From contig NZ_ANAX01000260.1 of NCBI RefSeq assembly GCF_000341065.1, positions 1,651-50,280 on the forward strand: a stretch of DNA of 48,630 nt, given 5' to 3'. Below the pieces are notes generated by a model. It made no database searches. It was not told where the DNA came from and saw only the letters and a program-made list of their open reading frames with translations. Shown in pieces: positions 1 to 48,630 of the stretch (its first letter is position 1; each line of letters begins with the position of its first letter). The DNA comes from Nocardiopsis halotolerans DSM 44410 (GTDB lineage Bacteria > Actinomycetota > Actinomycetes > Streptosporangiales > Streptosporangiaceae). The position numbers and the translations under genes are program-made.

Positions 1-1118
1 ATCGCCCCGTCGGCGTCCGCCACCTCGATCCCCAGGGCCGTCACCGCGGCGTCGTCGCTCCAGGTGTGCCCCAACTGGGGGTCGGTGGCGTTGAGCAGGA
101 CGCGCGCGCCCCCGTTCTCCCACAGCTGCACCGGCTTGGAACGGTGGTCGCGGGTGTGGACGAACCCCAGGCCCCGGAGGGTGTCGCGCACCCGGTGCGC
201 CGTGTCCTCGGGCGCCGCGACCTCGGCGAACGCGTAGCCGAAGGGCCGGACGGGGGCGGGCAGGCGGGTGAGCTCCACCGCCGTACCGCCCCCGGAGGGC
301 TCCCTCCTCCGGGCGACCCCGTCCTCCAGCACCGCCAGGGAGCGCAGCGCGTCGGCGGCCGTGCGCCCGGGGTCCGACGCCCGGAACACGTCGTTGAACA
401 CCTCCAGGGACAGCGGCCCGGTGTACCCCGCGTCGAGCACGTGTCCGGTGAACCCCGTCAGGTCGAAGGACCCCTGGCCGGGGAAGCACCGGTGGTGGCG
501 GCTCCAGTGCAGGACGTCCATGGGCATCAGCGGCGCGTCCGCGAGCTGGAGGAAGAAGATCCTCTCGCCCGGGATGTCGCGGATGCCGGACGGGTCGTGT
601 CCTCGGGAGAGGATGTGGAAGCTGTCCAGGCACACCCCGAGCCCGGGGTGGTCGGCCTCCCGGACGATGCGCCAGGCGTGCCGGTAGTCGTCGACCCAGC
701 GCCCCCACGCCAGGGCCTCGTAGGCGATACGGACCCCGAACGGCTCCGCCGCCTCGGCCAGGCGGCGCAGCTGCGCCGCCGCGCGCGCGTCGTCCCCGGT
801 GGAGTCGGGGGACACGGTCGAGCACACCAGGAGCGTGTCCACGCCCAGTTCCACCATGAGGGCGAACTTGGCCTCCGCGCGCCGCAGGTTACGCTCCAGC
901 TGGGCCTCGTCCACCCCCTCGAAGTCGCGGAAGGGCTGGTAGAGGTCGATGGACAGGGACAGTGACTCGGCCAGGGCCCGGATCTCGCGGGGTGGTAGCG
1001 CCGATCCGACGAGGTCGTTCTCGAAGACCTCCACACCGTCGAACCCCGCCCGGGCGGCGGCTTCGAGTTTCTCCTCCAGGGTTCCGCTGAGTGACACGGT
1101 GGCTATGGAGCGCCGCAT
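1..1118 (-). CDS. 3-dehydroshikimate dehydratase fused to a 4-hydroxyphenylpyruvate-dioxygenase-like (VOC) domain, partial
   Basis: Partial gene: the start is at 1118 and the C-terminus runs off the left edge, leaving about 372 residues. Residues 1-270 form a xylose-isomerase-like TIM barrel. E134 (IAYE), D165 (CLD), Q191 (FFLQ) and E239 (SLEVFND) sit at the positions of the metal ligands of QuiC-type dehydroshikimate dehydratases as I recall them, and H168 follows. From about residue 283 a second region (FGYAFAEVA..., then ...LGHTWSDDAA) resembles the VOC/HPPD-like half of the two-domain QuiC enzymes. The expected reaction is 3-dehydroshikimate to protocatechuate, the entry to beta-ketoadipate catabolism. 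The gene lies 30 bases downstream of the TRAP substrate-binding gene on the same strand, so it probably shares that operon and acts on the imported compound. A plain sugar-phosphate isomerase is the alternative, but the fused VOC domain argues against it. Confidence 0.8.
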   Translation of the reverse strand, partial: MRRSIATVSLSGTLEEKLEAAARAGFDGVEVFENDLVGSALPPREIRALAESLSLSIDLYQPFRDFEGVDEAQLERNLRRAEAKFALMVELGVDTLLVCSTVSPDSTGDDARAAAQLRRLAEAAEPFGVRIAYEALAWGRWVDDYRHAWRIVREADHPGLGVCLDSFHILSRGHDPSGIRDIPGERIFFLQLADAPLMPMDVLHWSRHHRCFPGQGSFDLTGFTGHVLDAGYTGPLSLEVFNDVFRASDPGRTAADALRSLAVLEDGVARRREPSGGGTAVELTRLPAPVRPFGYAFAEVAAPEDTAHRVRDTLRGLGFVHTRDHRSKPVQLWENGGARVLLNATDPQLGHTWSDDAAVTALGIEVADADGA

Positions 1119-1148
1119 ACGTCGTGTTCCCCCTCTCGTTCCTCGCGC

Positions 1149-2156
1149 CTACTCGGTCTCCTGGCCGCTCTCCTGGAAGGACTCGTAGAGCGCGAGCCGC
1201 TCCCCCTCCAGGTTCCGCGCGAAGTGGTCCCGAGCCTGGGAGCGGAACGCCTCGACGTCCACGTCGTCGACGATCTCGATGGCGTCCTCGGCGCGCCACT
1301 CCTCCAGGATCCGCCGCTCGGCCTCCTCGACGCAGGCGCGGTTCTCCGCGCGGACCTCGCTCACGGCCTCCTGGAGCACCTGCTGCTGCTCCTCGGTCAG
1401 CGCGTTCCAGGTCTGGCCCGAGACCACGATCATCTGCGAGCCGACCTGGTGCCCGGTGAGGCTGATGTGCGACTGGACCTCGACGAAGTTGTCGCCCTCG
1501 ATGGTCGGGACCGGGTTCTCCTGGCCGTCGACGGTGCCCTGCTGGAGGGCGAGGTAGACCTCCTCGAAGGCCACGGTGGTCGGCTCGGCGCCCAGCGCGG
1601 CGGCGTTGGCCAGGTAGATGGGCGAGTCCGGGAAGCGCATGCGCAGGCCCTCCAGGTCCTCGGGCCGCCGGATGGGCTGGTTGGCGGTGAAGTGGCGGTC
1701 GCCGAAGTACCAGACGTCCAGGATCCTGGCGCCGGTGGCCTCCTCGAAGCCGTCCCTGAGCTCCTGGGAGCGCTCGGAGTCGAAGTAGGAGAACAGCTGG
1801 TCGACGTCCTGGAAGGCGTAGGCGGCGTCCAGCACGCCGATCGGCTCGTAGGAGGCCCCGAGCGCCGCCGAGCCCTGCACGTCCATGTCGATGTCGCCCG
1901 ACATCACCGAGGCGAAGGTCTCGGTGTTGTCGCCGAGCTGGCTGTTGGGGAAGGTCTCGACGGTGAAGCCCGCGTCCGCCTCGTTCACGCGTTCGGCGAC
2001 CATGTTGATGCCGCAGCGGGTGTGCGGGTGGTCCTCGGGATAGCTGTTGGAGAAGGTCAGGGTGGTCGCGTCGTCGGAGCCGCCGCCGGTGCCGCAGGCG
2101 GTCAGGGCGAGCGCGGCGGCGGGGATCAGGGCCGTCCAACGGGTGGGGGTGCGCAT
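1149..2156 (-). CDS. dctP: TRAP transporter substrate-binding lipoprotein, DctP family
   Basis: A 335-residue periplasmic-type receptor that captures an organic acid (usually a carboxylate) for the DctQM permease. The N-terminus has a positively charged start, a hydrophobic stretch and the lipobox LTACG, so it should be a membrane-anchored lipoprotein. The mature part shows the family hallmarks: LTFSNSYPEDHPH near the start, GLRMRFPDSPIYL with the conserved arginine that normally pairs with the ligand carboxylate, and AFEEVYLALQQGTVDGQEN. I chose the ATG at 2156 because a purine-rich ribosome site (AGAAGGAAG) lies just upstream and the signal peptide starts cleanly there; a longer frame would add 23 unlikely residues. 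It is the last TRAP gene of the operon and precedes the dehydroshikimate dehydratase, so a quinate/shikimate-type or aromatic acid ligand is an inference. Confidence 0.93.
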   Translation of the reverse strand: MRTPTRWTALIPAAALALTACGTGGGSDDATTLTFSNSYPEDHPHTRCGINMVAERVNEADAGFTVETFPNSQLGDNTETFASVMSGDIDMDVQGSAALGASYEPIGVLDAAYAFQDVDQLFSYFDSERSQELRDGFEEATGARILDVWYFGDRHFTANQPIRRPEDLEGLRMRFPDSPIYLANAAALGAEPTTVAFEEVYLALQQGTVDGQENPVPTIEGDNFVEVQSHISLTGHQVGSQMIVVSGQTWNALTEEQQQVLQEAVSEVRAENRACVEEAERRILEEWRAEDAIEIVDDVDVEAFRSQARDHFARNLEGERLALYESFQESGQETE

Positions 2157-2221
2157 GGGGACTTCCTTCTGGTGTGAGGGGGCGTCGGGGACGTGCGGGT
2201 CGGTCGGAGTGCGCGGGGGTG

Positions 2222-3496
2222 TCACAGGTCCAGGAGCCCGGGCAGGAACAGGACCAGGTCGGGCGCCAGCGTCAGCAGGAGCAGGACCACCACCAGCGGG
2301 ACGAGGAAGGGCGCGGTGCCGCGGAACACCTCGTGCATGGGTGTGCGGGTCGCCGACCCCAGCACGAACAGCACGCCGCCGATCGGGGGAGTGAGCAGGC
2401 CGATCATCAGGCTGATGATGGTGACGATCCCGAAGTGGACCGGGTCGACCCCCACCTGGACGGCGACCGGCAGCAGCACCGGGACCGTGATGACCAGCGC
2501 GGCGATCGGTTCGAGCACCGTTCCGATGAGGAGCAGGACCAGGGACGTCAGCAGCATGAGGAGCGCCGGGTCGTCGGTGAGGCCCAGCAGGAGGGACGCG
2601 ACCTGCTGGGGCACCTGCTCACGGGCGAGTACCCAGCCCAGGAGTCCGGACGCGGCGAGGATGATGGTGATGGAGGCGGCCGTGGTGGCGGTCTCCACAC
2701 CGATGCGCCACAGGGTGCGCGGGTTCAGGGTGCGGTAGCACAGACCCAGGAACAGGACGTAGGCGACGCCGACCGCCGCGGCCTCGGTGGGGGTGAACAG
2801 ACCGCTGAGGATGCCGCCGAGCAGGATGACGGGGGCGCCCAGCGGACCCAGCGCGCGCAGTGCCGCGGTGCGCAGTTCGCCCGGCCGCGCGCGCTCGCCC
2901 GCGAGCTCGGGCCTGTTACGCGTCCACAGGAACACCGCCAGGACCAGCCCGCCCGCCAGCAGGAGCGCGGGGACCACCGCCGCGGCGAACAGTCCGGCCG
3001 TGGAGACCGCGGCCACGGAGGCGTACACGATCGCCGGGATGCTGGGCGGCATGATGGGGCTGATCAGGCTGGTGGACGCGGTCAGGCCCAGGGTGAAGCG
3101 TCGCGGGTAGCCCGCCCTGTTCATCGCCGGGACCATCATCTTGCCCATGCCCGCGACGTCGGCCAGGGCCGACCCGCTGATCCAGGAGAAGCCGACGCTC
3201 ACGCCGATGTTGACGTAGCCGAGGCCGCCGCGCACGCGGCCCATCAGCACCCGGGCGAAGCCGAACAGCCGGTCGGCGATCCCCGCGTGGTTGGCGACGA
3301 CCCCGAGCAGGATGAACAGCGGGACCGCCAGGAGGGGGAAGCTGTTGACCTCCTCGGCCGCCGTGCGCAGACTCAGTCCGGTGGACTGCCCGCCGACGGC
3401 CATGTAGGTCAGGCACGGGCCCAGGATCGCGAAGGCGATGGGCACCCGCAGGACCAGCAGGACGAGGATGCCGAGGACGACCAGGAGCGCGCTCAT
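2222..3496 (-). CDS. dctM: TRAP transporter large permease, DctM family
   Basis: A 424-residue, highly hydrophobic protein with about 12 predicted membrane spans, the usual length for DctM. It begins MSALLVVLGILVLLVL and contains PLLAVPLFILLG and ISGSALADVAGMGKMMVPAM, typical of the ion-coupled transport subunit. It moves the substrate delivered by DctP across the membrane using a sodium or proton gradient. Its start overlaps the dctQ stop by four bases (ATGA), which shows translational coupling. dctP follows after a 65-base gap. Confidence 0.95.
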   Translation of the reverse strand: MSALLVVLGILVLLVLRVPIAFAILGPCLTYMAVGGQSTGLSLRTAAEEVNSFPLLAVPLFILLGVVANHAGIADRLFGFARVLMGRVRGGLGYVNIGVSVGFSWISGSALADVAGMGKMMVPAMNRAGYPRRFTLGLTASTSLISPIMPPSIPAIVYASVAAVSTAGLFAAAVVPALLLAGGLVLAVFLWTRNRPELAGERARPGELRTAALRALGPLGAPVILLGGILSGLFTPTEAAAVGVAYVLFLGLCYRTLNPRTLWRIGVETATTAASITIILAASGLLGWVLAREQVPQQVASLLLGLTDDPALLMLLTSLVLLLIGTVLEPIAALVITVPVLLPVAVQVGVDPVHFGIVTIISLMIGLLTPPIGGVLFVLGSATRTPMHEVFRGTAPFLVPLVVVLLLLTLAPDLVLFLPGLLDL

Positions 3497-4032
3497 CGGG
3501 CGGCCTCCCCGGAGTCGGCGGTGCGGCCCTCACGCCGCGGGGGCCCGGGGACGAGGACGGCGTTGGCCAGCGCACGCAGCGACATGAGGGTCAGGCCGAC
3601 GAGCGGGATCACGTAGGTCCAGGACACGGGGATCCGCAGGGCCGGTGTGGACTGGGGCGATCCGCCGAAGACGAGTTCGACGGCCTCCAGTACGCACATC
3701 ACACCCACCGCGGCGACCACGAGGTTGGCCGCGCTCCACACCACGCGCAGCGCGCGGCCGTCGAGTACGAAGTCCACCACCTTGAGGGTGATGTGCTCGT
3801 CGCGCCCCAGGAGGTGGCCGACCAGGGAGAACGTCAACCAGACCAGGCCGAGGCGCGCGAGTTCGCCGGTCCAGACCCAGCCGCCCGCGGGCAGGTGACG
3901 CTGGGTGGCCTGGGTGAGCATGAGGACGAGGATCAGCGCGAGCAGCGCGACTCCGGTGACCAGTTCGGCGGTCTCCAGCCACCGCACCGGTGCGGGGCGG
4001 GGTGGTCGGGGGGACGGGGGGCTCTCTGCCAT
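3493..4032 (-). CDS. dctQ: TRAP transporter small permease, DctQ family
   Basis: A membrane protein of about 179 residues with four predicted spans, matching DctQ in size and topology. Visible features are ETAELVTGVALLALILVLMLTQ, then WTGELARLGLVWLTF (the DctQ-typical W-x-E-E/L-A-R segment), GRDEHITLKVVDFVL and a final TYVIPLVGLTLMSLRAL span. It forms the membrane complex with DctM. Two starts are possible: ATG at 4032, about ten bases after a GGAG, and GTG at 4047. I prefer 4032. It is the first gene of the dctQ-dctM-dctP-dehydratase operon and is divergent from the LacI gene at 4184. Confidence 0.88.
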   Translation of the reverse strand: MAESPPSPRPPRPAPVRWLETAELVTGVALLALILVLMLTQATQRHLPAGGWVWTGELARLGLVWLTFSLVGHLLGRDEHITLKVVDFVLDGRALRVVWSAANLVVAAVGVMCVLEAVELVFGGSPQSTPALRIPVSWTYVIPLVGLTLMSLRALANAVLVPGPPRREGRTADSGEAAR

Positions 4033-4137
4033 CCGGGCGGGCTCCACTCAACGATCAGGGGGTGTCGGTGCAGGTCAGGGGGCGTGATGGGGTCACGCGG
4101 AAGACGTGATGTGAACCCTAGGTTTGCCGTTCTCGCG

Positions 4138-4165
4138 ATGGCAAGCGATTGCCAAAAGTTGCCAT
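4138..4165. promoter_or_regulatory. LacI-type operator palindrome between dctQ and the LacI gene
   Basis: The sequence ATGGCAAGCGATTGCCAA (4138-4155) is a near-perfect palindrome centred on CG, the classic form of LacI-family operators. A second inverted half-site, TTGCCAT (4159-4165), pairs perfectly with ATGGCAA at 4138-4144. A further TTGCC lies at 4124-4128. The site is in the divergent promoter region, 19 bases before the LacI gene and about 100 bases before dctQ. Autoregulation and control of the TRAP operon by the neighbouring repressor is inferred. Confidence 0.75.
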
Positions 4166-4183
4166 ACCGCGTAGAAGGGCTCC

Positions 4184-5185
4184 ATGACCTCTCCGAAGCG
4201 CACCACCATCTACGACGTGGCGCGGGAGGCGGGTGTGGCCGCCTCGACCGTCTCGCGGACCCTGCGCAACCCGCGCCGCGTCAACGCCGCCACGCGCGAG
4301 CACGTCCTCGCCGTCGCCGAGCGCCTCGGCTACCGGCCCAGCCCCCTGGCGACCGCGTTGCAGTCCGGTCGGACCGCGACCGTGGCGATGCTGGTGCCCG
4401 ACATCACCAACCCGCACTTCTTCGGTACCATCCGGGGCGCCGAGCGCCGCGCCTCCGCGGCGGGGATCACCTTCATCCTCAGCGACACGGAGGAGTCCGC
4501 CGACAACGAGCTCACCAAGATCGAGCACCTGGCGCGCTCGGTGGACGGGTTCATCCTCGCCGCCAGCCGCATGTCCGACGAGCGGATCCTGGAGCTGGCC
4601 GAGGAGCACAACCTGGCCCTGGTCAACCGCGAGGTGCGGGGCCTGCCCAGCGCCGTGGTCGACACCAGTGTCGGCAGCCGCCAGATCGTGGAGCACCTCG
4701 CCTCACTGGGGCACCGGTCGCTGGTCTACCTGTCGGGTCCGCACCAGTCCTGGTTGGCCGGGGAGCGGTGGGATTCGCTCCGCGACGGCGCCGAGCGGCA
4801 CGGGATCCGGGCCGTGCGCCTGGGCCCCTTCCCTCCCCGTCTGGTCGGCGGCGGAGCCGCGGCCGACGCCGTCCTGGTCACGGGGGCCACCGCCGTCGTG
4901 GCGCACAACGACCTGTTGGCGATCGGGGTCCTGCGCCGCCTGGCCGAACGGGGCGTGGACGTGCCCCGGCGGATCAGCGTGGTGGGCTACGACGACATCT
5001 TCGGGGCGGACTTCTGCGTGCCCTCGCTCACCACCCTGGCCGGGCCCCAGGACCAGGCGGGCCGCGCGGCCGTGGAGCTGCTGCTGGAGAACAGGTCGCG
5101 CTCGACCGCCCGCACGCCCGACCGGCGGGTCATGCTCCCCTCGCACCTGGTCATCCGCGAGTCCACGGGGCAGGCCCCCGAATGA
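4184..5185 (+). CDS. LacI-family transcriptional regulator
   Basis: A 333-residue repressor of standard LacI/GalR length. Residues 7-55 hold the helix-turn-helix and hinge: TIYDVAREAGVAASTVSRTLRN followed by VNAATREHVLAVAERLGYRPSPLA. The rest is a periplasmic-binding-protein-like effector domain with VAMLVPDITNPHFF, VVDTSVGSRQIVEHLASLGHRSLVYLSG and RISVVGYDDI. It should bind the palindrome at 4138-4155 and respond to the substrate or a metabolite of the divergent TRAP operon. The effector cannot be read from the sequence. Confidence 0.93.
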   Translation: MTSPKRTTIYDVAREAGVAASTVSRTLRNPRRVNAATREHVLAVAERLGYRPSPLATALQSGRTATVAMLVPDITNPHFFGTIRGAERRASAAGITFILSDTEESADNELTKIEHLARSVDGFILAASRMSDERILELAEEHNLALVNREVRGLPSAVVDTSVGSRQIVEHLASLGHRSLVYLSGPHQSWLAGERWDSLRDGAERHGIRAVRLGPFPPRLVGGGAAADAVLVTGATAVVAHNDLLAIGVLRRLAERGVDVPRRISVVGYDDIFGADFCVPSLTTLAGPQDQAGRAAVELLLENRSRSTARTPDRRVMLPSHLVIRESTGQAPE

Positions 5186-5221
5186 GGGAGCGGTCGGTTG
5201 CGCCCGGAACCTCGCCAAGGA

Positions 5222-5232
5222 TTGTTCAACAA
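5222..5232. promoter_or_regulatory. GntR/FadR-type operator-like palindrome, distal copy
   Basis: TTGTTCAACAA is a perfect 11-base palindrome that fits the TNGT-N3-ACNA pattern of FadR/GntR operators. A near copy lies at 5449-5459 just before the GntR gene. The two are 227 bases apart in an otherwise featureless 294-base intergenic stretch (5186-5479), in which I see no convincing small gene. Confidence 0.55.
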
Positions 5233-5448
5233 GGGTCAATGGAGAAGCGTCGACCTTTCTCATGAGTGGTGCCAGTGGGCTCACCGGATGTGTCGCCGGT
5301 GTGACACGGGAGGTCTGGACTGCGCTGATCCCGTACCCATGGCGAGTCTCCGCGCTCCAACCCCGCTCTGGGCGCAGGATCACGGCGAGTGGGTGCGGCC
5401 GGTGGTCCCTGACGGTCGCCGTGCTGATGGGAGATGTCTGCGCCTTGA

Positions 5449-5459
5449 TTGTTGAACAG
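5449..5459. promoter_or_regulatory. GntR/FadR-type operator-like site, promoter-proximal copy
   Basis: TTGTTGAACAG matches the distal copy at 5222-5232 in 9 of 11 bases and keeps the TNGT-N3-AC core. It ends 20 bases before the chosen start of the GntR gene, where an autoregulatory site would be expected. Confidence 0.6.
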
Positions 5460-5479
5460 TTGCAGCTTAGGGTGTGCGC

Positions 5480-6214
5480 ATGCTGCGTGACGGAAGCGGC
5501 TCCACGGAGGAGCTGAGTACGACCGGTCGGGTGGCGGACGTGCTGCGCGAACGCATCGTCGAGGGCGCCCTGCCACCCGGGACGGCGCTGCGCGAGGTGG
5601 CGGTCGCCGCCGAGCTGGAGGTCTCGCGCAACACCCTGCGCGAGGCCCTGCGGTCGCTGGCCTCCGAGGGCCTGGTCGTCCAGACGCCGAACAGGGGCGT
5701 GTCCGTCAGGGCGCTCACCGCCGCCGAGGTGCGCGACATCTACCGCACCCGTCGGGTCCTGGAGACGCAGGCTGCCACGGAGAGTGCCGTGGCGGACGAG
5801 GCGCACTTCACCGCCATGGCGGACGCGGTCGCCGCCAAGGAGCGGGCCGAGCGGGCACGGCGCTGGACGGAGGCGGGCACCGCGAGCCTGCACTTCCACC
5901 AGGCGCTGGTCGCGGTCCTGGGCAGCCACCGGATCGACGAGTTCTTCCGGACGCTGCTCGCCCAGCTGCGACTGGCGTGGGCGGCCTCCCGCGACGAGGA
6001 ACGGTTCCAACGGGGCTGGGCCGCCCGAGACCGTGAGCTGTTCGAGCTGCTGCGGCGGGGACACCGCACGCAGAGCGTGGGGGTGCTCCTGGTCTACCTG
6101 GAGGACTCCGAACGGCAGGTGCTCGACGGACTCCGCCAGGCGCGCGGCGCACCACCCGACGACCGCAGTGAGAGGAACGCGCGGGGCCGGTCCCCGCGCG
6201 CCGACGCCACGTGA
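5480..6214 (+). CDS. GntR-family regulator, FadR (FCD) subfamily
   Basis: A 244-residue regulator. The N-terminal winged helix (about residues 12-75) has the GntR pattern VADVLRERIVEGALPPGTALRE, then SRNTLREALRSLASEGLVVQTPNRGVSV. The C-terminal all-helical FCD domain includes VRDIYRTRRVLETQAA, LHFHQALVAVLGSHRI and the conserved arginine-rich helices. The ATG at 5480 is preferred over the GTG at 5474 because the AGGG ribosome site has proper spacing only to the ATG. Two operator-like palindromes lie upstream. The DUF1989 gene follows after 8 bases, so the two are probably co-transcribed and the regulator may control it. The ligand is unknown, probably a small carboxylate. Confidence 0.9.
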   Translation: MLRDGSGSTEELSTTGRVADVLRERIVEGALPPGTALREVAVAAELEVSRNTLREALRSLASEGLVVQTPNRGVSVRALTAAEVRDIYRTRRVLETQAATESAVADEAHFTAMADAVAAKERAERARRWTEAGTASLHFHQALVAVLGSHRIDEFFRTLLAQLRLAWAASRDEERFQRGWAARDRELFELLRRGHRTQSVGVLLVYLEDSERQVLDGLRQARGAPPDDRSERNARGRSPRADAT

Positions 6215-6222
6215 GGAGCGGG

Positions 6223-7092
6223 ATGAGTCCAGTCACCACCTCGTACCAGCCCACCAGGGACGGCATCCTCGATGTCGACGTGCCCTTCTACGACCGGCTC
6301 GCCGGGGACACCGACGGTCGGGAGCTCGTCGAACGCTTCGTGATCCCGATCCGTTCCGGTCGCGCCTGGGAGGTGCCCGCGGGACACCTGTGCCGGGTGA
6401 TCACCCCGGAGGGGGCCCAGGCCGGGGACTTCAACGTCTGGAACCGCCACAATCCCCGGGAACGCCTGTGGGCGGCGCGCACGCGCCAGCTCCAGGGCGC
6501 GCACGTGACCCGCCACGACCGGCTGTGGTCGACCCTGCCCTACCTGCGCCCGCTGTTGACGATCACGAACGACTCCCTGGAGTGGTACGGCGTGGACGAG
6601 GACGGGGCGCGGGTACACGACCTGCTCGGATCCCGTTGCGACCCCTACGTCAACCGCATCCTCACCGGTGAGGACTTCGACTTCCACTGCCACTCGAACC
6701 TGACCCGGGCGGTGCTGCCCTACGGCCTCACCGAGTTCGACGTGCACGACGTGCTCAACCTCTTCACGGTCACCGGCCTGGACGGGGACGACCGGTACTA
6801 CATGAAGCCCTCGCCCGCCCGGGCCGGGGACTTCGTCGAGTTCTTCGCCGAGCAGGACCTGCTGTGCGCGTTGTCGACCTGCCCGGCGGGCGACCTCTCC
6901 GTTCCGTTCTGGGGTCCCGACGCCCGTGATCCCGTCGACGTGTGCCGACCGCTGGCCGTGGAGGTCCACCGTCCGGCCCCGGAGCTGACCGAGGGCTGGA
7001 GCACGCCGCACACCGCCCCGTACCGGGGGATGCACGGCATGACGCCGCCGTCCTGGTCCGACCGGCAGGCCTCACGCGACGGGGAGGGGTGA
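6223..7092 (+). CDS. DUF1989 family protein (urea-carboxylase-associated type)
   Basis: A 289-residue protein whose central part is a DUF1989 domain: AGHLCRVITPEGAQAGDFNVWN, then FHCHSNLTRAVLPYGL, VHDVLNLFTVTGL and PSPARAGDFVEFFAEQDLLCALSTCPAGD. Members occur beside urea carboxylase, amidases or aminomethyl-transfer genes, but no precise reaction is agreed for this subgroup. The ATG at 6223 is preferred over a GTG at 6211 because GAGGAG lies just before it. It follows the GntR regulator with a short gap. No urea carboxylase or allophanate hydrolase is present here, so a role in urea degradation is not supported. Confidence 0.85.
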   Translation: MSPVTTSYQPTRDGILDVDVPFYDRLAGDTDGRELVERFVIPIRSGRAWEVPAGHLCRVITPEGAQAGDFNVWNRHNPRERLWAARTRQLQGAHVTRHDRLWSTLPYLRPLLTITNDSLEWYGVDEDGARVHDLLGSRCDPYVNRILTGEDFDFHCHSNLTRAVLPYGLTEFDVHDVLNLFTVTGLDGDDRYYMKPSPARAGDFVEFFAEQDLLCALSTCPAGDLSVPFWGPDARDPVDVCRPLAVEVHRPAPELTEGWSTPHTAPYRGMHGMTPPSWSDRQASRDGEG

Positions 7093-7105
7093 CGCCCCTC
7101 CTCCC

Positions 7106-7139
7106 ACGCGTCCCGGTGCCTCTGGGCACCGGGACGCGT
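7106..7139. terminator. Strong hairpin between convergent genes (bidirectional terminator)
   Basis: ACGCGTCCCGGTGCC (7106-7120) pairs perfectly with 7125-7139 across the four-base loop TCTG. It lies between the end of the DUF1989 gene (+) and the end of the antiporter gene (-), so it can serve both. Confidence 0.85.
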
Positions 7140-7176
7140 TCCGAACCCGGAGGTACCGAAGGCGCGCGGACCCGGA

Positions 7177-8649
7177 TCAGCCCTTGCCGGGTTCCTCGCC
7201 CTTGGCCCAGGCGGTGACGAGCCGCTGGGCGTCGGGGCGGCGGGGCATGGCCACGATGAGCAGGTCGTTCTCGCGGACCCGGGTGCGCCCGGTGGGCACG
7301 AGCACCCGCTTGCCCCGCACGATCGTGGTGACCAGGCCGTGCGGCGGATCCAGCTCGCCGAGCCGCCGGCCGACGATGTAGAGCTCCGCTGTCGCCCGGA
7401 CCTCGATGAGTTCGGTGTTGAGGTCGCTGATCGGAACGTCCGCCGCCACGGGGTCGAGCGAGTGGCCGCCCCGGGTCAGGCCGAGCCAACGCGCGGCGAG
7501 GCGGATGCTGGTTCCCTGCAACGCGGCGGAGGCCAGCACGACGAAGAAGACGACGTCGAAGATCAGGGCACCCTCCGGATACCCCGCCACGAAGGGGAAG
7601 GTGGCCAGCACGATCGGCACCGCCCCGCGCAGCCCGACCCAGCTGACGAACGTGATCTCCCGCCACGTGTAGTCGAACCACATCAGGCACAGCATCACCG
7701 TCACGGGCCGGGCCACCAGGACCAGGACGGTGCTGACGACCAGCCCCGAGAGCGCCACGCCGGGCAGGTCGGAGGGGAAGACCAGCATGCCCAGCAGCAT
7801 GAACAGGCCCACCTCCGCCGTGTTGGACAGTCCCTCGTGGAAGGTCCGGATGCCGCGCCGGTGCAGGGGAGCGCGGGCGCCCACGATCAGCCCGGTGACG
7901 TAGACCGCGAGGAAGCCCGAGGCGCCCACCATCGCCGCGACGCCGTAGGAGACCCCGGCCACTCCCAGGGCCAGCACCGGGTAGACCCCCGCCGGGCCCA
8001 GGTTGACGCGGGTCAGCAGCCAGCTTCCGGACAGGCCCGCCAGGCCCCCGACGGCCAGACCGCCCACCAGCTGCATGAACCCGAAGAACACCCATTCGGC
8101 CGGTGTCGGGGTGTCCTGCCAGGTGGAGATCAGGCCGATGGTGAGCAGGATGGCGATCGGGTCGTTGGCCCCCGACTCCACCTCCAGCAGGGCCGCGACC
8201 TTGCGGGGCAGCGGAGCCCTCCGTAGCATGGCGAACACCGCCGCGGCGTCAGTGGAGGCCACGACCGCGCCGATGAGCAGGGCCGTCAGCGGTCGCACGT
8301 CCAACAGAAGGTACGTCCCCGCCGCCAGGAGCAGCGCCGTGCCCGCCACGGCCACGGTGGCCAACAGGAACCCGGGTGCGGCCGCGCGCCGCAGGTCACC
8401 GGGCTTGGTCGTCAGGCCGCCCTCGAAGAGGATGAGGATCAGTCCGACGGTCCCGCCGATCTGGGCGACCTCGGGGTCGTCCAGCCGGAACAGCCCGAGT
8501 CCCTCGTCGGCGATGAGCATGCCCAGCGCGAGGAAGAGCAACAGGCCGGGCAACCGGATGCGGTTGGCGAAACCCGAGGCCAGGATCGCCGCCACCAGGA
8601 GCAGTCCGGCTGCCAGTATCCACCCGTCGGCGGGTAGTTGAACTGTCAT
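7177..8649 (-). CDS. Potassium/proton or sodium/proton antiporter, CPA1 family with C-terminal TrkA-C domain
   Basis: A 490-residue membrane protein. About the first 390 residues hold some 12 spans of the cation/proton antiporter fold. Conserved segments are LLILFEGGLTT-like LILILFEGGLTTKPG, VVASTDAAAVFAMLR and LLEVESGANDPIAILLT, with the ND pair of the ion-binding site. The last 80-100 residues (ELYIVGRRLGELDP...LVPTGRTRVRENDLLIVAMPR) form a cytoplasmic TrkA-C domain, which typically senses nucleotides or cations in NhaP2/CvrA-type K+/H+ antiporters. The start at 8649 (MTVQLPADGW) removes a 24-residue unlikely extension. It is divergent, with only 23 bases between starts, from a universal stress protein gene, a frequent pairing in ion or pH stress units. 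Confidence 0.92.
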   Translation of the reverse strand: MTVQLPADGWILAAGLLLVAAILASGFANRIRLPGLLLFLALGMLIADEGLGLFRLDDPEVAQIGGTVGLILILFEGGLTTKPGDLRRAAAPGFLLATVAVAGTALLLAAGTYLLLDVRPLTALLIGAVVASTDAAAVFAMLRRAPLPRKVAALLEVESGANDPIAILLTIGLISTWQDTPTPAEWVFFGFMQLVGGLAVGGLAGLSGSWLLTRVNLGPAGVYPVLALGVAGVSYGVAAMVGASGFLAVYVTGLIVGARAPLHRRGIRTFHEGLSNTAEVGLFMLLGMLVFPSDLPGVALSGLVVSTVLVLVARPVTVMLCLMWFDYTWREITFVSWVGLRGAVPIVLATFPFVAGYPEGALIFDVVFFVVLASAALQGTSIRLAARWLGLTRGGHSLDPVAADVPISDLNTELIEVRATAELYIVGRRLGELDPPHGLVTTIVRGKRVLVPTGRTRVRENDLLIVAMPRRPDAQRLVTAWAKGEEPGKG

Positions 8650-8672
8650 GGTCCCCCGTCGTCGGCTCCGCG

Positions 8673-9515
8673 ATGGGAGGGAGTGTATCGGTGGCCACCG
8701 GTGGTGATCATGGTGCCGCACGGGCCCTGACCTGCGCCGTCACCCGTTTCCTCGTGCCGTTGGACGGCACGGCGGAGGCGCTGGTCGCCGTCGGTCCCGC
8801 GCTGCGCCTCGCCCGCGCCCTGCGGGTCCCCCTGGAGCTGCTGACCGTGCACGACCGGGTGAACGGCCGGTGGGCCGAGGACGTGGACGAGATCGCCGCG
8901 GGCCTGCGCTACGGACGCGTCGAGGTCTCCATGGTCGGCTCCGGCTGGCCGGGGGACGTGATCGTCGACGCGGTCGCCGAACAGCCCGGAACGGTCGTGT
9001 GTATGGCCACCCACAACCGCGACCGGTTCTCACGCCTGGTGGCGGGGAGCGTCACCGGGCACGTGCTGCGCCAGGCCGCCGCCCCCGTCCTCATGATAGG
9101 TCCCGGGTACAGGCGGGACGGGGGAACCGGTCCCGGTGGCAGCGCCGTCGTGTGCCTGGACGGCGGCTCCCGCGACGCCACCAGCATCGCCCTCGGGGAG
9201 AGCTGGGTCAGGCAGCTCGGGTTGGAGATGGAGCTGGTGCACGTGGCCTCGCCCGGCGGGTCCGCCGTCGCCGGAGCCCGGCTGTCCCGGATCGCCGGGC
9301 GGTTGGGGGCGGAGGGGCTGGCGGTCCGGACGACGGTGCTGACCGGAACGGACCCCGCGAGCGACGTCACCGAGCTGCTCCACCAGCGTCCGGACGCCCT
9401 GGCGGTGCTGGCCAGCCACGCCCGGGTGGGGATTCCGCGGCTCGTACTGGGGAGCGTGAGTTCGAGGATCCTCGAATCCAGTCCCCGCCCCCTTCTCCTC
9501 ACCCGTTCGTCCTGA
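8673..9515 (+). CDS. Universal stress protein with two tandem UspA domains
   Basis: A 280-residue protein of two UspA repeats. The first ends with ATHNRDRFSRLVAGSVTGHVLRQAAAPVLMIG and the second with ASHARVGIPRLVLGSVSSRILESSPRPLLL. Both carry the G-x2-G-x9-G-S/T-type ATP-binding pattern. Tandem USPs are common in actinobacteria and are linked to hypoxia, stress and ion transport. The start is not fully certain; downstream GTG codons in the same frame are possible. It is divergent from the antiporter gene, suggesting joint regulation. Confidence 0.88.
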   Translation: MGGSVSVATGGDHGAARALTCAVTRFLVPLDGTAEALVAVGPALRLARALRVPLELLTVHDRVNGRWAEDVDEIAAGLRYGRVEVSMVGSGWPGDVIVDAVAEQPGTVVCMATHNRDRFSRLVAGSVTGHVLRQAAAPVLMIGPGYRRDGGTGPGGSAVVCLDGGSRDATSIALGESWVRQLGLEMELVHVASPGGSAVAGARLSRIAGRLGAEGLAVRTTVLTGTDPASDVTELLHQRPDALAVLASHARVGIPRLVLGSVSSRILESSPRPLLLTRSS

Positions 9516-9540
9516 CCGCCCACCCCGCTCTCCCACACGC

Positions 9541-10020
9541 TCACCCGTCGGCGAACGCCTTGCGGTAGTGAGCGATGAGCTCCTCGTCCGGGCCGGCCCT
9601 CGTGTGCTCCGGGCGTCCGTCGAGGACGGCGGCGAGCGTGTCCAGGCACACGTCCCACCCGGCCGCCGTGTTCGCCGTCCACGCGGGGTCGGCGACGGTG
9701 TTGGAGAGGTGGAGCACGCACGCGTCGCCGTCCTCCTCCAGGGTCCAGCGCAGGTCCTCGCCGTCCCAGCGGAACGCGAGGGTGTGCGGTGGGAGGAACT
9801 CGGTGATGGGTACGACCTGCGGTTCCTCGTCGGGGAAGGTCAGTGTGAGACTGCCGCCCTCGCGCGCGTCGATCGCGACCCGGCAGGGGAACCACTGGCT
9901 GAGCGCCTCGTCGTCGGTCAGGGCGGTCCAGACCGCCGCCCTCGGGTGCGGATAGCGGCGGGTGAAGTGCAGGACGGGTGTGCCCGGTGTGCTCGTGTCG
10001 ACACGGGCCTGGGTGGTCAT
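9541..10020 (-). CDS. SRPBCC (AHSA1-like START) domain protein
   Basis: A 159-residue protein with the AHSA1/CalC pattern: LHFTRRYPHPRAAVWTALTDDEALSQWF at the start and LRWTLEEDGDACVLHLSNTV with AAGWDVCLDTLAAVLDG towards the end. The fold is a hydrophobic-ligand binding cavity; the ligand is unknown. It overlaps the upstream ArsR-type gene by four bases (ATGA), the widespread two-gene regulator-effector module. Confidence 0.92.
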   Translation of the reverse strand: MTTQARVDTSTPGTPVLHFTRRYPHPRAAVWTALTDDEALSQWFPCRVAIDAREGGSLTLTFPDEEPQVVPITEFLPPHTLAFRWDGEDLRWTLEEDGDACVLHLSNTVADPAWTANTAAGWDVCLDTLAAVLDGRPEHTRAGPDEELIAHYRKAFADG

Positions 10021-10346
10021 GGCTGTGGCCCTTCGTTGGGATGCGTGGAGTCCAGGTAGTCGCCCAGTTCGTCCAGCCTGTTCGTCCAGAACGCCCGGTA
10101 GGGGCGCAGCCAGTCGTCCATCTCCCGCAGCGCGTCGGCCCGGAGGCGGTAGCGCCGCCCCTGCCGTTCGGCGGTCTCGGAGACCAACCCGGCGGTGCGC
10201 AGCACGCGCAGGTGCTTGGAGACGTTGGGCTGGCTCATCCCCAGCCCGGAGACCAGTTCCTTGACGAGGAGGCCCTCGCTCCGGCGCAGCGCGTCCAGGA
10301 TGCGGCGTCGGCTGGGCTCGGCGAGGACGGCGAACAGGTCGGACAT
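10017..10346 (-). CDS. ArsR-family winged-helix repressor
   Basis: A 109-residue winged-helix protein: MSDLFAVLAEPSRRRILDALRR, LLVKELVSGLGMSQPNVSKHLRVLRTAGLVS and ERQGRRYRLRADALREMDDWL. No cysteine cluster for metal sensing is visible, so it belongs to the non-metal ArsR group that pairs with SRPBCC proteins. A perfect 14-base palindrome lies 20 bases before its start and is the likely operator for autorepression. Confidence 0.93.
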   Translation of the reverse strand: MSDLFAVLAEPSRRRILDALRRSEGLLVKELVSGLGMSQPNVSKHLRVLRTAGLVSETAERQGRRYRLRADALREMDDWLRPYRAFWTNRLDELGDYLDSTHPNEGPQP

Positions 10347-10365
10347 GGAGGCGAGTATTCCTCAG

Positions 10366-10379
10366 CAGTTATATAACTG
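10366..10379. promoter_or_regulatory. Perfect 14-bp palindrome, probable ArsR operator
   Basis: CAGTTATATAACTG is a perfect palindrome and is strikingly AT-rich for this window. It starts 20 bases upstream of the ArsR-type start codon (minus strand) and probably overlaps the promoter. Most likely it is the operator of the ArsR-SRPBCC unit. Confidence 0.72.
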
Positions 10380-10571
10380 TCAAGGCATGTAGAAGGGCGG
10401 GTCCCTGCCCTGCGCTCTTCGAGGAGGAGCGTCCCCACGACCGGGTCAGGTCACCGAGGGGACCGGCTGGGCCGGTGGGCGGGGGCGGCCGTGCCCCGGA
10501 GTCGTGAACGGCACCCTTCCCTCAGCCCACCCGGCCTCCCGTCCGTTCCGGGGACGTCGCCGTTCGGAGGC

Positions 10572-10620
10572 CCGTGCGCCCCGCCGCCGGTGCGCCGGAA
10601 CCCGGCGGCGGGGCGCACGG
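10572..10620 (-). terminator. Perfect 19-bp GC-rich hairpin downstream of the DUF2267 gene
   Basis: Bases 10572-10590 pair perfectly with 10602-10620 around an 11-base loop. It ends 6 bases beyond the DUF2267 stop codon and is a probable terminator. I see no gene in the rest of the interval 10380-10571. Confidence 0.8.
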
Positions 10621-10626
10621 AGCCGG

Positions 10627-11019
10627 TCAGTCGCTCAGCTCCGGTTTGCCGAACAGCACGGCGTAGCCGGAGGGCAGCTGGCTGAGGATGTGGTTGAGTT
10701 GGCCGCCGGTGATCCGGTGGGCCACGGTGGTGAGCACCGCGCTGGCGTCCCACTCGGCGGTCCGGGGTCTGGCGCCGGTGGCGGCGGCCACCCTGGTGAG
10801 GAACTCCTCGAGGCCGAAGGACTCCGCCTCCAGGAGTTCGCCCTGCCGTATCGCGTCGCCCAACTGGTCGGGCAGCTGCGCGACCAGGTGTTCGGCCCCG
10901 TTGGCCTGGAGACGGGGCGCCAGCACGCCGAGCACCGCGCGGCTGACCTTCTCGGCCTCGTCCCGGTCGGCGTACTCGCCCAGCTCACGGACCTCGTTCA
11001 GGAACTCGTCGTAGTGCAT
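10627..11019 (-). CDS. DUF2267 domain protein
   Basis: A 130-residue acidic, helical protein: MHYDEFLNEVRELG, DRDEAEKVSRAVLGVLAPRL, LVAQLPDQLGDAIRQGE and ITGGQLNHILSQLPSGYAVLFG. This is the two-repeat pattern of DUF2267, a family often found with stress-protein and phosphoribosyltransferase genes. Its function is unknown. The ATG at 11019 has a strong GAGGAGG ribosome site 5 bases upstream; a longer open frame to 11739 in the same frame is an artefact of GC-rich DNA. It appears to be a single-gene unit ending in a hairpin. Confidence 0.88.
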   Translation of the reverse strand: MHYDEFLNEVRELGEYADRDEAEKVSRAVLGVLAPRLQANGAEHLVAQLPDQLGDAIRQGELLEAESFGLEEFLTRVAAATGARPRTAEWDASAVLTTVAHRITGGQLNHILSQLPSGYAVLFGKPELSD

Positions 11020-11129
11020 CCCGACCTCCTCACCACGTGTCGGCGGCTGTCCGGGTCCCCTGCCCACTCCCGGGGAAAGGGAATCTCCAGGGCCCGGCCC
11101 GAGTTCGGCGCGGCGCGCGCCCCGTCTGG

Positions 11130-12344
11130 TCACGTTCCCGTGGGGCGGACGTCCGACGGTGGCCGGCGGGGTACGGGGGAGAGGGCGTCGGTGTCCTCCC
11201 GGCCCCTCCGGAGCGCCGCGAGGACGGCGGGCACCATCGCCAGCAGCGCGAGCACGGCCAGGGCGGCGCCGGTCCACAGCGGTGCGCGCAGGCCGAAGGC
11301 GTCGATGCCCATGCCGCCCGCCCAGGAGCCGACCACCACGCCCAGGGTGATGAAGGAGGAGTGCGCCGTGTTGACCAGGGCGCGCGCGTTCCCGGCGCGC
11401 TGGACGCGGGTGACCATCGCCGGGTTCAGGGTGATGCCGACCAGGCCGATGCCCGCCATCGCCAGCAGCGCGGGGACCGGCAGGTCGGCGAAGAGGGCGA
11501 AGACTCCCAGGAACACCGTGTTGAGCGCGAGTCCGGCCACGATGACGGTCACGGTGTGGGACATGGCCATCCGGCCGACCACGATGGTGCCGATGACCGT
11601 CGCACCGCCGTAGCCGAGCAGCAGCAGCGGCACGGTGTCGCGCGGGAACCCGGTGACCTCGGTGAGGATCGGCGTGAAGTAGGAGAACGCCGCGAAGGTG
11701 GCGCCGATGATGAGCGTGGAGGTGGCCATCACGGCCCACAGGCGCGGTCTGCGGAACACCGCGAGTTCGGTGCGCGCTCCACCGGCCTCCGCGGGCTTCT
11801 CCAACCTGGGCAGGGCCACCAGGGTGGCCACCGCCACGGCCACGGTCAGCGCTCCCACCGCGACGAAGGCGGCCCGCCAGCCGAACTGGTTGCCCAGGAG
11901 CGTGGACAGCGGGAGTCCGAGCAGGGTTCCGACCATCAGGCCCTGGAGGGCCACGCCGGTGGCGCGTCCGCGCAGGTGCGGCGCGGTGACCTGGGCGACG
12001 GCCGACAGGGAGACGCCGAAGAAGGCGCCGGACGCCGCCCCGGTGACGACGCGCGCGAGGACCATGCTCCCGTAGGAGTCGGCCGCGGCGGCCAGGGTGT
12101 TGCCCGCGAGGAAGAGGGCGAACAGGACCAGGAGGGCGTGGTGGGTGCGCAACCGCAGCACCGCCAGGGTCGCCAGCGGGCCGCCGAACGCCATCGCCAG
12201 CGCGAACGCGGTGATGAGGTAGCCGACCTGGGGGATGGTGACCTCCAGGTCCTCGGCGATCTGCGGCATGAGGCCGCCGACGAGGAGTTCGCTGGTGACC
12301 ATGGTGAAGATGCCGAGCGCCATGAGGTACACGGATCTGGGCAA
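11130..12344 (-). CDS. MFS efflux transporter (AraJ/Cmx-like, DHA1)
   Basis: A membrane protein of about 404 residues with 12 predicted spans. It starts PRSVYLMALGIFTMVTSELLVGGLMPQIA and carries the DHA1 drug-antiporter motif region LGLPLSTLLGNQFGWRAAF in span 5, plus GFPRDTVPLLLLGYGGATVIG. Related proteins export chloramphenicol-like or other small molecules. I place the start at the TTG at 12344 because GGGGAAG lies just upstream; a GTG at 12392 would add 16 charged residues overlapping the probable promoter. A TetR gene lies upstream on the same strand, and both promoters share a 19-base motif, so this pump is probably repressed by that TetR. Confidence 0.88.
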   Translation of the reverse strand: MPRSVYLMALGIFTMVTSELLVGGLMPQIAEDLEVTIPQVGYLITAFALAMAFGGPLATLAVLRLRTHHALLVLFALFLAGNTLAAAADSYGSMVLARVVTGAASGAFFGVSLSAVAQVTAPHLRGRATGVALQGLMVGTLLGLPLSTLLGNQFGWRAAFVAVGALTVAVAVATLVALPRLEKPAEAGGARTELAVFRRPRLWAVMATSTLIIGATFAAFSYFTPILTEVTGFPRDTVPLLLLGYGGATVIGTIVVGRMAMSHTVTVIVAGLALNTVFLGVFALFADLPVPALLAMAGIGLVGITLNPAMVTRVQRAGNARALVNTAHSSFITLGVVVGSWAGGMGIDAFGLRAPLWTGAALAVLALLAMVPAVLAALRRGREDTDALSPVPRRPPSDVRPTGT

Positions 12345-12362
12345 GGGGCTTCCCCTTCTTTT

Positions 12363-12381
12363 TGGAATGTTAGATACAAAA
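12363..12381. promoter_or_regulatory. Putative TetR operator in front of the MFS gene
   Basis: TGGAATGTTAGATACAAAA matches 15 of 19 bases of a site upstream of the TetR gene (13077-13095), both sharing the core GATACA. It lies 19-37 bases before the proposed MFS start. Confidence 0.55.
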
Positions 12382-12458
12382 CGAAGGCGCACGAAGCGTC
12401 CGTGCCGGGCCGCGCTGCCGGAGGAGGCCGACGCGGTGGCGGGGCGGGGGTCAGTGCG

Positions 12459-13055
12459 TCAGGGTGTGAGGGCCTCGATTCCGGTCGACGCGATGCCCTC
12501 CAGCACCGTGCGCCCGGCCCCCGACTGGGCCGCGACCCTCATGCCCGACACGAGGGAGGTCACGTACCAGGCCAGGTCGCCGGGGTCGCGGTCGGCGGCG
12601 ACGGAGCCGTCGAGCTGGCCGTCCATGAGGGCCAGGCGCAGGGAGGACAGGCGCTTGTCCAGGTCCGCCTCCACGACCCGGGCGACGTCCGGGTTGCGCG
12701 AGGCGATCGAGGTGATGGTGTTGACGGTGAAGCACCCGGCACCGCGCCCGCTCTCCCGGTTGGCCGTCTCTTCGTCCACGATCACGGCGAGCAGCGCTCG
12801 GACGCGTTCCAGGCCGCTGGCCGCGGGGGTGTCCAGGACGGTCGCCTGACGCGCGGTCATGGTGCTGACGTAGTACGACAGGGCTCGGCGGAACAGGTGC
12901 TCCTTGGAGTGGAAGGTGTTGTAGAGGCTGCTGCGGGTCAACCCGGTCACCCGGCACAGGTCGGCCGTGGAGGTCCCGTCGAAACCCTTGGCCCAGAACT
13001 CCTGGCAGACGGCCCGGATCACCCGCTCCTCGTCGAACTGGCGTGGTCTTCCCAT
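12459..13055 (-). CDS. TetR-family regulator (NemR/AcrR-like)
   Basis: A 198-residue repressor. The HTH is in residues 1-50: MGRPRQFDEERVIRAVCQEFWAKGF, TSTADLCRVTGLTRSSLYNTFHSKEHLFRRAL. The C-terminal ligand domain contains a cysteine-bearing GAGCFTVNTITSIASR segment, as in NemR-like members that recognise reactive compounds or drugs. It precedes the MFS gene on the same strand with 114 bases between them, and a shared motif lies in both promoters. Confidence 0.9.
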   Translation of the reverse strand: MGRPRQFDEERVIRAVCQEFWAKGFDGTSTADLCRVTGLTRSSLYNTFHSKEHLFRRALSYYVSTMTARQATVLDTPAASGLERVRALLAVIVDEETANRESGRGAGCFTVNTITSIASRNPDVARVVEADLDKRLSSLRLALMDGQLDGSVAADRDPGDLAWYVTSLVSGMRVAAQSGAGRTVLEGIASTGIEALTP

Positions 13056-13076
13056 GGGGGAGAGGGTAGCACCTTA

Positions 13077-13095
13077 TGGACTGATTGATACATAA
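13077..13095. promoter_or_regulatory. Putative TetR operator in front of the TetR gene
   Basis: TGGACTGATTGATACATAA shares 15 of 19 bases with 12363-12381. It lies 22 bases upstream of the TetR start codon, consistent with autoregulation. Confidence 0.55.
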
Positions 13096-13225
13096 AATGT
13101 GCGCGCTACTCCGGGGCGGCGCGGAACCGGCGGTCGTGTGACTGTCGTCACCTACGCGTAGGGTGTGGGTTCCGTACGGCCGCGAACCCTCGCGGCACCA
13201 CCCGGCGACCCGAGGGGATCTCCAC

Positions 13226-13591
13226 GTGCGCCTGCTCTACGTCCTCGACGTCAACGACCTTCACACCGAGGCCGACTTCTGGTGCGCGGTGCTCGGCTTC
13301 GAACGCGAGGAGGGCCAGCACCCGACCTACCTCACGCTCAGGGACCCGGACGGGCGCTGGCCCAACCTCCTGCTCCAGAAGGTGCCCGAGCCCCGGTCCG
13401 GCAAGAACCGGATGCACCTGGACATGGTCGTGCCCGACGTGGCGGCGGAGATCGACCGGGTACGCGGCCTGGGCGCCCGGGTGCTGCGCCCGACCTTCGA
13501 GGAGGACGGGCACCTGCTGGCGGTCATGGCCGACCCCGAGGGAAACGAGTTCTGCGTGGTCCAGCAGCTCGACGGGGCCACGGGGGAGTAG
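13226..13591 (+). CDS. VOC (glyoxalase/bleomycin-resistance) family protein
   Basis: A 121-residue single VOC module: MRLLYVLDVNDLHTEADFWCAVLGFE, MHLDMVVPDVAAEIDRVRGLGARVL and LLAVMADPEGNEFCVVQ. The M-H-L-D and E-F-C-V segments carry the usual metal-ligand positions. The substrate is unknown. The GTG at 13226 fits a GAGGGGAT ribosome site; a GTG at 13163 would add 21 residues unlike the family. Confidence 0.88.
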   Translation: MRLLYVLDVNDLHTEADFWCAVLGFEREEGQHPTYLTLRDPDGRWPNLLLQKVPEPRSGKNRMHLDMVVPDVAAEIDRVRGLGARVLRPTFEEDGHLLAVMADPEGNEFCVVQQLDGATGE

Positions 13592-13649
13592 CGGCGCACC
13601 CGCCGCGACGTCGACCGGGAGGGGTGGCGGCACAGGGGTCGGACCGGGT

Positions 13650-15185
13650 TCATGAGGAGCTCGCCTCTCGGCCCACCCGGCGCGGGCGCAGTCCGACGAC
13701 GGCGATCACGGCCAGCCCGACGGTGATGGCGGCGCACACGTATCCCACGGTGGTGAAGGCGGAGCCGTAGGCCTCCCGCGCGGCGGTGAGAACGTCCCCG
13801 GCGACGTCCGGTGGCAGCCGAGAGGCCGCCTCCCCCGCGGAGCCGATGTCCTCCCGTGCCGCGACGACGGTGTCGGCGGGCAGGTCCGGGGGCAGCAGTT
13901 CCTCCACCCGCATCCGGTAGACGGCGGACGTCAGGCTGCCCATGGCCGCCACGCCCAGGGCGACACCGAGCTCCCCGCTGGTCTCCGTCAGGGCCGAGGC
14001 CGACCCGGCGCGCTCCTCGGGTGCGGACGCCACCACGAGGTCGGTGGTCAGTATCGTCGTCGGACTCAGCCCGAGCACGGCGAGCGCGCCCCCAGCCACC
14101 AGTATCCACAGCGGATCCCGTGTGCCGACCTGTGCGAGTACCACGTATCCGCCCAGGGAGAGCAGCGCGCCGCACGTGATCACCGCTGACGTTCCCCACC
14201 GGGCGGCCAGCGCGGGCGCGGTGAGGGAACCGGCGATCGCGGACAGGGCGATGGGCGCGGTCAGCATGCCCGCCCGCAGCGGGGACAATCCGGCGCCGGA
14301 CTGGAGGAACTGCGGTACGAGGAAGTTCACCGAGGTGACGGTGAAGATCCCCACGACCAGGAGGGCGAGGGAGGCGCGGAAGGTCCGGGAGCGGAACAGC
14401 ACCGGATCCACCAGCGGTGTCGCGAGGCTCCGCTGCCGACGCACGAACACGAACACGAGGAGCACACCGGCGGCGAGGACGGCGGTGTTCAGCGGGCTCG
14501 TCCCGGAGGCGGCCAACTCCTTGAGGCCGTGGACGACGCCGAGCACCGCTCCGATCGACAGCGCCACGCTCACCAGGTCGATCCGCGTCGCGGACGGGTC
14601 GCGGCTCTCCGGCAACAGCACGGGGCCGAGCAGCACCACGACCACCATGACCGGTACGGCCAGCATGAACACCGATCCCCACCAGAACGCCTCCAACAGG
14701 ACGCCGCCGATGAGCGGTCCCAGGGCGAACCCGGCGGAGAAGACCGTCATCCACACCGCGACCGCGGTCGTGCGCTGGCGGTCGTCGCGAAACATCGTCC
14801 GGATGAGCGCGAGCGTGGACGGCATCAGGGTGGACCCGGCGGCGCCGAGGGCGGCACGCGCGGCGATGAGCGACGTCGGGCTGCTCGCCAGCGCCGCCCA
14901 CAGCGAGGCGGCGGCGAACAGGACCGACCCGGTGAGCAGCAGCCGCCTGCGCCCGATGCGGTCGCCGACCGAGCCCATGGTGACGAGCAGACCGGCGATC
15001 ATGAAGCCGTAGACGTCCATGGCCCACAGCCACTGGGTCGGGCTGGGTTCCAGGTCGGCGCTGATGTGCGGCCCTGCCAGGAACAGGACGCTCGCGTCGA
15101 TGGCCAGTACGAACAGCGGCAGGGCGAGCAGGCCGAGCCCGAGCCACTGGCGTCGACCCGCGCGTGGCGGTACGTCCGCGACCAT
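13650..15185 (-). CDS. MFS drug efflux transporter, DHA2 family (14 spans)
   Basis: A 511-residue membrane protein with about 14 predicted spans, the length of QacA/SmvA/LfrA-type multidrug exporters. Typical segments are LALPLFVLAIDASVLFLAGPHISADL, QWLWAMDVYGFMIAGLLVTMGSVGDRIGRRRLLL, LGAAGSTLMPSTLALIRTMF and AGFALGPLIGGVLLEAFWWGSVFML. A large loop with LLPPDLPADTV precedes the last span, also typical of QacA-like pumps. It is divergent from a TetR gene with a 20-base palindrome between them. Confidence 0.94.
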   Translation of the reverse strand: MVADVPPRAGRRQWLGLGLLALPLFVLAIDASVLFLAGPHISADLEPSPTQWLWAMDVYGFMIAGLLVTMGSVGDRIGRRRLLLTGSVLFAAASLWAALASSPTSLIAARAALGAAGSTLMPSTLALIRTMFRDDRQRTTAVAVWMTVFSAGFALGPLIGGVLLEAFWWGSVFMLAVPVMVVVVLLGPVLLPESRDPSATRIDLVSVALSIGAVLGVVHGLKELAASGTSPLNTAVLAAGVLLVFVFVRRQRSLATPLVDPVLFRSRTFRASLALLVVGIFTVTSVNFLVPQFLQSGAGLSPLRAGMLTAPIALSAIAGSLTAPALAARWGTSAVITCGALLSLGGYVVLAQVGTRDPLWILVAGGALAVLGLSPTTILTTDLVVASAPEERAGSASALTETSGELGVALGVAAMGSLTSAVYRMRVEELLPPDLPADTVVAAREDIGSAGEAASRLPPDVAGDVLTAAREAYGSAFTTVGYVCAAITVGLAVIAVVGLRPRRVGREASSS

Positions 15186-15208
15186 GCTTGGTCTCCGTTT
15201 CCAATTAA

Positions 15209-15228
15209 GATACGGTACGGACCGAATC
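15209..15228. promoter_or_regulatory. 20-bp TetR operator palindrome between the DHA2 pump and TetR genes
   Basis: GATACGGTACGGACCGAATC is a palindrome with 16 of 20 symmetric matches. It lies in the 78-base divergent gap, 23 bases from the pump start and 35 from the regulator start. It should control both genes. Confidence 0.72.
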
Positions 15229-15263
15229 GAAATTGATCCTAGGCAGGGGAGGGGAGGACGTCA

Positions 15264-15920
15264 ATGGGTGGGAGTTCCGGCGGAGGCGGGCGGCCACGCG
15301 ACGTGAACATCGACACGGCGGTCCTGGACACCGTGTCCGACCTCCTGGAGGAGGGCGGCTACCGGGGCCTGGCGATCGAACGGGTGGCCAGGCGGGCGGG
15401 GGTGAGCAAGGCGGCCGTCTACCGGCGGTGGCCCAACCGGCAGCTGCTCGTACTCGCCGAGTTGGAGCGGCGCATGGGACGGGTGGAACCGCCGAACAGC
15501 GGCTGCACCCTGTGCGACCTGGACGAGGCCCTGTCCCTGTTCGCGCGCACCTTCACCTGCATGGGGCCGGAGTTCCTCAGTCCGCTGCTCGCCGACTGCT
15601 CGGGCGACGCCGAACTGCACCGCAGGTTCATGGACACCCTCTTCACGCCTCCTCGGGAAGCGGTGCGTGATGCCCTCGAACGGGCGCGCGATCGCGGAGA
15701 TCTGCGGGACGACGTCGACCTCACCCTGGCGGTCGACACCCTGGCCTCCCTGGTCCACTATCGACTGCTCTTCGGGCACGCGCCGGTGGACGGGGAGGAG
15801 ATCTCCCGTGCGGTCGCGACCCTGTTGCGAGGGCTGGCGCGGGACTTCTCCGTGCTGGAGGCGGAGGCCGGGCATGACGGCGGCGACGGGACCGCGCGGG
15901 CGGGCCGATCCCCGCTGTGA
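15264..15920 (+). CDS. TetR-family regulator (TetR_C-like) of the divergent DHA2 pump
   Basis: A 218-residue repressor. After a glycine-rich leader, the HTH occupies about residues 15-60: VLDTVSDLLEEGGYRGLAIERVARRAGVSKAAVYRRWPNR, a strong TetR signature. The C-terminal domain includes FLSPLLADCSGDAELHRRFMDTLF and a terminal amphipathic helix. The position of the gene and the palindrome at 15209-15228 point to control of the divergent pump. Confidence 0.92.
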   Translation: MGGSSGGGGRPRDVNIDTAVLDTVSDLLEEGGYRGLAIERVARRAGVSKAAVYRRWPNRQLLVLAELERRMGRVEPPNSGCTLCDLDEALSLFARTFTCMGPEFLSPLLADCSGDAELHRRFMDTLFTPPREAVRDALERARDRGDLRDDVDLTLAVDTLASLVHYRLLFGHAPVDGEEISRAVATLLRGLARDFSVLEAEAGHDGGDGTARAGRSPL

Positions 15921-16093
15921 TCCTCCCAGCCGTGACGCTCCGGTCATGTGTGCGGCCGGGGCAGGGGGGTAGCGCCCGCTGTAGGACCCGTAAGCGCCGG
16001 TGAGCTGCGGGAACGCGTGCGATCGCGTGTCCCGGGGCGACCGGCTGGTCCGGCCCGTCCGGGGAACCGGGCGGGCGGTTCATCCCGCGGGGT

Positions 16094-16131
16094 TCCGGGG
16101 CAGCGCCCCGGAGCCCGGCGGTACGGGCTCC
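16094..16131. repeat. Two adjacent small hairpins before the phosphoribosyltransferase gene
   Basis: TCCGGGGC (16094-16101) pairs with GCCCCGGA (16105-16112). A second perfect stem, GGAGCCCG with CGGGCTCC, spans 16110-16131. They lie in a 244-base interval (15921-16164) with no credible gene. They may be terminator-like or part of a leader. Confidence 0.4.
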
Positions 16132-16164
16132 GGGCACCGCGAGGACGCGACGGGGGTGAGGGAC

Positions 16165-16830
16165 GTGTTCCGAGACCGGCGAGACGCGGGCGAACGGCTG
16201 GCCCGCGTGGTTCGGGCGCAACTGGGCCCGAACCCGCTCGTGCTGGCGATGCCGCGCGGCGGGGTCCCCGTGGCCGAGCGCGTCGCCGAGGCCGTCGGGG
16301 TACCGCTGGACGTCGTGGTCGTGCGCAAGATCGGCGCGCCCGGAAGCCCGGAGACGGCGATCGGGGCGGTCACGGCCGACGACCCTCCTCTGTTCGACCA
16401 GAGGGCACTGGACCTGCTGGGAATCCCGGAGGAGCGCCTGGCCGACATGGCCGAGGAGCAGCGGGAGGAGGCGCGGCGACGTGTGCGGGCCTACCGGGGG
16501 GACGCCCCCGAAGCGGAGGTGACCGGGCGCGACGTCGTGGTGATCGACGACGGCCTGGCGACCGGAATGAGCGCGCGGGCGGCGCTGACCGCGGTGCGTT
16601 CCCGGCGTCCCGCGTCCGTCGTGCTGGCCGTTCCCGTGGGCTCCCCGAACGCGGTGCACGCGCTCGCCGACGTGTCCGACCGCGTCATCTGCCTGGAGAC
16701 GCCTCCTGACTTCGGCGCGGTCAGTCTGTGGTACGAGGAGTTCCCGCAGGTCACCGATGACGAGGTGCGCGAGCTGATGGCACGGCGCCCCGGCGGCCCC
16801 GACGGATCCGGAGGGGCCCCTCCCGGCTGA
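16165..16830 (+). CDS. Phosphoribosyltransferase-family protein
   Basis: A protein of about 221 residues with the type I PRTase fold. LVLAMPRGGVPVAERVA and VPLDVVVVRKIGAPGSPETAIGAV are typical of the actinobacterial stress-linked subgroup, and VVVIDDGLATGMSARAAL is the PRPP-binding loop. The reaction is unknown. The GTG at 16165 (MFRDRRDAG) has a GGTGAGGG ribosome site, while the open frame to 16000 encodes unlikely sequence. It leads a three-gene unit with an alpha/beta hydrolase and an erythromycin-esterase family protein. In mycobacteria, PRTase and esterase domains of these types are fused in one protein (Rv2030c, in the dormancy regulon). Confidence 0.88.
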   Translation: MFRDRRDAGERLARVVRAQLGPNPLVLAMPRGGVPVAERVAEAVGVPLDVVVVRKIGAPGSPETAIGAVTADDPPLFDQRALDLLGIPEERLADMAEEQREEARRRVRAYRGDAPEAEVTGRDVVVIDDGLATGMSARAALTAVRSRRPASVVLAVPVGSPNAVHALADVSDRVICLETPPDFGAVSLWYEEFPQVTDDEVRELMARRPGGPDGSGGAPPG

Positions 16831-16923
16831 CCCCCCGACCACCACCGTGCCCCGGCGGACGGTGGACACCGCGGGTCCGAGGACCCGCGCCCGGACGCCC
16901 GGCCCCGACGAAGGGAGATCACC

Positions 16924-17583
16924 ATGACCGCCGTCGACGTGACGGTACGCACCCCGGACGCGCGGCTCGACGGGCAGCTGGCCATGTTCCCCGGAGCGAC
17001 CGCGGTCGTGGCCTTCGCCCACGGCAGCGGAAGCTCACGGCACAGCCCGCGCAACCAGGCCGTGGCCGACGAGCTCCGCCGGACGGGCGTCGCCACGCTC
17101 CTGTTCGACCTGCTGACCCCGGAGGAGGAGCGCACCGACAACGTGACCGGGCGGCAGCGCTTCGACATCGACCTGCTTACCAGGCGCCTCACCGGTGCGG
17201 TGGAGTGGCTTGCCGCCCAGGAGAGCACCGCGGGGGTGCCCATCGGCCTGTTCGGCGCCAGCACCGGAGCCGCCGCGGCGCTGCGGACGGCGGCCGAGCG
17301 CCCGGAGATGGTCTCGGCGGTCGTCTCGCGCGGTGGCCGTCCCGACCTCGCGGGCACGCGGGCGCTCCAGCTGGTGCGGGCCCCGACGCTGCTCATCGTC
17401 GGAGGGGCGGACACCGACGTCCTCCGGCTCAACGAGGAGGCGGCCGACTGGCTCGGAGGGCCCAGCCGGGTCCACGTCGTCCCCCGCGCCACCCACCTGT
17501 TCGAGGAGGAGGGGGCCCTGGAGGAGGTGGCCGACGCCGCCTCCGGCTGGTTCGCGGGCATCCTCGGCGAGCGGGAGAGGTGA
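16924..17583 (+). CDS. Alpha/beta hydrolase (dienelactone-hydrolase-like)
   Basis: A 219-residue hydrolase. The nucleophile elbow is GLFGASTGAAAAL with serine, the acid is in LLIVGGADTDV, and the histidine is in VPRATHLFEEEGALEEV, so the triad looks complete. The oxyanion region is VAFAHGSGSSRHS. The substrate is unknown. A GAAGGGAG ribosome site precedes the ATG. It sits between the PRTase and erythromycin-esterase genes in a conserved-looking trio. Confidence 0.92.
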   Translation: MTAVDVTVRTPDARLDGQLAMFPGATAVVAFAHGSGSSRHSPRNQAVADELRRTGVATLLFDLLTPEEERTDNVTGRQRFDIDLLTRRLTGAVEWLAAQESTAGVPIGLFGASTGAAAALRTAAERPEMVSAVVSRGGRPDLAGTRALQLVRAPTLLIVGGADTDVLRLNEEAADWLGGPSRVHVVPRATHLFEEEGALEEVADAASGWFAGILGERER

Positions 17584-17619
17584 ACGTGCCGCCCCCGATC
17601 CCGAACTGGGAGGACTGAG

Positions 17620-18924
17620 ATGGTGACGGACGGACGGCGGATCGACCCGGACGCGGTCCTGCCACTGACCGGGCCGAGGTCGCTGGACCCGCTCGTGGAA
17701 CGGATCGGCGACGCGCGGTACGTGCTGCTGGGCGAGGCCTCGCACGGCACCGCCGAGTTCTACCGCTGGCGCGCGGAACTGACCCGGCGCCTGATCGACG
17801 AGGAGGGGTTCTCCTTCGTCGCCGTGGAGGGGGACTGGCCGGACTGCCAGGCGCTGCACTGCGGTGTCGTGGGCGCGCCGGGAGCCCCCGGGGACCCGAA
17901 GGAGATCCTGGAGGGTTTCCACAGGTGGCCGCAGTGGATGTGGGCCAACACCGAGGTGGTGGAGTTCGCGCGGTGGCTGCGCGAGCACAACCTCCGACTC
18001 CCGGAGGAGCGGCGCGCGGGGTTCTTCGGTCTGGACGTGTACAGCCTGTGGGAGTCGCTGTACGCGGTGCTGGAGTGGCTGCGCGAGAACATGCCGGAAC
18101 AGGTGGGACCGGCACTGAGGGCCTACCGGTGCTTCGAACCCTACGGGGAGGATCCCCAGTCCTACGCCCACGCGACGCGGCTGGTGCCCGAGAGCTGTGA
18201 GGCGGAGGTCGTCGACCTGCTGGCCGGGCTGCGCGGTCAGGTGGGGGGACCCACCGACGACGGCCTGGCCGACTTCGCGGCGCGCCAGAACGCCGAGGTG
18301 CTCGCGGGCGCCGAGCGGTACTACCGGTCGATGGTGCGCGGGGGCGCCGAGTCGTGGAACGTCCGCGACCACCACATGGCCGACACGCTCGACCGGCTCA
18401 TGGCGCACCACGGCCCCGACGCCAGGGCGATCGTGTGGGAGCACAACACCCACGTCGGCGACGCGCGTGCGACCGACATGTCCGCCGCGGGCCTGGTCAA
18501 CGTGGGGCAGTTGGTGCGCGAGCGGCACGAGGAGGAGGGGGTCGTCATCGTCGGTTTCGGTACCTACGAGGGCAGGGTGACGGCGGCCCGGGAGTGGGGC
18601 GAGACCCCGGAACCGATGCCGGTCTCCGCGGCGCGTGAAGGGAGCGTCGAGGACCTGTTGCACGGCGCCGTCCAGGGGGACGCGGGCCTGTTGATCCTCA
18701 CGGGTGAGGAGGCCAACGATCCGTTCGGGGACGAGATCCTCCCGCACCGCGCCATCGGGGTCGTCTACCACCCCGGTCGTGACCGGCGGAGGAACTACGT
18801 CCCGACCGTTCTGGGGGAGCGCTACGACGCCTTCGTGTTCGTCGACCACACCCACGCGCTCACCCCGCTGCACTCGGTCGAACGGGACTCGGGTGAGGAG
18901 GAGACCTGGCCCACCGGCCAGTGA
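17620..18924 (+). CDS. Erythromycin esterase family protein
   Basis: A 434-residue protein with the EreA/EreB-family core: VLLGEASHGTAEFYRWRAELTRRLI near the N-terminus, VAVEGDWPDC, GFFGLDVYSLWESL and IVWEHNTHVGDARATDM with the catalytic-type histidine. Most actinobacterial members of this length are not proven macrolide esterases, and the companion PRTase and hydrolase suggest a stress role. It follows the hydrolase after 36 bases. Macrolide inactivation remains possible and untested. Confidence 0.92.
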   Translation: MVTDGRRIDPDAVLPLTGPRSLDPLVERIGDARYVLLGEASHGTAEFYRWRAELTRRLIDEEGFSFVAVEGDWPDCQALHCGVVGAPGAPGDPKEILEGFHRWPQWMWANTEVVEFARWLREHNLRLPEERRAGFFGLDVYSLWESLYAVLEWLRENMPEQVGPALRAYRCFEPYGEDPQSYAHATRLVPESCEAEVVDLLAGLRGQVGGPTDDGLADFAARQNAEVLAGAERYYRSMVRGGAESWNVRDHHMADTLDRLMAHHGPDARAIVWEHNTHVGDARATDMSAAGLVNVGQLVRERHEEEGVVIVGFGTYEGRVTAAREWGETPEPMPVSAAREGSVEDLLHGAVQGDAGLLILTGEEANDPFGDEILPHRAIGVVYHPGRDRRRNYVPTVLGERYDAFVFVDHTHALTPLHSVERDSGEEETWPTGQ

Positions 18925-19066
18925 CCGGACCGCGTCTTTCCGGGTCAGGTGCCACCAGTGAGCGGGGTCCCGCCCGCTGCTAGGTTGTCCGCGGACATAA
19001 CGGACGGTGCGGCCGTGGGGACACGGCACGGCCGTATCCCGAGCGCGGACCGGAGGCGGGGCGGAA

Positions 19067-20926
19067 GTGGACGGGACGGCACGGCCGTGGAACAGACGTG
19101 TACGGAACGCCCTGGCGTGGCTCGGCGCGGGACTGCTCGTCGGCGCCCTCGCCCTGGCCGTCGTCACGGTGGTCGTGACCTGGGGTCAGTACGAGGACGG
19201 CCTGCTGGAGGAGGTCGACGGCTGGTGGATGTTCTCGGTCATCATCGCCTCGTTGGTCCTGTACTTCGGTATCCGGTGGGGGCCTCCCGCGTTTTCCCTG
19301 GTCGCCGACGACGAGTACGAGTGGAGCTACCTCTTCTGGATCTCCCTGTTCTCCCTCGTGGGCCCCATCCTCGTCTACGTCGGCTTTCCCGGGCACTCCT
19401 TCGCGACGACCGCGGACGGAGCCCGGGAGTACGACCCCTCGCCCGCGGCGGCCAGTATGTGGCTCGTCGTTTGCATGGTCGCCCTGGGCTGCCTGCTCAT
19501 GCTGCCGTCCGCGCGCCCGCCCAGGCTCCGCCCCTTCAGGGTCTCGCTGTCCTTCGCCACAGCGGGTGTTCTCGCGGTCGTACTGGTCACCGGGTTGGTG
19601 TCGATGGTCGCGTTCCCCCGGGAGCCGCACACCGTCGCGGGGGAGATGGGGGAACCGGCATCGGTCCCGGAGTCGGTCAGCCGCGTGGGCTGGAGTTGGT
19701 CGCCTCCGCTGGGAGTGGGTGTCGAGGAGGTACGCGCCGGTACCCACGGGCCCCTCGTGCTGCTCGAAGACGGAGTCGTCTCCCTGGACGGGCCCACCGG
19801 AGAGGAACTGTGGTCCTTCCGGCGTCCGCGCGACTGGGACAGGAACGTGTGGGTCGACGACGAGCACGTGTACGTGCGCTATGCCCAGGGCGACCCGCCG
19901 CCGGAAGAGGAGACCGAAACCGACGCGGGGCCGGTTGAGCGGACGACGGTGGTGCTCGACATCGCGACCGGGGAGGTCCTCGATGAGTTCACAGCTCTCG
20001 AACCGGACGAGGGAAGGCTCGTCGCGGTGACGCCCGAGGCCCGGATCGAGCGGTTCGTGACCTACCCCGGAGGCGAAGTCGTGCTGAGGGGGAGCTCCCT
20101 GGACGGCGACGGGAAGCTGTGGTCGCGCACGCTGGTGACACCTGGCGAGGGCCAGATGTGTCGCCACGACGACCCCCGACGGTATGGGAACCTCCTGGTC
20201 ACTCTGCACGGGTGCGCGTCCGGGCTGTGGGAGGAGCGGGGGTACGTGCCCTTCCGTGACGTCTTCCTGCTCCAGCAGGATCCTGTGGAGGCCACGGTCA
20301 CCGCCGTGGACGTCACCACCGGTGAGGAGGCCTGGCGGCACGAGTGGGTGACCGAGCCGGAGGAGTGGCCGGCCGACCTGGTCGGAGGTCACTCCCCGGT
20401 CGGAGACGGTACCCCGGTGATCGCGCTGGAGCGGTGGGACGGAGACCCGGAACTGCTCCTGCTCGACGCCGCCACCGGGGAGCGGCTCGACCACCTGCCT
20501 GACTTCATGCTCGACGAGGACGGGACCAGATCCGAGGACTACGGGGGCGTGGTGCGGATCGACACCGAGGGCAGCGTGGTCCACGAGATCCCCGGCTACG
20601 GTGCGCTCATCCACCGCGCCGACGCCTCCGGCGAGATCACCGCGACGGCGGACCTGGGCGATATCAACGCTGAGACCGCGGTGGACGACATCGTCGCGCT
20701 GGAGGACATGGCGCTCATCCCGCGCATGCGAGATCCCTACGACCTGGAGGACCAACAGACCAAGGTGGCGGTCGCACCCTTCGGGGAGACGGTGACCTGG
20801 GACACGGTCCAGTGGCTCGACCCCGACGGGCGGTTCCTGGTCGACATGCTCGCGGTTCCCGGCGCGGTCGTCGTACACACGGACGGTGACTACGAGGAGC
20901 CCCTCGTGGAGGGCCTGGTGCCCTGA
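19067..20926 (+). CDS. Membrane protein with an extracytoplasmic PQQ-like beta-propeller domain
   Basis: A protein of about 619 residues that I recognise only by architecture. About residues 15-205 hold five hydrophobic spans (ALAWLGAGLLVGALALAVVTVVV; MFSVIIASLVLYFGI; LFWISLFSLVGPILVYVGF; MWLVVCMVALGCLLML; AGVLAVVLVTGLVSMVAF). The remaining 400 residues contain repeated propeller-blade motifs such as GPLVLLEDGVVSLDGPTGEELW, TVVLDIATGEVLDEF, VTAVDVTTGEEAWRHEW and LLLLDAATGERLDHL. Such outward-facing propellers may bind a ligand or scaffold surface proteins. The GTG at 19067 has a GGAGGCGGGG site. No partner gene identifies its function. Confidence 0.82.
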   Translation: MDGTARPWNRRVRNALAWLGAGLLVGALALAVVTVVVTWGQYEDGLLEEVDGWWMFSVIIASLVLYFGIRWGPPAFSLVADDEYEWSYLFWISLFSLVGPILVYVGFPGHSFATTADGAREYDPSPAAASMWLVVCMVALGCLLMLPSARPPRLRPFRVSLSFATAGVLAVVLVTGLVSMVAFPREPHTVAGEMGEPASVPESVSRVGWSWSPPLGVGVEEVRAGTHGPLVLLEDGVVSLDGPTGEELWSFRRPRDWDRNVWVDDEHVYVRYAQGDPPPEEETETDAGPVERTTVVLDIATGEVLDEFTALEPDEGRLVAVTPEARIERFVTYPGGEVVLRGSSLDGDGKLWSRTLVTPGEGQMCRHDDPRRYGNLLVTLHGCASGLWEERGYVPFRDVFLLQQDPVEATVTAVDVTTGEEAWRHEWVTEPEEWPADLVGGHSPVGDGTPVIALERWDGDPELLLLDAATGERLDHLPDFMLDEDGTRSEDYGGVVRIDTEGSVVHEIPGYGALIHRADASGEITATADLGDINAETAVDDIVALEDMALIPRMRDPYDLEDQQTKVAVAPFGETVTWDTVQWLDPDGRFLVDMLAVPGAVVVHTDGDYEEPLVEGLVP

Positions 20927-21024
20927 CGGAGGCCGTGCGCGTGCCGGACGGCGGTTCGAGCGCACCGCCGAATGCGATACAGTTTCACCTGTTGGCGACG
21001 CCGGGGACGGCGCCGCTCAGCGGA

Positions 21025-23109
<2,085 letters not shown>

Positions 23110-23209
23110 GTCCCCACGCTAGGCCGGTCGCGGCCCGAGGGGGAGGCACGCTTGTTCGGGGTAACGGCAGTACCTCCCACCCCGCGCGGGGCACGCCTAC
23201 CGTGGGGGT
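23110..23209. promoter_or_regulatory. Symmetric divergent promoter region with inverted repeat
   Basis: Two mirror-image -10 boxes each end six bases before an ATG: TAGCGT on the minus strand (23116-23121) for the AKR pair, and TACCGT on the plus strand (23198-23203) for the regulator. Both genes therefore look leaderless. Between them lies the inverted repeat GGGAGGCAC (23141-23149) / GTACCTCCC (23170-23178), 8 of 9 matching, a good operator candidate for the XRE protein. Confidence 0.65.
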
Positions 23210-24103
23210 ATGGGAACGATGGACCTGCGCAGCGAGATTCGTGAATTCCTGAGCTCGCGGCGGGCTCGCATCACCCCGGACCAGGCGGGCCTTCCGGCGT
23301 ACGGCGGCAACCGCCGCGTCAAGGGCCTGCGCCGCGAGGAGGTGGCGATGCTCGCGGGCGTCTCGGTGGACTACTACGTGCGCATGGAGCGGGGCAGTCT
23401 GGCCGGAGCCTCCGAAAGCGTGCTCGACGCCCTGGCCTCCGCGCTGATGCTGGACGAGGCCGAGCGCGACCACCTGTTCGCGCTCGCCCGGGAGTCGGGA
23501 ACACGCGGCGGTCGCCGGGGGCGTGGCGCCCCGACGACCATCCGGCCGGTGCTGCACCAGGTTCTCGACGCGATCACCGAAGCACCGGCCTGGATCCGCA
23601 ACGGCCGTCACGACGTGCTGGCGATGAACCGGCTCGCCCGGGCCCTGTACTCCCCGGTACTCGCCGACCCGCGACGTCCGGCGAACACCGCCAGGTTCGT
23701 CTACCTCGACCCCGAGGCGGCCAGGGAGTTCTTCGTCGACTACGACCGGATCGCCAACGACGCCGCCGCGATGCTGCGCCTGGAGGCGGGCCGCAATCCG
23801 CACGACAGGGCGCTCATCGCGCTGGTCGGTGAGCTCTCGACCCGGAGCGAGCTGTTCCGGCAGCGGTGGGCCTCCCAGGACGTGCGTTTCCACCGCTCCG
23901 GACACAAGCGGCTGCGCCACCCGGCCGTCGGCCAGCTCGACCTCGACTTCGAGGCGATGGAACTCCCCTCCGAGCCCGGTCTACAGCTCAACGTCTACAC
24001 CGCGCCCGCCGACTCCCCGGCGGCCGACGGCCTCAAGCTACTGGCCTCGTGGGCCGCCAGCCAGGAGCGGCTCCCCACCGAACAGGCCTCGACCGCTCAC
24101 TGA
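23210..24103 (+). CDS. XRE-family regulator with MmyB-like ligand-binding domain
   Basis: A 297-residue regulator. The HTH lies at about residues 28-62: VKGLRREEVAMLAGVSVDYYVRMERGSLAGASESVLDALA. The MmyB-like C-terminal domain shows VLDAITEAPAWIRNGRHDVLAMNRLARALY, RFVYLDPEAAREFFVDYDRIA and the closing LDLDFEAMELPSEPGLQLNVYTAPADSP. These proteins usually sit divergent to a dehydrogenase or reductase gene and control it, as here with two AKRs. The natural ligand is often fatty-acid-like. Confidence 0.93.
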   Translation: MGTMDLRSEIREFLSSRRARITPDQAGLPAYGGNRRVKGLRREEVAMLAGVSVDYYVRMERGSLAGASESVLDALASALMLDEAERDHLFALARESGTRGGRRGRGAPTTIRPVLHQVLDAITEAPAWIRNGRHDVLAMNRLARALYSPVLADPRRPANTARFVYLDPEAAREFFVDYDRIANDAAAMLRLEAGRNPHDRALIALVGELSTRSELFRQRWASQDVRFHRSGHKRLRHPAVGQLDLDFEAMELPSEPGLQLNVYTAPADSPAADGLKLLASWAASQERLPTEQASTAH

Positions 24104-24162
24104 CGCGGCGCCCGGCCCACTCGGTCTTCCAGGGGTGGCGGAGGGCGTGCCACACTCGTGGA

Positions 24163-25632
24163 GTGACCGAGCCCGAGGCAGTTCCCCCCAGGGGCGGTGT
24201 CCTACCGACGCGCCCGATTCTTGGCGGTTTCCACCCCGACCCCACGGTGTGCCGTGTCGACGACGTGTTCTACCTGGCGTGTTCGAGTTTCGAGTACGCG
24301 CCGGGGGTCCCGCTGCTTCGGTCCGCGGATCTCGTGAACTGGGAGCTGATCGGTGCGGTGATGGACCGGCCCTCCCAGCTGGTGCTGCCCGACGCCGCGC
24401 CGTCCGGAGGCGTGTACGCCCCGACCCTGCGCCACCATGACGGCACCTTCTTCCTCGTGACGACCAACGTCTCCGACGGGCCCGGACACCTGCTGATGAC
24501 GGCGACCGACCCCAGCGGACCGTGGTCCGACCCGGTCCGGATCCGCGGCGCGGGCGGGATCGACCCGGACCTGGTGTGGGACGAGGACGGCCGGTGCCTC
24601 CTCACGTGGTCGGACGGCGGGATACGCCAGGCCGCCCTCGACCCGGCCACCGGTGAACTCCTGTCCGAACCGCGCCAGCTGTGGAGCGGAACCGGGGGTA
24701 GGGATCCCGAGGGACCGCACCTCTACCGGGTCGGGCGTTGGTGGTACCTGCTGGTCGCCGAGGGCGGCACCGGCCCCGGCCACGCCGTGACGATCGCCCG
24801 GGGGCCCTCGCCCGAGGGACCGTTCGAGGCCTGCCCGCACAACCCCCTGCTGACCGCCAGGGGCACGCCGGGGCCGGTGCAGAACACCGGCCACGCCGAC
24901 CTGGTCGAACGGCCCGACGGGTCGTGGGCGATGGTGTTCCTGGGGGTGCGTCCCTCGGGCTCCTTCCCCGGATGGCACGTGCTGGGCAGGGAGACGTTCG
25001 CCGTCGACGTCGCCTGGCGGGACGGCTGGCCCGTGGTCACCGGGCCGATCGAACCGGAGGCGCGTCCCCCGGCGCGGTCGGTGTTGGGGGAGGGGGCGCC
25101 CGGCCCCGAGTGGGTCGGCGCCGGTGTCTTCCCCGACCGGGTGCTGCGGTGGTCGCGGGACCGGTGGCGGATGTCGTCCGGTGGAACCGGCCGGGTGTTC
25201 GTCGGCCGCCGCCAGGAGCACACGACCATGACCGCCCGGGCCGGGATCGAGGCGGACCGGGGCGCGGGCGCCCTGGAGATCCGTGTCGACCCGGGACACA
25301 GGATCGCCCTGGAGGCCGAGGGCGGGCGGGTGCGCGCCGTCGCGTGCGCCGGGCCGCTCGTCACCGTGCTCGGGGAGGCGCCCCTGACTGCGGACACGGT
25401 GCTCGAACTGCGGGTGGTCGCGTCAACGGCGCCCGAGTACAGCCGCGAACGGGGTCCGGACGTGATCGTCGCCGCGGTCCGCACCCCCGAGGGGACCACC
25501 GAGTTGGCCCGGCTGGACGGACGTTACCTGTCGACCGAGGTCGCCGGTGGGTTCACCGGCCGCATGGTCGGGGTGAGTTGCGCCTCGGGTGGGATCGGTG
25601 TGCGTTTCGTCGAGTACCGAGGTGACGCCTGA
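24163..25632 (+). CDS. Glycoside hydrolase family 43 protein (beta-xylosidase/arabinofuranosidase-like)
   Basis: A protein of about 489 residues. The five-bladed GH43 propeller fills residues 1-310: ILGGFHPDPTVCRVDDVFYLACSSFEYAPGVPLLRSADLVNW holds the base aspartate, GIDPDLVWDEDGRCLLTWSDG the pKa-modulating aspartate, and RDPEGPHLYRVGRWWYLLVAEG the acid glutamate. Residues 330-489 form a beta-sandwich like GH43_C2. No signal peptide is visible, so it should act on imported xylo- or arabino-oligosaccharides. The GTG at 24163 gives a start just before the domain; the longer open frame upstream overlaps the XRE gene and is unlikely. It ends against the biosynthetic cluster, but a link is not shown. 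Confidence 0.9.
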   Translation: MTEPEAVPPRGGVLPTRPILGGFHPDPTVCRVDDVFYLACSSFEYAPGVPLLRSADLVNWELIGAVMDRPSQLVLPDAAPSGGVYAPTLRHHDGTFFLVTTNVSDGPGHLLMTATDPSGPWSDPVRIRGAGGIDPDLVWDEDGRCLLTWSDGGIRQAALDPATGELLSEPRQLWSGTGGRDPEGPHLYRVGRWWYLLVAEGGTGPGHAVTIARGPSPEGPFEACPHNPLLTARGTPGPVQNTGHADLVERPDGSWAMVFLGVRPSGSFPGWHVLGRETFAVDVAWRDGWPVVTGPIEPEARPPARSVLGEGAPGPEWVGAGVFPDRVLRWSRDRWRMSSGGTGRVFVGRRQEHTTMTARAGIEADRGAGALEIRVDPGHRIALEAEGGRVRAVACAGPLVTVLGEAPLTADTVLELRVVASTAPEYSRERGPDVIVAAVRTPEGTTELARLDGRYLSTEVAGGFTGRMVGVSCASGGIGVRFVEYRGDA

Positions 25633-25689
25633 CAGGACCGGGAGGGGTTTTCGGCGGCTTGGCCCGTTCCCGGCAACGGCGCCGGACCC

Positions 25690-25711
25690 GGAGCGGCGTA
25701 CCGGCCGCTCC
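25690..25711. terminator. Hairpin between the convergent GH43 and reductase genes
   Basis: GGAGCGGC (25690-25697) pairs with GCCGCTCC (25704-25711). It touches the stop codon of the reductase gene and lies in the 80-base convergent gap, so it is a modest terminator candidate for the end of the long minus-strand operon. Confidence 0.5.
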
Positions 25712-25712
25712 G

Positions 25713-26645
25713 TCAGGGGCGGGCCCCGGACGGGAACAGGGGGGCCAGGACCCGGGCGACCTCCTCCACCCCTCTGGGCGGCCTGTCGCGAACCGCCGGG
25801 ACCTCACGCAGCAGGGCACTGCCGAGGCAGGTGTTCTCGGGTCGGGACGCGTACCTGCTCTCGGCCCGCGGCACGGCGCGCACGAGCGAACGCGGGGCCC
25901 CGAGCGCGTCGGCGATCGTTCCCGCCCACGCGGCCCGGCTCACCCGTTCGGGGCCTCCCAGGTGCAGAAGCGGGTGAGGGGGCGGGACACCCGGCTCCAG
26001 CAGCGCGCCGACTACCCGGGCCACGTCGTCCACGTGTACGGGGGTGGTCCACTGGTCCGTCGGCGCCAGCACCGTGCGCCCACGGGCAAGGCGGTGGGCA
26101 CACGCGGAGAAGAAGTTGAGCCACTTGTCCGTGTCCGGGGGCTCGTATCCGTACACGAGGCTGACCCGGAGCACGCTTCCGTCACGGGCGGCCGTGCGCA
26201 AAGCTCCCTCCGCGTTCGCCTTGGCCCTTCCGTATCCGCTGACCGGGCGGACGGGCGTCTCCTCCGTGGGATTTCGGTCGGTTCCGTCGAAGACGCTGTC
26301 CGTGGAGATGAGCAGCGGCCGGGTACCCGGGGCCGCGAGGGCGATGTTGGCGGTGATCGCCCCGTGGAGTGCCCGGGCCCGCGCCGGGTGCCGTGCGCAC
26401 CAGGTGGCGTCGGAGGGGCCGTGCACCAGGACGGTCCGGTCCGGAGCGAACCCCTCCGCCGTGCGCAGGCAGGCGTCCCGGTCCGTCGCGTCCAGGGGCA
26501 ACCACGTCCGGCTGGGGTACCGGGCCCCCTGGCGAGGGGGGCGCCGGGACGCGAGGGCGACGTTCCAGCCGTCGTCGGTGAGGGTGTCGGCGAGGGCGCG
26601 GCCGAGAAAACCGCTTCCCACGATCAGGGCCCGGGGTGTCGTCAT
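25713..26645 (-). CDS. RmlD-like NAD(P)-dependent sugar/cyclitol reductase (extended SDR)
   Basis: A 310-residue extended short-chain dehydrogenase. It has a Rossmann start RALIVGSGFLGRALADTL (GxGxxG), the active-site serine/threonine stretch PLLISTDSVFDGTDR and YGRAKANAEGALR with the Y-x3-K pair. The RmlD-type end is seen in WTTPVHVDDVARVVGALL and LLHLGGPERVSRAAWAGTIADAL. Normal RmlD reduces dTDP-4-keto-rhamnose. Here the neighbours are cyclitol genes and no RmlC is present, so reduction of a keto-cyclitol phosphate (the role of AcbL or AcbN in acarbose) is a plausible inference. It overlaps the ROK kinase gene by four bases and is the last gene of the 14-gene operon. Confidence 0.85.
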   Translation of the reverse strand: MTTPRALIVGSGFLGRALADTLTDDGWNVALASRRPPRQGARYPSRTWLPLDATDRDACLRTAEGFAPDRTVLVHGPSDATWCARHPARARALHGAITANIALAAPGTRPLLISTDSVFDGTDRNPTEETPVRPVSGYGRAKANAEGALRTAARDGSVLRVSLVYGYEPPDTDKWLNFFSACAHRLARGRTVLAPTDQWTTPVHVDDVARVVGALLEPGVPPPHPLLHLGGPERVSRAAWAGTIADALGAPRSLVRAVPRAESRYASRPENTCLGSALLREVPAVRDRPPRGVEEVARVLAPLFPSGARP

Positions 26646-27649
26646 CGCCTCTCCTCCAGGATCCTGGCCATGCCGACCAGCGAGTGGGCGTCGTCCTCAC
26701 AGCCGAGGGAGACCATGGTGCCGATCTCCGTCGTGTCGACCCCGAAGCAGCCCTGCCGGGACAGTTCCTCCACCAGGAGGTCGCGGTAGGGCTTCCCGAC
26801 CGCCAGGGCGAAACCGCCGATGATCACGTGGCGTCGCACCCCGGTGGAGGTGAACACCGCGCCGACGGCCGACGCGAGGTGGGCGAGGCTGTTCCGGAGG
26901 ATCCCCACGGAGAAGGGGTCGCCCGCGTGCACGGCCGTCACCAGGGCCGGGTTGTCGATGCTGTCGGGGCCTGACCGGCACAGGTCCCCCAGCCCGGACG
27001 AGGCGAAGGCCTCCGGCCGACGGGCCGCCTCCCCGCGTGCGGAGGCCAGCACACCGCGGCCGGAGGACAGGGCGCCGAGGTGTCCCCGCGCGCCGCAGTT
27101 GCACAGGGGCGCCTCGGCCGACGTGTCGCACACCCAGTGCCCCATCTCGCCTCCGTGGCCGTCCGGGTGCACCAGCACCCCGCCGTCGCGGAAGACCTTG
27201 TTGCCGATCCCCGAACTGACGGTCCACAGGCAGAACGGCTCCCGTTCGACGGCGGAGTAGCGCCAGGCCGCCGCCGTGAGGTCGTTGACCACCGTGACGG
27301 GGACCTGTAGCCGCTCCTCGACCAGCTCGCCCAGGGGGAGGGGGAGGCCTCCCTCCCCCCACACGGTCGGGGCGGCCGTGACCAGCCCGTCGGCGGTGAC
27401 GGGCCCGGCGAAGGCGATGCCGACCCGCTCCAGGGAACCCGGGCACAGCTCTCGCACCTCGTGGACGATCTGGTCCACGACGCGCTTCTGGAGGACGTCG
27501 ACGGGGGCGTGGGGGGCCGACTCCAGTCCCGCGGTGCGGACCCGGTGTACGCGGCTCGGCGGTCGGACGCCGTCGGTGCCGGTGGCCACGCGCAGGGTCG
27601 TGCCGCCCACGTCCACCACGGCGGTGCTGTCGGGATGAGGACTCATCAT
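26642..27649 (-). CDS. ROK-family kinase, likely C7-cyclitol kinase (AcbM/ValC-like)
   Basis: A 335-residue ROK kinase. The ATP-binding start is AVVDVGGTTLRVA, the catalytic aspartate lies in VTVVNDLTAAAWR, and HPDGHGGEMGHWVC precedes the zinc region CNCGARGHLGALSSGRG. The latter differs from the usual CxCGxxGCxE form: H and L replace the third cysteine and its follower. In acarbose and validamycin pathways, ROK/glucokinase-like enzymes (AcbM, ValC) phosphorylate 2-epi-5-epi-valiolone or another C7 cyclitol at O-7. Two genes upstream is the cyclase that would make the substrate. It overlaps the cupin gene and the reductase gene by ATGA. Glucokinase activity is the alternative. Confidence 0.87.
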   Translation of the reverse strand: MMSPHPDSTAVVDVGGTTLRVATGTDGVRPPSRVHRVRTAGLESAPHAPVDVLQKRVVDQIVHEVRELCPGSLERVGIAFAGPVTADGLVTAAPTVWGEGGLPLPLGELVEERLQVPVTVVNDLTAAAWRYSAVEREPFCLWTVSSGIGNKVFRDGGVLVHPDGHGGEMGHWVCDTSAEAPLCNCGARGHLGALSSGRGVLASARGEAARRPEAFASSGLGDLCRSGPDSIDNPALVTAVHAGDPFSVGILRNSLAHLASAVGAVFTSTGVRRHVIIGGFALAVGKPYRDLLVEELSRQGCFGVDTTEIGTMVSLGCEDDAHSLVGMARILEERR

Positions 27650-28023
27650 GTCCTTTCGGTGTGTTCCTCTGCCACGGCGACCTCGAAGACCAGGATCTCC
27701 AGGTCCTCGGTCCCGTCGTTGACCAGGCCGTGCTCCCCGAACGGGCGGTTGACGACCACGTCGCCGCGACCGACGCGCACGTCGGCTCCGTCGACGTGCA
27801 TCACCCCGCCGCCGCGCAGGACGACGTAGGTCTCCCGGTCGCTCCCGTGCCGGTGCCTGCCGATGGACACCCCTGGCGGCAGGACGGCCACGTCGATGTG
27901 CGTGACGGCACCGGCCGTCGGCGGCGCGGCGTGGAAGCGGTGTGCCAGGACGGTGCCCGCGCCGCCGTGGTCGTGCGGTTTCTCGCCGAGCAGGTCGCGG
28001 TGGAGGTTGCCGAACGCGTTCAC
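27646..28023 (-). CDS. Small cupin protein, possible cyclitol epimerase/isomerase
   Basis: A 125-residue single cupin barrel. The metal-binding motif is visible: GRHRHGSDRETYVVLRGGG (H-x-H-x4-E) and RPFGEHGLVNDG with the later histidine. Cupins of this size are often isomerases or metal-binding sugar proteins. It lies between the cyclase and the cyclitol kinase, with four-base overlaps on both sides (GTGA and ATGA). AcbO, the 2-epimerase of acarbose synthesis, has no recognisable homologue here, so this cupin is a candidate for that step. That is inference from position only. Confidence 0.85.
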   Translation of the reverse strand: MNAFGNLHRDLLGEKPHDHGGAGTVLAHRFHAAPPTAGAVTHIDVAVLPPGVSIGRHRHGSDRETYVVLRGGGVMHVDGADVRVGRGDVVVNRPFGEHGLVNDGTEDLEILVFEVAVAEEHTERT

Positions 28024-29228
28024 CGTGCCAACTCCCGTGCTCCGTTCGCGGCCTCGGCCGTTCCCCGTTCCTCCAGCTCGGCCAGGGCCGCCGTGAGGAG
28101 CCGCTCCGGTACGTCCTCGCGGTTCTCCAGGAAGGCGCCCGAGCCGAGGGCGGAGGGTACGACGAGGTTCAGACGGCCACCCCTGCGCTGCCAGGCGGTC
28201 CGCACCGCGTCCGCCATGAGTTCGGGGGTGCATGTGCTCCGGTCGTACAGGGGGAGCCCCAACCGCCTGATCAGGTCCAACGCGCGTTCGCACTCGTCCG
28301 CGCGGAGCAGCCCCAGGTGCCGGGCGATCAGGCAGGAGAGGGCCATGTCGACGGCGACGGCCTCCCCGTGCCTGAGGCGGTGCCCTCCGGCGGTCTCGAT
28401 CACCGGGCTGAACGTGTGGCCGAAGTCCACCAGCCGTGCGAGGTCGTGCTCCCGGAGGTTGGGGCACAACTGCTCCATCATGAGGCGCATGGACGCGCGC
28501 ATGACGCGGGTCTCGGTCTGACCGGCCGCGTCGCCGCGCAGGAACACGTCCGGGCACCGTTCCAGGGCCGTCAGGAGTTCGGGGTCCAGGACCATCGCCA
28601 GCTTCGCGATCTCCGCCAACCCGCACCTGATCTCGCGCTCGGGCAGACTCGCCAGCAGTCCCTGGTCGCACAGGGACGCGTGAGGCGGGTGGTAGGTGCC
28701 TAGCATGTTCTTCGCGCCCAAGGCGTTGACCCCGGTCTTGACCCCGACCCCGACGTCCACCTGGCCGACCAGGGTCGTGTTGACCCGGGCGTGGCGCACA
28801 CCCCGGGCGTACACGGACGCCGCGAAACCGACGACGTCCGCGAGGACGCCGCCGCCCACCGCCAGCATCACGCCGTTACGGTCGAGGCCGGACCGCCTGG
28901 CGACCTCGCACACCCGCTCGGCCGAGGCCAGAGTCTTGTTGCGCTCTCCCGTCGGCAGGACGGTGAGGCTCCAGTCCGAGGTGCCCATGTGCGTTCCGAG
29001 GTAGGTCCGCAGACGGTGGCCGTAGAGCCGCTCGACGTTCGGGCTGACGAACGCGACGGTCCTGCGCCCCTCCAGCCTCTCGGCCAGAAGGGTGTTCTCC
29101 GGCGCGAGGACGTCGTCCACCAGGTCCACCCGGTACGTCGTGCCGTCGGGGGCGAGCAGGTCGAAACCACCGGTGTCCTCACGGACCCCCGGCATGGTGT
29201 CACTCCGCACGGAGGAGGGAGTCAGCAT
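28020..29228 (-). CDS. Sedoheptulose-7-phosphate cyclase (2-epi-5-epi-valiolone synthase-like, AcbC/ValA type)
   Basis: A 402-residue dehydroquinate-synthase-superfamily enzyme. The NAD-binding region is MLAVGGGVLADVVGFAASVYARGV. KTGVNALGAKNMLGTYHPP is the cyclase-type loop, with the YHPP typical of sugar-phosphate cyclases rather than true dehydroquinate synthase. Zinc ligands appear as E205 (GLAE), H271 (DFGHTF) and H287 (RHGEA). It should turn sedoheptulose 7-phosphate into 2-epi-5-epi-valiolone, the C7 carbocycle of acarbose and validamycin. The exact subclass (EEVS, EVS or other) cannot be decided by eye. The ATG at 29228 has a GGAAGGAAAG site and lies inside the end of the glucanotransferase gene (29-base overlap). 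Confidence 0.9.
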   Translation of the reverse strand: MLTPSSVRSDTMPGVREDTGGFDLLAPDGTTYRVDLVDDVLAPENTLLAERLEGRRTVAFVSPNVERLYGHRLRTYLGTHMGTSDWSLTVLPTGERNKTLASAERVCEVARRSGLDRNGVMLAVGGGVLADVVGFAASVYARGVRHARVNTTLVGQVDVGVGVKTGVNALGAKNMLGTYHPPHASLCDQGLLASLPEREIRCGLAEIAKLAMVLDPELLTALERCPDVFLRGDAAGQTETRVMRASMRLMMEQLCPNLREHDLARLVDFGHTFSPVIETAGGHRLRHGEAVAVDMALSCLIARHLGLLRADECERALDLIRRLGLPLYDRSTCTPELMADAVRTAWQRRGGRLNLVVPSALGSGAFLENREDVPERLLTAALAELEERGTAEAANGARELAR

Positions 29229-31365
29229 CTCTTTCCTTCCCAACGCTGTGGGGATCGAGGTCGGCGAACACTTCGGCGATCCTCCGGAGGAGGGGCACCG
29301 AGGGAAGTTCGTCCAGCGGTACGGGGCGCCCCCGGGGATCGGCTACGGGCAGCCGCCAGTTGGGGTGGACGGTCGCGGTTCCCGGGAGATTCTGGGGTCT
29401 GCGGTCGCCGACCGCGTCGGGCAGCCAGACACCGAGCATCAGGGCCGGGGTCAGGCGCAGGAACCGGTGCAGCGCGAGCACCGCCTCCTCGTCGCCCACG
29501 TGGAGCGGTTCGGTGATCAGGCCCAGGCGCGACAGCTCCAGGAGCCAGGCGTCGCGTTCGGCCGCCGCGTCGGCGGCCTCCCGTTCCTCCGGCCGGGTGA
29601 GTAGCCCGAGTTCGGCGCGGATTCTGACGTGCTCTCCGCTCAGCCACGCCGCGGTCGTCGGCAGGTCGTGCGTGGTGAGCGTCGCGAGGCAGCGCCGACG
29701 CCACCGCTCGGGAGACAGCGGCCTTCGGTCCCGCTTCGCATGGTCCGCGAACTCGAAACGTTGGACGGAGGTGCCCAGGAAGCCCCGCCGGTCCAGTTCC
29801 TCGCCCACCCAGGGCTCGACCGTGCCGAGGTCCTCCCCGATCACACCCGCGTCGGCCCGGTGGGCCTCCAGCGCGAGCGCGCCGAGCATGCCCTCGTGGT
29901 CGTAGCGGACGTAGGTTCCCTCCGAGGGGCGACATCCCTGGGGGATCCACCAGAGCCGGAACAGGCCCATCACGTGGTCCACCCGTAGGGCGCCGGAGTG
30001 GCGCAGAGCGGAGCGCAGCAGCCCGGCGAACGGTTCGTAGGCGGCCTCGGCCAGAGCCTCCGGAAGCCAGGGGGGCTGGCCCCAGTCCTGCCCGTGGCGG
30101 TTGAAGTCGTCGGGCGGGGCGCCGACGCTCACCCCGGAGGCGATGCTCGCCTGCTCCATCCAGGTGTCCGCTCCCTCCGGGGCGACACCCACGGCCAGGT
30201 CGTGCACGAGTCCGACGCGCATGCCCGCGTCGAGGGCCCCGCGCTGCGCTCCGGCCAGCTGTTCGTCGGTGACCCACACCGCCCACATGTGGAAGTCGAC
30301 GCGCTCCCGCAGTGCCTCGCGGGCACGGGACACGGAGGGCGAACGCGGGTCGCGCAGCTCGGCGGGCCAGGAGCGCCACGCGCCGCCGTGCACCTCGGCC
30401 AGGGCGCACCAGGTCGCGAAGTCCTCCAGAGCCCCTCCCTCTGCGCGGGAGAACTCCCCGAACGCCTCCCCGCGAGCGGGTGTGCGCGCACGTGCCCGGT
30501 GGAGCAGCCGGAGGGCACGAAGCTTGCGGTCTCGTACGGTGCCGCGGTCGATGAGCGCGGAGCCGTCCAGCACCGCTGCGTTGTCGGCGCGTGCACGTGT
30601 GGCCAGGGCGTCGACCTCCTCGCGCTCGGCGGCGGAGAGGCTCCGGTACTCGGGGACGTCCTCCACACGGACGTGCATGGGGTCGGCGAAGCGACGGGAA
30701 CTCGGCCGGTATGGGGAGGGGTCGGCGAGCAGGCTCGGGTCGGTGGCGTGGAGCGGACCGAGCTGGACGAAGTCCGCGCCCAGGTCGGAGCCGGACCAGC
30801 GGGCCAGGGTGGTGAGGTCGGACAGGTCGCCCATCCCCCACGACCTCCGCGAGAGCAGGGAGTACAGCTGCACCGTGAGGCCCCAGGTACGCCGGTCCGG
30901 AACGCGGACGCGGTCGGGTACGGCCAGCAGGTGTCCGCTGGAGGCCGAGTCAGGACCCTGGACGCGCAGTCCGTGGCGTCCGTGGGGCAGCGGCCCAACG
31001 CCGTACCGGAGCCGCCCGGCTCGGTGCTCGGAACCGGAGGGCGCCAACTCGCGTCGGCCGCCGTCCTCCAACACGATCTCGCCGGAGGAACCCTCCGGCA
31101 GCCACAGGTACGGCTCCGTGTCCGAGGACTCCTCGGAGATCCGGACCACCGTGCACGCGGGCAGGAGGCGCTGGCGCAGCCTCGCGCGCCGGGCCTCCAG
31201 CGCGCCACGGGCCGCCCGTGGCGTGGAACCGTCCACCCCGCAGGCGGCCAGGACCGCCACCAGGGTGTCCGGGTGGACCTGTTGTCGTGCTCCCCGGTCG
31301 GTGGTGTAGGACGTGGCGACGCCGTGTTCCCGTGCCAGTTCGCGCAGGGGGTCGGTGGGGGCCAT
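29200..31365 (-). CDS. malQ: 4-alpha-glucanotransferase (amylomaltase, AcbQ-like)
   Basis: A 721-residue GH77 enzyme with the long N-terminal extension of actinobacterial MalQ. Core motifs are WGLTVQLYSLLSRRSWGMGDLSDL, GALRVDHVMGLFRLWWIPQG with the nucleophile aspartate, DAGVIGEDLGTVEPWV with the acid/base glutamate, LATLTTHDLPTTAAW with the third aspartate, and PNWRLPV. It transfers maltosyl units between alpha-1,4-glucans. In the acarbose cluster AcbQ is an amylomaltase thought to supply or reshape the malto-oligosaccharide acceptor. Its ATG shares one base with the stop of the GT-HAD gene. A housekeeping MalQ is possible, but its place inside the operon favours the pathway. Confidence 0.92.
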   Translation of the reverse strand: MAPTDPLRELAREHGVATSYTTDRGARQQVHPDTLVAVLAACGVDGSTPRAARGALEARRARLRQRLLPACTVVRISEESSDTEPYLWLPEGSSGEIVLEDGGRRELAPSGSEHRAGRLRYGVGPLPHGRHGLRVQGPDSASSGHLLAVPDRVRVPDRRTWGLTVQLYSLLSRRSWGMGDLSDLTTLARWSGSDLGADFVQLGPLHATDPSLLADPSPYRPSSRRFADPMHVRVEDVPEYRSLSAAEREEVDALATRARADNAAVLDGSALIDRGTVRDRKLRALRLLHRARARTPARGEAFGEFSRAEGGALEDFATWCALAEVHGGAWRSWPAELRDPRSPSVSRAREALRERVDFHMWAVWVTDEQLAGAQRGALDAGMRVGLVHDLAVGVAPEGADTWMEQASIASGVSVGAPPDDFNRHGQDWGQPPWLPEALAEAAYEPFAGLLRSALRHSGALRVDHVMGLFRLWWIPQGCRPSEGTYVRYDHEGMLGALALEAHRADAGVIGEDLGTVEPWVGEELDRRGFLGTSVQRFEFADHAKRDRRPLSPERWRRRCLATLTTHDLPTTAAWLSGEHVRIRAELGLLTRPEEREAADAAAERDAWLLELSRLGLITEPLHVGDEEAVLALHRFLRLTPALMLGVWLPDAVGDRRPQNLPGTATVHPNWRLPVADPRGRPVPLDELPSVPLLRRIAEVFADLDPHSVGKERDADSLLRAE

Positions 31366-34241
31366 CACTTGCCTTCCGCGTGGTGGTGGGGTGCGAAGAT
31401 CCACTCCAGGGCGACGGCCACGCCGTCCCGATCGTGGGCCGGGACCGTCTCGTCGGCGACGGCGAGGAGGTCCGGGTGCGCGTCGGCCACCGCCACGCCG
31501 TGGTCGGCCCACGCGAGCAGGGGGATGTCGTTGGGCATGTTCCCGAAGGCCACGGTGTGCTCGGGGCCGCACCCGAGCAGTTCGGCCGCGCGTGCCAGCC
31601 CCCGCGCCTTGTCGGTGCCGGAGGGCAGCAGTTCGACGATCCCGTGGTCCGAGTGGACGACGGACACCCTCCCCTCCGCGGCCCGTGTGGCCGCGTCGAC
31701 GACCTTCTCGTCCGCCACGTTGGGCTGTTGGAGCAGGACCTTGTCGATGGGCCGCTTCCAGAGGGAGGAGCGGTCGCGGGTGACCGACCAGCCGTGCCGG
31801 ATCCGGGGCCGGAAGCCACCGGTGACCACACACGATCCCTCCGGTGCGGCGGTGACGACCCCGAGTTCCATCTCCGGTTCCCCCAACAGGGTCTGGACGC
31901 CCTCCACCACGCTCCGCGCCAGGTCCCGGTCGAGCTCCGCCGAGAAGAGCAGTGCGTCTCGTGCGGCGTCGTAGAGCTGCGCCCCCTGGCCGCAGACCGC
32001 CAGTCCCCGGTAGCCGATGTCCCCGAAGAGCCGCCGGCAGGCCGAGGCCGGTCTGCCGGTGACCACCAGGTGGTGCGCGCCCGCCTCCGCGACCAGGGCG
32101 AGGGCCTTCCTGTTCCGGGGGGACAGCGAGCGGTCGTCCCGCAGGAGTGTTCCGTCGAGGTCGGTCGCGACCAGCCGGTAGGGCGGGACCGCGCGGGGGC
32201 GGCCCGCCCGCAGGGGGGCGGGAACGGACTCCCACTCGGTGCTTCCCGAACCCCGGGTCAGCAGTAGGACGAGGTGTCCGCCGGGCGGAGGGGTGACCGA
32301 CCCGTGGAAGAGCCCTTCCGAGTGCTCCAGGGGGACGAGCACGGGCGCGTTCGCGTCCGCGGGCACCGCCTCGTCCGAGGCCCGGGCCTCCGCCGCGGAC
32401 TGGCCCGGGGAACGGGGACCGCCGTCCTCCCCGGAGGAGGAGGCCACGGCCTCGACCCTCTCGACACCGGGGGCCTGGTACTCCACGTGGACGAGTCCGT
32501 CCGGCCCCCGCCTGGTCCGGCACCGGCGCGGTGCCATCCCCGTCTCCTCTCCGGGGTCCGTTGGCGCGGGGACCACCGGGGCCCTGGACGCCGTGACGGG
32601 AGCGGACGCACGCCGGGTGTCCCCCTCGAGGATCCGGGCGAACCCGTCGAGCCGGGTCCGCGCGCTGCGTTCCCAGGTGAAGGAACGGGCGGTGCTCCTG
32701 GCCCGGTCCGACAGGCGTTGGTACAGGTCCGGTTCCTCGCGCCAGACCCTCAGGGCCTCGCGGATCCGCGCGGTGAGCTCCCCTGTGAGGTCGGCGTCCC
32801 CGTCCCGGAACGAGCGGCGCACGGCGAAGCCCGTGGAGCGGGGGTCGTCGTGTGGGAGCGCGTGCCCGAAGTGGTCCGTGACCCGCTGGGCCGAACCGAT
32901 GGGTACGGACCCGCAGGCCATGGCCTCGGCCTGGGCGATGAGGAACCCGTCCAGCTCGTACTTGGACGGGTAGACGCAGAAGTCCGCGACGGCGGCGTGC
33001 CGGAAGAGAAGGTCCTCGTCGGCCAGTTCCCAGGTCAGGTGGACGTTGTCCGGATAGCGGTCGGCCACTCCCTGGAAGTGGGCGTTGGCCGGTTCGGCGC
33101 CGCGCGCGGCGGAGCCGGTGGAGCAACGGATGACGAAGTTGACGTCCCGGTCCTCGGCGAGCACGTTCTCCACCGCGCGCATCAGCTCCAGCTGCCCTTT
33201 GTGGTGCACGGCGTACCGGGAGGCGTGGTAGAACGTCGGGCGCCGGGGAGACAACCCCAGGGAACGCAGGACGTCGGCACGGTCCACCGCGCCGGGATCG
33301 CGTGCCAACCAGCTGTCGGAGACACCGCAGCCCCCGTCGAGCAGCCGCTCGGGCGAGTCCCGCAGGAGCCGGGAGACCGGCAGGCGGCGGAACAGGGGAT
33401 CGAAGGGCGACCCCTCGAAGCTGGTGAACCACTCCCGCTGGCCGGGCGAGACGAAGTCGACGAGGTCGGCGTGGGCGGCGACCAGGGGGAGGAACGCCAC
33501 GTGGTCGTCCCCGCGCCTCTCGTGCATTCTGGTCCCGGCCAGGGTGCGTTCCACGATGTCGTCCGGTGATCCGGGGACCGGAGGGACGGGTTCGAGGGCC
33601 GCCAGGTCCAGGCCGGTGACTCCGAAGGACTCCAGCAGACGTTCCACCTGGGGCCGGTACACGCTCTGCGTGATCGGGGCGTTGGCCGCCACGGTGCTCA
33701 CGGTGCGGCGCAGCGGGTCCCCGCCCCACACGAGCGGTAGCACGTAGTGGTAGAAGGGCTCGAACGCATGGACCACCGCGGGTTCCCCGGCGTGGAGCCA
33801 GTCGACGAACCGCACGCCCTCGGCCTGGAAGACCAGCGGCTTGCAGTACGCCAGGTCGCGCCCCTCGAAGGCGGGCGGCGGGTAGATCCGGTCCGGCAGG
33901 AGGTCCAGGAAGGAGTTCGAGAGCAGGTACACGTCGACACCGTCAACGCGGATCCCGTGAGCCCTGGTGGACAGCGGGAGCCCCATGTGCTCCGGGTGGT
34001 CCGGCCAGGTCCGCCGGTCCAGGACCAGCGGGAAATCGTGGTCGTGCCGGTAGTCGAGCTCCTCGACGCGGTGAGCGCTCCGGAGGGTGTCCAGGTGTCC
34101 GTGCGCGGGAGTGACCACGCTGACACGGTGTCCGGCTCCGGCGTACTCCCGTGCCAGGTTCCACACCAGGGGGGAGAGCCCGCCCCGCATCAGCCGGTGG
34201 TCGTAGCCACCGCACTCGAACGAGAAGAGCACGATGTTCAC
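31365..34241 (-). CDS. Glycosyltransferase (GT-B, glycogen-synthase-like) fused to a HAD-IIB phosphatase; AcbI/AcbS-like with AcbJ-like domain
   Basis: A 958-residue fusion. Residues 1 to about 545 are a GT-B enzyme: [29 protein letters not shown], then KPLVFQAEGVRF, VHAFEPFYHYVLPLVWGG, TFYHASRYAVHHKGQLELMRAV (donor side) and FCVYPSKYELDGFLIAQAEAMACGSVP. A linker with a small beta-domain follows (to about 690). Residues 691-958 are a Cof/HAD-IIB phosphatase: VATDLDGTLL with nucleophile D694, VVTGRP, a lysine region DKARGLARAAELL, and GNMPND (900-905), where the usual GD is GN. The GT part is homologous to the enzyme at 36290. The HAD domain may do the cyclitol-7-phosphate phosphatase step (AcbJ role). 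The start is a GTG overlapping the PfkB stop. Confidence 0.88.
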   Translation of the reverse strand: MNIVLFSFECGGYDHRLMRGGLSPLVWNLAREYAGAGHRVSVVTPAHGHLDTLRSAHRVEELDYRHDHDFPLVLDRRTWPDHPEHMGLPLSTRAHGIRVDGVDVYLLSNSFLDLLPDRIYPPPAFEGRDLAYCKPLVFQAEGVRFVDWLHAGEPAVVHAFEPFYHYVLPLVWGGDPLRRTVSTVAANAPITQSVYRPQVERLLESFGVTGLDLAALEPVPPVPGSPDDIVERTLAGTRMHERRGDDHVAFLPLVAAHADLVDFVSPGQREWFTSFEGSPFDPLFRRLPVSRLLRDSPERLLDGGCGVSDSWLARDPGAVDRADVLRSLGLSPRRPTFYHASRYAVHHKGQLELMRAVENVLAEDRDVNFVIRCSTGSAARGAEPANAHFQGVADRYPDNVHLTWELADEDLLFRHAAVADFCVYPSKYELDGFLIAQAEAMACGSVPIGSAQRVTDHFGHALPHDDPRSTGFAVRRSFRDGDADLTGELTARIREALRVWREEPDLYQRLSDRARSTARSFTWERSARTRLDGFARILEGDTRRASAPVTASRAPVVPAPTDPGEETGMAPRRCRTRRGPDGLVHVEYQAPGVERVEAVASSSGEDGGPRSPGQSAAEARASDEAVPADANAPVLVPLEHSEGLFHGSVTPPPGGHLVLLLTRGSGSTEWESVPAPLRAGRPRAVPPYRLVATDLDGTLLRDDRSLSPRNRKALALVAEAGAHHLVVTGRPASACRRLFGDIGYRGLAVCGQGAQLYDAARDALLFSAELDRDLARSVVEGVQTLLGEPEMELGVVTAAPEGSCVVTGGFRPRIRHGWSVTRDRSSLWKRPIDKVLLQQPNVADEKVVDAATRAAEGRVSVVHSDHGIVELLPSGTDKARGLARAAELLGCGPEHTVAFGNMPNDIPLLAWADHGVAVADAHPDLLAVADETVPAHDRDGVAVALEWIFAPHHHAEGK

Positions 34242-35176
34242 GGGCTCACCGCCCCGAGGAAGGCCGCGCGGGCCCGCTCCCCGGCCCCGCGCAGCACGGT
34301 CGGGTCCGCGAACTCCGCGTGGGTACCGGCGCTGCCGCAGGCGAACGCGCCCGCCACCGCCCCCGACAGGGCGCATTCACTGATCTCCCGGTCCTCCAGG
34401 TAGGAGTACAGGAACGCGGCGACGAAGGCGTCGCCCGCGCCGTTGCTGTCCACGACCGGGCGTTCGGGGGGCACGGCGGGGTAGTGCCGGGGGGTCGACT
34501 CCCCGCGCACCAGCACGTGGCAGCCCCGTTCCCCGTCGGTGGCGACGACGACCCGGGCCCGACCCCGGTCGATGACCTCGTGCAGTACCCGGTGGACGCG
34601 GTCGCGGATCGACGCGGCGCTGAGGAACACCAGGTCCGAGCGCAGCGCGTAGAAGAGGTGGTGCGGGTTCTGCCCGTCCCAGTCGTGCAGGTCCGTGGAA
34701 CTGCTGACGCCGAGCGACGCGATGTCCTCGTACATGTCCCTGTTGTGGCCGATGATGGACATGTGCACGTGCCGGGAGCGTTCCAGGTGGGGCAGGTAGA
34801 ACGTGCGGGGCAGGCGCAGGTCGGCCGGGTGGCGACCGTCGTAGAAGGAGAAGCGGCGCCCCTCGGCGTCCACCAGGTTGACTCCCCGGGGCGTGCCGTG
34901 CTCTGAGACGATCCGGCTGAAGTCCAGACCCGTCTCGGCGTAGGCGTCCAGGATCATCCGGCCCTGGGCGTCGTCCCCCAGGAAGTCGATGAACTTGGTG
35001 GACATCCCCAGCGTGTGGCAGCCGAGAGCCACCCCGTTCCCGGTGTGGGCGACGTAGTCGTACACCGGCGGGACGCCCGTGGAGTCACCCTCGGGAACCC
35101 TCAGCTCGTCGACGCGGACGATGGTGTCCACGCCCGCTCCTCCGGCGACCAGGACGTCGTACTCGGGCTCGTTCAT
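34238..35176 (-). CDS. PfkB-family carbohydrate kinase (AcbK-like, possible product 7-kinase)
   Basis: A 312-residue ribokinase-fold kinase. The N-terminal substrate region is [19 protein letters not shown] with [26 protein letters not shown]. The ATP and catalytic motif is [11 protein letters not shown] (241-251) with base D249. In acarbose producers AcbK is a PfkB-type enzyme that phosphorylates acarbose at O-7, taken as self-protection and carbohydrate recycling. The same gene type here sits between the nucleotidyltransferase and GT-HAD genes, with ATGA and GTGA overlaps. Other cyclitol or sugar substrates are possible. Confidence 0.88.
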
Positions 35177-36297
35177 GTGATCCGCTCCGTTCTCTCGTGC
35201 TCGATGACGTGTGTCTCTCCGGTTCCCAGGACCACCGACGAGTCGATCCGGGCGTGGTCGGGTACACGCGCTCCCGGCATCACCACGCTGCGATGGACCC
35301 GGGCGCCGGTACCGATCCGCGCTCCGGGGAACACGACGCTCCGGTCGAGGCTCCCCCCGTTGGCCAGGCCGTCGGGGACGACACTCCGTGTCACCCCCTC
35401 CGCGCGCTCCACGAAGGACCGGTGCGTGCCGGGGGAGAGCGTCCAGGGCATCCCGGCGACCGGCAGGGGGGCGTGCGGCCCCGCCAGGGCCAGGTGCGCC
35501 CGGTGGTACCGCTCGACGGTGCCGATGTCCTCCCAGTGGGCACGCACCTCGTACCCGCGTATCCGCTCCCCCCGCGCGAGCATCGCGGGGATCACGTCCC
35601 TGCTGAGGTCGTGTTGCCAGGAGGTCCCGTCGAGCAGTTCCAGGTAGCGGTGGAGCACGGTGGCGTCGAAGACGCAGAACGCGGCGAAGACCAGGTCGCT
35701 GGTCGGCTCCGGGGGTTTCTCCACGAAGTCCGTGAGGTTCCCGCGACCGTCGAACCCCACCATGCCGAACAGGTGCACCCAACGCCGTTCGATGCGCTGG
35801 TAGGCGATGGTCAGCGCGGCCCGCGACGCCCGGTGCTCGGCGATCAGGCGCCCGTAGTCGTGGTGGTAGACGTGGTCGGCGTGCAGGACGAGCACCTCCG
35901 ACGTCCCCTCTCCGAAGACGTACTCCGCCTTGCGGATCAGGGCGTCGGCCGTGCCCCTCTCACGCGGTCCCGTGGGAGCCAGGGGCCCCTGCGGGAGTGC
36001 GCCATCGCGCGAGGACCGATAGGCCGCGTCGTGCGGACCGAAGTGCACCCTGACCCCCGGGGTCGTGTTCCAGTCCAGGTGCAGGGCGTCCATGACCCGC
36101 CGTTCCTCGTGCTGTGAGAGCAGCAGCACCTCCCCGAAGCCCGTCCGGTGGGCGTTGGCGAGGCTGAAGTCGACGAGACGGCACGCGCCCCCGAAGGGGA
36201 CCAGGGGTTTGGGCAGGCCGTCCCCCAGCCAGCCCATTCGGCGCCCCTCACCGCCCGCGAGCAGGACCGCCCTCACCCCGTCCGTGGTGTCAGCCAT
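35173..36297 (-). CDS. GlgC-like nucleotidyltransferase (AcbR-like, NDP-cyclitol synthase candidate)
   Basis: A 374-residue ADP-glucose-pyrophosphorylase homologue. It has [28 protein letters not shown] (nucleotide loop and lysine), [18 protein letters not shown] (the usual GDH is ADH), DFVEKPPEP and [12 protein letters not shown] left-handed beta-helix tail follows: [26 protein letters not shown]. Plain GlgC enzymes are about 400-430 residues and act in glycogen synthesis. AcbR of the acarbose cluster is GlgC-like and activates valienol 1-phosphate, reported as GDP-valienol. The altered active-site stretch and operon position favour that role. The nucleotide used cannot be read. Confidence 0.87.
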
Positions 36298-38461
36298 GGC
36301 GCACCGTGTCCCAGGCGGAGCGTCCGGAGTCGAGGGTCAGGAGCAACATCGCCGACGCGGACGTGCCGTCCTCCCCGGGCGCCTGGGGGAGCGAGAACTC
36401 GCCCGCCCCGATCCTGGTCAGTGGGACGACCCGTGCGGCGGCGCGCTCTCCGTCGACGTCCGCGCCGGGTACGACCATCTCGACCCTGAGGGCGTGCGCG
36501 AACCGGTAGACGGCTCCGTCGTCCCCGCCGGACCCGTGCCGGGACCGCAGGAGGTCGGCCTCCTCGGCGGGAACGTGGCCGCCGTGGCCCCGCAGCAGGC
36601 GTTCGCAGGACGCGAAGTCGGCGCGCCGCCAGGCGGACCGGAAGAGCCGCCGCGCGGCCCCGCCGTCCACCGGCGCGCACCTGGCGTAGACCTCCGGATC
36701 CCCCAGCTCCAGCGCGGCCTCGGCGATCTCCTCCCGGTGCTCCGTCCAGGCGTGTTCGGGGAGCAGATCGAACCATCCCCACCGCAGCGCGTCCTGGGCC
36801 TTCAGCACCGGCCGCTCTCCGCGCCACAGCGACGCGAACGCCTCCAGGTGCCTGCGCGCGCAGTCCTCCCAGGTGAACCTCCGGGCCACGGCGGCGGACC
36901 GGGCCGACAGTTCCCCGTACCGCTCCGGGTCCTTCTCCAGGAGCTCGGCCGCCTCCCGCAGCCTCTCCGCGAGTGCCGCCACGAGCAGGTCGTCGTCCTC
37001 CGCGAAGGAGCGTGGGACGGAAAGGCCCGTGGTCAGCGGTTCGGGGGAGGCGTGGTGGAAGTGGGAGGTCCCGCACTGGTCGGTGGCCACGGGGACGGCC
37101 CCGTGCGCCATGGCCTCCCCCTGGGCGATGAGGAAGGTGTCCATCTCGAACTTCGAGGGGAAGACGCAGAAGTCGGCCGCGGCGGCGTACGCGCGGACGG
37201 CGCCCTCCTCCGCCCGGGCGGACTGGATCCGGACCCGGTCGGGCCAGCGCCGCTCCACCTCGTGGAAGAGGGGGTCGTCGATCCCCACCGGTGAGACGCA
37301 GCGCAGGACGAAGTTGGCCGACAAACCGTCGCCGAGCACCCGGTCCACGGCGCGGAGCAGTTCGCGTTGTCCCTTGTGCTCGACCGCGTAGCGGGCGTTG
37401 TGGAAGAAGGTCGGCAGGTTCGGGTCCAGCCCCAGACCGTCGAGGACCCCCTCCCGGTCGGCCTCGTCACCGTGGTCCGCGAGCCAGGTGTCGGAGATCG
37501 CGCAGCCGCCCACGAACCCCTTGCGCGCGTTGCGGCGTACCGTCCCGTACACGTCGAGTTCCCGGAAGAGGCGTTCGAAGGGAGTGTCCCGGAAGGTGGT
37601 GTAGAAGTCCCGCTGCCCCGGGGAGAGGAAGTCGACCAGGTCGGCGTGCTCGGCGACCAGTTCGTACACGCCGACGTGGTCCCTCGGGTACTCGTAGTGC
37701 AGGTGGGTGCGCTGCTGGTATTGGCTCATCGCGGCGAGGTCCCCGCCCGTACCGCGACTTCCGCCCGTGCCGGGCTCCCCCTCGGGGTCGCCTTCGCCGT
37801 CCGCCCCCGCGGGTAGGGGAGCGTCGAGGGCCTCCAGCAGGCGGTGTACCTGGGGGGCGTGGACCTTCTTCGTGATCGGCATGTTGCTCTGCACGGTGCT
37901 GACGACCTGCTTGGTCGGGTCGTCCCTCAGCGCCGCGGGCAGGAGGTAGTGGTAGTAGGGCTCGTGCATGTGCACGATCGCTCTCTCGTCCTCGAACCAC
38001 GCGCGCAGGAAGCGGACGCAGTCGGCCTGGAACACGAGCGGTTTGAGGAAGGTGAGGTCCCGGCCTTTGGCGGAGTAAGGCGGGTAGAAGGAGTCCGGCA
38101 ACCGGTCGAGGTACTCGTTGGAGAGGAGGTACAGGTCGACGCCCTCCTTGCGGATCCGGTGCGCCGTCGTCCTCAGGTCCAGGTACGCGGTCTCCTCGAA
38201 TCCCTGCCAGACGCGCGGGTCGAGCACGAGCGGGAGCGTGTGAACGTCCTCGTAGGGCAGGTCCTCGACCTCGTGACGGCCGCGGAGGTCGTCCAGGCGC
38301 CCGTGCGCGGGGGAGACCATCGAGACCCGGTGGCCCTCGCGGGCGAACGCGCGGGAGAGGTTCCAGAGGTAGACGGAGGTCCCGCCCTGCAACATGGTGT
38401 GGTCGAAGCCGCAGCACTCGAAGTAGGTCTCGATGATGTGCATCTGGGACACGGTGATCAC
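36290..38461 (-). CDS. Glycosyltransferase (GT-B, glycogen-synthase-like), AcbI/AcbS-like
   Basis: A 723-residue GT-B protein. It begins, after a short leader, [33 protein letters not shown], and shares with its paralogue [49 protein letters not shown] and [27 protein letters not shown]. The C-terminal part carries a helical region and a small beta-domain ending [18 protein letters not shown], similar to the linker domain of the GT-HAD fusion. One of the two should join dTDP-4-amino-4,6-dideoxyglucose to a malto-oligosaccharide (AcbI role) and the other form the C-N bond to the NDP-cyclitol (AcbS role). Which is which is not visible. The GTG at 38461 overlaps the kinase stop by four bases; an ATG at 38443 is the alternative. 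Confidence 0.85.
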
Positions 38462-39924
38462 ATCCTCGCGGTGGAGGGCTCGGTCGCGCGGGCGAGCGCG
38501 TGCCGAAGGTCCATGGCTGTGTGGTAGAGGCGTGCGTGGTCCTGGTTGTAGGTGAGTTCGTGCAGAAGGCGGTGCAGGTACAGGAGGCGGTACAGCGGGG
38601 ACCGCCGCCCCTCGTTTCCGCCGCCGGGGGATCCCAGCAGGAGTTCGCTCACCCGGTCCCGCCAGACGTCGGCCGCCCGGCACACCGTGCGCAGGACCGT
38701 GAGGTCCGCCTCGGGCCAGGGAGCTTCCGGGCGCGGACGCCGGGCCGCGTCGAGCACGGCCGCCACGGCCGCGTCCGTGTTCTCCCTGCCCAGGAGCCGC
38801 GCACCGTGGTCGAGGGCCTCGTCGGTGGTGAAGTACTCCAGGGCGCGGCGCAGGGCGACGCGGTCCGCCAGCGGGGACTGCAACCGCCAGCCCGGATCCG
38901 CGGGGGAGGGGGTGGAGACGTCGATGACGCGGACGCTCCCGGGGTGCGGTGCGTACGCCCGGGGCTCGAGGATCAGGTGGGACAGGTGGAGGTCCCCGTG
39001 GCAGGGACCGGCCTCCCCCTCCTCGTGGAAGGCCGTGCCCTCGGAGTGACGGAGCCACAGGTCGTCGGCCTCGACGCGCAGGGCATCCAGTGCCGCGTTC
39101 CACAGGCCGACCGGGATCTCCTCGCTCACCGGAGGGCGTCGGCCCAGCGCGGCCAGGGAACTGGAGGCGGCCTCCAGCGCGGAGCCGACGGGGTAGGCGT
39201 CCCCGGGGCCGTCGCCCCCGAGCGCCGCGGCCAGGTCGCGGTGGAACCGGCGCAGGGAGGCGCCCGCCTCACGCAGGACCCCCTCCAGGGGGCGCAGCCC
39301 CTCGCGGGCGGTCGCGTCGGGGGAGGGGGAGGACCGCAGCTTCGGCCACAGGGAACGCAGGTTCTCGCGCAGAGGGGCGTCCAGGCCCTCGCCCGTGACG
39401 TGCTCGTAGAGCACACCGAGGGGGTACTCGGCTCCGTCGTCGGGGCTGACGTAGCGGTAGTCACCCGCCCAGCGCGGGGTGTGTCCCGTGCGGCCGAGGC
39501 GCCGCAGCAGTTCGGGCTCGTGTGCGGGCGGGCTGATCCGCCGGTACCTCTTGTGGACGTAGGCGGTTCCGGCGACGTCCACCAGGGCGAGGGAGTTGGA
39601 CGACGGCTGAAGGTCGAACCCCCGGGGGAGCGTTGCGCCCTCGGGGATCGCGCCCGCGCGGAACTCGATCACGCCCCCGCGCCCCGTGGGGACGCGGCGT
39701 CGGGCCCTCAGCAGTTCCACGACCACGGCGTCGAAGCGGGACGCGTCGGGTTCTTCGGAGTTCCCGACGCCGGACGGGGCGAGGCGCCAGGTGTGGGAGC
39801 CCGAGGGTTCGGTGAGGACGAGGATCCGGACACCCGTGTCCGCGAGCTCCGCCTGGTCCACCACCTCCTCCGCGTCGGCGGGGAAGGGGGCCGGTCCGGC
39901 CGAGGGATCCGTGTGCCGTTTCAT
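38458..39924 (-). CDS. Maltokinase/aminoglycoside-phosphotransferase-like kinase (possible cyclitol 1-kinase, AcbU role)
   Basis: A 488-residue protein with the APH/maltokinase kinase fold. The N-lobe includes LALVDVAGTAYVHKRYRRISPPAHEPELLRRLG, with the ATP lysine. The catalytic loop is PCHGDLHLSHLILEPRAY and the metal aspartate is in SVRVIDVSTPSPADPGW. The pattern is closest to maltokinase and TreS-fusion kinases, which phosphorylate a sugar at the anomeric oxygen. In acarbose synthesis AcbU is the proposed valienol 1-kinase acting before the AcbR nucleotidyltransferase. A sugar-1-kinase fold fits that step; this is inference. The ATG at 39924 follows the permease stop by 5 bases. Confidence 0.85.
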   Translation of the reverse strand: MKRHTDPSAGPAPFPADAEEVVDQAELADTGVRILVLTEPSGSHTWRLAPSGVGNSEEPDASRFDAVVVELLRARRRVPTGRGGVIEFRAGAIPEGATLPRGFDLQPSSNSLALVDVAGTAYVHKRYRRISPPAHEPELLRRLGRTGHTPRWAGDYRYVSPDDGAEYPLGVLYEHVTGEGLDAPLRENLRSLWPKLRSSPSPDATAREGLRPLEGVLREAGASLRRFHRDLAAALGGDGPGDAYPVGSALEAASSSLAALGRRPPVSEEIPVGLWNAALDALRVEADDLWLRHSEGTAFHEEGEAGPCHGDLHLSHLILEPRAYAPHPGSVRVIDVSTPSPADPGWRLQSPLADRVALRRALEYFTTDEALDHGARLLGRENTDAAVAAVLDAARRPRPEAPWPEADLTVLRTVCRAADVWRDRVSELLLGSPGGGNEGRRSPLYRLLYLHRLLHELTYNQDHARLYHTAMDLRHALARATEPSTARM

Positions 39925-39929
39925 CGGGC

Positions 39930-40727
39930 TCAACTCCCGGTCATCTCGTAGGTGGCGAGTCCCCGGTGCCACACGGTCAGGGAGACGGCGAGGGCCGCCG
40001 CCGTGACCACGGGTGTCCAGACGACCAGCCCGGCGTCGCCGGACAGCAGGTACGTGCAGGGGACGTAGGCGGTGAAGGCGAAGGGAAGGCACCACGTCGT
40101 GAAGGCGCGCATGACGGGGTGGAGGATCTCCAGCGGGTACGCGGCGAACTCCGAGATCTGGTTGGCCGCGTGCATGGCGGGGAAGCTCGTGACCGTCCAG
40201 AAGGACAGGGACGCGAACAGGAGCTTCACGGACATGTGGATGAGCGCCCCGAGGAACACGAGCACGGCGGCGGCCAGCCACTGTGCCGGAGTGAGCTCCA
40301 GGTCCAGATGGTGTCCCGCCCACGCGACCAGCGCCGCACCCACGAGCAGCTCCCCGAAGCCGTCGGGGTGGAAGAACCGCTCGGACAGCAGGGCGAACAG
40401 CGGGTTCACGGGACGAATGAGGTACCGGTAGAACTCGCCCTGCTGGACCAGGCGCCGGCCCAACTCCCACAACTGGTCCGTGAAGAGGCGGTCGAGGGAA
40501 CGCGGCAGCAGGGAGAAACCCAGGAGGAAGACCATCTCGTGCAGCGTCCAGCCGCCCACGGCCGGAGTGAACTGGAAGATCACGCCGACGACGGCGGTCT
40601 GCACGCCCACCCGGACCAGGAAGGCGCCGGCGCCCAGGGCGAAGTCCGCCCTGTAGGTCATCAGCCGCTGGAGCCCGATCCCGCCGAGGTACCAGGCCAG
40701 ACGCGCGTGGCGCAGGAACTCCCTCAT
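39930..40727 (-). CDS. ABC-2 type export permease (PF06182-like), second subunit (AcbY/X-like)
   Basis: A 265-residue membrane protein with about six spans. FHPDGFGELLVGAAL and the segment QQGEFYRYLIRPVNPLFALLSERFF are characteristic of the ABC2_membrane_6 family. With the next upstream permease and the ATPase it forms a heteromeric exporter. In acarbose clusters AcbWXY is a matching ATPase plus two permeases exporting the product. The start overlaps the stop of the first permease (ATGA). A pathway kinase follows. Confidence 0.9.
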   Translation of the reverse strand: MREFLRHARLAWYLGGIGLQRLMTYRADFALGAGAFLVRVGVQTAVVGVIFQFTPAVGGWTLHEMVFLLGFSLLPRSLDRLFTDQLWELGRRLVQQGEFYRYLIRPVNPLFALLSERFFHPDGFGELLVGAALVAWAGHHLDLELTPAQWLAAAVLVFLGALIHMSVKLLFASLSFWTVTSFPAMHAANQISEFAAYPLEILHPVMRAFTTWCLPFAFTAYVPCTYLLSGDAGLVVWTPVVTAAALAVSLTVWHRGLATYEMTGS

Positions 40728-41539
40728 CCGCCCAGCACCTCCAGGCGACGGACCGCGAACCGCCACACCAGCGCGGCGACCGCGCACATGACGGCCGTCC
40801 AGAGCAGCTGGAGGCCCAGGACCCCGAGGATCCCCGGGACTCCGTCGTACCGTCCCAGCAGCAGGGTCAGCGGGCTGTCGACCATCGTGTGGAAGGGGAG
40901 GAGGCGCGTCACCGCGGCGAGCGCGTCCGGCATCAGCCCGACGGGAACCATCTGTCCGGAGAAGAACGCCACCACGGTTTGCTTCATCAGCCGGATCCCC
41001 CAGGTGTTGGTGGTGACGAAGGCGGCCATGCCCACCAGGAGGTTGACCAGGTAGGCGACCGCCGCGGACAGCACGGCCGACACCGCGAACAGCAGGGCGT
41101 CGACGGGGCGGGGCACGTTGAGCGGAACCAGGAGGGCGAACAGCAGGAGGACGGGCAGACCGGCGAACAGCGCGTTGGTCCCGATGACCGGCAGGCAGGC
41201 GAAGGCCCTGACCGCCGGGTAGCTGACCGGCTTGAGCAGCATGGCCGCCACGTGGCCCCGGTAGACCTCGGCGGAGACCTCGTCGTCCACGCGGTTGGCG
41301 TGCAGGAGGCCGAGGATCTGGGCGACGAGCAGGTAGGTGGTGAGCTCCGCCGTGTCGAATCCCCCCGGCGGCCCGTCGGGTGAGCTGGAGTGGACCGCCC
41401 GCCACAGGAAGATCATCATCGCCGCGCTCGCGGCGGCCGTCACCGCCGAGATGGCGAACATCGAGCGGTAGCGCAGCAGGGACTGGAGGCTCCCGGTGAC
41501 GAACGGGGTGTAGCGGAAGGCCGGGCGTAGGGGGTTCAC
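40724..41539 (-). CDS. ABC-2 type export permease, first subunit (AcbX/Y-like)
   Basis: A 271-residue membrane protein with six predicted spans: YRSMFAISAVTAAASAAMMIFLW, VLLLFALLVPLNV, ALLFAVSAVLSAAVAYLVNLL, GMAAFVTTNTWGIRLMKQTVVAFFSGQMVPVGLMP and a final LLWTAVMCAVAALVWRF. It pairs with the permease at 39930 and the ATPase at 41536. The start is a GTG that overlaps the ATPase stop (GTGA); a longer reading to 41629 in the same frame encodes an unlikely basic leader. Confidence 0.88.
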   Translation of the reverse strand: MNPLRPAFRYTPFVTGSLQSLLRYRSMFAISAVTAAASAAMMIFLWRAVHSSSPDGPPGGFDTAELTTYLLVAQILGLLHANRVDDEVSAEVYRGHVAAMLLKPVSYPAVRAFACLPVIGTNALFAGLPVLLLFALLVPLNVPRPVDALLFAVSAVLSAAVAYLVNLLVGMAAFVTTNTWGIRLMKQTVVAFFSGQMVPVGLMPDALAAVTRLLPFHTMVDSPLTLLLGRYDGVPGILGVLGLQLLWTAVMCAVAALVWRFAVRRLEVLGG

Positions 41540-42558
41540 GCCGCCCCGCCCGGTGCGCGGCCCCGGTGTCCGTTCCGGGTGTAGAGCTCCTTGAGGACCG
41601 TGCCCAGGTCGGGCTCGGGCACATAGCACTCGGTCAGGTCGACGCGTTCCAGAAGGAAGGACAGGACCTCCCGGGACGAGAGCAGGCCGACCGGGTGGTC
41701 GATCCTCACCCGCTGGCCGTCCAGGCGTACCCGGGTCCCGGGGAGGGCGTGCTCCACCTCGGCGGCCACCGCCTCCGGGCTGGGGCCGCCCCGGTACTCG
41801 AAGATCACACAGCGCTGCCCCGCGGTGCTCAGCAGCTGGTCGATCCGCCCCTGGTAGATCACCCGCCCGTGGTCGACGACCAGGGCTGTGTCGCAGATGC
41901 TCGTGATGTCGGCGAGGTCGTGGCTGGTGAGGAGGACCGTCGTGCCGAGTTCCCGGTTGACCCGGTTGACCAGCTCACGGACCGCCTCCTGGAGGACCAT
42001 GTCGAGTCCGATGGTCGGTTCGTCCCAGAACAGCACCTCGGGGTCGTGCAGGAGGCTGGCCGCGATCTCGGCGCGCATCCGCTGGCCCAGACTGAGCTGG
42101 CGTACGGCGGTCGTCGCCAGCGCGTCGATGTCGAGCAGCTCCCGGAAGAGCCGGAGGTTGCGCTGGTACACAGCGTCGGGGATGTCGTGGATGCGGCGCA
42201 GGATACGGAAGGAGTCGGGAACGGACAGGTCCCACCAGAGCTGGCTGCGCTGCCCGAACACCACGCCGATCCGGCGGGCCGTGCGCCGACGGTTCCGGTA
42301 GGGCTCCAGACCGTTCACCAGGCAGTGCCCCGAGGTGGGCGTCATGACTCCGGTGAGCATCTTGACGGTCGTGGACTTTCCGGCGCCGTTGGCGCCCAGG
42401 TACGCCGTCCTGGAGCCCGCGGGGATATCGAAGGAGACGCCGTCGACGGCCCGGACGGTACGGTACCTGCGGGTGAGGAGCGTGCGCAGGCTCCCCGACA
42501 GACCTTCCTCGCGCTCGGGCACGCGGAACTCCTTGACGAGGTTCTCGACGACGATCAC
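41536..42558 (-). CDS. ABC exporter ATP-binding protein (AcbW-like)
   Basis: A 340-residue nucleotide-binding subunit. Walker A is AYLGANGAGKSTTVKML, the signature motif VRQLSLGQRMRAEIAASLL, Walker B EVLFWDEPTIGLD and the switch histidine LLTSHDL. The N-terminus EFRVPEREEGLSGSLRTLLTRRYRTVRAVDGVSF is typical of ATPases that partner PF06182-type permeases. It energises export of the cluster product, by analogy with AcbW. Its start overlaps the aminotransferase stop by four bases. Confidence 0.93.
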   Translation of the reverse strand: MIVVENLVKEFRVPEREEGLSGSLRTLLTRRYRTVRAVDGVSFDIPAGSRTAYLGANGAGKSTTVKMLTGVMTPTSGHCLVNGLEPYRNRRRTARRIGVVFGQRSQLWWDLSVPDSFRILRRIHDIPDAVYQRNLRLFRELLDIDALATTAVRQLSLGQRMRAEIAASLLHDPEVLFWDEPTIGLDMVLQEAVRELVNRVNRELGTTVLLTSHDLADITSICDTALVVDHGRVIYQGRIDQLLSTAGQRCVIFEYRGGPSPEAVAAEVEHALPGTRVRLDGQRVRIDHPVGLLSSREVLSFLLERVDLTECYVPEPDLGTVLKELYTRNGHRGRAPGGAA

Positions 42559-43907
42559 GCGCCCTCCACCCGTTCCAGGGCGCGTTCGAGGGAGTCCAGG
42601 GCCGAGTCCAGGGTCCCCTCGTCGATGTTCAGGGGCGGGCTGAGGCGGATCACGTGGCCGCCCAGGGCGGTCCGCACCCCCAGGTCGAGCGCGGCCCGGT
42701 AGACCTCGCGCGCGGTCTCGGGCGCGGGTTCACGCGAGGCGTGGCCGCGGACGAACTCCACCCCGTGGAGGAGACCGAGGCCCCGGACGTCCCCGACGCT
42801 GGGGAAGCGGTCCCGCATCCGGGTGAGCCGCTCGCCCACGACCGCGCCCAGCTCCTTCGCGCGTGCGGCCAGGGCCTCGCGTTCGACCACCCCGAGCGTG
42901 GCGGTCGCGGCGGCGACGCCCAGGGGGTTGCCGCCGTAGGTGGAGGCGTAGGCGCCGGGTTCGGAGGCCGCGGGGTGGTGCATGAGCTCCCGGGGACCGG
43001 CGAGCACGGAGAAGGGGAATCCGTTGGCGGTGCCCTTGGCCATGACGACCAGGTCCGGGCGCACACCGACCTCCTCGCTGGCGAGGAAGGAGCCGGTGCG
43101 GCCGCCCCCGGTGAGGACCTCGTCGGCGACCAGGAGGACGCCGTTGTCCCGGCAGGCCCGCGCCACCGTCTCCCAGTAGCCGGGGGGCGGCGTGATCACC
43201 CCGGCCGCGCCCTGGACGGGTTCGAAGACCAGCGCGGAGACGTTCGGCTTCTCGGCGATGTGGCGGCGTACGAGGGAGGCGCAGCGCAGCTCGCAGGAGG
43301 GGTGTTCGAGCTCCAGGGGGCACCGGTAGCAGTGGGGCGCGTACCCCAGCACGCTGTTCCCGGCGAAGGACTGGGTGCCGACGTCCCAGTGCACCAGCAT
43401 CCGCGCGCCCATGGTCTTGCCGTGGAAGCCGTGGCGCAGGGCGCCGATCCGGTTGCGTTCGGGCGGAGCGGTCCGCTGGACCAGGCGCAGGGCCGCCTCG
43501 ACGGCCTCGGCCCCGGTGGAGAAGAAGGCGTAGGTGTCGAGCTCGGAGGGCAGGAGCCGGGCCAGCAGCTCGCACAGCTCGGCCCTTTCCGGAAACGCCG
43601 AGTCGTGGACGTTCCACAGCCGCTGGGCCTGTGCGCTGAGGGCCTCGACGGTTTCGGGGTGGGCGTGCCCGAGCGACTGCGTGAGGGCTCCGGCGGCGAG
43701 GTCCACGTAGGTGCCACCGTCCATGTCGGTCAGCGTGGACCCGTTTCCGCTGGTGAAGACCCGACGGCCGAACGCGGCCTCGTCGGTGGCGCCGGGAGCG
43801 ACGTGCGCGCTCTCGCGCTCCAGCCACCGTTCCTGTTTTCCAAGGTCGGGGAATGAAAGACCTTGCAGTGCCTGGTCAGGGCTTTCCTCCTGGCTGGCCT
43901 CCTGCAT
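42555..43907 (-). CDS. Class III PLP-dependent aminotransferase (AcbV-like, dTDP-4-keto-6-deoxyglucose 4-aminotransferase candidate)
   Basis: A 450-residue fold-type I enzyme of the class III (GabT-like) group. Motifs are YVDLAAGALTQSLGHAHPETVEAL, FFSTGAEAVEAALRLVQR, GALRHGFHGKTMGARML, VLLVADEVLTGGGRTGSFLASE (PLP aspartate) and DLVVMAKGTANGFPFSVLAG (the Schiff-base lysine). Four cysteines in PHCYRCPLELEHPSCELRC may be structural or metal-binding; this insert is also seen in some other class III enzymes. AcbV, as I recall, is a class III enzyme making dTDP-4-amino-4,6-dideoxyglucose. The first gene of the operon, divergent from rmlA/rmlB, fits that role. Confidence 0.9.
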   Translation of the reverse strand: MQEASQEESPDQALQGLSFPDLGKQERWLERESAHVAPGATDEAAFGRRVFTSGNGSTLTDMDGGTYVDLAAGALTQSLGHAHPETVEALSAQAQRLWNVHDSAFPERAELCELLARLLPSELDTYAFFSTGAEAVEAALRLVQRTAPPERNRIGALRHGFHGKTMGARMLVHWDVGTQSFAGNSVLGYAPHCYRCPLELEHPSCELRCASLVRRHIAEKPNVSALVFEPVQGAAGVITPPPGYWETVARACRDNGVLLVADEVLTGGGRTGSFLASEEVGVRPDLVVMAKGTANGFPFSVLAGPRELMHHPAASEPGAYASTYGGNPLGVAAATATLGVVEREALAARAKELGAVVGERLTRMRDRFPSVGDVRGLGLLHGVEFVRGHASREPAPETAREVYRAALDLGVRTALGGHVIRLSPPLNIDEGTLDSALDSLERALERVEGA

Positions 43908-44160
43908 TCAGGCATCCCTTCAGCTGGAATTATCGCACTTCAGAGCCGGCGAACAGCGCTCTCACGCGAGGCCGGAAGGTCGGATGGCTGGCCCGGTGTT
44001 TCGGACTTCGGCGGGACAGAGTGAAGCAGGGAACGATATTTGTGTCAATGGTTTGCGCAAGGATCTGAAATATCTTGCGTTGTCCTTTGGGGGTGTGGTT
44101 GGGTTGCCCCGATCCCAGCCAGGCAGGAGACGCGCTCCTGATCCATGCGAGGAGATAACC
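43908..44160. promoter_or_regulatory. Divergent promoter region of the pseudo-oligosaccharide cluster
   Basis: This 253-base gap separates the 14-gene minus operon from rmlA-rmlB and must hold both promoters. It is less GC-rich than its flanks around 44030-44100. It contains an inverted repeat CGCAAG (44056-44061) / CTTGCG (44074-44079) flanking GATCTGAAATAT, and a small stem CAGGAG (44124-44129) / CTCCTG (44135-44140) just before the rmlA ribosome site GAGGAG (44149-44154). I could not assign -35/-10 boxes with confidence. Confidence 0.6.
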
Positions 44161-45228
44161 GTGAAGGCGCTCGTTCTTGCAGGTGGGACGGGAAGTCGCA
44201 TGCGTCCGTTCAGCCACACCACCGCCAAGCAGTTGCTGCCCGTCGCCAACGAACCGGTTCTTTTTCACGTTCTGGAAGCCGTGGCCCTGTCCGGCGTCAA
44301 GGACGTCGGAGTGGTCGTCGGGGCGACCAGCGGCCAGATACGGGAGGCCGTGGGGGACGGTTCGCGATTCGGTGTGAGCGTGACCTACCTCGACCAGCGG
44401 GAACCGCTCGGTATCGGCCACGCGGTCCACATTTCGAGGGGGTTTCTCGGGGACGAGGACTTCCTACTGTTCCTGGGGGACAACTACCTCGAAAAAGGCC
44501 TCATCGATTTCGTTTCCCGTGCAGGTCAGAGTGGTTTCGACGCGAACCTCCTCGTGCACGGGGTCACGGACCCCTCCCGTTTCGGCGTCGCCGAAATCGA
44601 CGGGCACGGCAGGGTGGTGCGCGTCGAGGAGAAACCCCCGAACCCGCGGAGCGACCTCGCGCTCGTGGGCGTCTACGCCTTCACGCCCGCCGTTCACGAA
44701 GCGGTGCGCTCCGTCCCCGTCTCCTCCCGGGGGGAACTGGAGATCACCGACGCCCTCCAGTGGATGATCGACCAAGGGCTGCCGGTGGGCGCCGAGCCCG
44801 TCACGGGGGCGTGGTGCGACGTGGGCGACGTCGATGACCTCCTCGGCGCGAACCGCGTCGCGCTGGGCGCCACGCGGGGGCTCATGGAGGGGGACATCGA
44901 CTCCGAGAGCACCGTCGTGGGTCCTGTCCACGTCGCCGAAGGGGCCGTGGTCCGCCGGTCGCACCTGCACGGCCCCGCCGTGATAGGCCCGGGGGCGGTC
45001 ATCGACGACTCCACCGTCGAGGGCTTCACCAGTATCGGAGCCGGGTGCGGGATCCGGGGCAGCCGCGTCGGCGCCTCGGTCGTCATGGCGGAGGCGTCCG
45101 TGGAGCGGGTGAACGCGCTGACGGGTTCGTTCCTGGGCCGGGGAGCCGTGGTCTCCGGCCCGTCCACGGGCGGGGGCGGACACCGTCTCGTCCTCGGCGA
45201 CCACAGCAGGGTGTGGCTGGCCTCATGA
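44161..45228 (+). CDS. rmlA: Glucose-1-phosphate thymidylyltransferase, long form (AcbA-like)
   Basis: A 355-residue dTDP-glucose synthase. The N-terminus KALVLAGGTGSRMRPFSHTTAKQLLPVANEPVLF is the nucleotide-binding loop; FLLFLGDNYLEKGL, VRVEEKPPNPRSD and GAWCDVGDVDDLLGANR follow. The last 90 residues form a left-handed beta-helix, which marks the long form also seen in StrD and AcbA and common in secondary metabolism. It makes dTDP-glucose for the 4,6-dehydratase 13 bases downstream. The GTG at 44161 is chosen because of GAGGAG seven bases before it; the open frame to 43711 overlaps the divergent gene. Confidence 0.94.
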   Translation: MKALVLAGGTGSRMRPFSHTTAKQLLPVANEPVLFHVLEAVALSGVKDVGVVVGATSGQIREAVGDGSRFGVSVTYLDQREPLGIGHAVHISRGFLGDEDFLLFLGDNYLEKGLIDFVSRAGQSGFDANLLVHGVTDPSRFGVAEIDGHGRVVRVEEKPPNPRSDLALVGVYAFTPAVHEAVRSVPVSSRGELEITDALQWMIDQGLPVGAEPVTGAWCDVGDVDDLLGANRVALGATRGLMEGDIDSESTVVGPVHVAEGAVVRRSHLHGPAVIGPGAVIDDSTVEGFTSIGAGCGIRGSRVGASVVMAEASVERVNALTGSFLGRGAVVSGPSTGGGGHRLVLGDHSRVWLAS

Positions 45229-45241
45229 GGAGGGACACCGA

Positions 45242-46195
45242 ATGAGAAGGGACACCGACACCACCCGGATCCTGGTGACCGGAGGCGCGGGTTTCATCGG
45301 CTCGGCCTACGTCGACGCCCTGCTCGGCCCCGGGGGGAACGGCCGCACGGCCGTCACCGTTCTGGACAGGCTCACCTACGCGGGCAGCACCGATCACCTG
45401 AGCGCCGTGTGGGACCATTCGGACTTCGCGTTCGTCCGGGGGTGCGTCTGCGACGCGGACCTCGTGGACGGTCTGGTGGCACGGCACGACCAGATCGTGA
45501 ACGTCGCAGCCGAATCCCACGTGGACCGCTCGATCCGGGACGGCGGCGCGTTCGTGCGCACCAACGTCCTCGGTACGCAGACCCTGCTCGACGCGGCCGT
45601 CCGCCACGGCGCGGAGCTCTTCCTCCAGGTCTCGACGGACGAGGTCTACGGTTCCCTGGCGGAGGGGGCCGCCGACGAGAACGCGGCGTTGCGCCCGAGT
45701 TCGCCCTACTCCGCGTCCAAGGCCTCCGCCGACCTGGTCGCCCTTTCCTATGCCCGCACCCACGGCCTGGACGTGCGCGTCACCCGCTGCGCGAACAACT
45801 TCGGGCCGCGCCAGTACCCGGAGAAACTCGTCCCGATCCTGCTGACCAGGCTCCTGGAGGGCGGGAACCTGCCGATCTACGGGGACGGGCGGCACACGCG
45901 CGACTGGTTGTACGTGGACGACCACGTTCGTGCGCTGGAGGCCGTACGCTCCTTCGGCGCTCCGGGCGAGGTCTACAACGTCGGCGGCACGGAGGCGATG
46001 ACCAACCTGGAGCTGGCGCGTCGGCTGATCGCCCGCTTCGGGACCGGCCGGGAGAGGATCGAGCACGTGCCGGACCGCAAGGGGCACGACCGGCGTTACG
46101 CGGTCGACGCGACGAAGATCTCCGAGGAACTGGGCTTTTGGCCCCGGGTGTCCTTCGAGGACGGCCTGAAACGCACCTTCGACTGGTATTGCTGA
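45242..46195 (+). CDS. rmlB: dTDP-glucose 4,6-dehydratase (AcbB-like)
   Basis: A 317-residue extended SDR. It has ILVTGGAGFIGSAYVDALL (NAD loop), VLDRLTYAGSTDHL, AAESHVDRSI, QVSTDEVYGSL (the Thr-Asp-Glu dehydration residues) and SPYSASKASADLVALSY (Tyr-x3-Lys), then RCANNFGPRQYPEKLVPILL. These are full RmlB signatures. The product, dTDP-4-keto-6-deoxyglucose, is the substrate expected for the aminotransferase at 42555. A GAGGGACACC ribosome site precedes the ATG. No RmlC is present, and the only RmlD-like gene lies 18 kb away at the cluster end, which argues against a simple rhamnose pathway. Confidence 0.95.
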   Translation: MRRDTDTTRILVTGGAGFIGSAYVDALLGPGGNGRTAVTVLDRLTYAGSTDHLSAVWDHSDFAFVRGCVCDADLVDGLVARHDQIVNVAAESHVDRSIRDGGAFVRTNVLGTQTLLDAAVRHGAELFLQVSTDEVYGSLAEGAADENAALRPSSPYSASKASADLVALSYARTHGLDVRVTRCANNFGPRQYPEKLVPILLTRLLEGGNLPIYGDGRHTRDWLYVDDHVRALEAVRSFGAPGEVYNVGGTEAMTNLELARRLIARFGTGRERIEHVPDRKGHDRRYAVDATKISEELGFWPRVSFEDGLKRTFDWYC

Positions 46196-46579
46196 GTGCC
46201 CTCGCCGTGTCCAGCGCGGTCGCGGCCCGAGAGGGGCAGGGGTGCGTCGCGGTCGACTGGGCGCAGGGACGCCGGGAACGCCCGGGACGGGGAGGCGTCC
46301 GCCACGGCCAGCGACTCCAGCAGGGACCCGACGGCCCAGGCCGCGACGGCGGCGGAGGCCAGCACCAGCTCCGGGACGAGCGAGTTGAACTTCCCGGGGG
46401 CGGGACGAGGATGAGCTGGGCGTCGCTGTGCAGGGTCCGGTTCGGCCGCTGTGGTGTAAGGGAAAAGTGGTGCCAAGTGCATGACTCCCCGCCTTCTCCG
46501 GTGGCGTCCTCACTGGCTCGTCCGCCGCTCCGTGTCGCCGGTTCCCAAGTTCCCTCAGTAAGCAAGTATCTTGGAAAGC
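46196..46579. other. Intergenic stretch of 384 bases without a clear gene
   Basis: No convincing intact gene. On the minus strand a frame around 46200-46400 reads FNSLVPELVLASAAVAAWAVGSLLESLAVADA, which looks more protein-like than random GC-rich translation. It runs on out of frame logic into the end of rmlB, and I see no good start or full domain. It may be a decayed gene fragment or chance. Near 46540-46579 the sequence is less GC-rich (TTCCCTCAGTAAGCAAGTATC) and may hold the hydrolase promoter. Confidence 0.4.
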
Positions 46580-47359
46580 GTGCAGAAGAAGAACCGGAAA
46601 CGCGGCCATGCGAAGCGGCTGCTGGGGATCACCGCGCTCGTGCTGGCGCTCCTGCTGGTCCTCGCGGTCGGCGGCTTCGCCGTCTGGGCGCTCAACCCCC
46701 ACCAGGCGCAGCCGCGCGCCCTGCGGGAGGCGCTGGACACCCCCGGAGTGGAGGTGAGCACGACCGACGAGGCCGTGGTCGTCACCTCCACCCACACACC
46801 GCCGGACACCGGGATCGTGTTCTACCCGGGCGGGCGCGTCGCCCCCGAGGCCTACACCGCGCCCTGGGCGGAGATCGCCGCCGACAGCGCGGTGCGGGTG
46901 GTCATCCCCCGGATGCCGCTGAACCTCGCGGTGTTCGACGCTGACCGCGCCGACCGCGCCATCGCCGAGCACGACGGAGGCGTCGACGAGTGGTACGTGG
47001 GCGGACACTCGCTGGGCGGCGCGATGGCCGCCTCCCACCTCGGGGAGAGCACGGACGACACGGTCGTCGGGCTGGTCCTGTGGGGCTCCTACGCCACCGA
47101 GGGCGCGGGCCTGGCCGGGCGTGAGGACCTCGCGGTCATCTCGGTCTCGGGCAGCCGCGACGGCCTGTCCGACCCGGCGACGATCGAGGAGAACCGCGCC
47201 CATCTGCCGTCCGACGCGCTCATGTACGAGGTGTCGGGGATGAACCACGCCCAGTTCGGCGCCTACGGCGAGCAGGCCGGTGACAACCCCGCCGCCATCA
47301 GCGACGACGAGGCCCACCATCGCCTGGCCGACGTGATGAGCGGCTTCCTGGACGGTTGA
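46580..47359 (+). CDS. Membrane-anchored alpha/beta hydrolase (PF12695-like)
   Basis: A protein of about 259 residues. After a basic start (MQKKNRKRGHAKR) comes one membrane span, LLGITALVLALLLVLAVGGFAVWAL. The outer domain is a hydrolase with YVGGHSLGGAMAASHL (nucleophile serine), VSGSRDGLSDP (aspartate) and VSGMNHAQFGAYGEQAG (histidine), so the triad is complete. The natural substrate is unknown. I chose the GTG at 46580 with GGAAAG upstream over a TTG at 46571. It follows rmlB by 384 bases and is probably outside the cluster. Confidence 0.9.
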   Translation: MQKKNRKRGHAKRLLGITALVLALLLVLAVGGFAVWALNPHQAQPRALREALDTPGVEVSTTDEAVVVTSTHTPPDTGIVFYPGGRVAPEAYTAPWAEIAADSAVRVVIPRMPLNLAVFDADRADRAIAEHDGGVDEWYVGGHSLGGAMAASHLGESTDDTVVGLVLWGSYATEGAGLAGREDLAVISVSGSRDGLSDPATIEENRAHLPSDALMYEVSGMNHAQFGAYGEQAGDNPAAISDDEAHHRLADVMSGFLDG

Positions 47360-47377
47360 CGCCCTCCCACGCTGACC

Positions 47378-47428
47378 GGGAACGCGACCCGGCCCGGTGC
47401 CACCGACACCGGGCCGGGGAGCGTTCCC
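47378..47428 (+). terminator. Strong terminator hairpin after the hydrolase gene
   Basis: CCCGGCCCGGTG (47388-47399) pairs perfectly with CACCGGGCCGGG (47407-47418). An outer stem GGGAACG (47378-47384) pairs with CGTTCCC (47422-47428). It starts 19 bases after the hydrolase stop codon. Confidence 0.88.
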
Positions 47429-47490
47429 GCCGCCGGTCCCCCCGGAAGCCCCACCGGGCTGGCCGGAACCGCATGGGTTCTGACCTGCGC

Positions 47491-47547
47491 TGATCTTGTA
47501 CTTATAGCGAGGTTGGAGCGCCGAGATGCGCTATAAGTACAAGATCA
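47491..47547. repeat. AT-rich perfect 19-bp inverted repeat
   Basis: TGATCTTGTACTTATAGCG (47491-47509) is repeated in perfect inverted form at 47529-47547, with a 19-base spacer. It is in the 218-base convergent gap between the hydrolase and siderophore synthetase genes and is far more AT-rich than everything around it. It may be a terminator for the siderophore operon, a protein-binding site or a mobile-element remnant. Confidence 0.85.
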
Positions 47548-47577
47548 CGGCGGACTGGGGCCTTTCCGGTCACCGCG

Positions 47578-48630
47578 CTACCGGGGCCCGCCCTCCGGAC
47601 GGAAACCGGCGATCGGGTTCTCCAGCGTGCCCACCAACTGGAGGGCTCCCGACGGGTCCTGGAGGTCGACCATCTGCTTGTTGTCGCGCAGCTGGAGCCG
47701 GTTCAGGCACGACAGCGCGAACCGCTCCGCGAACAGGTCGTCGCGTGCGAACCGGTCGGCGAGATGGGGCACCGACGCCTGGTAGTCGGCGACGCAGGCG
47801 GCCACGGTACGCCAGAAGTCGGCCTCCTCCACGCGCCCCTCACCGGCGAGGACGCCGTTCAGGAAGCGCAGGAAGCAGTCGAAGACGTCGGTGAACAGCG
47901 ACAGTACCCGCATGTCCTCGGGCACCTCGGCGCGGATGCGCTCCACCTCGGCGGGCAGCTCCGCGTCCGCGCTCATCACCGCGATCTCCTCGGCGATGTC
48001 CTTGAGCAGGATCCGCCGCGGCACCCCGTCCCCAAGGACGAGGATGACGTTCTCCCCGTGCGGCATGAACACCAGGTCGTGGGCGTAGAACGCGTGCAGC
48101 AGGGGGACGAGGTAGGCGTCGAGGTAGCGGCGCAGCCAGTCCGTCGGCTCCAGCCCCGACTCGTCGATGAGCGCCCCCGCGAACGAACCGCCCTCCGCGT
48201 CGGTGTGCAGCAGCGAGGCCATCGTCGCCAGGCGCTCACCCGACCGCAGCCGCCCCACCGGGCTCTCCCGCCACAGCGCCGCCGTCATCTTCCGGTACGG
48301 CGAACCCTCCGGAGTGGCCCGCGCGTAGTGCGTGGTGCGGTAGCCCACCGCCGCCCGCTCGCGCAGGATCTCGGCCCCCGTCCCCCGCAGGACCGGGTCG
48401 TCCGCCACGAGCCCGGCGACCCAGTCGTTGATCGCCGGGGTGGCCTCCATGTACCGGGCGGACAGTCCGCGCATGAAGCCCATGTTCAGCACCGACAGCG
48501 CCGTCTTCACGTAGTGGCGTTCGGGCGCCGAGGTGTTGAAGAAGGTGCGGATGGACTGCTGCGCGCGGTACTCGTCCGGGCCGTACCCCAGGCACACCAG
48601 GTCGCGGCGGGCCACGTCGGCGGCGAAGGT
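47578..48630 (-). CDS. desD: IucA/IucC-family NIS siderophore synthetase, DesD-like, partial (C-terminal part)
   Basis: The reading frame is open to the right edge, so the N-terminal part is missing; about 350 residues are seen. Motifs match DesD-type enzymes: KTALSVLNMGFMRGLSARYMEATPAINDWVAGLV, then RRYLDAYLVPLLHAFYAHDLVFMPHGENVILVL (active-site H-G-E-N), RILLKDIAEEIAVM and LFTDVFDCFLRFLNGVL. DesD joins and cyclises N-hydroxy-N-succinylcadaverine units into desferrioxamine. This gene normally ends the desABCD operon, which would lie to the right of the window. An AT-rich inverted repeat lies just beyond its stop codon. Confidence 0.93.
   Translation of the reverse strand, partial: TFAADVARRDLVCLGYGPDEYRAQQSIRTFFNTSAPERHYVKTALSVLNMGFMRGLSARYMEATPAINDWVAGLVADDPVLRGTGAEILRERAAVGYRTTHYARATPEGSPYRKMTAALWRESPVGRLRSGERLATMASLLHTDAEGGSFAGALIDESGLEPTDWLRRYLDAYLVPLLHAFYAHDLVFMPHGENVILVLGDGVPRRILLKDIAEEIAVMSADAELPAEVERIRAEVPEDMRVLSLFTDVFDCFLRFLNGVLAGEGRVEEADFWRTVAACVADYQASVPHLADRFARDDLFAERFALSCLNRLQLRDNKQMVDLQDPSGALQLVGTLENPIAGFRPEGGPR

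Follow-up and report, generated by a model that had tools for sequence, protein, structure and literature searches.

The reactions that lead to acarbose have been demonstrated only for enzymes of Actinoplanes (PMC9200736, PMC7081202). The acb cluster of Actinoplanes SE50/110 uses AcbO, AcbL and AcbN, and its glycosyltransferase and HAD phosphatase are encoded by separate genes (acbI and acbJ). In Streptomyces, acarbose is assigned to the gac cluster of S. glaucescens GLA.O, for which PMC13240717 gives the core list A V W X Y U S R K I Q C J M O as a search list that does not state gene order, and acarviostatins are assigned to the sct cluster of S. coelicoflavus. In the table published for sct, SctI has 1027 aa, SctJ 138 aa and SctO 324 aa; the cluster further comprises several amylases, genes for an importer, regulators of the LacI type and a small peptide resembling amylase inhibitors. 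That a cupin and an SDR substitute for AcbO, AcbL and AcbN is a published proposal.

In this study we show that the window, a stretch of 48,630 nucleotides from Nocardiopsis halotolerans DSM 44410, carries at positions 25713-46195 a compact, intact C7-aminocyclitol (acarviosyl) cluster of 16 genes, apparently a full set of genes for making a sugar-mimic inhibitor that resembles acarbose. Its genes run B-A / V W X Y U S R K I-J Q C cupin M O, as in the gac/sct type. In 18 Streptomyces loci, 15 of the 16 genes, including the fusion of glycosyltransferase and HAD phosphatase, follow one another in the same order and on the same strands, and 10 more loci differ only by the absence of the PfkB kinase; the count spans B to M, and the SDR gene was seen beyond M separately. 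Since 15 genes share order and strands with 18 other loci, the cluster is not a chance assembly. A first-pass annotation of this DNA had placed the cluster at the correct coordinates and mapped it gene by gene onto Acb proteins, a mapping that our analysis supports. It had also announced a new gene arrangement, which is ruled out by the order, strands and fusion shared with the Streptomyces loci and with the sct table. The missing genes that it read as a departure are AcbO, AcbL and AcbN, whose absence is typical of the gac/sct type, with cupin and SDR instead. The layout therefore gives no reason to expect the new inhibitor that had been suggested. The true departures, host lineage and absent neighbouring amylases, had gone unmentioned.

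Loci with matching order include that of S. coelicoflavus NBRC 15399 (L029), the same species as the published acarviostatin cluster (strain ZG0656), with 47-73% identity gene by gene. The sct table itself shows the same order, a large fused SctI, an extra SctJ/SctO pair in the same place as the window genes and similar protein lengths. From size, position and L029, SctJ is probably a cupin, which the published sct description does not say. The gac core list matches the window gene for gene, and a fragment from S. glaucescens NRRL B-2706 (L048; GT1-R-K-GT2-HAD-Q) has the same order and fusion at 55-76% identity; as far as core list and fragment allow a comparison, the window differs from gac in host lineage and in having no adjoining amylase genes. 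The acb type, compared via A. sandaracinus (L035/L090), follows the same reaction logic with homologous A, C, M, K, I, S, U, R, Q, V and W-Y, but its cyclase is only 39% identical to that of the window, and its glycosyltransferase and HAD genes are not fused. Clusters of the S. griseofuscus type (L031-L034, L036-L038, L040, L046; L037, a truncated fragment, lacks the SDR part, and the L031 cupin lies just outside the locus) share the core enzymes as well as cupin and RmlD-like SDR, but the order differs and those with a HAD match have no fusion.

The genes, all on the minus strand except A and B, were assigned by Pfam and NCBIfam matches, by trees and by identity to gac-type loci. On the plus strand lie the AcbA-like glucose-1-phosphate thymidylyltransferase (44161..45228; above the rmlA_long cut-off; 55-58% identity) and the AcbB-like dTDP-glucose 4,6-dehydratase (45242..46195; above the dTDP_gluc_dehyt cut-off; 62-71%). 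With the AcbV-like class III aminotransferase (42555..43907; Aminotran_3; 67-72%), a predicted dTDP-4-keto-6-deoxyglucose 4-aminotransferase, they make up the dTDP-4-amino-4,6-dideoxyglucose genes A, B and V. All three are present, and so is the exporter: the AcbW-like ABC ATPase (41536..42558; ABC_tran; 69-72%) and the AcbX-like (40724..41539; scored on a frame 90 bases longer; 60-67%) and AcbY-like (39930..40727; scored on a longer frame containing the gene; 64-75% against 28 loci) ABC-2 permeases, both matching ABC2_membrane_6. The remaining enzymes comprise the AcbR-like, GlgC-like nucleotidyltransferase (35173..36297; NTP_transferase, under the glgC cut-off; 66-71% against 28 loci), the AcbK-like PfkB kinase, a putative acarbose 7-kinase (34238..35176; PfkB, scored on a longer frame; 69-74% against the 18 loci carrying PfkB within the run), the AcbQ-like GH77 amylomaltase (29222..31368; Glyco_hydro_77, above the malQ cut-off; 60-65% against 28 loci) and the ROK kinase, a putative cyclitol 7-kinase like AcbM and SctM (26642..27649; Pfam ROK), 53-61% identical to its counterparts in 28 loci and 28% to Actinoplanes AcbM. 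The Pfam scan thus reproduced the domains named in the first-pass annotation: DHQ_synthase fold, ROK, NTP_transferase in the GlgC-like and RmlA proteins, Hydrolase_3 (HAD), RmlB-type dehydratase, Aminotran_3, two GT-B, PfkB, Glyco_hydro_77, ABC_tran and two ABC2_membrane_6. The gene at 38461..39924, called sugar-1-kinase-like there, had no NCBIfam match at E <= 0.01 and, for the enclosing longer frame, no Pfam match at E <= 0.001. Its identity is 40-50% to the gene in the same place of 28 gac-type Streptomyces loci and 37% to Actinoplanes L035, and it is assigned as a putative AcbU-like valienol-7-phosphate 1-kinase.

The best PDB match of the cyclase (28020..29228, or from an alternative start at 29243) was 4p53 ('Cyclase', 242 bits; runner-up 185), and in the cyclase tree it stands apart from the AroB-like rows, as expected from sequence for an EEVS-type enzyme rather than a dehydroquinate synthase. 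In a quick tree with long-branched window rows, the enzyme at 36290..38461 fell inside a 42-row AcbS-side clade (57% identity to Actinoplanes AcbS) and the fusion protein at 31365..34241, an AcbI-clade glycosyltransferase with a C-terminal HAD phosphatase (AcbI+AcbJ; SctI-like), into a 30-row AcbI-side clade together with the second glycosyltransferases of gac-type loci (support 100). Hence the pairing of an AcbS-clade pseudoglycosyltransferase with an AcbI-clade enzyme is present in the window, and the same fusion occurs in 28 of 28 gac-type loci. Two loci from the same strain as L011 (L012 and L013) were removed from trees and residue counts. All 16 genes are open, third-position GC is high in those with a scored frame, and residues invariant among relatives are retained in the six window proteins checked, among them DxDGT of the HAD domain, GGxGxR of the nucleotidyltransferase and Lys291 of the aminotransferase, presumably the PLP lysine. 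From these gene identities and clades, established in the present analysis, we are highly confident that this is a gac/sct-type acarviosyl pseudo-oligosaccharide cluster with acarbose or a near acarviosyl-maltose inhibitor as its predicted product.

Neither the window nor locus L062 gave a match to AcbO, AcbL or AcbN at E <= 1e-6, and the three were not found in the Streptomyces loci of gac layout either. Where they are absent, a metal-type monocupin (27646..28023, SctJ position; Cupin_2, scored on a longer frame containing the gene) and an RmlD-like extended SDR (25713..26645, SctO position; RmlD_sub_bind) are present, two genes omitted from the first-pass gene list. The cupin keeps His57, His59, Glu64 and His98, its four metal-ligand positions, invariant in a 38-row alignment, and its closest fold is 1o4t. 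The SDR has Tyr138 and Lys142 invariant among 23 rows, scores 98.9 bits where the equivalog cut-off for RmlD is 224, and is closest in fold to MAT2B and RmlD. Locus searches for the pair covered 40 of 43 loci, folds were derived from 22 of 38 cupin rows and 19 of 23 SDR rows, and L031 was additionally removed from the reference lists for this work. The monocupin is likely a 2-epimerase and possibly a dehydratase too, and the SDR likely a valienone-7-phosphate reductase and/or dehydratase. Literature matches listed for 2-epi-5-epi-valiolone with cupin or epimerase included no cyclitol work, and those listed for the names gacJ, gacO, gacM and gacI concerned streptococcal or unrelated topics.

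Carrying the Actinoplanes reactions over to the window, the cyclase would convert sedoheptulose 7-phosphate to 2-epi-5-epi-valiolone and the ROK kinase would phosphorylate it at C7. Cupin and SDR, in place of AcbO, AcbL and AcbN, may then epimerise, dehydrate and reduce the product to valienol 7-phosphate. The AcbU-like kinase would add the 1-phosphate, the HAD domain would remove the 7-phosphate and the AcbR-like enzyme would form GDP-valienol. In a parallel branch RmlA, RmlB and the aminotransferase would supply dTDP-4-amino-4,6-dideoxyglucose, which the AcbI-like half of the fusion would join to maltose before C-N bond formation with GDP-valienol by the AcbS-like enzyme. Inside the cell, the PfkB kinase probably keeps the product in phosphorylated form, and its export would fall to the ABC-2 system.

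Outside Streptomyces the gac-type layout was found only in the window genome, the single positive among 345 genomes searched of the host's order. No such cluster appeared by title among the listed acarbose literature matches on Nocardiopsis, Streptosporangiaceae or Actinomadura. Although its confinement to one genome might suggest Streptomyces DNA in the assembly, flanking genes on the same contig match other genomes of the genus at up to 90% DNA identity, so contamination is unlikely. The cluster branches beside 25 Streptomyces loci at just 62-66% identity over ten joined proteins (FastTree of 31 loci, among them 25 of the 28 of gac type; ten protein sets from the 16 genes). With flanks and cluster identity both against it, we rule out contamination as very improbable. 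Integration at the tRNA-Pro was considered and dropped: no second copy of the tRNA end was found on the contig, and for this reason no att site is claimed. In the two congeners compared, no empty site is defined either: the left and right neighbours of the cluster lie on separate contigs in one genome (G089) and 1.67 Mb apart in the other (G094). Similarly, generic family names (GlgA-like, GlgC-like, AroB-like and MalQ, the latter above its cut-off) could suggest ordinary glycogen or trehalose and dehydroquinate genes placed side by side. However, the glgC, glgA and aroB scores stay under equivalog or subfamily cut-offs, a distinct AroB-like gene lies elsewhere in the genome (G000:C288), and the trees group cyclase and glycosyltransferases with acarviosyl clusters. 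This explanation is ruled out, its probability being practically negligible.

No related amylase was found on the window's 72.5-kb contig, whereas all 21 Streptomyces clusters examined (from 21 of the 26 genomes harbouring the 28 gac-type loci; one of them the source of the query proteins) have at least one neighbouring amylase. The importer HFG is likewise missing from the contig and present in 8 of the 21 within the stretch examined. The amylases and importer genes of sct thus have no counterpart on this contig; an amylase of the host itself lies on contig C280. Adjacent secreted amylases are a usual companion of the gac/sct type, not strictly a defining one, and the importer is a variable companion. 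Their absence from the contig counts against the main reading, and the extracellular part of the known lifestyle is only a possibility in this host. It might be possible that the same machinery makes a new acarviosyl product, with another acceptor sugar or chain length, as the enzymes have diverged to the 62-66% noted above and no dedicated extracellular amylase would extend or trim it. Altered specificity may be conceivable, because window rows are long-branched in both trees and the cyclase falls in no strongly supported small group. Yet cyclase and both glycosyltransferases stay in gac-type clades and the Pfam scan showed no extra tailoring gene between 25713 and 46195, and we regard a new product as possible but doubtful. 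The rarity of the cluster in its order and the missing amylases and importer could also indicate an inherited island that has lost expression and is silent or decaying. The open reading frames, their third-position GC and the invariant residues argue against this, which makes it quite unlikely.

In conclusion, a gac-type layout known from Streptomyces is present in a different bacterial group, without the usual starch-degrading enzymes. We offer as a tentative and rather unlikely joint reading that a bifunctional metal cupin and a reducing SDR form a two-enzyme gac route where acb uses three, and that the inhibitor is excreted only and not recycled. Under this joint reading a single ketone-activating cupin metal would serve both alpha-proton steps, C2 epimerisation and elimination of the C5 hydroxyl through C6, and the RmlD-like SDR would reduce valienone 7-phosphate to valienol 7-phosphate. 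The host would then make its inhibitor without a dedicated adjoining amylase or importer, as a purely excreted inhibitor and no recycled carbon carrier. The cluster provides another small gene set for examining the proposed replacement of AcbO, AcbL and AcbN. Its enzymes, being divergent, supply a new outgroup to the gac clusters of Streptomyces, and residues kept in both are therefore candidates for catalysis. The gac-type drug pathway is extended to an order where one of 345 genomes searched shows the cluster, and as a natural case of an inhibitor cluster without a neighbouring amylase array it is relevant to the dispute over 'carbophore' versus 'competitive exclusion' roles.

The cluster at 25713-46195 is real and intact and was correctly recognised in the first-pass annotation, whose domain calls were reproduced by our open reading frames and domain scans. 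It comprises 16 genes: rmlA and rmlB on the plus strand, and 14 minus-strand genes bounded by the aminotransferase (43907) and an RmlD-like SDR (25713-26645). Under the start sites adopted here, adjacent minus-strand genes overlap by a few bases at 12 of their 13 junctions, and given these short overlaps the 14 genes resemble one operon. The earlier gene list, sound for the genes it named, left out the SDR and a metal cupin (27646-28023, also minus strand), and these two turn out to mark the cluster sub-type.

The gene arrangement had been taken to be new. However, a single scan of named genomes, run with three aligned glycosyltransferases (GTs) of this kind, gave 56 loci, and 18 of these, all from Streptomyces, carry the same run in the same order and on the same strands: rmlB-rmlA, then the aminotransferase, exporter genes W, X and Y, kinase U, GT1, nucleotidyltransferase, PfkB kinase, GT2, HAD, amylomaltase, cyclase, cupin and ROK kinase (15 genes, the GT-HAD fusion counted as two elements). 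Ten further loci from eight genomes differ from it solely by the absence of the PfkB kinase. All 28 of these gac-type loci are from Streptomyces, and in every one the GT-HAD fusion, which had also been read as a departure, is a single open reading frame, as it is in locus L020 and the S. glaucescens fragment L048. A review tabulates the S. coelicoflavus sct cluster with identical gene content and order; SctI is given there as 1027 aa, SctJ ('2-epimerase') as 138 aa and SctO ('dehydratase') as 324 aa, and according to the review text this cluster is without AcbO, AcbL and AcbN (PMC8234114); the genes noted as missing are thus absent from a published cluster too. The gac core is listed in a 2026 genus survey as A V W X Y U S R K I Q C J M O (PMC13240717). 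Hence, from the 28 Streptomyces loci, the sct table and the core list, we regard order, fusion and 'missing' genes as features of a published type.

The scan also revealed variants. In the ten gac-type loci mentioned above (L011-L013, L018, L023, L027, L028, L041, L042 and L045) no AcbK-like PfkB kinase lies between the nucleotidyltransferase and the GT-HAD fusion, and this absence may be a mark of a different product or of self-protection. A second cluster type, represented by L034 (similar: L031-L033, L036-L038, L040, L046), shares the core enzymes, differently ordered, and lacks the GT-HAD fusion; in L034, nearby open reading frames resemble, as judged by eye, a GMC oxidoreductase and a radical SAM protein. 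Such clusters could make a different pseudo-oligosaccharide. L049, from a Bdellovibrionales metagenome-assembled genome, has, besides a GT, homologues (37-48%) of the cyclase, nucleotidyltransferase, aminotransferase, ROK, PfkB and cupin proteins, making it an aminocyclitol-like cluster outside Actinomycetota. Three loci (L054, L055, L059) hold an AcbC-side cyclase, an AcbS/I-like GT, ROK, nucleotidyltransferase and RmlD-like SDR, with no match to an AcbV-like aminotransferase within the stretches searched; in L059 a distant cupin (34%) follows the cyclase.

Phylogenies of the GTs and the cyclase agree with the acarbose-type assignment. In a quick tree of 88 GT rows (SH-aLRT support only), GT1 (36290-38461) falls within a 42-row clade (98) that also contains the first Actinoplanes GT, and within this clade it groups with gac-type Streptomyces (31 rows, 99). 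GT2, the N-terminal part of 31365-34241, groups with the second GTs of gac-type loci (30 rows, 100), and the second Actinoplanes GT joins them in a 34-row clade (95). The two window rows carry a long-branch flag, and direct comparison agrees with their placement: GT1 is 57% identical to Actinoplanes AcbS versus 43% to AcbI, and GT2 49% to AcbI versus 41% to AcbS. Among the tested enzymes of acarbose synthesis, AcbS is a pseudoglycosyltransferase and AcbI a glycosyltransferase (PMC9200736). The window cyclase groups with 36 gac-type and S. griseofuscus-type cyclases (support 91/99), apart from both AroB-like rows as well as from Actinoplanes AcbC; its row is long-branched, and no strongly supported group of at most half the rows includes it, which counts against the placement. 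Its best solved-structure match is 4p53 ('Cyclase', 242 bits), which we take to be the validamycin enzyme ValA, followed by 5tpr (185 bits), deposited as 3-dehydroquinate synthase and presumably a deoxygadusol-type cyclase despite that name; other dehydroquinate synthases reach at most 160 bits among the matches listed. An SP pair occurs in the window cyclase (as GHTFSP), 4p53 and 5tpr, and two further aligned chains have GHTFGH at this place. A second gene of the host, on another contig, is 34% identical to the window cyclase and is called AroB-like from that match alone.

In Actinoplanes, epimerisation, dehydration and reduction on the route to valienol 7-phosphate are reported for AcbO, AcbL and AcbN (PMC7081202). 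Across the locus stretches (tblastn, E <= 1e-6), homologues of these three are confined to Actinoplanes loci L035 and L090 and Actinacidiphila L047. Of 40 genomes searched in full, 38 have the RmlD-like gene (E <= 1e-15), the two without a match being the Actinoplanes and Actinacidiphila ones with AcbO/L/N homologues, and 34 have the cupin (E <= 1e-8). Both adjoin the cluster in gac-type genomes, except at contig breaks. No cupin was found at this threshold in Actinoplanes, Actinacidiphila, S. glaucescens (a fragmented assembly) or the genomes of L052, L054 and L056, so that the SDR can exist without a close cupin. Cupin residues His57, His59, Glu64 and His98 are kept in a 38-row alignment and SDR residues Tyr138 and Lys142 in a 23-row alignment. 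The predicted folds are good (pLDDT 88.6 and 90.2), the cupin model being closest to 1o4t and other cupins, including phosphomannose isomerases and the lyase DddK, and the SDR model to MAT2B and RmlD reductases. These residues and modelled folds are consistent with metal-assisted alpha-proton chemistry followed by NAD(P)H reduction, and we infer that the cupin might carry out the former and the SDR the latter.

In all 21 Streptomyces genomes surveyed (one of them S. coelicoflavus, the query source), the stretch of up to 20 kb upstream of rmlB contains one or more GH13 amylases with similarity to the sct enzymes (E <= 1e-30); in eight it also contains importer genes. On the whole window contig there are no sct-related amylase or importer genes, and a genome-wide amylase-family search of the host gave 13 matches, none of them on this contig. 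The host does carry other GH13 genes, one of which, on contig C280, shares 38% identity with the sct-type amylase. Neighbours of the window cluster include a GH43 gene, two aldo-keto reductases, a regulator, an alpha/beta hydrolase and a siderophore gene. The window also contains an erythromycin esterase family gene (17620-18924), near a TetR regulator (15264-15920) and an MFS transporter (13650-15185).

The contig (C260, 72,552 bases) belongs to a 6.26-Mb genome, and the genes that flank the cluster match congeners at up to 90% identity at the DNA level. Left-side synteny with some congeners reaches a tRNA-Pro (21025-21099; region 20950-21145), the cluster lying in the less conserved stretch beyond; no duplicated tRNA-Pro end was found on the contig. 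A dispersed repeat of ~75-110 bases (47469-47576) has further copies, 80-93% identical, elsewhere in the genome and in congeners. When 345 genomes of the order were searched with GT1, an approach that would miss clusters without a recognisable GT1, only the window's genome and G045, a genome of the same family, gave matches; the 19 kb of G045 searched around its GT has no cyclase, nucleotidyltransferase or cupin match, and more genes are possible as the contig ends ~1.6 kb past the GT. Among the titles listed in literature searches, none is a paper describing a cluster of this kind from this family. Outside Streptomyces, related clusters are already known and not new in themselves: they are described in nine genera (PMC9200736), acarviostatin-related clusters of low similarity are mentioned for Saccharomonospora (PMC7990883), and our 56-locus scan gave such loci in Actinoplanes, Hamadaea, Kitasatospora and Allokutzneria, none of these loci having the exact window gene order. 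A FastTree analysis built on ten concatenated protein sets places the window cluster as sister to the 25 gac-type Streptomyces loci included; the resulting group of 26 has a local support of 0.996, and the window cluster is 62-66% identical to these loci. Given this position and identity, the cluster looks like a divergent lineage and no recent copy of any sampled Streptomyces cluster. In conclusion, sequence comparison makes it one more member, and a divergent one, of the gac/sct type, and its predicted product is most likely acarbose or a near relative.
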